Shown piece after piece: positions 1 to 30,848 of a stretch of DNA of 30,848 nt. Numbering within the stretch: the first letter of the stretch is position 1; the number at the start of each line of letters is the position of its first letter. A program made the position numbers and the translations under genes. Below the pieces are notes generated by a model. That model made no database searches. It was not told the DNA's origin and worked only from the letters and a program-made list of their open reading frames with translations. Location: NCBI GenBank assembly GCA_030611945.1, contig JAUWOV010000008.1:1-30848 (forward strand), in the 5' to 3' direction. This DNA is from a bacterium. Its GTDB lineage: Bacteria > JAHJDO01.

Positions 1-400
1 CCTCTGTTTTATTGTCTGTTCCTGCAACAAGATAGTTATAGTTGCCGGAGAAATAATACAAAGTAAGCATTCTGAGTCTCGGCTTTATATTTGCTATAGA
101 GATACGATTATCTGAAGAAGGCAGAATTCTCAGAAATTTCTTAAATGGCTCATCAAGAGATATTTTTTTAACTGGAATTGAGAACTTGTTTGCAATCAGA
201 AATGCCATATCTTCATCATTACTATGACTCTCACATGGCATTATTAACCCAAGACAATTGTCCTTGACAGCCTTCCGGCAAAGAACCCCAACACAAGCAG
301 AATCTATGCCTCCGCTAAGACCAAAAACTAAACCTTTGGCTCCGGACTTCTCAACTTGCTCTTTAAGCCATGAAACTATCTTTACTGATATATTATCCAT
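1..400 (-). CDS. nadE: NAD synthetase, truncated by the window edge
   Basis: Ammonia- or glutamine-dependent NAD+ synthetase, the cytoplasmic enzyme that amidates deamido-NAD in the last step of NAD biosynthesis. Only the first ~133 codons are present; the gene runs off the left edge. My reverse translation from the ATG at 400 begins MDNISVKIVSWLKEQ and contains the PP-loop ATP-pyrophosphatase motif SGGIDSA at residues 29-35. It also has the downstream family motif N-I-K-P-R-L-R-M followed by L-V-A-G-T-D-N-K-T-E. No amidohydrolase domain precedes the synthetase motif, so this looks like the short NadE form, but the C-terminus is unseen. The start lies 9 bp after the glutamine synthetase stop, so the two are probably cotranscribed. 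I see no strong ribosome binding site, so translation may be coupled to the upstream gene. Confidence 0.9.
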   Translation of the reverse strand, partial: MDNISVKIVSWLKEQVEKSGAKGLVFGLSGGIDSACVGVLCRKAVKDNCLGLIMPCESHSNDEDMAFLIANKFSIPVKKISLDEPFKKFLRILPSSDNRISIANIKPRLRMLTLYYFSGNYNYLVAGTDNKTE

Positions 401-409
401 TTTTATATT

Positions 410-2602
410 TTATTGCACAAACAGCATCTCTCTGTATTTTGGTAAATCCCAATGTTCATCAGCCACAACACATTCAAGTTCATCAACATGTTTTCTTATA
501 TGTTCCATTAGCGGTTTTAATTCTTCAAAGAACAAATTGGCTTTTTCATCTACTTCCAGATTGCCGGCCTTTTTCAGAAGTTTCTCCATCCTGCATGTAT
601 GCTTTCTTACATAATATATCTTATCTGTTACATCAATTAAGTGATTTTTGAGATCTTCGAAAACTTCTTCTTTAACTCTTAAGTCCGCATTCTTCTTTAA
701 ACTAACCAGGTCTGTAAGATTCCTTGCCAAAAGCCCCTGATAATCAAAACCTGCCGGTACTACGTTTGAGTCCACCATTTCACGCAAAGTATTGGCTTCA
801 ATTTCCAGCTTCTTACAATACATATCCATCCATATATTATATCTTGAAATTAATTCTCCCTTTGTAAGCACACCATATTTTTCAAACAGCGCTATGTTCT
901 CCTCCTTAATAAGAGCCTTCAAGGCATTAGGCGTTGAGGGTTCATTGATCAGCCCTCTTTTTTCAGCCTCTTTTATCCAGCCTTTAGAATAATTATCACC
1001 TTCAAACCTGATCGATTTTGTTTCTTCAATGATCTTTTTCAATACAGACAGCGCCCTCAAATTAAAATTCTTGTGATCAGACTCCTTTTTTATCCTATCT
1101 GCAATATAATCTACTGATTCTGCAACGATTGTATTGATAACCATAATAGGCGTTGAAATATTCTGAGAACTGCCAACCGCTCTAAATTCAAACTTGTTAC
1201 CGGTAAAAGCAAAAGGAGATGTTCTGTTCCTGTCAACTGCATCTTTATCAAAGGTCGGTAATTTGCCAATGCCAAGATGGACAATATCCTGTTTACTGAA
1301 TTCCGCCTTCTTACCTTTTTCTATTGTATCAAGAACCTTTGTCAACTGAGCGCCGATAAATACTGACATAACTGCAGGCGGGGCTTCATTAGCTCCAAGT
1401 CTATGTTCATTACCTGCTGATGCTATACTGGCATTTAACAGATCAGCATGTTTGTAAACAGCACGAATTACGGATATTAGCAATATCAGAAACTGTAAAT
1501 TGTCCTCCGACGTATTCCCATGATTAAAAAGATTGTTTTTATTATTATCCGACAGAGACCAATTAATATGCTTCCCACTTCCGTTTATACCTGCAAACGG
1601 TTTTTCATGTAAGAGGCACACCATGTCATGTTTCAAGGCAATCTTTTTGATAATATCCATAAGAAGCTGATTGTGATCTGCTGCAACATTGGAGTCCTCA
1701 AAAATAGGAGCAAACTCAAATTGATGAGGAGCAACTTCATTATGTCTGGTCTTTAAAGGAATACCTAATTTATACGCCTCAATACTTACATCATTCATAT
1801 AATTTATAACGCGCTCTTTAATTGAGCCAAAGTATTGATCCTCCAACTGCTGTCCTTTTGGAGACGATGCTCCAATCAGTGTGCGTTCTGTCATAAGTAA
1901 ATCCTGCCGCATTCTATAGAACCGCTTATCTATTAAAAAATATTCCTGTTCAGCGCCGCAATCCGAAAAGACCCTTTTTGCGTCCTTACGCCCGAAAAGC
2001 TTTAAAAGCCTAATTGCTGCTTTGTTAATAGCTTCATCGGAGCGCAGTAGAGGAAGCTTTTTATCAAGCGCTTCTCCATGATATGAAATGAATATGGATG
2101 GTATACACAGAGTCTTTCCAAGTTCGCACTCTATAATAAACGCAGGGCTTGAAGGATCCCATGCCGTATACCCGCGCGCTTCAAAGGTAGTTCTTATACC
2201 TCCGCTTGGAAAGCTGGACGCATCAGGCTCACCATGAATAAGCATTGATCCGCTAAACTTCTCAATAGCTCTGCCTTCTCCATCAGGAGAAATAAAGCTA
2301 TCATGCTTTTCAGCTGTAAGACCTGTCATGGGCTGAAACCAATGCGTATAATAAGTTGCGCCTTTCCCAATTGCCCAATCCTTCATTGCATTTGCTATTT
2401 CATCTGCTTCCTTCTTGCTGATTATTTTTCCTTCATCAAGCCAGCGCTTAAATGACTCAAAGGTCTTTTTGCTTATATGTTTTTTTATTACAGGAATACT
2501 AAACGTATTTTTACCAAAATAGCTTGATACTTTTTTAGGTAACTTTTCCACGTTCAATTTAACACCGCTAATTTTTCCCAATACATCTTGTCTTATGCTC
2601 AT
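410..2602 (-). CDS. glnN: Type III glutamine synthetase (GSIII)
   Basis: Cytoplasmic ATP-dependent ligation of ammonia to glutamate. The 730-residue length fits the GSIII family (about 700-730 residues) rather than the ~450-470 residues of GSI. Visible family signatures are HNEVAPHQFEFAPIF near residue 287, GSGKHINWS near 340 and NRTSPFAFTGNKFEFR near 457, covering glutamate, ATP and metal binding segments. The C-terminal third is helical and charged, as usual for GSIII. The start is well supported: a purine-rich GGAGAGGGG lies seven bases before the ATG, and a consensus promoter lies upstream at 2665-2692. nadE follows 9 bp after the stop. glnA is sometimes used for this gene; glnN is the GSIII-specific symbol. 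Confidence 0.95.
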   Translation of the reverse strand: MSIRQDVLGKISGVKLNVEKLPKKVSSYFGKNTFSIPVIKKHISKKTFESFKRWLDEGKIISKKEADEIANAMKDWAIGKGATYYTHWFQPMTGLTAEKHDSFISPDGEGRAIEKFSGSMLIHGEPDASSFPSGGIRTTFEARGYTAWDPSSPAFIIECELGKTLCIPSIFISYHGEALDKKLPLLRSDEAINKAAIRLLKLFGRKDAKRVFSDCGAEQEYFLIDKRFYRMRQDLLMTERTLIGASSPKGQQLEDQYFGSIKERVINYMNDVSIEAYKLGIPLKTRHNEVAPHQFEFAPIFEDSNVAADHNQLLMDIIKKIALKHDMVCLLHEKPFAGINGSGKHINWSLSDNNKNNLFNHGNTSEDNLQFLILLISVIRAVYKHADLLNASIASAGNEHRLGANEAPPAVMSVFIGAQLTKVLDTIEKGKKAEFSKQDIVHLGIGKLPTFDKDAVDRNRTSPFAFTGNKFEFRAVGSSQNISTPIMVINTIVAESVDYIADRIKKESDHKNFNLRALSVLKKIIEETKSIRFEGDNYSKGWIKEAEKRGLINEPSTPNALKALIKEENIALFEKYGVLTKGELISRYNIWMDMYCKKLEIEANTLREMVDSNVVPAGFDYQGLLARNLTDLVSLKKNADLRVKEEVFEDLKNHLIDVTDKIYYVRKHTCRMEKLLKKAGNLEVDEKANLFFEELKPLMEHIRKHVDELECVVADEHWDLPKYREMLFVQ

Positions 2603-2664
2603 CTTATCCCCTCTCCTGATATAGTCTGCCTTGAAATGTATCCATTTGTAGAAGTTTCTCTTCT

Positions 2665-2692
2665 ATTTTACCCAGCACCTTATTTTTGTCAA
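2665..2692 (-). promoter_or_regulatory. Sigma-70-type promoter of glnN
   Basis: Read on the minus strand, a perfect -35 box TTGACA (2692-2687) is followed after 16 bases by TAAAAT (2670-2665), five of six matches to the -10 consensus. Transcription would start near 2658, giving a leader of about 55 nt before the glnN ATG. The spacer contains GGTGCTGGG (2679-2671), which occurs again upstream at 2727-2719, so the promoter could be under operator control. Confidence 0.75.
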
Positions 2693-2698
2693 CAATCT

Positions 2699-2726
2699 GT
2701 GCTGGCTGGCTCTATCCGCCCAGCAC
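2699..2726 (-). terminator. Hairpin after the ABC/TPR operon, possible weak terminator
   Basis: Arms GTGCTGG (2699-2705) and CCAGCAC (2720-2726) form a 7-bp stem around a 14-nt loop, just past the TPR gene stop at 2735 and just before the glnN promoter. No convincing T-run follows on the minus strand, so termination is uncertain. The arms may instead be protein-binding half-sites. Confidence 0.35.
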
Positions 2727-2734
2727 CAGATATA

Positions 2735-3595
2735 CTAATCTTTCTCTTGTTCCCATCTGGCTATAATCTGTACAGCTTTTTTGTTTTCCGGGAATAATCC
2801 GAGAACCTGTTTGTAACAGTCTATTGCCTTTTGTGTATGTCCTTGAAATTTATACGAGAAAGCAAGGAATCTGAGTATGCCTGCTTTGTCATATTCATCC
2901 ATTTCAGCCTGTGATTTGAGAGCCTTCTCAAAATAGTATTGAGCTTTTTTATAATCCTTTAGCCTTGAAAAATAGACTATCCCAATTTGCGTAGATATTT
3001 GGTAGCCATCCGGGTTGTTTTTTATTCCCTCTTTCAAGAATTTAATGGCTTCCTCCGTTTTCCCAAGTCTAAATGCGAGCCAGTATCCTCCAACAGCGTA
3101 TGCCCTCACGTGATGAGGATTGAACGTGGTAGTAAGCTTGAACCACGGCATAAGTTCATCCTCTCTTTTACTATGCAGGTGCTCTGTAATATTCGGCTTG
3201 AGATTGTATTCAAGCTTAGCAAAGAGTTTGTCCAGTCTGTTATGCTTTAACTCGTGTCCATGCTCTGTTCCTTTGTGTTCATGTTCATGTTTGTGCTGCG
3301 TATGTCCTCCTATGCCTGCCTCTTCTAAAATATGGCAGTGTGAATGTTCAGTTACTCCCTTATGAAGATATTCGTCTGTTTTCAGCCACAACAGATCTGC
3401 GGAACCAGAAAAGACACCGCCTAAAATTTTACTTATAATTTCTCCGCCCGGAATAACAGAAACACTGCTAGCCTCAGAATAATGATAGGTTTGAAGAGGA
3501 ATCTGAAGTAACAAGACACAAAGCAACAAAGCACAAAGGCACAAAGGCACATTGTAGGGGCGGTGCTTGCCCCCGCCCGTTCCCAGTTTTTTCAC
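2735..3595 (-). CDS. Membrane-anchored TPR protein with histidine-rich loop
   Basis: Probable inner-membrane-anchored periplasmic protein of about 286 residues. I chose the GTG at 3595 because it overlaps the permease stop as GTGA, the coupling used repeatedly in this window; a GTG at 3550 is also possible, and a longer reading from 3703 would overlap the permease by 112 bp. The N-terminus has one hydrophobic segment rich in L and C (PLCLCALLLCVLLLQ), a signal anchor. A histidine-rich stretch follows (roughly positions 3245-3355) with 11 His and one Cys in about 40 residues, suggestive of transition-metal binding. The C-terminal half has TPR-like helices (for example PDGYQISTQIGIVYFSRLKD and KAGILRFLAFSYKFQGHTQK). 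Substrate is unknown. The signal-anchor coding sequence is built from dispersed repeats (see findings). Confidence 0.75.
   Translation of the reverse strand: MKKLGTGGGKHRPYNVPLCLCALLLCVLLLQIPLQTYHYSEASSVSVIPGGEIISKILGGVFSGSADLLWLKTDEYLHKGVTEHSHCHILEEAGIGGHTQHKHEHEHKGTEHGHELKHNRLDKLFAKLEYNLKPNITEHLHSKREDELMPWFKLTTTFNPHHVRAYAVGGYWLAFRLGKTEEAIKFLKEGIKNNPDGYQISTQIGIVYFSRLKDYKKAQYYFEKALKSQAEMDEYDKAGILRFLAFSYKFQGHTQKAIDCYKQVLGLFPENKKAVQIIARWEQEKD
3511..3553. repeat. TTTGTGCC-type short tandem repeat inside the TPR gene
   Basis: On the minus strand this reads as near-tandem units of TTTGTGCC and variants (TTTGTGCT, TTTGTGTC). The same unit recurs at 11413-11450 and near 15696-15708, in each case over the hydrophobic core of a signal peptide. 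Here it encodes PLCLCALLLCVLLL. Confidence 0.6.
3554..3581. repeat. G/C-rich palindromic repeat, copy 1
   Basis: The element starts GTAGGGGCGG, has a GCTTGCC core and ends CCGCCCGTT, with arms that can pair (GGGGCGG with CCGCCC). An almost identical copy in the same orientation lies at 24704-24731, inside the Rhs-like gene. Here it is translated on the minus strand as part of the N-terminal region of the TPR protein. Confidence 0.7.
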
Positions 3596-4359
3596 AACTG
3601 CTTTCTCTGAAACTTCAATGTCCCTATCAGCAGAAAGATAGATATATAAACAACAGCGTATATCGTTACTGTTATTATTACCCATGCCGGGACTGGCGGC
3701 CATTGGTGAACTATCTTTTTTGACAGGTCAAAATAATCAAGATGAGGAATGATATAATTAAGAGACTTGAGCATCCAGACAAGGAACGCTCCGCACTTAT
3801 CAAGCGCGTCTGAGATAGCTTTGCCAATCCAATGTCCCAGAATAAAATAAAGGATTGAGACTGTAACATTTGCGGCATTTGTCATAAAGGCTGACAGACA
3901 TATAACAATAGAGGATATGAGCATTAACTGAAGAATATGCAGGAATATCCCCTGTATTAAAATACCCGACACACTGCTTCCTTTAGAAAGCAGGAGAATA
4001 ATGAATATTCCCTCAAAAACCAGAAAACAGAATATAGAAATAAGCGATGTTCCAAGCCATTTTCCTATAATAAATTCAGACCTTTTTAGAGGTTTTGCCA
4101 TCAACGGATAAATCGTGCGGCTGTTCAGTTCGGTGGGCAGCTGTCTTGCTCCAACAACAACAGCAATAATTACAGTTATATAGGTAACGATAAGAAAGGA
4201 TAATTCTGTAAAATACTTTACTAATCCTGTTAGAGAGAAAAAACTTGCCATTGCAGCTACAGCCATTATTGCAACAGATAAAATAAATAAAACGTAGATT
4301 TCTTTTTTTCTGATAGATTCCTCAATTACATTTTTCGCAATAATCCATGCAGCTCTCAT
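3592..4359 (-). CDS. ABC-2 type transporter permease
   Basis: Integral inner-membrane subunit of an ABC exporter, 255 residues with about six hydrophobic segments (around residues 22-45, 50-70, 100-125, 130-160, 165-185 and 225-248). The layout resembles ABC-2/NosY-type permeases: a short cytoplasmic N-terminus, then a loop with R-Q-L-P-x-E-L-x-S-R-T-I-Y-P-L-M-A-K-P, the usual coupling segment of this family. Its start overlaps the end of the ATPase gene by 4 bp (ATGA) and its stop overlaps the GTG of the TPR gene, so the three form one operon. The substrate cannot be read from the sequence; the histidine-rich partner hints at a metal or metalloprotein-related role, but that is inference. Confidence 0.85.
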   Translation of the reverse strand: MRAAWIIAKNVIEESIRKKEIYVLFILSVAIMAVAAMASFFSLTGLVKYFTELSFLIVTYITVIIAVVVGARQLPTELNSRTIYPLMAKPLKRSEFIIGKWLGTSLISIFCFLVFEGIFIILLLSKGSSVSGILIQGIFLHILQLMLISSIVICLSAFMTNAANVTVSILYFILGHWIGKAISDALDKCGAFLVWMLKSLNYIIPHLDYFDLSKKIVHQWPPVPAWVIITVTIYAVVYISIFLLIGTLKFQRKQL

Positions 4360-5138
4360 GCTCTTTTATCCTTTATCGTCCGGACGAAAATATCTTCTAA
4401 AGAAGCTCGCCCCGAACCAGATTTATCTTGGTTCTTGGTATTAATTTTCCCAACAATTTGGTCCAGCTTCTCAGTCTTTAGAATTTGTCCTCTGTCAATT
4501 ATTCCCACTCTGTCACAAATCAGTTCTACTTCCGAAAGCTCATGCGAACTAAAAAATATGGTTTTACCTTTATTCCTGAGTTCCAGGATAATATCGCGCA
4601 TTTCTCTTTTTCCGATTGGATCAAGCCCTGAATTTGGTTCATCAAGTATCATAACGTCAGGGTCATTTATAATAGCCTGCGCAAGCCCAAGACGTTGCTG
4701 CATGCCTTTTGACAGGTTACGAATAGGAGTATTCTTTTTCCCCATTAACCCAACAATTGCCAAAACGGAGTCTATTCTACTGTTCAATGTAATTTTGTCT
4801 ATACGAAACAATTTTCCGTACATTGTGAGGATTTTGGAAGGCGTAAGATATGGATAATAATAAGCCGTTTCCGGTAAATATCCAATTCTAAACCTGTTTT
4901 TTAATGAGGAAGATTTTTCATCCAGTATAATTGCCTCGCCATTAGTAGGACGCATAAAGCCCAATAAGACATTGATAGTTGTTGTTTTCCCCGCTCCATT
5001 AGGACCTATAAATCCAAATATTTCACCTTTGTAAGCGCGCAGGTTTATGCCCTTTAAAGCAACCGTTTTTTCTCTGCCCACTCTATATTCCGCATGAAGA
5101 TTTTTAATTTCTATTACTGGTTCCACACTAAAATCCAA
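4356..5138 (-). CDS. ABC transporter ATP-binding protein
   Basis: Cytoplasmic ATPase subunit of the exporter encoded with the downstream permease, 260 residues. It has Walker A GPNGAGKTT (residues 45-53), signature LSKGMQQRLG (142-151), Walker B DVMILDEP (161-168), D-loop SGLD and the H-loop FSSHE near 203. This is the CcmA/NosF-like class that pairs with ABC-2 permeases. The longest reading begins at a TTG (5138) that lies within an AT-rich dispersed repeat; a GTG four codons later (5126) is an alternative start. Neither has a good Shine-Dalgarno sequence. The operon reads away from the pilus cluster, so its promoter must lie in the 5139-5350 region. Confidence 0.88.
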   Translation of the reverse strand: MDFSVEPVIEIKNLHAEYRVGREKTVALKGINLRAYKGEIFGFIGPNGAGKTTTINVLLGFMRPTNGEAIILDEKSSSLKNRFRIGYLPETAYYYPYLTPSKILTMYGKLFRIDKITLNSRIDSVLAIVGLMGKKNTPIRNLSKGMQQRLGLAQAIINDPDVMILDEPNSGLDPIGKREMRDIILELRNKGKTIFFSSHELSEVELICDRVGIIDRGQILKTEKLDQIVGKINTKNQDKSGSGRASLEDIFVRTIKDKRA

Positions 5139-5160
5139 AATTCGAAATTCGAATTTTTAG
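5130..5160. repeat. AT-rich dispersed repeat (AATTTTGAAATTCG family)
   Basis: Minus-strand reading contains AATTCGAATTTCGAATTTT followed by GGATTTTAG, the same vocabulary as the elements at 11354-11410, 14612-14678 and 15632-15690. It abuts the start of the ABC ATPase gene and supplies its TTG candidate start. Confidence 0.55.
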
Positions 5161-5162
5161 TA

Positions 5163-5248
5163 TTAAGTTATAAGGATTAAGAATTAAGTAAAAAACGTCA
5201 CCTACTACAAACTTAATCCTTAAAGCGAAGCGTCTTAATCCTTAATCC
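5163..5248. repeat. TTAAGGATTAAG direct and inverted repeats
   Basis: The block contains AAGGATTAAGAATTAAG (5172-5188), then the inverted forms CTTAATCCTTAA (5212-5223) and TCTTAATCCTTAATCC (5233-5248). The arms can form a long AT-rich stem. The region is non-coding and lies between the ABC operon start and the pilin control region. No function can be assigned. Confidence 0.6.
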
Positions 5249-5296
5249 TGTCTTTCTTTACGAATATACTAACATCTTATGGTATTGTCAAGACGT

Positions 5297-5338
5297 CAAA
5301 AATTTTTGCCTATATGAGCAGTATGTCAAAATATTTTG
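5297..5338. promoter_or_regulatory. Twin 12-bp palindromes, candidate PilR activator sites
   Basis: Two perfect palindromes, CAAAAATTTTTG (5297-5308) and CAAAATATTTTG (5327-5338), have centres exactly 30 bp apart, three helical turns. Each sits in a longer shared context, GTCAAAAxxTTTTGCCTA. They lie about 165-210 bp upstream of the predicted sigma-54 start site, a normal distance for NtrC-family enhancers. Binding by PilR is inference; the sites could also serve the divergent ABC operon. Confidence 0.5.
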
Positions 5339-5350
5339 CCTAACAATCAA

Positions 5351-5370
5351 CCGCCGACTTCAGTCGGCGG
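5351..5370. repeat. Perfect GC-rich inverted repeat
   Basis: CCGCCGACT and AGTCGGCGG are perfect 9-base complements separated by TC, giving a very stable small hairpin. There is no T-run on either side, so a terminator role is not supported. It resembles a dispersed genomic palindrome. Confidence 0.6.
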
Positions 5371-5399
5371 AACTTCAACCATGAAGAATTTTCGGGGAA

Positions 5400-5463
5400 G
5401 ACATCCCCCTAGTTCCGCTTGCGGCGAAACTATCCCCCTTTGAAGGGGGATTTAAGGGGATGT
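5400..5463. repeat. Nested inverted-repeat block upstream of the pilin promoter
   Basis: Outer arms ACATCCCC (5401-5408) and GGGGATGT (5456-5463) enclose an inner hairpin CCCCCTTTGAAGGGGG (5434-5449) and a GCTTGC-centred imperfect hairpin. The block ends 15 bp before the sigma-54 -24 element. It resembles a palindromic dispersed repeat; an effect on DNA bending or PilR looping is conceivable but unproven. Confidence 0.6.
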
Positions 5464-5477
5464 GCCCCTGACATCTT

Positions 5478-5493
5478 TGGCACGAAAAATGCT
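5478..5493 (+). promoter_or_regulatory. Sigma-54 (-24/-12) promoter of the pilin operon
   Basis: TGGCAC (5478-5483), five bases, then ATGCT (5489-5493). The invariant GG (5479-5480) and GC (5491-5492) are separated by exactly 10 bases, as required for RpoN promoters; only one base of the TTGCW box deviates. Transcription would start near 5504, giving a leader of about 40 nt to the pilin ATG. A sigma-54 activator of the PilR type is encoded at 29248-30612. Confidence 0.82.
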
Positions 5494-5542
5494 AGTATAT
5501 AAAATAGAAGGAAAAATTTATTGAAGAGGAGGTGAATAAGAA

Positions 5543-5995
5543 ATGATTAAATTACTGAGAAGTAAGAAAGGTTTTACGCTAGTTGAGATCATGATCGTTG
5601 TTGCGATCATCGGTCTTCTTGCAGCAATAGCCATTCCAAACTTCATCAAGTCCAGAAACCGCTCCAGAGACGCTGTATGCACAAACAACATGAAGCAGAT
5701 CGCGTCTGGTCTTGAACAGGTATGTATGGAGAATAATATGGATGCTACTACAGCTGGCGCTGGTCTTGCCTGGAGCGTAGCTCCTACATCAAATGGATGG
5801 GGCTTAGTAACTGCAGCAGGTCCACCTATAATTCACGGATACCTAAAGACAGTTCCTACATGTCCAATTAATGCAGCCAACGCTTATGTGGCGAATGCAA
5901 CAGCAGCTGGAGTGTTTCAGATTGTATGTGCAAACGCTGCAGGTCATAGCCCGAGTTTTCTGGGCAGTGTTGCTACTCCATTTCAGCTGCCATAA
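5543..5995 (+). CDS. pilA: Type IV major prepilin
   Basis: Probable major pilin of 150 residues. The leader MIKLLRSKKG precedes the prepilin peptidase site G|FTLVE, with Glu at mature position 5 and a hydrophobic alpha1 helix (IMIVVAIIGLLAAIAIP). The globular part has four cysteines (in D-A-V-C, Q-V-C, T-C-P and I-V-C) at the same places as in the next gene, suggesting two disulfides. The start is secure: GAGGAGGT lies nine bases upstream. It is the first gene after the sigma-54 promoter, the position expected of the highly expressed pilin. A GspG-like pseudopilin is the alternative, but the pilMNOPQ/pilT context favours T4P. Confidence 0.9.
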   Translation: MIKLLRSKKGFTLVEIMIVVAIIGLLAAIAIPNFIKSRNRSRDAVCTNNMKQIASGLEQVCMENNMDATTAGAGLAWSVAPTSNGWGLVTAAGPPIIHGYLKTVPTCPINAANAYVANATAAGVFQIVCANAAGHSPSFLGSVATPFQLP

Positions 5996-6022
5996 GACCA
6001 GTTGCTGAAAGTTGTAAAAGGA

Positions 6023-6078
6023 CGCAAACGGCGGCGGGGATTTCCCGCCGCTTGTGTGTCCCGCGAAAGGTGTTTGCG
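6023..6078 (+). promoter_or_regulatory. Structured leader between the two pilin genes
   Basis: A strong hairpin, GCGGCGGG (6031-6038) pairing with CCCGCCGC (6044-6051), is enclosed by a second perfect 7-bp helix, CGCAAAC (6023-6029) with GTTTGCG (6072-6078). The outer helix ends one base before the ATG of the second pilin and encloses its GAAAGG ribosome binding site. It could attenuate readthrough, stabilise the upstream pilin mRNA, or control translation of the second pilin. No T-run follows, so it is not a classical terminator. Confidence 0.55.
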
Positions 6079-6079
6079 A

Positions 6080-6535
6080 ATGATAAGAATTTTGAAAGAC
6101 AAGACAGGATTTACGATTGTTGAGATTATGATCGTTGTTACGATCGTAGGGCTTTTATTAACTATAGCTATGCCTAATTTTGTCAAATCAAGGACGAGGT
6201 CAAGAGATGCTGTATGCGCGGACAATATGAGCCAGATCGCGTCTGCTCTGAAACAGGTATGCATGGAGAAAGACCTTGACGTTGCTAATGGCGGCGCTGG
6301 ATTTGCAGTTGGAGCAATTGCGTGGAATGCTGTTCCCACGAACAATGGATGGGGAGTGGTAGGAGCGACATCTTATTTGAAAACAGCTCCTGTGTGTCCT
6401 GTTAGTACAGCCAATGCTTACACAGTGGGTTCTGACACAAAGGGTACATTTCTGATCTTGTGCCCAAACATTACAGGACATGGAGCAAAATTTAGGAGTG
6501 ATTACAGTGCGCCAAGTTATTACACAACGCAGTAA
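6080..6535 (+). CDS. Second type IV prepilin, paralogue of pilA
   Basis: A 151-residue prepilin with leader MIRILKDKTG and cleavage site G|FTIVE. I chose the ATG at 6080, residue 27 of the longer open frame, because it gives a normal 10-residue leader and has GAAAGG upstream; the frame before it is the structured intergenic segment. It aligns with the preceding pilin along its length, sharing R-S-R-D-A-V-C, Q-V-C-M-E, N-G-W-G, Y-L-K-T and four cysteines, so the pair arose by tandem duplication. It may be a minor or alternative pilin. A dedicated RNA structure separates it from the first pilin. Confidence 0.88.
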   Translation: MIRILKDKTGFTIVEIMIVVTIVGLLLTIAMPNFVKSRTRSRDAVCADNMSQIASALKQVCMEKDLDVANGGAGFAVGAIAWNAVPTNNGWGVVGATSYLKTAPVCPVSTANAYTVGSDTKGTFLILCPNITGHGAKFRSDYSAPSYYTTQ

Positions 6536-6914
6536 GACCGCTTGGAAGAGCGAGAAAGGACTGACATTTGTAGAAGTTATGGTGGCTATTCTGATTATCA
6601 GCATAGTGGCTACCAGCATACTTGTCTCATACAATCTTTCATACAGGTTCGCCATAAGGAACACTAACAGGACTGTTGCTGTTCAGATAGCTCAGGCCAC
6701 AATAGAAGAGGAAAAAAGGAATGGATATAATGGGGTTGTATCCTGGGGACCTACTGCTAATAATCCCTATCTTGGAAACACACCCAATATGACTACGCAG
6801 GTAACTGTTTCACAACCAACAACAGATGTGAGAATGGTAACTGTTGCTGTAAGCTGGACTGACAGGGATAGAACAGTAAATGAAACCTTGCAGACTCTAT
6901 TAACACAAAGATAA
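6507..6914 (+). CDS. pilV: Minor prepilin, PilV/GspI-like
   Basis: About 135 residues. The hydrophobic N-terminus after K-S-E-K-G|LTFVE carries Glu5 and a long alpha1 helix (VMVAILIISIVATSILVS), the class III signal of minor pilins that prime pilus assembly. The frame is open from an ATG at 6480, but the GTG at 6507 has AGGAG nine bases upstream and gives a leader of more typical length, so I prefer it. Either start overlaps the preceding pilin gene, indicating coupling. The Q-I-A-Q-A-T-I-E-E-E-K-R-N-G segment after the helix is typical of PilV/GspI proteins, which usually follow with A-x-x-x-A-E. Confidence 0.75.
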   Translation: MRQVITQRSKTAWKSEKGLTFVEVMVAILIISIVATSILVSYNLSYRFAIRNTNRTVAVQIAQATIEEEKRNGYNGVVSWGPTANNPYLGNTPNMTTQVTVSQPTTDVRMVTVAVSWTDRDRTVNETLQTLLTQR

Positions 6915-6916
6915 AT

Positions 6917-7447
6917 ATGGAAATTTTAAAAAAATTTAAAATTGGTAATTCAAAGGCGTATACAATAATGGAGATGACCATAGCTTCAGCATTGCTTATT
7001 ATGGTTGCTCTGTCTATTGCAATGCTTTCCATTATAGGCATGCGCATGTTTGAGAGAGGAGTTGGCCAGACAAACGTACAAAGAAGATCTCGCGTAGCGT
7101 TGGATAAGATCTCTCGCGATATACGAAATTCAACAACGACTCGCATCCTTAATAGCTATACTGATAGAACTGTAAGTATGCAGGGAGATTACATAGAAAT
7201 TGGCAATGAGGGATATTATTTTAGCGGAACAAAAATCAGGTTTATAGATAATCTTACTGCGGACAACACGGCTAGCGAGGCTGATGATAAGCCTGTTGTG
7301 GACGGAGTCGGGAAAATTGGTGGAGCGAATATTTTTACAAACGATTGGACTGATATGATTACTATTGAATTCAGCGTTACTGATCAAAGCAGAACCAGAG
7401 GGAATCAAAGCGCTGATTTTATAACAAGCGTATATAAAAGAAATTAA
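6917..7447 (+). CDS. pilW: Minor prepilin, PilW/GspJ-like
   Basis: 176 residues, starting 2 bp after the preceding stop. The leader ends N-S-K-A followed by YTIMEM, so the usual G|F cleavage pair is A|Y, but Glu5 and the alpha1 helix (IASALLIMVALSIAMLS) are intact. Downstream, Q-R-R-S-R-V-A-L-D-K-I-S-R-D-I-R matches the L-x-x-D-I-R segment typical of PilW/GspJ minor pilins. The protein probably belongs to the priming complex at the pilus tip. The Ala at -1 is tolerated by some prepilin peptidases but makes processing less certain. Confidence 0.75.
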   Translation: MEILKKFKIGNSKAYTIMEMTIASALLIMVALSIAMLSIIGMRMFERGVGQTNVQRRSRVALDKISRDIRNSTTTRILNSYTDRTVSMQGDYIEIGNEGYYFSGTKIRFIDNLTADNTASEADDKPVVDGVGKIGGANIFTNDWTDMITIEFSVTDQSRTRGNQSADFITSVYKRN

Positions 7448-7464
7448 CAAGGGGGTGAAAGGCA

Positions 7465-8802
7465 ATGATTAAGTTGCTGTATAGTAAAAATAGGTTTTGT
7501 AAAGGCACAGCTATGATAGCCGCTCTTATATTTCTCCTCATTTCCGCTATTGCAACAAGCAGCTATCTTGTTCTCGTTACAAATGAGGGCAGAATGACTG
7601 ACCAGCTGAATGACTCAGTAAGAGCATTTTATCTTGCTGAAGCTGGTGTAGAACAAGCAATATATCAGTTGAGTCAAAATCAAATGGCTCCTAACGCGGC
7701 TGATATCGGAACAGCGCTGGCTCAAATTCAAATAGGCGCTGACCCGCAGGAAACCTATTGGGTTGACATGACTTATAATACTCTTTCCGGTCCAGACAGT
7801 GTAACTGTGATATCAATAGGAAATTTTCACGGACGGACAAGAACCATAAAGGTGATGGCATCTCTTGAGTCAGCCCTTCCAAGATTTATGGTGCTTGTAG
7901 ATACAGCTAACTGGGGTTCCGGGAATGGAGCGAAGTATGGAAGAGATGACGGGGTCTCTCCACGCGGCACGCCTTTTTCTCCGGCAAACAGGATGAGGAT
8001 GTATCTGAAAGGAAATTACGCTGCTTCAGTGAATGTTGACATTTTTGGCGACCTTTTCGCTGAAGGCAATTTCTCTTCCAAAGCCAGTTCAGACGTGCAT
8101 GGAGACGCGTACCTTGGCGGGATTTTTGATAACGGCGGAATCATAGATGACGGCTGGAATATAGGAGATGGAGATCTTCCCGTTGACCTGCACACATTGC
8201 AGCCTGACCAAATAGTAGAATATCCAATACTGGACATGACGTTTTATGCGGCAAATAATGACCTGGCGCTGGTGGGAACAAAATATCTAGACTTTACGGA
8301 TAATGGCACTTCTACAACTGTAAAGGAATACAGTGATGCTTCCTATACGACGTTACTCTCAACCTCTGTATTGCCGCAGGAAGGAGTGCTTTATGTGGAT
8401 GGAGACGCGCATGTCAGGGGAACAATCAAAGGACATGTTACTGTAGTGGCATCTGCCGATATATTATTTCAGGGAGATGTAGACTATGCAAACGGCACAA
8501 GTTATTCGGACGAAAGCGATTCAGCCGCTTACCTGGCGGCAGACGACCTTTTCTTTCTCAGGCAGAATCTTAACGTTTCAGGAATATTCTATACGGCGCC
8601 AGGAGGACAATTTACATCCTCAAGTGGAGACGCTAATAAACAAACATTGAATATATATGGCAATAGGATTATGGCAACTCAAAGCAATATGGGACCGTAT
8701 AAGACTAGGAACTATTTGTACGATTCACAGATTTATAATTTCCCACCGCCGGGACTTCCTGTCAGACCAATTATCCAGTCATGGGCGGATGTAGGAAAAT
8801 AA
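7465..8802 (+). CDS. pilX: PilX-like pilus assembly protein
   Basis: 445 residues, beginning with a positively charged stretch and a single hydrophobic helix (TAMIAALIFLLISAIATSSY), then R-A-F-Y-L-A-E-A-G-V-E-Q-A, the hallmark of PilX N-terminal domains. Glu5 of classical pilins is absent, as in that family. The large C-terminal region is rich in short Gly/Asp beta units (for example GDLFAEGNFSS, DGDAHVRGTIKGHVTVVAS), resembling the beta-helical polymer-forming/pilus-associated domains found in PilX-like proteins of many uncultivated lineages. A strong ribosome binding site (AAGGGGGTG) precedes the ATG. No PilY1 is encoded next to it. Confidence 0.72.
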   Translation: MIKLLYSKNRFCKGTAMIAALIFLLISAIATSSYLVLVTNEGRMTDQLNDSVRAFYLAEAGVEQAIYQLSQNQMAPNAADIGTALAQIQIGADPQETYWVDMTYNTLSGPDSVTVISIGNFHGRTRTIKVMASLESALPRFMVLVDTANWGSGNGAKYGRDDGVSPRGTPFSPANRMRMYLKGNYAASVNVDIFGDLFAEGNFSSKASSDVHGDAYLGGIFDNGGIIDDGWNIGDGDLPVDLHTLQPDQIVEYPILDMTFYAANNDLALVGTKYLDFTDNGTSTTVKEYSDASYTTLLSTSVLPQEGVLYVDGDAHVRGTIKGHVTVVASADILFQGDVDYANGTSYSDESDSAAYLAADDLFFLRQNLNVSGIFYTAPGGQFTSSSGDANKQTLNIYGNRIMATQSNMGPYKTRNYLYDSQIYNFPPPGLPVRPIIQSWADVGK

Positions 8803-8805
8803 TAT

Positions 8806-9090
8806 ATGGAGGACAAAGTGAACATTAAATTAGTCGTAATATCAGTGCTTATCATTACCATTGTCTTAGTTGCGGTTGGATATTTTTTATTGACTGCAAG
8901 AGAAGAGCTTGTTGATACAGGCTATCATTCTCAGGTTGTAAAGCAGGACGCTGTAATAGAGGCGCAGCAGACGGAAGAGTTTGAACCATTGGAAGAACGT
9001 AAGAAAGTTATTAAAAAAGAAGCTAAGCAGGTTGAGTCAAATGACAAAAAACCTCGTTCTGAGTATAACGACATGCCTCCTATGGATTAG
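8806..9090 (+). CDS. Small bitopic membrane protein of unknown function
   Basis: 94 residues, not recognised. Residues 8-29 form one transmembrane helix (LVVISVLIITIVLVAVGYFLL). The rest is a hydrophilic, Lys/Glu-rich tail (E-E-R-K-K-V-I-K-K-E-A-K) likely disordered and ending D-M-P-P-M-D. It starts 3 bp after the PilX-like gene and precedes the pilM promoter, closing the pilin operon. A small accessory subunit of the pilus machine is plausible from position only. Confidence 0.6.
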   Translation: MEDKVNIKLVVISVLIITIVLVAVGYFLLTAREELVDTGYHSQVVKQDAVIEAQQTEEFEPLEERKKVIKKEAKQVESNDKKPRSEYNDMPPMD

Positions 9091-9101
9091 ACGTGTGGAT
9101 T

Positions 9102-9130
9102 TTGACAAAAATGTTTTGCAGTGATAGAGT
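9102..9130 (+). promoter_or_regulatory. Sigma-70-type promoter upstream of pilM
   Basis: TTGACA (9102-9107), a 17-base spacer, then TAGAGT (9125-9130), four of six matches to the -10 box. It lies in the only gap of more than 50 bp between the pilin genes and pilM, 25 bp before the ATG. This would let the assembly platform be expressed independently of the sigma-54 pilin promoter. Confidence 0.6.
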
Positions 9131-9154
9131 AATCTTAAATTTAGAAAGGTATTT

Positions 9155-10099
9155 ATGGCGATTTCAGGACTTTTCAGCGCAAAGCCTAAATCTGAAACCG
9201 GTTTAGGGCTTGATATAGGAAGCGGGACTGTTAAGGTTGTCAGACTCACAGGCAAAGGCAGCAGTGTATCATTAGACGGGGTCGGTGTGGCTGGAATAAC
9301 GGAAGATACCAAAGCCGGCGTTATCACTGCAGTCAAAAAGGCATCTGAGGAAGCGAATGTTACAACAAACAGGGTTGTTACAGGTGTTTCGGGACAATCG
9401 GTAATTGTCCGATATATCCGCGTTCCCAAAATGGCAGAAGAAGACCTTAGCGCTTCCTTGAAGTATGAAGCCGCAAAACACATTCCATTTGACATAAATG
9501 ATGTAGAAATGGACTTTCAGGTTCTGGATAGCGCGGCAAAAGACACAAAGACAATGGAGATTCTGCTTGTCGCCGCTAAGAAAGACATTATCAATGAGCG
9601 GCTGGAACTATTAAAAGCCTGCAATTTGGACACGGTTGTTATTGATGTTAATTCTTTTGCTATTGCGAACGCTTTTGAAAACGCGCTCGGTTCCGTGTTT
9701 AAGAAAAAGGATAATGCGCTCTCGCTTATAAATATCGGCACTCGTATGACAAGCATAAATATCCTTGATAACGGTGTCTCAAAGCTCACAAGGGATGTAG
9801 ATATTGGCGGAGCGGATAAAAATATCATATCTCCGCTTATCAGCGAAATACGTAAGTCATTTGATTATTATGAAAGTCAGGCTCCTGATAAAAATATTTC
9901 TGCCATATACCTGAGCGGAGGAGGTTCACAGATCCCTCAAATAAACGATATCATGCATAAAGAGATTGGGATAAAAACGCATATCTGGAACGCAGTCAGT
10001 AACCTGAAGATATCAGATGATGTCCCGGCGGAGAAAATAGAAAAACTCTATCCTATTTTGCCTGTTGCTGTCGGACTTGCTCTGAGAGGTATAAAGTGA
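9155..10099 (+). CDS. pilM: Type IV pilus assembly protein PilM
   Basis: Actin-like cytoplasmic ATPase that binds the N-terminal tail of PilN and links it to the motor complex. The 314-residue protein has the phosphate-1 motif GLDIGSGTVKVV (residues 18-29), the V-R-Y-I-R-V-P-K-M segment, the typical PilM strand L-K-Y-E-A-A-K-H-I-P-F-D-I-N-D-V, and the C-terminal adenosine loop L-S-G-G-G-S-Q-I-P. It is slightly shorter than the usual ~350. AGAAAGG lies upstream of the ATG. It overlaps pilN by GTGA. Confidence 0.92.
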   Translation: MAISGLFSAKPKSETGLGLDIGSGTVKVVRLTGKGSSVSLDGVGVAGITEDTKAGVITAVKKASEEANVTTNRVVTGVSGQSVIVRYIRVPKMAEEDLSASLKYEAAKHIPFDINDVEMDFQVLDSAAKDTKTMEILLVAAKKDIINERLELLKACNLDTVVIDVNSFAIANAFENALGSVFKKKDNALSLINIGTRMTSINILDNGVSKLTRDVDIGGADKNIISPLISEIRKSFDYYESQAPDKNISAIYLSGGGSQIPQINDIMHKEIGIKTHIWNAVSNLKISDDVPAEKIEKLYPILPVAVGLALRGIK

Positions 10100-10758
10100 T
10101 TTATATAAACCTGCTCCCTGCTGAGTTAAGAAAAACCAGAAGAAGTTTTAAACTGCCCGGAATGGAGATATTCATAACAGGCGGAGTAATACTGGTTGTT
10201 GTAATGGTTCTTGTTTATTTTATCAGCTTTTCCAGCGCAAAATTTATGGGAGCAAAATATAAAAAGCTGGACACTGAATACTCTAAATTAGAACCGATAA
10301 TGCGTGAAGCGGAGAAGCTGGAAAACGCAAAGCAGTCTATTGATAAAAAAATATCTGTTCTGAAAGAGCTTGTTCATTCACGAATTATATGGGCAGAGAG
10401 ATTAAACCAGCTGAGCGATATTCTGCCTACCCAGACGTGGCTTACAAAGATGTCTGTTGAAAAAAAGACTGAAACAGTCTCCGTAACGCAGAAAACAAAA
10501 GCAGGTCCCGGCATAGCTAAAAAGGTTCAGAATAGCTATGACGTCTTTATTCTGGAAGGTATGGCTCTGTCAAGAGGGAATGAAGATATGACAAGAATTA
10601 TTGGGGATTTAATTAAAAAGATCCGCGAGGATAGTATTTTTTCAAGCGATTTTTCCAGTGTGAATCTTATATCAACCAATAGAATTAATGTGGCTGATGT
10701 AGACGTTATGTCATTTAAAATAGGATGCAGGTTTGCTCCGATTGGGTTTAAAAAATGA
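10096..10758 (+). CDS. pilN: Type IV pilus assembly protein PilN
   Basis: Bitopic inner-membrane protein of 220 residues in the alignment subcomplex. The N-terminal peptide INLLPAELRK is the conserved PilM-binding tail. One transmembrane helix follows (residues ~25-47), then a coiled coil and a periplasmic ferredoxin-like domain. The start is a GTG overlapping the pilM stop, and the end overlaps pilO by ATGA, so pilMNO are translationally coupled. Confidence 0.92.
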   Translation: MIYINLLPAELRKTRRSFKLPGMEIFITGGVILVVVMVLVYFISFSSAKFMGAKYKKLDTEYSKLEPIMREAEKLENAKQSIDKKISVLKELVHSRIIWAERLNQLSDILPTQTWLTKMSVEKKTETVSVTQKTKAGPGIAKKVQNSYDVFILEGMALSRGNEDMTRIIGDLIKKIREDSIFSSDFSSVNLISTNRINVADVDVMSFKIGCRFAPIGFKK

Positions 10759-11330
10759 AAAAAAACGAACGTATTGTCTTATTCGTTATTATAGCCATAG
10801 GAATTCTTGTGGGGTTTTATTATCTGGTGGAACCGCAGATCAGTCAGATTTCTCTCCTGAGAAAAAACATAGCGCAGAAAAAAGCTGAAATACAAAAAGC
10901 TAAGGATATGATAGCTAAAAAACCTCAGCTGGAACGCGAGTTTCAGGCAACGCAAAGACTGATAAATGAATATCAAGAACGTATGCCGGGCAAAGATAAA
11001 ATTCCTGATTTTTTATCCTCTCTGACAGATCTTGCCAATGAGCACAAGATTAATGTGATGTATATCAATCCCTGCAAGATAAATTTAAGCAAAGGGCAGG
11101 TATATATCGCATATCCCATAAAGCTCGGAATTGAAGGCGGTTATCATCAGATAGCAAGGTTTGTAAACGCTCTGGAGAATCTGGAAAGGTTTGTCAAAAT
11201 AAGCAGAATAAATCTCGTCTCAAACGACAAGAATAGTTTGAAGCATGAAACAGAAATCTACCTGAATATATTCATTTTTGAGGAAACTCACCCTAACCCT
11301 CTCTTGAGAAGAGAGGGGAAACGGAAATAA
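10755..11330 (+). CDS. pilO: Type IV pilus assembly protein PilO
   Basis: Bitopic partner of PilN, 191 residues: a transmembrane helix at residues ~8-25, a coiled coil (~30-75), then the periplasmic domain with M-P-G-K-D-K-I-P-D-F-L-S-S-L, typical of PilO. The last ~15 residues (T-H-P-N-P-L-L-R-R-E-G-K) are not from the PilO fold but from a palindromic repeat at 11289-11321, so the original stop has probably been displaced. This tail is a frequent repeat-derived translation product in bacterial genomes. Confidence 0.9.
   Translation: MKKNERIVLFVIIAIGILVGFYYLVEPQISQISLLRKNIAQKKAEIQKAKDMIAKKPQLEREFQATQRLINEYQERMPGKDKIPDFLSSLTDLANEHKINVMYINPCKINLSKGQVYIAYPIKLGIEGGYHQIARFVNALENLERFVKISRINLVSNDKNSLKHETEIYLNIFIFEETHPNPLLRREGKRK
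11289..11321. repeat. Palindromic repeat captured at the pilO 3' end
   Basis: TCACCCTAACCCTCTCTT, GAG loop, then AAGAGAGGGGAAA. The arms CCCTCTCTT and AAGAGAGGG pair perfectly over 9 bp with a 3-nt loop. No T-run follows, so it is not a terminator. It is translated as the C-terminal tail of PilO. Confidence 0.7.
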
Positions 11331-11351
11331 TAATAATTTGGAGTTTTAGCT

Positions 11352-12470
11352 ATGTTTAGAATTTTGAAAATTAGGGTTTTGAATTTGTTTCGGATTTCGG
11401 ATTTTCTTTCGCTGTTGTGCCTATGTGCCTTTGTAACTTTGTGCCTTCTCTTATCTTCCGGCTGTTCAAAGCCCGCTCAGAATGATAACGAAAAACAGGC
11501 GCAGAGGTCTATAAAACAAAAAACGTCAATCAAAAAACCCGAGAAGAAGACTTTTACATACAGCAGTCATGGCAAAAGGGATATATTCGTTCCTCTTGTC
11601 TCAAAGGAGGAAGGCATTATATCCGACAAAACAAAAGGTATTGTGGTTTTGAAGCTGCCTGATTTAAAGGTAGAAGGCATCCTGTTTGATAAGGATTCAG
11701 TTCCATTTGTTATTATAAACGACCGCATCCTGACCATAGGAGACAGCGTTAATGAATGCGAAATCACCTCAATAACCGCGGACGAAATAGTGCTTATATA
11801 TATGAATAAGGAATATAGCTTAAAAGTAAGCGACAGCGGAATCTCAAGCAAAGAGATTTCTTCCAGCAGCATCACTCCAAAAAAAAAAGAGGTAAAGAGC
11901 GCAGCTGCATCTAAGCAGTCTTTGAAAAAGCAGCTGGCGCAGGCAAAAGAGGAAATCAATAAACACAAGGATTCTCTATTATCCGAAAGAAAGAAAACAA
12001 TAGATGCGGCATCTGATTCTAAGAAGAAGATTCAGGAATTAAGAGATGGATATACAGAGCAATTAGCTGAAGCCAATTCAAGTATCGGTTCTCTCCAGTC
12101 AAGAATAAAATCTTTGGTTCAGGGCGAGACGGATTTAAAAAAACAGCTGGCAGAAAAAACAGAAGAAAGAATAATCATAAAGGCAATGCCTGTAGAAACA
12201 GGTTCTTTTAACGAGGAGATACAGGGAGAGATTGTAAGCGTCAACAAAAAAACAGGGATAGTTGCCATAAGCTTTGAAAAGCATAAAGATATAAGCGGAC
12301 AGAAAGGCAAAAAATTTGCTGTGTTTCATAAGAATAAGCTGATAGACAAGCTCGTAATTAAAAAAGTATATAATACGACACTGGTTGCTGGAGTTGACGT
12401 GTTTGATAATATAAAAAAAATTAAAAAAGGCGATACTGTTCAGCTTTTGAACAGGGATGTGACGGAATAG
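11352..12470 (+). CDS. pilP: PilP-like lipoprotein with coiled coil and C-terminal SH3-like domain
   Basis: 372 residues, in the pilP position between pilO and pilQ. The N-terminus is a lipoprotein signal ending L-S-S-G-C, with Cys38 as lipidation site. Residues ~60-160 resemble PilP: R-D-I-F-V-P-L-V, then L-K-V-E-G-I-L-F-D and V-I-I-N-D-R-I-L-T-I-G-D, the beta domain that contacts the secretin. Residues ~185-265 form a coiled coil. Residues ~285-370 (G-E-I-V-S-V-N-K-K-T-G-I-V to G-D-T-V-Q-L) look like a small beta-barrel of the FlgT C-terminal/SH3-like kind. It is twice the length of standard PilP, so it is a fusion. The signal peptide coding sequence is repeat-derived. Confidence 0.75.
   Translation: MFRILKIRVLNLFRISDFLSLLCLCAFVTLCLLLSSGCSKPAQNDNEKQAQRSIKQKTSIKKPEKKTFTYSSHGKRDIFVPLVSKEEGIISDKTKGIVVLKLPDLKVEGILFDKDSVPFVIINDRILTIGDSVNECEITSITADEIVLIYMNKEYSLKVSDSGISSKEISSSSITPKKKEVKSAAASKQSLKKQLAQAKEEINKHKDSLLSERKKTIDAASDSKKKIQELRDGYTEQLAEANSSIGSLQSRIKSLVQGETDLKKQLAEKTEERIIIKAMPVETGSFNEEIQGEIVSVNKKTGIVAISFEKHKDISGQKGKKFAVFHKNKLIDKLVIKKVYNTTLVAGVDVFDNIKKIKKGDTVQLLNRDVTE
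11354..11450. repeat. AT-rich plus TTTGTGCC repeat encoding the PilP-like signal peptide
   Basis: The first part reads TTTAGAATTTTGAAAATTAG, then TTTTGAATTTGTTTCGGATT, matching the copies at 14612-14678 and 15632-15690. The second part is a run of TTGTGCC/TATGTGCC/TTTGTAAC/TTTGTGCC units. Together they encode residues 2-33 of the lipoprotein signal. Confidence 0.65.
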
Positions 12471-12472
12471 GA

Positions 12473-12760
12473 ATGATGAATAGAGAAGAAATCTTTAAAA
12501 AAATTACTCAAGAACTTAAAAATCAAGGAGCGAGGAAAGTAGCTATCTTTGGTTCTTATGCCAGGGAAGAAGAAAAATCAGGAAGCGATATAGATATTAT
12601 CGTGGAGTTCTCAGAGAGAAAAAGCCTTCTTAAGCTTGTGAGTATAGAGAGAGAGTTGCATGGGGTCTTGGGAGTAAAAGTGGATTTGCTGACGGAAAAA
12701 TCTATTAGTCCATATTTAATTGATAGGATAAAGGAAGAGATGGAGGTGATTTACGGGTGA
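12473..12760 (+). CDS. mntA: MntA-like nucleotidyltransferase antitoxin
   Basis: 95-residue minimal nucleotidyltransferase. G27-S28, ten residues, then D39-x-D41 gives the GSx10DxD catalytic motif in context [15 protein letters not shown]. In characterised MntA-HepT pairs this enzyme AMPylates the toxin and neutralises it. The gene begins 2 bp after the pilP-like stop (ATG at 12473, or 12476 with AGGA better spaced) and overlaps hepT by GTGA, the order and coupling of this toxin-antitoxin family. Confidence 0.88.
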
Positions 12761-13092
12761 TTAAAGATAATTCCGTTTATTTGAATCACATGCTAGACGC
12801 TATATCCAAGATAGAAGAGTATATTTGTGACATAAAATACAAAGGATTCATGGATAATCATCTTATACAGGATGGAATAATAAGACAAATAGAGATAATA
12901 GGCGAAGCTACAAAGAGATTATCTAAAGATATTATGGAAAGGCATCCTGAGGTACCATGGAAAGATATAGCTGGAATGAGAGACAAGTTAATACACGATT
13001 ATTTTGGTGTAGACCTGGATGCTGTATGGGATACGGTTGAAAAGGACATTCCTGTTTTGAAAAACAGATTGCAATATCTTCTTAAAAAATAA
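12757..13092 (+). CDS. hepT: HepT-like HEPN ribonuclease toxin
   Basis: 111-residue all-helical HEPN (DUF86) protein. The RNase motif Rx4HxY is intact as R75-D-K-L-I-H80-D-Y82. Tyr82 is the residue equivalent to the AMPylation target in studied HepT proteins. The G-E-A-x-K-R-L motif of the family lies at 49-55. GTG start inside the mntA stop. The intact motifs suggest an active toxin rather than a relic. Its place between pilP and pilQ is unusual. Confidence 0.88.
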
Positions 13093-13111
13093 TAATAAAC
13101 GGAGGGTAGTT

Positions 13112-14530
13112 ATGAATATGAAAAAGATGTGTGTTTTGTTAGTGGTTGCAATGTGTTTTTGTATGTCAGGAGCTACTTTATATGCAGGTGAGCTGGCAGA
13201 AGGGGAAAAGATCACGCTGGACCTTAAAGACGCTGATATACGCAATGTTATAAGAATGCTTTCACATAAGGGGAATGTAAATATAGTTGCTGCGAAGGAT
13301 GTGAAGGGGAATGTTACGGTCAGACTGCAGGATGTGGGCTGGGAGCAGGCGTTGGAAACGATACTTGATGTCAGCGGGTACGCTTATGAACGGAAAGGGA
13401 ATCTGATAAAGGTTATGACAGCGGAGAAGATGAAAAAAATAAAACAGGAACAGCTTGCCATTAAGGAAGCTACGAAAAAGGAAGCGGAATTAATAACAAA
13501 AATCTTTTCTCTGAATTTTGCAAGTGTTTGTTCTCTGAAGAAATCAGTTGAGAAAATGCTCTCGTCAAGAGGAAAAATTGAGAGCGACGGACGCACAAAT
13601 ACATTAATAGTTACTGATATTCAGGAGAATATTGATAAAATAGGGGAAATTACCAAGAGGTTGGATGCCAGAACTCCTCAGGTTCTTATTGAAGCGGCTA
13701 TTATAGATGTGAAAATAACAGGGCAGACCAAGTACGGCATTGACTGGGATTTAGAAAAAATTACTGGAGGAACAAACATAAAGATGGGGACAGCAAAGAC
13801 TGAGGGTTGGTTCTCTCAGGGGCTAACTACAACTTCAGGAGGTCTCCAGCATGCCATTACCAACTACAATGTTGGTCAGTGGAATATCGGAGCAATTCTT
13901 CAATGGCTAAGATATAACGCAGATGTGGAAATACTTGCCAGACCCAGGCTTTTAGTTCTTGATAACCATGAGGCGAACATAAAAATAACAGAGAGTATCC
14001 CATATACAAAAATTTCAACTAATGCTGAGGGAACACAGACGTCAACAATTGACTTTAAAGAGGTGGGAACATATCTTACTGTAAGACCTCACATAACGAA
14101 TGACGGGTTTGTCTCCATGGTTGTTAAGCCGAAACATAGTTTTTCAGTAGGTGAATATAGTGGCGAACCTATAATAGACGAACGCTCATTAGAGACGAAT
14201 TTACTGACCAAGGATGGTCGTATGGTTATAGTTGGCGGGCTCAGGCGAAATTATAACACGATTACTGTGTATAAAGTACCTATACTCGGAGATATTCCAT
14301 TGCTTGGATATCTTTTTAAAAAGAATACGACTGAGAAAACGAGGATGGAATTGATTATTCTTATCACACCCACCATTGTAACAGAGAAGACTGAGTTGAC
14401 TGAAGAGGAAAAAGCAAGGGTTAAGCAAATGGATGAAACATGGGAGAAAACAAATCCGGATAAGAAAATCCCTTATAAAATATGGAGAGGAACTGATATA
14501 AATCTAAACATTGATAAAATATCAAGATAA
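13112..14530 (+). CDS. pilQ: Type IV pilus secretin PilQ
   Basis: Outer-membrane secretin, 472 residues. A signal peptide (MNMKKMCVLLVVAMCFCMSG, cut near A-T-L-Y-A) is followed by an STN domain (L-D-L-K-D-A-D-I-R-N-V-I-R-M-L), then an N1 domain (~125-200, with R-T-N-T-L-I-V-T-D). The C-terminal secretin barrel has V-G-T-Y-L-T-V-R-P-H-I and the signature V-P-I-L-G-D-I-P-L-L-G-Y-L-F from residue 389. It is shorter than proteobacterial PilQ because the AMIN domains are absent. GGAGGG precedes the ATG. A gap of 168 bp follows. Confidence 0.93.
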   Translation: MNMKKMCVLLVVAMCFCMSGATLYAGELAEGEKITLDLKDADIRNVIRMLSHKGNVNIVAAKDVKGNVTVRLQDVGWEQALETILDVSGYAYERKGNLIKVMTAEKMKKIKQEQLAIKEATKKEAELITKIFSLNFASVCSLKKSVEKMLSSRGKIESDGRTNTLIVTDIQENIDKIGEITKRLDARTPQVLIEAAIIDVKITGQTKYGIDWDLEKITGGTNIKMGTAKTEGWFSQGLTTTSGGLQHAITNYNVGQWNIGAILQWLRYNADVEILARPRLLVLDNHEANIKITESIPYTKISTNAEGTQTSTIDFKEVGTYLTVRPHITNDGFVSMVVKPKHSFSVGEYSGEPIIDERSLETNLLTKDGRMVIVGGLRRNYNTITVYKVPILGDIPLLGYLFKKNTTEKTRMELIILITPTIVTEKTELTEEEKARVKQMDETWEKTNPDKKIPYKIWRGTDINLNIDKISR

Positions 14531-14540
14531 ATGAAGAAGC

Positions 14541-14678
14541 GTAAATTCGAAGCACGAAGCACGAAATACGAAACAATATCAAATGACCAAAATATAAATG
14601 TTCAAAACAACGTTTTGAATTTTGAAAATTTGAATTTAGAATTTGTTTAGGATTTCGATATTCGGATTTCGGATTTTT
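14541..14678. repeat. AT-rich dispersed repeat in the pilQ downstream gap
   Basis: The first part is a run of CGAAGCACGAAGCACGAAAT-type units, the second TTTTGAATTTTGAAAATTTG then GAATTTGTTTAGGATTTCG and two CGGATTTC units. This copy is non-coding, unlike the related copies at 11354 and 15632. Nothing else is visible in the 14531-14698 gap except AAGGAG before the next ATG. Confidence 0.65.
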
Positions 14679-14698
14679 AAAAATAAGGAGCTATCACT

Positions 14699-15619
14699 AT
14701 GAATAAAAACAAAGATATGTCGGTAACAAAGACGCATGCTCGTCATAATATTCTTATAAACATTGCTCTTATAATTACTATGCTGATATTGATAGGAGCG
14801 TGTGTTTTTTTAGGCACATACGCATTATCATGGGATAAGGTTGTGCTTTATGTCAGCATGGGTATTCTGCTTGTTGTTATAGCATTCCTGATGTTTCTGA
14901 TTAAGAAGATTAATACGAATGTGGTGAAGATGATGGCAAAAGCTAAAATAGCGGCTGATCCGGAACTGGAAGAGATAGGAATAGATGAATTAAGCGCCTC
15001 ATTGAATAAAGTTACAAAAAGACTTATGGGAGATATGTCCGACCTTTATCAGACTGAGGCAAAAATAAGCGGTCTCAACCATGAGATCAATAGACTGCTT
15101 GAAAAAGCCAAAGCATTGACCATTACAGATAAATTAACGGGCTTGTATAACTTCAAATATTATGAGGAATATTTGGCGGAAGAGCTGAAACGGGCGGCTA
15201 TGTATGAACGTCCGTGTTCTATAATTGGGTTTGACATTGATAATCTGGATATATATTTGAAGAAATTCGGCGGGAATATTAAGAATAAGATCCTAAAGAA
15301 GATTGCAGGCATCCTGAGGGAGAACGCAAGAGATATTGATAAGATAGCCCGCCTCAAAGATACCGCATTCTGCATTATTCTTCCTGAGATCAATAAAAAG
15401 GAAGCTTATGCTCTTGCTGAAAAGATAAGAAAAGCGGTTGCAAGTGAATCCATCCCGGACGCAAAGAACATAGTGGAGAATTCAAAGATCACTGTAAGCG
15501 GAGGAGTGGTCGCAAATCCGATTGACGGTGATGCTATAGAAGAATTAAACAATAAACTATATCGCGCAATAGCGATGGCAGTGAAAGAGCATGGAAACAA
15601 AGTGATCATGTTTCCATGA
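14699..15619 (+). CDS. Membrane protein with degenerate GGDEF domain retaining the I-site
   Basis: 306 residues: two transmembrane helices (~20-45 and ~52-72), a linker/coiled coil (~80-140), then a GGDEF-family domain beginning I-T-D-K-L-T-G-L-Y-N. The catalytic GGDEF is replaced by K-D-T-A-F (220-224), so cyclase activity is not expected. The inhibitory-site motif RxxD is intact (R211-D-I-D214), exactly five residues before the signature as in active family members. That pattern fits a c-di-GMP receptor of the PelD/PopA kind. Its paralogue is the next gene, overlapped by ATGA. AAGGAG supports the start. Confidence 0.82.
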   Translation: MNKNKDMSVTKTHARHNILINIALIITMLILIGACVFLGTYALSWDKVVLYVSMGILLVVIAFLMFLIKKINTNVVKMMAKAKIAADPELEEIGIDELSASLNKVTKRLMGDMSDLYQTEAKISGLNHEINRLLEKAKALTITDKLTGLYNFKYYEEYLAEELKRAAMYERPCSIIGFDIDNLDIYLKKFGGNIKNKILKKIAGILRENARDIDKIARLKDTAFCIILPEINKKEAYALAEKIRKAVASESIPDAKNIVENSKITVSGGVVANPIDGDAIEELNNKLYRAIAMAVKEHGNKVIMFP

Positions 15620-17181
15620 TAAGTAATCAATGTTTAAGATTTTTGAAAATTAGGATTTTGAATTTGTTTAGAGTTTTTGGTTTCAGATTTTCTTTAGCTT
15701 TGTGCCTTATTTCTTGCTCAAAAACTGCGCAGAGAGAATATCAGGGCTTAGAATTAGGACCCAGCAACGGGGAAATAATATCCATATCCAAGAATTCATC
15801 CGCTGGAAAATCAGAATTAAAAAAAGGAGACAGAATAGTAAATATTGACGGCGAAACCGTTGTCAACTGGAACCATGAAGCGCTGATGAACGCATTGAGA
15901 GCGCAGAAAGGAAAGGAACTGCGATTGGCAGTAGAAAGAGATATTTTAGTAACTATCATCAATATTCCACGAACAACTAAAAAGGGACTTGGAGTAAAGA
16001 TAGAAACAGTTCCTGAAGGAATAACAATAACGGATGTTACAAAAGACAGCGCATCATATATAGCAGGATTGAAAACAGGAGATATAATAACTGAGATAGC
16101 CGAAAAATCCCTGAAAGGGATGAAAATGTCGGATGTAATAGAAATTATTAAGCAAAATTCCAGTGGGAAGATGGCTACGGTAATCAGGAGGAATATTGTT
16201 TTGCCTGTAGCCAAAGCTATAATCAAAGCGCCCGTTGAGGGAAAACAGGTTTCCGAAATAAAAAAACCAGCAGAGAGAGCGAATATAATTTCTTTTTTGT
16301 ATCTCATTATTATGCTTTTAATACTTACCGTTGTCTCTCTTGCATTTTTAATGAAAAGACTCAGTCACGGCGTAACGATGCATATGCCGTCAGCAGGTCA
16401 TAATACTGCTGTAATTGAAAATTTGAACGAAGTAAAACTGGACGAGATTAAACAGGCTATAGCGGGGATTCAACAGGCAGATATTAATTTGTCGGATTTA
16501 TCGGATAAAATCGCAGAAAAGCTTAAGAAAAATTTTCAGGAAAATTCATTAGATCAGGACAAACTTGTTGAGAAGATCAAGAAAGGGATGGAGATTTCCG
16601 AAAAGCAGAATATGCCGGATTTTTCTGAAATAGACACAAAGATAGAGAAGCTTCACTATGAAATTAACAGAATGTTTGAAAAAGCCAATGCTATGGCAAT
16701 CACAGACAAACAGACAGGTCTGTTTAACGATGAATATTATCGTGAATATTTGAATGAGGAATTGAAGCGCGCAGCCATGTATGAATATCCGTGCTCTATT
16801 GTCAGGTTTGACGTTGATAATCTGGATGTGTATTCAAAGACGTTTGGAGAGGATGTTAAAAACGAAATTCTGAGAAAAGTCGCGTCTGTTTTAAAGGAGA
16901 ATGTCAGAAACATTGACAAAATAGCGCGATGGAAAGATGCATCGTTTTCCATTGTTCTCCCTAAAACAAATAAAAAAGTTGCCGCCTCCTTTGCTGAAAG
17001 AACGCAAAAGGCAATTGCTTCCGAGCCTATGACGGACGAGAAAAACATGATAAAAGATACAAAGGTTACTGTAATCGCAGGAGCGGTTTCAAGTCCGATT
17101 GACGGCAGCGGCGAAAAGGAGTTAAGCGAGAAATTATCTCAGGTAATAGAACAGGCAAGAAAGAAAGGAATAACAGGGTAA
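15616..17181 (+). CDS. Lipoprotein with two PDZ domains, TM helix and degenerate GGDEF domain
   Basis: 521 residues. A lipoprotein signal ends L31-I-S-C34. Two PDZ domains follow (~45-115 and ~120-200; for example S-E-L-K-K-G-D-R-I-V-N-I-D-G-E and A-G-L-K-T-G-D-I-I-T-E-I), a transmembrane helix (~226-247), a coiled linker, and a GGDEF-like domain paralogous to that of the preceding gene. The signature is K-D-A-S-F (440-444) instead of GGDEF, while RxxD is conserved (R431-N-I-D434). Predicted topology is PDZ in the periplasm and the nucleotide-binding domain in the cytoplasm, a transmembrane signalling layout. The ATG overlaps the previous stop. The signal peptide region is a dispersed repeat. 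Confidence 0.8.
   Translation: MISNQCLRFLKIRILNLFRVFGFRFSLALCLISCSKTAQREYQGLELGPSNGEIISISKNSSAGKSELKKGDRIVNIDGETVVNWNHEALMNALRAQKGKELRLAVERDILVTIINIPRTTKKGLGVKIETVPEGITITDVTKDSASYIAGLKTGDIITEIAEKSLKGMKMSDVIEIIKQNSSGKMATVIRRNIVLPVAKAIIKAPVEGKQVSEIKKPAERANIISFLYLIIMLLILTVVSLAFLMKRLSHGVTMHMPSAGHNTAVIENLNEVKLDEIKQAIAGIQQADINLSDLSDKIAEKLKKNFQENSLDQDKLVEKIKKGMEISEKQNMPDFSEIDTKIEKLHYEINRMFEKANAMAITDKQTGLFNDEYYREYLNEELKRAAMYEYPCSIVRFDVDNLDVYSKTFGEDVKNEILRKVASVLKENVRNIDKIARWKDASFSIVLPKTNKKVAASFAERTQKAIASEPMTDEKNMIKDTKVTVIAGAVSSPIDGSGEKELSEKLSQVIEQARKKGITG
15632..15708. repeat. AT-rich repeat encoding the PDZ-GGDEF lipoprotein signal peptide
   Basis: GTTTAAGATTTTTGAAAATT, then AGGATTTTGAATTTGTTTAG and a terminal TTTAGCTTTGTGCC. 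It aligns with the 11354 copy both in DNA and in translation: F-L-K-I-R-I-L-N-L-F-R here, I-L-K-I-R-V-L-N-L-F-R there. Confidence 0.65.
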
Positions 17182-17185
17182 GACT

Positions 17186-17719
17186 ATGCCAAGAGTCATC
17201 AAAAAACAGCTCGGAAAGATACTTGTAGAGAGAAATATCGTTACTGAGCAGCAGGTGGATGAAGCTCTGAGAATTCAGGAACTGAAGGGCGGTTTTCTGG
17301 GACAGATTTTGATCAGTCTGGGATCTGCAACTGAAGAACAGATTGTCAACACACTTAGTTCTCAGTTTGGATTTCCGTATCTTCCTTTGAAAAATTATGA
17401 GGTTGATCCTGATATACTCAAATTAATTCCCGAATCAATCATGAGACATTATCATCTCATTCCGATAGATAAAATGGATAATATCATTGTCCTAGCAATG
17501 GCTGACCCGTTAAACGATGCTGCGATTGAGGATGTGAAGATTGCCACTAACTCTAATGTGAGAATCTTTGTCAGCGGCGGAAAGGATATTGAAGACATTA
17601 TTACCCGTTATTTTGGTAATGGGAAGCGCAAGGAAACTGAAAGAACCGATAAGGAATATATGGCGGATGTTAATTTCCAGCAATTGGTAATAGAAAAGGA
17701 AAAGAAAGAAAAACCATGA
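17186..17719 (+). CDS. Stand-alone MshEN (GspE N-terminal) domain protein
   Basis: 177 residues without an ATPase domain. It has two 24-residue MshEN repeats separated by exactly five residues: QLGKILVERNIVTEQQ... and FLGQILISLGSATEEQ..., each ending in Gln. The rest (residues 65-145, with I-P-I-D-K-M-D-N-I-I-V-L-A-M-A-D-P-L) is the usual second half of the T2SSE N-terminal domain; the tail is charged. MshEN domains bind c-di-GMP and regulate PilB/MshE motors. The first Arg of each consensus repeat is Gln or Phe here, so binding is uncertain. It overlaps pilB by ATGA, pointing to a regulatory partner of PilB. Confidence 0.82.
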   Translation: MPRVIKKQLGKILVERNIVTEQQVDEALRIQELKGGFLGQILISLGSATEEQIVNTLSSQFGFPYLPLKNYEVDPDILKLIPESIMRHYHLIPIDKMDNIIVLAMADPLNDAAIEDVKIATNSNVRIFVSGGKDIEDIITRYFGNGKRKETERTDKEYMADVNFQQLVIEKEKKEKP

Positions 17720-19422
17720 TAATGTCTTTAAAGAACAACCTGTCAAGAATCCTGCTTGATGGCGGGATAATTACAGAGAAACAATTAAAAGAGGCGCTTC
17801 AGGAACAAAAGAAAAAAGGAGGCAGTTTAAGCCGGATTATTTATAAAAAAGGCTTTGCTGCCGAAAAAGTCCTTATGACATGCTTAAGCGAGCAATTAAA
17901 TATCCCTCCGATAAATCTTTCAAAATTTAAAATTTCAGAAGATGTTATAGAAACAATATCAAAGACAATTGCTAAAAAGTATTCCATTATTCCAATCTCC
18001 AAGATAGGCAAAACTCTTACGATTGCCATGGTAGACCCTCTTAATGTGTTTGCCACAGACGATTTAAAAAGCGCCACAGGATATGAGATAGATCCTGTAA
18101 TAGCCACAGAAAAAGATATTCTCAATGCCATTGACCAGTATTATCAAGTATCTTTTGATATGGAAGCGATTTTAAAGGACATTGATATTAAGGATCCTGC
18201 TGAGAAAAAAGACGAAGTGGATCTGGAAAAACTCTTAAAGGAAACTGAGGAAGCGCCGGTCGTAAAAATAGTCAACGTTGTTCTCGCTCAGGCAATTAAG
18301 GAGAAAGCAAGCGATATTCATATTGAACCGGAGGATAAGGCGCTGCGTATCCGCTATCGTATTGACGGCGTTCTTTACGAGAGGTTATCTCCGCCTAAAA
18401 AACTTCAGGCTGCGATAATTTCAAGAATAAAGATTATGTCCAGTCTGGACATAGCGGAGCGAAGGCTTCCGCAGGACGGTCGTATGAGGATTGTGTTGAA
18501 TAATAAGGAAATAGACTTTCGCGTATCAATTCTGCCAATAATTTTCGGGGAGAAGGTGGTATTGCGTATTTTGGATAAGAGCAGTTTGACGCTGGACCTT
18601 GGAAAACTGGGATTTGGAGAAAAAGAGCTGGAAATATTTACAGAATCTATTTCCAAACCGCATGGAATGATACTTCTAACAGGACCGACAGGCAGTGGTA
18701 AAACCACAACGCTCTATTCCGCGTTAAGCAAAATAAACTCGCCGACTAAAAATATTATAACAGTTGAGGATCCTGTTGAATATCAATTAAAGGGAATCAA
18801 TCAGGTGCAGGCGCGCCCGGATATAGGTCTGACATTTGCCGGCGGACTACGGTCTATGTTAAGGCAGGACCCTGACGTTATAATGGTTGGAGAGATAAGG
18901 GATCTGGAAACCGCTGATATTGCAATAAAATCCGCCCTGACAGGTCATCTGGTCTTCAGTACTCTGCACACCAATGACGCTCCCGGAGCAATTACAAGGT
19001 TAATAGATATGGGGATTGAGCCGTTTCTTCTTTCATCTTCCATAATAATGGCTGCCGCGCAGAGACTTATGCGAAAAATATGCGAAAAATGCAAAGAAGA
19101 AATCAGCCTACCAGAAAAGTCAAAAGAAAATTTTGCCCGTATTCTGCAACAGCCAATTTCCAAAATATCAGATTTAACAATACATGAAGGAAAGGGCTGT
19201 GAGCTTTGCAATAACACCGGATACAAAGGCAGAGTGGCTGTTGTTGAAATATTAAAGATAGACGATAATATCAAAGAACTAATTGTGAATAAAGCTACTG
19301 CTGGCGAGATTAAGGAAACTGCTGTAAAAAGCGGAATGAAGACATTGCAGAAAAGCGGTATAGAGCTAATTAAAAATGGCACAACCACTATTGAAGAAGT
19401 TTTGCGCGTAACAGCGGAATAG
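17716..19422 (+). CDS. pilB: Type IV pilus extension ATPase PilB
   Basis: Hexameric cytoplasmic motor for pilus extension, 568 residues. It has an N-terminal MshEN domain (1-150), then the ATPase core: S-D-I-H-I-E-P (arginine-finger region), Walker A GPTGSGKTT (323-331), the Asp box, Walker B D-V-I-M-V-G-E (387-393), and the His box S-T-L-H-T-N-D. A zinc-binding tetracysteine is present: C456-x2-C459 and C495-x2-C498. MshEN repeats keep the 24-5-24 spacing but read N-L-S and S-L-S in place of R-L-G, so c-di-GMP sensing may have passed to the upstream stand-alone domain. The downstream neighbour should be pilC or pilT but is a Rhs-like gene. Confidence 0.93.
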   Translation: MIMSLKNNLSRILLDGGIITEKQLKEALQEQKKKGGSLSRIIYKKGFAAEKVLMTCLSEQLNIPPINLSKFKISEDVIETISKTIAKKYSIIPISKIGKTLTIAMVDPLNVFATDDLKSATGYEIDPVIATEKDILNAIDQYYQVSFDMEAILKDIDIKDPAEKKDEVDLEKLLKETEEAPVVKIVNVVLAQAIKEKASDIHIEPEDKALRIRYRIDGVLYERLSPPKKLQAAIISRIKIMSSLDIAERRLPQDGRMRIVLNNKEIDFRVSILPIIFGEKVVLRILDKSSLTLDLGKLGFGEKELEIFTESISKPHGMILLTGPTGSGKTTTLYSALSKINSPTKNIITVEDPVEYQLKGINQVQARPDIGLTFAGGLRSMLRQDPDVIMVGEIRDLETADIAIKSALTGHLVFSTLHTNDAPGAITRLIDMGIEPFLLSSSIIMAAAQRLMRKICEKCKEEISLPEKSKENFARILQQPISKISDLTIHEGKGCELCNNTGYKGRVAVVEILKIDDNIKELIVNKATAGEIKETAVKSGMKTLQKSGIELIKNGTTTIEEVLRVTAE

Positions 19423-19447
19423 AAAGTTTATTATAGGAAAAAATACA

Positions 19448-22400
19448 ATGACTATTAAAAGAATAATCACATTAATCAGCATACTAATTTTATGTCTATT
19501 AACCCTCTCCCCTAATCTTGAAGCCAAAGGCAGAAACATTGATATCGCTATCACTCCCGACAAAGCGGAAGATTATGTCATAGGAGAAAAAGCCACCTTT
19601 GACATGGAGATGACCCGACACAATAGACCTGCTAACATAAAATTAAAGCAGATAGAAGCGACATTCCCGAATGAGGAGGTTTCAGTAAGTTTAACCAAAG
19701 TCAGCAGAGGCAAATTCAAATATATTACAGAAGAATTTGAGGAGACAGGAGAGAAGACCTTATCTCTAACAGTCAGAAGTTATGGAGCGATAAAGAGAGT
19801 AGAGAGTCTTGAAAGAGCAAAGGAGAGACTTGAGAAGAGGATAGAGAAGCTGGAGGAACGAAAGGAGAACACAAACAATGAGAGACTTAAGCGAATACTA
19901 GACAGATTAATAGCTAAATGTCAGAGAAGCATTCAGAAGATAGAAGCTAAAATAGAGAAGATCAGAGAGAAAGGGATTATCGGGCAAGCTTCTTGCATCA
20001 TTATAGTAATTCTTCCTGTTACGCCGCCTCCAACAGGAGCTGATGCAGGTTACATTCATGGCAAAGTATATGATTCGTTCAATGATGGGCCTTTAGCCGG
20101 AGCCAAAATTACTGCAAGAGATGTAGAAGGAGCGATTCTTACAGATGAAAATGGAAAATTCGCTTTCCCAATTATTGATTATTCTCAGGAGAATAAAAAG
20201 CAGGCTATTCTTACCATAGAAAAAGCAGGTTATACATACGCTCAGAGACGTGTTGTTGTAACCACTACCAGAGACACTTCAGTTGACCCTGCTTATTTAA
20301 CCCAGTTAGACAGCAAAACAACAACCATTACTTCTGGAGGAGGCATAGCTACCAACGCAGACGGAACTATAGAGATAACCTTTCCTGAAGGAGCAACAAG
20401 CGAGGACATAGAAGTAAACGCCACAAACTTTAAGAGAGGAAAAGACCTGCCTGCTCCATTGCCTGAGACATCATTCTTTACTTACGCTTTGGAATTACTG
20501 CCTGACGGAGCAACCTTTGATACTCCCGTTACAGTAAAGATAGCCAACTGGCGCGGCTTTGCTGCTGGCACACCAATTCCGGTGGGATATTACAATAAAA
20601 ATACTGTTCGCTGGGAAGCTGAGAGCATGGGTGTTGTAACCGAAGATGGCGAGTGGGTAGAGTTTGCAGTAGAGCATTTTTCGCCAAGGGATTGTAATTA
20701 TCCAGTTAGGGCTCCTATTGGCTCGCAGGGACCAGGCCCGGACAGAATAGAAAATAGAGAAAATACAGGTCAGACAAAGGCGGCAACGGATCCTGGAGTA
20801 GGCATACGATCTGGTTCGCTTCTTCTTGAACATATACTTCCCGCAACTAAAAGTTTGGGCAAGTCTCAAGATTTGAAGCTTACCTATTCTTCTACTTCGG
20901 CTCATCCGTCTGCTTTTATAGGCACAGAAACCAGGCGAATTTACAGGCAGTCTCCTGAAACTTGTGGCTGGATACTGGATATAGAAGGAATCAGGAAAGA
21001 AATAAAGTTCAAAGGAATACTTACATGGAAAAAGGACAGACAGGGATTTTTGTTTGACGGGAAAAACGTGCGAGAATTACCACTTGATACAGGTAGCTAC
21101 AATTATTGCTTGAGACTCTCTAATGATTACAAAGCAGAATACTTTACTGCTTCGTCGTTTGGCGCTCCTGCGGAAGAACCTACTGGAGTTTATGCTGATG
21201 AGTTAAAACCACTTACTAGTCAGGTTGACGGAAAAATAATCATTAATAATCAGCAAGCAAGTTCCTTTGGAGCTGGCTGGACACTAAATGAACTTCAGAG
21301 GCTCCACTTTGACCCTGATGGAAAAATACTTCTGACTCAAGGCAACGGTTCTGCCTCTGTCTTTACTCCAGGCGGATATTTTCCTTCTACTATCTTCAGC
21401 GGTATTCCTTGGCCTGAATTGTTAACCATAGATAAAAAAGATAATCTCTATGTGCCATGTATTAGCGGTGGTAATGGAGATACAATTTATAAAATTGCTC
21501 CTGATGGAACTAAGAGCATTTACTCAGATATTTCTTCCACCGCTGTAACCTTTGATTCAGTTGGTAATCTATATGCCAGTGGCGATGATAGCAATATCTA
21601 CAAAATTACTCCTGATGGCGAGGAAGAAATCTTTGCTGAAGGATTTTCTACGCCTGTAGGACTTGTTTTTGACAAAGAAGGTGTTCTCTATGTATCAGAT
21701 GAAAATGTTATATATAAAGTTACTCCAAAGAAAAAAGAAGTCTTTGTCAGTGGATTGAGCAGTTCGCATGGGTTGGCTTTTGACGATCAGGAAAACCTTT
21801 ATGTAGCTAATTCTGGCGAGGGGACAGTCTTAAAAATCACTCCCGATGGCGAAACAGCCATATTCTCTAGTGGGTTTGATTATCCTTACGGACTTACCTT
21901 TAATACTGAGGGGAATCTTTATGTAGCTGGTCGCGACACAATTTACTTTATTACTCCAGAAGGAGAAGTAAGCAGATTTGCTGACGGATTTAACTGGCTG
22001 ACAGGAATTGTCTTTGACAGCTTAGGCAATCTGTATGTGTCAAATGCAGGTGCGAATGCTATCTACAAAATACTTCCTAACGAAGACATAATTAAGGACT
22101 ATATCTCCCCTTCTGGAGATTTCTCTCAGCTCACTCATAATACGACAAATGATACATATACTCGCACCCTAAAAGGCGGCACAAAGATAAATTTCAACTC
22201 AGAAGGCTTGCACACATCTACTGTAGATAGAAACGGCAACACAACCACTTACACATACGCCGATGTTAATGGAGACGGCAAAGCGGAAGAACTTATCAGT
22301 ATTACCGATGCTACAGGAGGAGTTACTCAATTCAGTTATGAGAACGGACACCTTGCTTCGGTTACTGATCCAGCTGGAAGAATTACTCAGTTTAATATAG

Positions 22401-25400
22401 ATGGTGATAATAACCTCATCGCTGTTACCACACCTGATGGAGCGAACACGCAATATGTCTATAATGAAAATCATCTCATAAACAGCGTAACTGACGCTTT
22501 AGACAATACCACTCAATATATACGTGGTGCTAAAGGAAGATATAACCAGATAATCTTTCCAACTGGCGAAGCCATAGATTTTATTCCTTCAGAGACACAG
22601 GGATTGATCAATGACATTCCTGAAGGAGTAGGCACGTCGGAAAATCCAGCTCCTCCTGTCTCTGCCAACATTCCTGATTTGCTTACCAATCGACGTGGGT
22701 TTACGACAACCTATCAAACAAATAAATTCGGCATGTTTACCAAAGAAACCGACCCGCTCGGAAGAATCACGGAGACAGAAAGGGATGCTGATTCCAATCC
22801 AACTAAGATTACTCGCACAAATGGAAGCGTTGTGGGAATGAGCTACGATGAAAAAGGAAATCTTTTAACTCTTACCGAACAAGCCACAAACGCAACAACT
22901 ACATTTACCTATCATCCTGATTTCAATCAGGTTGCATCTATCACTGACCCGTTAGGCAACATTACAACTATGGATTATGACACAAACGGCAATCTTGTGA
23001 AAACAACCGATGCACAAAATAACGAGACTGCAATGACCTATGACGCGAAAGGACTGCTCACTTCAACCACAGATGCCAAAGGAAATATAACCTCATACGT
23101 CTATGACACAAAAGGCAATCTAACTAAGATTACAGACGCTTTGAATAATGAGACAGGTTTTACTTATGATACAGCAGGGAACGTTCTCTCTATCACTGAC
23201 GCTAAGGGCAACACAACCAGCTATGAATACAACAATATGAACCACTTGCTCAAACTCATTGACAGCCAGGATAACGTAACAACTTACGAATATGATCTAA
23301 ATGGCAACCGCACCAAGGTTATAGATTCAAAAGGCAATATCACTGTTTATGAGTATGATGAAATGAATAAGCTCATCAAAGTTACTGATGCCAAGGATAA
23401 TGTTACCACATACACTTATGATGATAACAGCAACCGCACCTCAATTACCGATGCAAATGGCAATACAACTGCTTATGCCTATGACGAAGCAGACCAGCTT
23501 ATTAATGTAACCGATTCTCTAAGCAAAGTTACCAGCTACACTTACGATGAAATGGGCAACAGAATATCCACAACGGACGCAAACGACAATACTACTAACT
23601 ATGCCTACGACTTGCTCAGCAGATTAACTAAGACGACATATCCTGATACAACATATGAACAATACACATACGATATAAACTCCAATCTTCTAAGCAAACG
23701 CACAAGAAAAGGCGACGTAATAACATATTCATATGATAATCTAAACAGACTGGATATTAAGACATATCCAAACGCAGCAACAGTTGACTACAGCTATGAT
23801 ATTACCTCCCGTCTCACATCAGTCATTGCGAGCGGCAGCGAAGCAATCTCATATACCTACGATAATTTAAACAGAGTTACGCAAGTAACCAGTCAAGGCA
23901 AAACGATAGACTATAATTATGACAATACCGGCAACAGAACAAAGCTGAGATATCCGGATAGCTCTTATATAACTTATGACTATGATGATCTGAACAGATT
24001 AACTGCCATAAAGGATGATACATCGGCAACTATTGCCTCATATAGCTATGATGCTTTATCAAGAAGAACAGAGGCAAATTATGCAAATAATACGCAAAGC
24101 GAATATTCTTACGATAACGTCCATCGTCTTCTAGCTCTTGCAAACAAAATAAACGGCGGAGCAGATATATCAACCTTTGCTTATACATATGATAATGTAG
24201 GTAATCGCCAAACTATGACAAAGAATGGGCAAACGCACTCTTATCAGTATGATAGTATCTATCAATTGACCAACGCAGATTATCCAGCAACATATCCTTA
24301 CAGCGATACAGTGTTTAATTATGATGCGTTAGGTAATAGAGAAACAGTAACAAATGGAGGAACAACTAACTACACATCAAACAATCTTAATCAATACACA
24401 GCCGTTGATAACGGACAGGGGCAAGCCCTGTCCCCACAATATGATCCCAGTGGCAATTTAACAAATGATGGCACTTGGACTTTTGGCTATGATTACGAGA
24501 ACCGTTTAATCAGCGCAACCAACGGAACCATCAATGTTTCTTATGCTTACGATGCGCTTGGCAGAAGAATACAAAAAGATGTTGATGGCGTAATTACAAA
24601 GTATCTTTATGACGGCGATCAGGTTATATGTGAATATGACAACAGCGAAACACTGCTCCGCAAATTCATCTACGGTCCCGGCATAGATGAACCAATAGCA
24701 TTTGTAGGGGCGGGGCTTGCCTCCGCCCGTTATTATTACCATTTTGACGGTCTCGGCTCGGGAACAGAGATAACCGATTCAAGCGGTGATGTAGTTGAAA
24801 AATATGAGTATGATGTTTACGGTAAGATAATAATTAAAGACGGTTCTGATGTTGTTATAAATGAATCAGCGATCGGTAATCCTTACGCATTTACGGGGCG
24901 TAGATTGGATAATGAGACGGGATTGTACTATTACCGTTCAAGATATTATTCTCCCGAATTAGGCAGATTTTTGCAGACAGATCCTATTGGTTATTACGAC
25001 TCAATGAATTTGTATGCGTATGTCAACAACAATCCGCTGAATTTTGTGGATCCATTGGGATTAGGTGCGGATGAAAAAACGAATGAACAGCAGAAATCAT
25101 TTTGGGACTTTTTCTGGGAAGGAGTATATAAGGATACATTAAGAATTTTTGAAGGTACCCAGTGGGCTGGAGGAACTGGCGGTAGCGGAAAAATAAAATT
25201 ACCTATAATTCCCATAAAACTTGAATTAGGAATGCATGCAATAGAAGGAGAAAGAGTAACTAGGGGTGGCGTAGAAAGTTTTTATGAGGAAAAAACAGAG
25301 GTCTCTTTGCAAGTAGGTCTTTTTAATCCTTCTTTAGCAATTGTAGATGGAGAAGTCAAAGTTTCGCCTGTTTGGAAAAAGGGAGGTTTATCAATAAGTG

Positions 25401-25510
25401 ATTTTATGACAATAGAAATTGGTGGGACAATTCCTCCAAATCCTTATACTGGACAGGCTATCAATGCAGTATTACACATACACTTAGACGCAATATTTAG
25501 GAGAAGATAA
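19448..25510 (+). CDS. YD-repeat/Rhs-like giant exported protein with beta-propeller
   Basis: 2020 residues. Order: signal peptide (1-26, ends N-L-E-A); beta domain; coiled coil (~118-178); carboxypeptidase-regulatory-like beta sandwich (~199-275); ZU5/GAIN-like region (~283-395); Rhs N-terminal region from G-V-G-I-R-S-G-S-L-L-L-E-H; six NHL-type propeller blades (~658-877, unit F-D-x-x-G-N-L-Y-V); more than 20 YD repeats (~914-1790); and the Rhs core signature from Y-A-F-T-G-R-R-L-D to N-P-L-N-F-V-D-P-L-G (1868-1871). A 149-residue variable tip follows. Rhs/tc-type proteins form a shell around a C-terminal toxin; a pilus-associated adhesin is the alternative. AGGAAAA supports the start. It separates pilB from pilC. 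Three dispersed palindromes lie in frame (residues 1459-1467, 1655-1663, 1753-1761). Confidence 0.88.
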   Translation: MTIKRIITLISILILCLLTLSPNLEAKGRNIDIAITPDKAEDYVIGEKATFDMEMTRHNRPANIKLKQIEATFPNEEVSVSLTKVSRGKFKYITEEFEETGEKTLSLTVRSYGAIKRVESLERAKERLEKRIEKLEERKENTNNERLKRILDRLIAKCQRSIQKIEAKIEKIREKGIIGQASCIIIVILPVTPPPTGADAGYIHGKVYDSFNDGPLAGAKITARDVEGAILTDENGKFAFPIIDYSQENKKQAILTIEKAGYTYAQRRVVVTTTRDTSVDPAYLTQLDSKTTTITSGGGIATNADGTIEITFPEGATSEDIEVNATNFKRGKDLPAPLPETSFFTYALELLPDGATFDTPVTVKIANWRGFAAGTPIPVGYYNKNTVRWEAESMGVVTEDGEWVEFAVEHFSPRDCNYPVRAPIGSQGPGPDRIENRENTGQTKAATDPGVGIRSGSLLLEHILPATKSLGKSQDLKLTYSSTSAHPSAFIGTETRRIYRQSPETCGWILDIEGIRKEIKFKGILTWKKDRQGFLFDGKNVRELPLDTGSYNYCLRLSNDYKAEYFTASSFGAPAEEPTGVYADELKPLTSQVDGKIIINNQQASSFGAGWTLNELQRLHFDPDGKILLTQGNGSASVFTPGGYFPSTIFSGIPWPELLTIDKKDNLYVPCISGGNGDTIYKIAPDGTKSIYSDISSTAVTFDSVGNLYASGDDSNIYKITPDGEEEIFAEGFSTPVGLVFDKEGVLYVSDENVIYKVTPKKKEVFVSGLSSSHGLAFDDQENLYVANSGEGTVLKITPDGETAIFSSGFDYPYGLTFNTEGNLYVAGRDTIYFITPEGEVSRFADGFNWLTGIVFDSLGNLYVSNAGANAIYKILPNEDIIKDYISPSGDFSQLTHNTTNDTYTRTLKGGTKINFNSEGLHTSTVDRNGNTTTYTYADVNGDGKAEELISITDATGGVTQFSYENGHLASVTDPAGRITQFNIDGDNNLIAVTTPDGANTQYVYNENHLINSVTDALDNTTQYIRGAKGRYNQIIFPTGEAIDFIPSETQGLINDIPEGVGTSENPAPPVSANIPDLLTNRRGFTTTYQTNKFGMFTKETDPLGRITETERDADSNPTKITRTNGSVVGMSYDEKGNLLTLTEQATNATTTFTYHPDFNQVASITDPLGNITTMDYDTNGNLVKTTDAQNNETAMTYDAKGLLTSTTDAKGNITSYVYDTKGNLTKITDALNNETGFTYDTAGNVLSITDAKGNTTSYEYNNMNHLLKLIDSQDNVTTYEYDLNGNRTKVIDSKGNITVYEYDEMNKLIKVTDAKDNVTTYTYDDNSNRTSITDANGNTTAYAYDEADQLINVTDSLSKVTSYTYDEMGNRISTTDANDNTTNYAYDLLSRLTKTTYPDTTYEQYTYDINSNLLSKRTRKGDVITYSYDNLNRLDIKTYPNAATVDYSYDITSRLTSVIASGSEAISYTYDNLNRVTQVTSQGKTIDYNYDNTGNRTKLRYPDSSYITYDYDDLNRLTAIKDDTSATIASYSYDALSRRTEANYANNTQSEYSYDNVHRLLALANKINGGADISTFAYTYDNVGNRQTMTKNGQTHSYQYDSIYQLTNADYPATYPYSDTVFNYDALGNRETVTNGGTTNYTSNNLNQYTAVDNGQGQALSPQYDPSGNLTNDGTWTFGYDYENRLISATNGTINVSYAYDALGRRIQKDVDGVITKYLYDGDQVICEYDNSETLLRKFIYGPGIDEPIAFVGAGLASARYYYHFDGLGSGTEITDSSGDVVEKYEYDVYGKIIIKDGSDVVINESAIGNPYAFTGRRLDNETGLYYYRSRYYSPELGRFLQTDPIGYYDSMNLYAYVNNNPLNFVDPLGLGADEKTNEQQKSFWDFFWEGVYKDTLRIFEGTQWAGGTGGSGKIKLPIIPIKLELGMHAIEGERVTRGGVESFYEEKTEVSLQVGLFNPSLAIVDGEVKVSPVWKKGGLSISDFMTIEIGGTIPPNPYTGQAINAVLHIHLDAIFRRR
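23822..23850. repeat. In-frame dispersed repeat GTCATTGCGAGC...GAAGCAATCTC
   Basis: The 29-bp element begins GTCATTGCGAGC and ends GCGAAGCAATCTC, a sequence widely scattered in unrelated bacterial genomes. It is translated here as V-I-A-S-G-S-E-A-I, replacing the loop between two YD units, without disturbing the frame. Confidence 0.75.
24411..24437. repeat. In-frame palindromic repeat, GGACAGGG type
   Basis: GGACAGGG (24413-24420), loop GCAAG, CCCTGTCC (24426-24433): a perfect 8-bp stem. Its complement has the same GGGCTTGCCC core as the elements at 3554 and 24704. It is translated G-Q-G-Q-A-L-S-P inside a YD unit. Confidence 0.75.
24704..24731. repeat. In-frame palindromic repeat, GTAGGGGCGG type, copy 2
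   Basis: Starts GTAGGGGCGGGGCTTGCC and ends TCCGCCCGTT, differing from the 3554-3581 copy at about two positions. It is translated V-G-A-G-L-A-S-A-R, inserted between the Y-G-P-G-I-D-E-P and Y-Y-Y-H-F-D-G-L-G-S motifs of the Rhs core. Confidence 0.75.
25058..25510 (+). other. Variable C-terminal tip of the Rhs-like protein, candidate toxin domain
   Basis: Residues 1872-2020, directly after the D-P-L-G boundary where Rhs proteins switch to their variable effector. An aromatic-rich helix (KSFWDFFWEGVYKD) and a Gly-rich linker lead to several predicted beta strands (KLPIIPIKLELGMHAI, KTEVSLQVGLFN, FMTIEIGGTIPP, NAVLHIHLDAIF). I do not recognise a nuclease or other known toxin motif. Two membrane proteins follow immediately. 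The effector role is inference from position. Confidence 0.5.
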
Positions 25511-25511
25511 G

Positions 25512-25823
25512 ATGAAGATATTTTTTAGAATTGTTGCATTAAATATAATAATAGGGAATATAATAGCTTACTTCTTCCCTTTTTCTATTTCCAAACCAGT
25601 CGTAGAATTTCAAATGATGGACTGGTTATCATTCACATGGATTCTGCTATCTATTATGAGTGGCTTTTTCTGGATAGGTTATATGTTTTATCATTGGGGA
25701 ATAAGTAAGTTTAAAAATGGTGCTATAAAAAGAATATGGTTTTGGGCAATGTTATTTGGCGGAATACCTGTCTATTATATAATTGTTTACGAGATAGGTA
25801 AGGGATTAAAAGAGGGAAATTAG
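25512..25823 (+). CDS. Small three-helix membrane protein, candidate immunity protein 1
   Basis: 103 residues, unrecognised. Three hydrophobic segments (~5-23, ~38-60, ~76-94). It starts one base after the Rhs-like stop, so it is coupled to it. It is clearly paralogous to the next gene, sharing P-F-S-x-S-K, H-W-G-I, I-K-R-I-W-F-W and Y-Y-I-I-V-Y-E-I-G-K-G-L. Tandem paralogues directly behind a variable Rhs tip are typical of immunity proteins, and a membrane location would suit a membrane-acting toxin. A PLDc_N-like small membrane protein is a weak alternative, from the last helix pair only. Confidence 0.65.
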   Translation: MKIFFRIVALNIIIGNIIAYFFPFSISKPVVEFQMMDWLSFTWILLSIMSGFFWIGYMFYHWGISKFKNGAIKRIWFWAMLFGGIPVYYIIVYEIGKGLKEGN

Positions 25824-25826
25824 ACG

Positions 25827-26156
25827 ATGAAGATGATTACTAGAGCCATTATAGCAAATATGATGTTGGGATATATAGTAGCTTTTTATTCGCCATTTTC
25901 ATTCTCTAAAACGATACCAGAATTGCAGGGAAAAGAATGGATTTTACTAGCATGGGCTGGTATCTCTATTATAGGTTTTTTCTTTGTATGGGGACATTTC
26001 TTTCATCACTGGGGAATACATGAGTTTATCAATAAAAAAATAAAGAGAATATGGTTTTGGGTTCTCTTGCTCGGTGCGATGCTGTATTTTGTTGGCCCAT
26101 TGGTTTATTATATTATTGTTTATGAGATTGGAAAAGGGTTGGAAAGAGAAAGCTAG
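25827..26156 (+). CDS. Small three-helix membrane protein, candidate immunity protein 2
   Basis: 109 residues, tandem duplicate of the preceding gene, starting 3 bp after its stop. Three hydrophobic segments (~5-22, ~38-60, ~77-100). Conserved with its paralogue: S-P-F-S-F-S-K, F-F-H-H-W-G-I, I-K-R-I-W-F-W, and the C-terminal Y-Y-I-I-V-Y-E-I-G-K-G-L. The central helix pair diverges more than the ends, as expected if each copy is tuned to a different toxin variant. Function is inferred from context only. Confidence 0.65.
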   Translation: MKMITRAIIANMMLGYIVAFYSPFSFSKTIPELQGKEWILLAWAGISIIGFFFVWGHFFHHWGIHEFINKKIKRIWFWVLLLGAMLYFVGPLVYYIIVYEIGKGLERES

Positions 26157-26209
26157 ATGATAAACAGTAACCTAGCATTAAAACTGGAAGATTTTACGAA
26201 ATACGAACA

Positions 26210-26419
26210 ATGAACAGATATGAAGTAATAATCTATTGGAGCGAGGAGGATAAGTTGTTTATTGCAGAAATTCCTGAACTTGCCGGCTGTATGGCAGACG
26301 GGGCGACATATGATGAAGCCTTGCAAAATGCAGAGATAGTGATTCGGGAATGGATTGATACTGCTAAAAAATTGGGACGTTTAATCCCTGAACCAAAAGG
26401 GCGTTTGGTATTTGCATAA
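26210..26419 (+). CDS. hicB: HicB-like antitoxin, orphan
   Basis: 69-residue partial-RNase-H-fold protein: Y-E-V-I-I-Y-W-S-E-E-D-K-L-F-I-A-E-I-P-E-L, then G-C-M-A-D-G-A-T-Y-D-E-A-L-Q-N-A, the signature of HicB antitoxins of type II toxin-antitoxin systems. No HicA (dsRBD-fold toxin, ~60-80 residues) is visible on either side, and no DNA-binding C-terminus is present. It has no clear ribosome binding site; its ATG lies next to a short ACGAAATACGAAC motif related to the dispersed repeats. Possibly a remnant or a stand-alone regulator. Confidence 0.8.
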   Translation: MNRYEVIIYWSEEDKLFIAEIPELAGCMADGATYDEALQNAEIVIREWIDTAKKLGRLIPEPKGRLVFA

Positions 26420-26443
26420 GAGTAGGAACTGCATAGGTAAAGC

Positions 26444-27655
26444 ATGCCGACATATAAGTATATTGCGATTGATAAGGACGGCAAGAGGATAGAAGCTGTT
26501 CATTCTGCTGAAAGCGAAAAAGTTCTTGTTAGTACTCTCAGCGCCAACCAATTAACAATAGTCTCCATAACCGAACAAAAAAAACGCTCATCTTTATTTA
26601 AGAAGAAAGCTAAAATAAAGACCAATGATCTAATTCTCTTTAGCAGACAGCTGGCTACAATGGTTAATGCAGGACTGCCTCTGGTTCAGGGGCTGGATAC
26701 CCTTGCGGATCAAATGGAGAATCCTTCCCTAAAAACACTTGTTAAAAAACTGGAAGAAGATGTGGAGGGAGGAGAAAGTTTTTCTCAGGCTCTCTCAAAA
26801 TATCCAAAGGTGTTCTCGGATTTTTATGTGAGCATGGTAAGAGCAGGCGAAGAAAGCGGTACATTGGATGAAATACTTGGCCGTCTTGCAACGTATCTTG
26901 AGAATTCCGCCAAACTTGCAAGAAAGGTTAAATCCGCTATGGTATATCCTGCAGTGGTTACAGGTATGTCTGTTGCTATAGTTATGGTTTTAATATTAAA
27001 AGTAATTCCAACATTCAAGACTATTTTTGACGCTTTTGGCGGAACTCTTCCTCTTCCGACAAGAATACTTATAGGAACGAGCGATATTCTCAGGCATTAT
27101 TTTTTGATTGTAGCGGGAATTCTGGCTGTCGCTTTCTTCTTTTTGCGTAAATACATACAGACTGAAAAAGGAAGACTACAGTTTGACGGATTAAAACTCC
27201 GTGTGATTATTTTTGGAACTCTTCTGAAAAAGGTAGCTCTGGCAAAGTTTGCAAGAACTTTGTGCACGCTTATAAAGAGCAGTGTTCCTATTCTTAAGGC
27301 GCTTGAAATAGTTGGAGCTACTTCGGGAAATAAGGTTCTGGAAAAAAATCTTGAGAGTGTTGGAACAGGCGTTAAAGACGGTAAAACCATTGCGGAACCG
27401 CTCGCTAAAAGCGAGTTTTTTCCGCCAATGGTTGTTAAGATGATATCGGTTGGTGAAAAAACAGGCGCGCTGGAGGATATGCTGACAAAGATTGCTGAGT
27501 TTTATGAATCCGAAGTTGATACTGCGGTAGACGGATTAACCTCTGTGATAGAACCTGTTTTGATCTGTGTTTTGGGCGTAATAATAGGCGGTATTGTTAT
27601 TGCCATGTTCCTGCCGATATTCAAAATGAGCACTCTTGTATCACAGGGTTTCTAA
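26444..27655 (+). CDS. pilC: Type IV pilus inner-membrane platform protein PilC
   Basis: 403 residues, GspF/PilC family, the membrane rotor on which PilB and PilT act. N-terminal M-P-T-Y-K-Y-I-A-I-D-K-D-G-K is the usual beginning. Two T2SSF repeats follow: first F-S-R-Q-L-A-T-M-V-N-A-G-L-P-L (~68) with G-E-E-S-G-T-L-D, second F-A-R-T-L-C-T-L-I-K-S-S-V-P-I-L (~270) with G-E-K-T-G-A-L-E-D-M. Three transmembrane segments (~170-190, ~220-240, ~375-395). Ribosome binding site AGGTAAAG. Separated from pilB by the Rhs-like insertion. Confidence 0.94.
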   Translation: MPTYKYIAIDKDGKRIEAVHSAESEKVLVSTLSANQLTIVSITEQKKRSSLFKKKAKIKTNDLILFSRQLATMVNAGLPLVQGLDTLADQMENPSLKTLVKKLEEDVEGGESFSQALSKYPKVFSDFYVSMVRAGEESGTLDEILGRLATYLENSAKLARKVKSAMVYPAVVTGMSVAIVMVLILKVIPTFKTIFDAFGGTLPLPTRILIGTSDILRHYFLIVAGILAVAFFFLRKYIQTEKGRLQFDGLKLRVIIFGTLLKKVALAKFARTLCTLIKSSVPILKALEIVGATSGNKVLEKNLESVGTGVKDGKTIAEPLAKSEFFPPMVVKMISVGEKTGALEDMLTKIAEFYESEVDTAVDGLTSVIEPVLICVLGVIIGGIVIAMFLPIFKMSTLVSQGF

Positions 27656-27659
27656 AAAG

Positions 27660-29255
27660 ATGCGTATCGTTGAATACACTCGTGAAAAAATCTCCCGGAT
27701 TAAGGTATTAATAATCGCAAGACTTCTTATAGCAATAGTTCTGCTTGGCATGGGAACTTTTGTGTTCAGAGCGGAGAATATCCCTTTTTACCAGTTAATA
27801 TCCGTAATATTTCTGTTGACCATAGCGTACGGCATTCTTCTGAAGAAAAAAATGTATTTGAACTCGTTAATACATGTTCAGATTATTGCGGATATAATAT
27901 GGATCGGCATATTGATCTCCTATTCAGGAGGAGTAGACAGCGCTTTTACATTGCTTTATATCCTTTCTATAATTTCTGCCAGTTTATTGCTCTCTTCCAA
28001 AGAAAGCTTAATATTAACATCGTTAGCAGTGGCAACTTATTTTATAATTATATTTTTACAATACAAAGGCGTTATGCCTTTCACCGAAGCTTATCAATCC
28101 AGGTCGGGAAGTATGGTTATATACGTTGTCTGTCTTCAGGCAATGATATTTTATCTCATGTCTATATCAAGCGGGATACTGTCAGAAAATCTCAGGCACA
28201 AGGTTAAACAGATAAGAAAATTACGAAATTTCACAGATAACATATTGCAAAATATGGCTAGCGGACTCATATCCGTTGATCCCAACGGAATAATATCATA
28301 TTTTAACCAGGCTGCTTCAGACATGCTCGGATATCAAAGAGAAGAAGCTGTGGGAACTGCCTGGAAAGCGCTGTTTCCTGATAACATAATTAAGATGAAG
28401 AATTACATCCCTTCCTTGCAGTTTGGGGCTGACATTCGGAAAAAGAACGGCGATTTGCTGTTAATCGGTTTCAGCGTTTCGCCATTAAAAACTGATGACG
28501 GAGAGATTGAAGGGATAATATTTATTTTTAGAGATTTAAGCGCGATCAAAGAACTGGAACGCAAATTAAGCCAGAATGACAGATTAGCGCTCATGGGAAA
28601 GATGTCAGCAAAAATAGCGCACGAAGTCAGGAATCCTCTCGCTTCCCTGAGAGGTTCTGCTGAGATGCTTAAGGAAGATGATAAAATCGGCAGTAGCAGC
28701 AAAAAATTACTGGAACTAATTATCAGGGAGTCTGATAAGATCAATGAAAGAGTTACAGGTTTTCTTAATCTGTCAAAACCGGCAAAACCAAAGTTAAAAA
28801 GATGCAATATACATACAATAATTAAAAATGTTTTGGTTTTATTAAGAAGTCGGGGTGATGTTAATCCTGAAATCAATATAGAATATAATGTAAGTAGCAA
28901 TAAGCTATTTTCTCTTGTAGATGAGGAACAAATAGAACGGATGTTTTTGAATCTATGTCTTAATGCAATCCAGGCAATGCCTGAAGGTGGAACTCTTACA
29001 ATAGGAGCAGATATTAGAGAGAAGATGATAGAGATCAGATTTACTGATACCGGCAAAGGACTCTCTGAGAATGAGAAGAAAAATCTTTTTGACCCATTTT
29101 CAACAACAAGTGAGAGGGGAACAGGTTTGGGGTTAAGTATTGTCAGAGAAATAATAGACACTCATAACGGACAAATAGAGGTTATTAGTAAAAAAGGTGA
29201 AGGCAGTACTTTTATAGTTAAACTTCCTGTAGCTGAGAAAAACGACAATGAATAA
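27660..29255 (+). CDS. pilS: PilS-like sensor histidine kinase
   Basis: 531 residues from the ATG at 27660, four bases after the pilC stop; an in-frame ATG at 27636 would overlap pilC by 20 bp. Six hydrophobic segments (~18-175) form the PilS-type membrane sensor, followed by a PAS domain (~190-295), a HisKA domain with H321 in K-I-A-H-E-V-R-N-P, and an HATPase with N-box N-A-I-Q-A-M-P-E-G-G, G1 D-T-G-K-G-L and G2 G-T-G-L-G-L-S-I-V. In pseudomonads PilS senses pilin in the membrane and controls pilA through PilR. The gene overlaps pilR by 8 bp. Confidence 0.92.
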   Translation: MRIVEYTREKISRIKVLIIARLLIAIVLLGMGTFVFRAENIPFYQLISVIFLLTIAYGILLKKKMYLNSLIHVQIIADIIWIGILISYSGGVDSAFTLLYILSIISASLLLSSKESLILTSLAVATYFIIIFLQYKGVMPFTEAYQSRSGSMVIYVVCLQAMIFYLMSISSGILSENLRHKVKQIRKLRNFTDNILQNMASGLISVDPNGIISYFNQAASDMLGYQREEAVGTAWKALFPDNIIKMKNYIPSLQFGADIRKKNGDLLLIGFSVSPLKTDDGEIEGIIFIFRDLSAIKELERKLSQNDRLALMGKMSAKIAHEVRNPLASLRGSAEMLKEDDKIGSSSKKLLELIIRESDKINERVTGFLNLSKPAKPKLKRCNIHTIIKNVLVLLRSRGDVNPEINIEYNVSSNKLFSLVDEEQIERMFLNLCLNAIQAMPEGGTLTIGADIREKMIEIRFTDTGKGLSENEKKNLFDPFSTTSERGTGLGLSIVREIIDTHNGQIEVISKKGEGSTFIVKLPVAEKNDNE

Positions 29256-30612
29256 GAATAAAATACTTGTAATTGACGATGAGAAGAGCATGCTTGAGTT
29301 TCTTTCGGCAATGCTTACAAAAGACGGTTTTAGCGTTGCTGTTTCAGACACAGGGCAAGAAGGCGTAAACATGTTTAAAAAAACTCATTTTGATCTTGTG
29401 ATCACTGATATAAAAATGCCGGAAATTAGCGGTATAGATGTATTGAAATCCATAAGAAGTTATGACACTAACGCTGTTGTTCTGATGATCACTGCGTATG
29501 CTTCAGTAGATACAGCGATTGAAGCGATGAAACTGGGCGCTTTTGATTATATTACAAAGCCATTTGAGATAGAGAATATCAGGGTTATTATCAGAAAGGC
29601 TCTTCAGCAAAGGGAATTGCTTGATGAAAATATAAATCTCAAAGAACAGTTAAAGTCTGAGTATGATTTTAAAAATATAATAGGCAACAGCACTCCTATC
29701 AAAGATGTTTTTGATAAAGTTAGAAAGATCTCGCGCACAGACGCAACAGTTCTTCTCTATGGAGAAACTGGTACAGGAAAGGAACTTTTTGCCAGGGCAA
29801 TACATCATAATAGTCCTAGAAAAAGTGAGCCTTTTATATCAATTGATTGTGGAGCGTTAACTGAAACATTACTTGAGTCTGAACTCTTCGGACATGTAAA
29901 GGGAGCATTTACAGGAGCGATAGAACATAAAAAGGGATTATTTGAGGCAGCAGATGGAGGAACGATTTTTCTTGATGAAGTTGGAGTGGCTTCTCCACAG
30001 ATACAAACCAAGCTTCTGAGAGTTTTGCAGGAACACGAGATAAAACAGGTTGGAGGAAATAAAAGTATTAAAGTGGATGTAAGGATAATAGCAGCTACTA
30101 ACACAGATTTAGAACAACAGATAAAGGACGGTAAATTTAGAGAGGATTTGTTTTACAGACTGAGTGTTATTCCTATAGTGCTGCCTCCGCTGCGTGAAAG
30201 AATAGACGATATTCCTTTGCTGGTAAGCCACTTCTTAAAAAAATATACCCGGAAAGCTGGCAGTAAAATCAAAAAGATGTCGCCGGAAGTTATGCAGATC
30301 TTAATGAAATATAATTGGCCTGGAAACATAAGAGAGCTGGAAAATGTAGTAGAAAGAGCTGTTGTTCTTGAAGAGGGAGATACAATTGCTATAGAGAATC
30401 TTCCTGATAAACTGCGAGAGCAGGAAATAGAAATAGATGAAAAGCGCTTTATTGCAGAAGGATTAAAAAACACTGTTGAGCAAACAGAAAGAAATATAAT
30501 ACTCAAAGCGTTTGAAGAATGCGCAGAGAACCAGTACCAAACAGCAAAAAAATTGAAAGTCTCCAGACAAAACCTACAATATAAGTTGAAAAAATATAGA
30601 ATAATTGAGTAG
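29248..30612 (+). CDS. pilR: PilR-like sigma-54-dependent response regulator
   Basis: 454 residues: receiver domain (1-120) with phosphoacceptor D54 in T-D-I-K-M-P; AAA+ domain with Walker A GETGTGKE (172-179), the sigma-54 contact loop GAFTGA (219-224), and Walker B G-G-T-I-F-L-D-E-V; and a Fis-type helix-turn-helix at the C-terminus (T-A-K-K-L-K-V-S-R-Q-N-L-Q-Y-K-L). The intact GAFTGA means it can open RpoN promoters, and one lies before pilA at 5478-5493, so PilS-PilR likely controls this very locus. Confidence 0.93.
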   Translation: MNKNKILVIDDEKSMLEFLSAMLTKDGFSVAVSDTGQEGVNMFKKTHFDLVITDIKMPEISGIDVLKSIRSYDTNAVVLMITAYASVDTAIEAMKLGAFDYITKPFEIENIRVIIRKALQQRELLDENINLKEQLKSEYDFKNIIGNSTPIKDVFDKVRKISRTDATVLLYGETGTGKELFARAIHHNSPRKSEPFISIDCGALTETLLESELFGHVKGAFTGAIEHKKGLFEAADGGTIFLDEVGVASPQIQTKLLRVLQEHEIKQVGGNKSIKVDVRIIAATNTDLEQQIKDGKFREDLFYRLSVIPIVLPPLRERIDDIPLLVSHFLKKYTRKAGSKIKKMSPEVMQILMKYNWPGNIRELENVVERAVVLEEGDTIAIENLPDKLREQEIEIDEKRFIAEGLKNTVEQTERNIILKAFEECAENQYQTAKKLKVSRQNLQYKLKKYRIIE

Positions 30613-30638
30613 AATCAAGCTAAGAGGAAAGCAAAGCT

Positions 30639-30848
30639 ATGGATCTTAACAAGTTTCTTAGAATTATGGTGGATAAGAAGGCTTCTGACCTTTATTTTAA
30701 GGTGGGGAATGTTCCATATATAAGAGTTAATGGAGAACTTCAGCCTGTTGGAGAGGAGTCTATTTCGTCTAAAGACATGGATGAAGCTGCCAATACCATT
30801 CTTGAAAGCCAAAAAAGGGCAAGTATTACTGAGAAGGATGAGATAGAT
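30639..30848 (+). CDS. pilT: PilT-like retraction ATPase, 5' part only
   Basis: 70 codons visible before the right edge. MDLNKFLRIMVDKKASDLYF, then V-P-Y-I-R-V-N-G-E-L-Q-P-V, is the N-terminal PAS-like domain of PilT/PilU retraction ATPases. The catalytic core is not in the window, so PilT and PilU cannot be separated. AAGAGGAAA lies about 9 bases upstream of the ATG. It starts 26 bp after pilR and probably belongs to the same transcript. Confidence 0.85.
   Translation, partial: MDLNKFLRIMVDKKASDLYFKVGNVPYIRVNGELQPVGEESISSKDMDEAANTILESQKRASITEKDEID

Follow-up and report, generated by a model that had tools for sequence, protein, structure and literature searches.

Repeat DNA at the starts of three exported proteins

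The window, the whole 30,848-nt stretch of DNA that we analysed, contains three genes for predicted exported proteins whose predicted N-termini are encoded by short dispersed repeats; the repeat families of the genus are here lettered A to G. The TPR protein gene (2,735–3,607, reverse strand) starts with a GTG that overlaps the stop codon of the upstream ABC permease gene (GTGA) and lies upstream of both of its repeats. Repeat C (3,552–3,581, reverse strand) encodes GTGGGKHRPYN, the n-region, and an array of repeat B (3,511–3,551, reverse strand) encodes VPLCLCALLLCVL, the hydrophobic core of the N-terminal anchor. No repeat A was found at this N-terminus. The second gene encodes a PilP/GspB-like lipoprotein (11,352–12,470, forward strand) with a T2SSB domain at residues 102–158, just below the Pfam cut-off. 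Its ATG sits at the boundary of a repeat A fragment (11,352–11,404, forward strand) and is preceded by a non-repeat GGAG; the fragment codes for the n-region (MFRILKIRVLNLFRISDF). Four octamers of repeat B, GTTGTGCC TATGTGCC TTTGTAAC TTTGTGCC (11,414–11,445, forward strand), supply the hydrophobic core, and a lipobox, LSSGC, follows with its cysteine codon at 11,463–11,465. The third is a PDZ-PDZ-GGDEF lipoprotein gene (15,616–17,181, forward strand). Its ATG precedes the repeat and shares bases with the TGA upstream (ATGA); inside the coding sequence lie a repeat A fragment (about 15,630–15,690, forward strand), a single exact repeat B unit (15,699–15,706, forward strand) and the lipobox cysteine codon (15,715–15,717).

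Elsewhere in the window, repeat D forms the C-terminal tail (THPNPLLRREGKRK) of a PilO-like protein (11,283–11,322, forward strand), an Rhs gene has two internal C-like copies, and no Rfam match was found. A full-length, ~137-bp repeat A with stops in the coding frame lies between the secretin and GGDEF genes (14,541–14,678, forward strand), as expected from an earlier, sequence-only reading of this DNA, which had called it a related non-coding copy. That reading had also held that the signal sequences of all three proteins are written in repeat DNA. Position for position this stood, except that the PDZ-GGDEF leader has just one exact B unit and the TPR leader consists of C and B without A. 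Matches at non-orthologous DNA of the genus covered 83–100% of the window leaders and none of two repeat-free leaders.

Repeat families and where they land

The genus carries at least six short dispersed repeat families, several of them with 7- or 8-base units. Repeat A is a ~137-bp hairpin, an imperfect palindrome built mostly of 7-base units (AAATTCGAAGCACGAA...TTCGGATTTCGGATTT). There are 33 matches at E≤0.01 in the 1.66-Mb source genome (G000), 19 of them near full length, and among its relatives at least 40 in G002, at least 35 in G004, three in G001 and none in G003. Its termini, AAATTCGAAGCACGAA and TTCGGATTTCGGATTT, base-pair as terminal inverted repeats of a hairpin, and as single-stranded DNA it folds at −27.2 kcal/mol (z −4.8). 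Across copies, 87% of cells were paired; the pairs are mostly invariant, and only seven show a change on both sides, which is weak evidence of covariation either way. Repeat A shares several features with MITEs, being short, dispersed and present in many copies and coding for no transposase. Like REP/REPIN elements and other MITEs, it is a small non-autonomous hairpin whose copies are mostly intergenic. Unlike them, it could be linked to no mobiliser, and inspection by eye of 47 full copies drawn from the genus and aligned end to end, and of the filled and empty pairs of pil3 and pil6, revealed no target-site duplication. The search for a mobiliser covered Y1 (REP-type) transposases, and because these occur in all five genomes, including G003, which lacks repeat A, they are uninformative. 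The repeat A core was also found in MAGs labelled Aminicenantes, Deltaproteobacteria/Desulfobacterales, Patescibacteria and Bacteroidales. At the loci from other phyla the A-like copies are mostly intergenic, with one possible exported fusion (L225).

Repeat B, made of TTTGTGCC-like octamers in arrays, occurs at 31 places in G000 with at most one mismatch, against none for a reversed control. Repeat C (GTAGGGGCGGGGCTTGCC and its continuation) occurs at 20 places in G000 against none for its control, at 24 in G001 and at 1–7 in each of the others. The units are thus dispersed, as had been claimed. Repeat D is CTCACCCTAACCCTCTC...GAGAGGGGA, repeat E consists of TTCAAAA heptamers and repeat F of GACCACA/ATAGACC heptamers. 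A 7- or 8-base unit yields the same peptide from all three frames of one strand: for repeat B the two strands read FVPLCLCA and GTKAQRHK. The arrays of A, B and F are stop-free in the frames used. The best 15-residue hydrophobicity mean is 2.75 for B, which is core-like, versus 1.54 for A; B can therefore replace a hydrophobic core, whereas the effect of A is a longer basic n-region or prepilin leader. The proposal that the units encode hydrophobic runs accordingly holds for B in all three frames of one strand and is not supported for A, whose core is weak and which codes mainly for a basic n-region.

We surveyed landing sites in 169 ORFs from orthology-fetched loci and the window, together with 338 gene-middle windows that sampled part of each gene. 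Dispersed repeats stood at 18 of 64 prepilin starts (two of the 18 borderline). The other sites were a few 3' ends, one PilM/GspL-like family, and the PilP and PDZ-GGDEF starts. The ORF caller began the TPR gene further upstream, so that this start escaped the survey. No credible repeat was found among the gene-middle windows, the one match lying in a probably spurious antisense ORF. Prepilin starts differed from cytosolic starts in an exploratory Fisher test that excluded the two borderline cases (p = 0.010), with counts that are non-independent and class labels that were partly assigned by hand after the matches had been seen.

Long stop-free fusions to repeat A occur in about 11 gene families, named by Pfam where tested and grouped by our own reading into about nine exported families (amidase, NlpC/P60 lipoprotein, LysM-glycosidase, PilP, PDZ-GGDEF, GspJ, pil3, pil4 and pil6) and two others (PilZ-type and PilM-type). 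Leaders are not the sole tolerated place: the PilM/GspL-like family, of cytosolic type, also has a repeat N-terminus, IspG of G000 contains an internal heptamer tract (NPKSEIRNPK), and the Rhs copies of the window are likewise internal.

Leader turnover between sister species

The comparison set comprised five fragmented MAGs of one genus, G000 and four others, among which orthologous cases are not independent; two pseudopilin operons were collected by orthology, not by repeat. GspJ begins with a full repeat A in G000 and G002, with repeat C in G001, and with MKKG and MRKG in G003 and G004, respectively. The pil3 leader is a full A (64 residues) in G002, repeat E in G004 and short elsewhere (e.g. 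MANKRMSG). In pil4, whose start codon and upstream flank are common to G001, G002 and G004, G002 has an A leader and G004 an E leader; that of G001 is mixed, and G000 and G003 have MKNRA or MRNRA. The pil2 leader contains F in G000 and E in G002 and is short elsewhere (MRKRSG), and that of pil5 contains F in G004 and E in G002. Overall, at least five repeat families are in turnover in the pseudopilin leaders.

The lipoprotein and TPR leaders vary in the same manner. In the PilP leader, G000 has A and B, G001 has C twice, and G002 and G004 have a short piece of A. The TPR anchor reads MKKLGTGGGKHRPYNVPLCLCALLLCVLLLQIPLQ in G000 (C and B), and MRKSKLCASVPLCLCALLFCALLLQIPLQ in G001 (B); in G002 it is MRNTQICFGFRISDLLKLFTLLLIAILLQIPLQ, built of A heptamers, and in G004 MPKIIFLILLLLAVILLQIPLQ, without a repeat, with the GTGA start/stop junction conserved in G000, G001 and G002. 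Mature parts are 75–95% identical between G002 and G004; at least seven of the compared leaders differ in filling. The start and its flank are conserved outside the repeat in pil4, pil6, pil2, pil5 and TPR, and the length differences inside shared repeats (18, 21 and 33 nt) are all multiples of three. What fills a leader follows the repeats of the genome: leaders built from A occur in G000, G002 and G004 and those with C in G000 and G001, and G003 has no A. In sister species, then, what reads as the same export leader is spelled by different repeats, with the rest of the protein unchanged.

We propose that dispersed repeats in export leaders persist and swap, so that sister species spell the same leader differently, and on the sequence comparisons we consider this probable. 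Repeats would accumulate between genes and in gene ends, and those that land in the gene of an exported protein, downstream of its start codon but ahead of the conserved mature part, would persist. There the leader would tolerate almost any basic or hydrophobic filling, being either removed (as a prepilin leader or signal peptide) or needed only as an anchor; once cut off by signal or prepilin peptidase, the filling would do the mature protein no harm. Such cleavage is predicted from motifs and hydrophobicity. Repeat A would extend the basic n-region or prepilin leader, and repeat B could replace the core, as in TPR and PilP. Subsequent insertion, deletion and copying of these presumably mobile elements would exchange one filling for another.

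Translation starts and the origin of the fillings

The repeats might instead be untranslated insertions into leader mRNA or intergenic DNA, with translation beginning downstream and the open frames accidental. Some genes look like this. Where the leader carries repeat D or G (pil5 and pil6 of G001 and G003, and pil5 of G000), the repeat copy places a strong Shine-Dalgarno sequence right in front of an ATG that lies just past it, and in GspK of G000 an ATG is retained beyond repeat B. In these genes translation may truly start downstream. Three PilZ-type genes (C36 of G000, C127 of G002 and C71 of G004) have an in-frame A extension followed by a plausible start, MTNLES. In the A cases, however, we found no credible start between the repeat and the mature part, and the native start lies outside the repeat in TPR, PDZ-GGDEF, pil2, pil3, pil4 and pil6. 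For the window genes, a start downstream of the repeats, named by the sequence-only reading as what would count against it, is contradicted by the ATGA overlap of PDZ-GGDEF and the GTGA overlap of TPR, and such a start was not indicated for PilP. TPR and PilP would moreover forfeit their hydrophobic core or lipobox leader. Because conserved start codons and the frame-keeping of indels in shared repeats imply translation, the repeats are very probably translated as leaders, and untranslated insertion is an unlikely general account. That mis-assembly of metagenomes at repeats produced false gene starts is more improbable by far. All the genomes are fragmented into many contigs, and short repeats are typical mis-join points, but the genes flanking the repeats form the same conserved operon in several genomes, the frames are open, and insertions recur in separately assembled genomes (pil6, LysM and PilP in G002 and G004; GspJ in G000 and G002).

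The sequence-only reading went further and saw repeat insertion as a way to give export signals to proteins that had had none. In any of its three frames repeat B by itself does encode a strongly hydrophobic run, and PDZ-GGDEF has no repeat-free orthologue in the genus, the GGDEF genes of relatives at that place lacking PDZ domains. Against this, the relatives of TPR, PilP, GspJ, GspK and pil1–pil6 already appear to be exported, with ordinary or otherwise filled leaders, which argues that repeats rewrite existing leaders. The PDZ-GGDEF leader itself appears to have been copied from that of PilP, and we regard the creation of new signals as quite unlikely. The same reading had noted that the PilP and PDZ-GGDEF leaders translate almost identically. 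The A-B junction GATTTTCTTTCGCTGTTGTGCC of the PilP leader (11,400–11,421, forward strand) recurs in the five genomes only at 15,686–15,706, in the PDZ-GGDEF leader, so the two leaders probably reflect one event, not two independent insertions. Both proteins then run C-S-K-x-A-Q, and copying of a leader over ~4 kb, to judge by the sequence from PilP to PDZ-GGDEF, is the probable origin of the pair. Could finished leaders in general have spread by gene-to-gene recombination, with the repeats as passengers or as the homology used? The shared junction, and FRICSTRA after repeat A in both pil3 and pil4 of G002, point that way. Most leader repeats, though, match many unrelated and mainly intergenic sites, and the fillings of orthologues differ in family, length and breakpoints; of the alternatives this one deserves the most weight, and even so we think it doubtful beside persistence and exchange of the repeats themselves.

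Precedents and implications

When dispersed repeats turn up inside bacterial genes, they are usually regarded as rare accidents, or as selfish DNA in metabolic enzymes. The principle that a repeat can become part of a protein, or of its leader, is already known from two systems; the sequence-only reading had named no precedent. In Yersinia, the short, dispersed, hairpin-forming RU-2/YPAL repeat encodes the first 30 residues of the predicted signal peptide of YPO1552, and the signal peptides of YPO1552 homologues from other genera are unrelated to it (Delihas 2007, PMC2759123, PMC2229807). By motifs and hydrophobicity, the TPR, PilP and pseudopilin leaders resemble this case in containing a repeat where the leaders of homologues are unrelated. 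YPO1552 is a single locus of unknown function, whereas here many leaders, several unrelated repeat families and conserved genes of type II secretion and type IV pilus type are involved, and replacement is visible between sister species. Rickettsia palindromic elements are palindromic dispersed repeats of 100–150 bp that lie in frame in many unrelated genes and are apparently tolerated (Ogata et al. 2000; PMC2229807, PMC10969869). Repeat A, fused in frame in its ~11 gene families, is like them by description; the Rickettsia elements were described in unrelated metabolic genes, whereas the fusions here concentrate in leaders that would be cleaved or serve as anchors. T-rich non-coding DNA also readily encodes hydrophobic segments and can give rise to membrane proteins de novo (Vakirlis et al. 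2020, PMC7005711), but here a dispersed repeat is added to an existing exported bacterial protein and no gene is born.

What is new is that the leaders of conserved secretion and pilus-type genes turn over recurrently, with several repeat families, from one sister species to the next. We found no earlier account of this in the literature searched, from which subscription papers were mostly absent; work on prepilin leaders and signal-peptide indels held nothing nearer than Delihas 2007. More tentatively, and with the balance tipping slightly against it, cleaved leaders might be a general safe landing site for the dispersed repeats of bacteria: processing would remove the repeat-encoded part, and with several families invading and replacing one another the leaders of otherwise conserved secretion and pilus proteins would turn over very quickly, also in other phyla with related repeats. 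Leader processing may in this way shield proteins from repeat insertion. Automatic start-codon annotation in such genomes calls for caution. The filled, empty and differently filled alleles of close relatives form a natural series for probing the minimum that signal peptides and prepilin leaders need to encode.

Repeats at gene ends and within coding sequence

Gene 3′ ends are also invaded by repeats, since a further dispersed repeat, D, at 11283-11322 of the window spells the sequence THPNPLLRREGKRK with which the PilO-like protein ends. Further downstream, the gene for the Rhs/YD-repeat protein (19448-25510) contains two internal copies resembling repeat C (24408-24443 and 24702-24733), one of which encodes the peptide VGAGLASARYYY. 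At another locus of the same genome (L029; G000:C83, 888-1982, minus strand), a heptamer tract encodes NPKSEIRNPK at approximately residue 150 of IspG; this is an insertion within a housekeeping enzyme.

A possible case in another phylum

In a deltaproteobacterial MAG (locus L225, JACRCK010000337.1), a repeat resembling A continues in frame into an ORF whose product is substrate-binding protein-like, with a hydrophobic N-terminus. This may be a case in another phylum.

Gene structure compared with relatives in the genus

The PilP-like protein of the window (11352-12470) is about twice as long as its relatives' versions, and the C-terminal half (from about residue 176 to 372) resembles members of a different protein family, which occurs in the same genome (G000:C72) and in three others of the genus (G002:C75, G003:C113 and G004:C32). 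This suggests a gene fusion.

At 14699-17181, a GGDEF gene is followed by a PDZ-PDZ-GGDEF gene. Because the corresponding place holds plain GGDEF genes in G002 (two) and G004 (one), the PDZ part appears to be specific to the window's genome.

The GspG region of G004 contains a 622-aa ORF (locus L285; G004:C32, 5599-7467, minus strand) with a GspG-like beginning, MSKIKVQMSKKGF, and a divergent remainder, perhaps reflecting an insertion in gspG or its disruption.

Follow-up and report, generated by a model that had tools for sequence, protein, structure and literature searches.

Three short palindromes are read, without interruption of the frame, within a single gene for a YD-repeat protein; two of them (E2 and E3) are very probably copies of GTAG-type REPs and the third (E1) a rarer REP-like palindrome, all fixed in frame by a process at work across the genus. 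The gene lies in a window of 30,848 nucleotides (the whole stretch of DNA analysed here), which belongs to a genome of 1.66 Mb in 119 contigs, referred to as G000, and is compared with four further genomes of the same genus; all the genomes compared are draft MAGs. The features concerned are:

19448-25510, forward strand: YD-repeat / Rhs-associated-core gene, an intact ORF of 2,020 aa, host of the three in-frame elements
23822-23850, forward strand: E1, REP-like repeat GTCATTGCGAGCGGCAGCGAAGCAATCTC, read VIASGSEAI(S), residues 1459-1467
24411-24437, reverse strand (reverse orientation): E2, GTAG-superfamily REP with its core at 24413-24433, read GQGQALSP, residues 1656-1663
24704-24731, forward strand: E3, GTAG REP GTAGGGGCGGGGCTTGCCTCCGCCC(GTT), read VGAGLASAR, residues 1753-1761
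24809-25063, forward strand: Rhs-associated core domain (TIGR03696), residues 1788-1872, directly after E3
3552-3581, forward strand: second E3-type GTAG REP of the window, identical to E3 at 28 of 30 nucleotides

The three elements and the protein that carries them

The original prediction placed three palindromes at these positions, translated as listed with the frame intact, and this is confirmed in the 2,020-residue ORF; the near-identical copy of E3 that it reported near 3554-3581 is likewise borne out. It further took the three repeats to be different from one another, which holds for E1 as a separate, rarer family, but not for E2 and E3, which belong to one superfamily and lie in opposite orientation; a division into three families is thus rejected.

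The reverse complement of E2 reads GTGGGGACAGGGCTTGCCCCTGTCCG, where other copies have GTAGGGACAGGG..., and both E2 and E3 follow the pattern GTAGGG[GA]C, variable stem-loop, G[CT]CC. The GTAG tag itself is present in E3 and in the other five E2 copies, the E2 of the window reading GTGG. Both elements have stems of 8 bp (counting a G-T pair in E3) and loops of 5 nt, within the range applied for membership of the GTAG REPs (stem 5-13 bp, loop 2-20 nt), and are predicted to form strong hairpins on either strand, at about -14 to -15 kcal/mol; they thus share with GTAG REPs the tag, the stem and loop size, the dispersed and mostly intergenic copies, and the presence of a RAYT gene in the genome. 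E1 is built differently: only an outer stem of 5 bp is formed (ATTGC/GCAAT), and its end is CTC. It is rare in G000, with one strict copy, the copy in an Rhs paralogue and four intergenic relatives of the form GTCATTGCGAG...GTGGCAATC. When compared with the CGTC REPs, the window copy has AGTC in place of the tag (CGTC, or its variants TGTC and CCTC), the copy in the Rhs gene of the sister genome G002 does read CGTC, and the 8-9 bp stem starting with AT and the CCA tail are absent; lacking the published tag, stem and tail of the CGTC families, E1 is called REP-like only. A search of the window against Rfam gave no match, and a simple inverted-repeat scan at high threshold missed the elements; the scan used here therefore had lowered thresholds and codon-shuffle controls.

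The host ORF encodes a secreted-looking protein in which PF05593 (RHS_repeat) matches 12 stretches with 296 bits; TIGR03696 (Rhs_assc_core) scores 93.9 bits against a cut-off of 32.5, and TIGR01643 is also above its cut-off. The full RHS element core model NF041261 reaches 211 bits, below its cut-off of 2000, and the protein is thus classed as a YD/Rhs-core protein and not as an RHS element core protein of NF041261. An AlphaFold2 model built on an alignment of 9 sequences (mean pLDDT 74.9, pTM 0.72) has its best Foldseek matches among Rhs effectors, teneurins and TccC-type shells, with E-values down to 1e-23. In this model the segments of E1 and E3 (the latter between GIDEPIAF and YYYHFDGLGS) would occupy strand-turn-strand positions, that of E1 the β-hairpin turn of one YD unit; the segment of E2 also appears as a turn, less certainly, with a local pLDDT of 66-69. 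Directly 3' of the gene, two tandem, related small membrane proteins are encoded on the forward strand (25512-25823 and 25827-26156), possibly immunity-type partners of the Rhs C-terminal domain.

The window contains further repeats. The second E3-type copy sits in the uncertain N-terminal part of the ORF at 2735-3703 and thus lies either between genes or at a gene start. An AT-rich repeat of 50 nt, 82% identical, occurs in three copies (11355-11404, 14613-14662 and 15634-15683), two of which overlap the predicted N-termini of the ORFs at 11352-12470 and 15616-17181, so that these starts may be wrong or repeat-encoded. Finally, a direct repeat of 228 nt, 72% identical, spans neighboring small ORFs (5542-5769 and 6079-6306).

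Dispersed copies and insertions into other genes

Pattern searches of G000, supplemented by retrieved stretches, give 16 E3-type and 6 E2-type copies with at most three mismatches, and none for the reversed control pattern in either case; other places in the genome match E3 at 93-100% over 30 nt. For the GTAG superfamily as a whole, 63 raw matches (control: 4) correspond to about 60 places, and roughly 40 of these copies lie outside clear coding frames. The four sister genomes yield 11 to 52 raw matches (controls 1 to 6) and a genome of Candidatus Omnitrophota 44 (control 6); the phylum-wide pattern search spans five genomes, the lineage consisting of one genus.

About 17 GTAG copies of G000, called from ORFs and hexamer scores, lie in frame within genes that have coding potential on both sides, so that the Rhs gene is not unique as a host. 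Other hosts include CoaX (type III pantothenate kinase), NadB (L-aspartate oxidase) and RibD, all three named by NCBIfam; an NtrC-type regulator and a histidine kinase, identified by their sequences, are among them too. Comparison with orthologues in the four relatives shows that CoaX of G000 is longer by 9 residues at its REP and NadB by 8, both inserts being absent from all four; as they are missing from the sister species, they are real, lineage-specific insertions, and CoaX and NadB are the only two sites where clean insertion is seen in the aligned sequences. At other sites the loops vary: the RibD loop of G000 holds one REP and that of G004 a different one, while the remaining three genomes have no REP there; in one histidine kinase loop, four species show differing REPs or remnants of them and the fifth shows none, which suggests repeated insertion, or swapping of REPs, at one site; REPs occupy a second kinase loop in only two of the five genomes; and the loops of the NtrC-type regulator also differ between species. 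Some loops of this set (RibD, kinase, NtrC) have other REPs at the same spot and, as judged from the alignments, are used repeatedly. Across sites, the net change in length ranges from 0 to about +11 residues, without a single fixed insertion length. A long membrane-protein ORF of G000 also carries three in-frame GTAG REPs, the coding potential around them being below that in the other genes.

These comparisons bear on the most skeptical reading of the palindromes, by which they would not be insertions at all but GC-rich loop codons that came by chance or convergence to resemble intergenic repeats. In its favor, the YD units that hold E1 and the E2-type copy of the Rhs paralogue C81 are of normal length. 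However, the genome has further copies that match E3 at every one of 30 nt, the reversed-pattern controls give 0 to 4 matches where the patterns themselves give 6 to 63, and the orthologues of CoaX and NadB show clean presence or absence. For E2 and E3 this reading is refuted by the DNA identity to dispersed copies, and for E1, which is common to three genes and has intergenic relatives, it is unlikely; taken overall, it is extremely improbable.

Rhs loops, RAYT genes and the question of a sink

Within the Rhs family the three elements behave differently. E1 is also found in the paralogue C76 and in G002, where its peptide is kept but for one replacement of S by N, the codons showing two synonymous changes as well. 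The gene of G002 and its closest counterpart in G000, C81, are 76% and 73% identical in the flanks of E1; at the site itself C81 has an ordinary loop of equal length, with 2 of 11 residues identical. At the E2 site, the same element is present in the paralogue C3 and absent from C81, with a net difference of about 5 residues. E3 is absent from its site in C24 and in the G002 gene C82; the homologues without it have a short, variable linker there, so that E3 adds only about 3-4 residues net. YD units with an element measure 19-23 residues, as do most units without one. Since units with E1 and E2-type elements thus keep the normal length, these elements replace loops instead of extending them, and the possibility that all three simply lengthen the protein is rejected. 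The original prediction had argued that YD repeats tolerate loop insertions; as to place this stands, all three elements being assigned to inter-strand turns in the model, but the units with E1 and E2-type elements are not lengthened. It had also named, as the case that would speak against insertion, relatives that carry the same peptides in genomes lacking the repeats. Such relatives were sought among the same-genus genomes and none was found; the only one there with the segments, G002, has the repeats too.

The E3 site recurs outside the genus. When 84,980 species genomes were scanned for a strict E3-type element, or E2-type element in reverse, followed by Y-x-Y-D, two records matched, one from the sister genome G002 and the other from Candidatus Omnitrophota, whose Rhs gene contains two E3-type elements, one of them at the E3 site of the window. 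There the REP is identical at 23 of 24 nucleotides (96%), whereas the DNA of the 60 codons on each side is 53% and 54% identical. Under simple inheritance the REP should have diverged about as far as the sequence on either side; repeated acquisition, or homogenization by copying, is thus more likely, and the sequences suggest the former.

The original prediction further proposed that the gene may be a sink for such elements, a proposal that survives in part. Rhs genes make up about 1% of G000 and hold 4 of the roughly 17 intragenic GTAG copies (binomial P 4e-5), or 3 of 16 when the site common to C115 and C3 is counted once (P 8e-4); they are enriched in intragenic copies, although the numbers are small and one site is common to paralogues. 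With all of the approximately 60 copies as the base, the excess weakens to P values of 0.004 to 0.025. The RAYT genes, for their part, are at least as strong as hosts. Of the eight RAYT ORFs examined, seven (from G000, G002, G003 and G004) have GTAG REPs in their own frame, and the eighth (L021) has a decayed one, read VGDGLASAR; the REPs recur in two loops, one before the LN/LS-x-IG helix and the other directly after MPNHIHGII. In the RAYT gene of G000 two REPs lie inside and others near. Scored with NF047646 (cut-off 80), the RAYT of G003 reaches 81.1 bits and that of G000 67.2 bits. As the RAYT genes themselves carry in-frame REPs at two recurrent loops, the Rhs gene is not the main sink.

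That the Rhs gene is nevertheless a true preferred target, to which the RAYT or recombination of the YD array directs REPs beyond what loop tolerance would allow, is rather unlikely. The share of intragenic copies in so small a part of the genome (P 4e-5, or 8e-4 pooled) and the use of the same E3 site in the Omnitrophota gene would fit such targeting; but the excess is weak against the full set of copies, copies passed between paralogues do not count as independent, a long repeat gene that is not essential tolerates inserts in any case, and the strict combination of element and YxYD occurs in only 2 of the 84,980 species genomes. Tolerance by a long, loop-rich and probably non-essential gene explains the enrichment without targeting.

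The preferred reading, of REPs fixed in frame wherever they are tolerated, can be put as a sequence of steps. The RAYT encoded in the same genome, a Y1-type enzyme of the HUH class, likely copies the hairpins as single strands; insertions that break the frame or the fold, out of frame or in the core, would be lost by purifying selection; and the survivors, as the alignments and the model show, are those whose net length is a multiple of three and which lie in surface turns. Exchange of YD units may then carry a REP-bearing unit to paralogues, or put it in the place of a normal loop that is just as long; this route is proposed because the copies of E1 share flanks beyond the element and the length of the unit is unchanged.

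The elements are also read unevenly. Five of the six readings of the E2 and E3 hairpins are open, and the family is mostly read as V-G-[AT]-x-x-x-x-A-R: this reading (forward phase 0) accounts for 19 of the 32 in-frame copies across the genus, as counted by hand, with P about 1e-6 under equal use of the five readings and about 1.6e-3 when shared sites are roughly collapsed. The VGAxxxxAR reading suits a turn. It is conceivable, if somewhat doubtful, that GTAG hairpins act as ready-made β-hairpin turns, with repeated entry at the same turns in Rhs/YD proteins, in two-component regulators and in RAYTs, across species and phyla and with a preference for this reading; if so, a hairpin of mobile DNA would be recurrently converted into a hairpin of protein.

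Probably, the segments are tolerated or domesticated loops without a dedicated function. A functional role, by which the peptide or a GC-rich hairpin in the mRNA would act as a regulator of the Rhs gene in its translation, export or recombination, could draw on the strong hairpins predicted for E2 and E3 on either strand and on the conservation of the E1 peptide in G002; yet the elements are confined to lineages, and at one site different species have different ones, as expected for tolerated loops; moreover, their placement is not conserved across most Rhs genes, which makes such a role very unlikely.

Relation to known systems

GTAG-tagged REPs with stems of 5-13 bp, some of them in frame in unrelated proteins, were described by Di Nocera et al. 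(2013; PMC3733652), who suggest that flexible loops or linkers tolerate them and who report a case, recB, in which two species have different REPs at roughly one position. The same paper equates the Rickettsia elements RPE-4 and RPE-6 with CGTC REPs, which have no dedicated transposase, RPE-1 being longer. As in-frame REPs of both the GTAG and the CGTC type, including Rickettsia elements, are already published there, the kind of event is known. The word Rhs does not occur in that paper, and searches of the open-access literature found no report of palindromic or REP insertions in YD/Rhs genes or within RAYT frames; Rhs loops and RAYT genes thus appear to be new as hosts.

The elements described here resemble those GTAG REPs in tag, stem, dispersed copies, the RAYT genes of the genome and the in-frame position of some copies. 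They differ in that the hosts include Rhs/YD loops and RAYT genes, where the paper stresses genes of replication and repair, in that orthologues from four sister species tell which insertions are lineage-specific, and in that replacement leaves the length of some loops unchanged. The five congeneric genomes form a clean comparative system, in which presence, absence and swapping of REPs can be followed at loops of CoaX, NadB, RibD, the kinase and Rhs, and which is suited to asking how mobile DNA becomes protein sequence. For annotation they advise caution, since short 'extragenic' repeats may be genuine coding sequence.

The original prediction was reminded of the in-frame palindromic elements of Rickettsia, and the analogy is well supported: dispersed palindromes are fixed in frame in many unrelated and probably functional proteins (about 17 here), several being absent from sister orthologues. 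It remains an analogy and not a claim of membership. In contrast to those elements, E2 and E3 bear the GTAG tag and occur together with RAYTs. With the REPtrons (Nunvar et al., 2010; PMC2817692) they share the Y1-type RAYT with its HUH (HIH) motif and the GTAG hairpins nearby; in contrast to REPtrons, the REPs here are found inside the RAYT frame at two recurrent loops, and not merely beside the gene, so that transposase genes with REPs in their own frame are exhibited. The phenomenon is known from Rickettsia and a handful of other bacteria, and the window adds to it a new, well-resolved example. With it, the range of intragenic REPs comes to include YD shell proteins and an uncultured lineage that is small, with one genus and five genomes.
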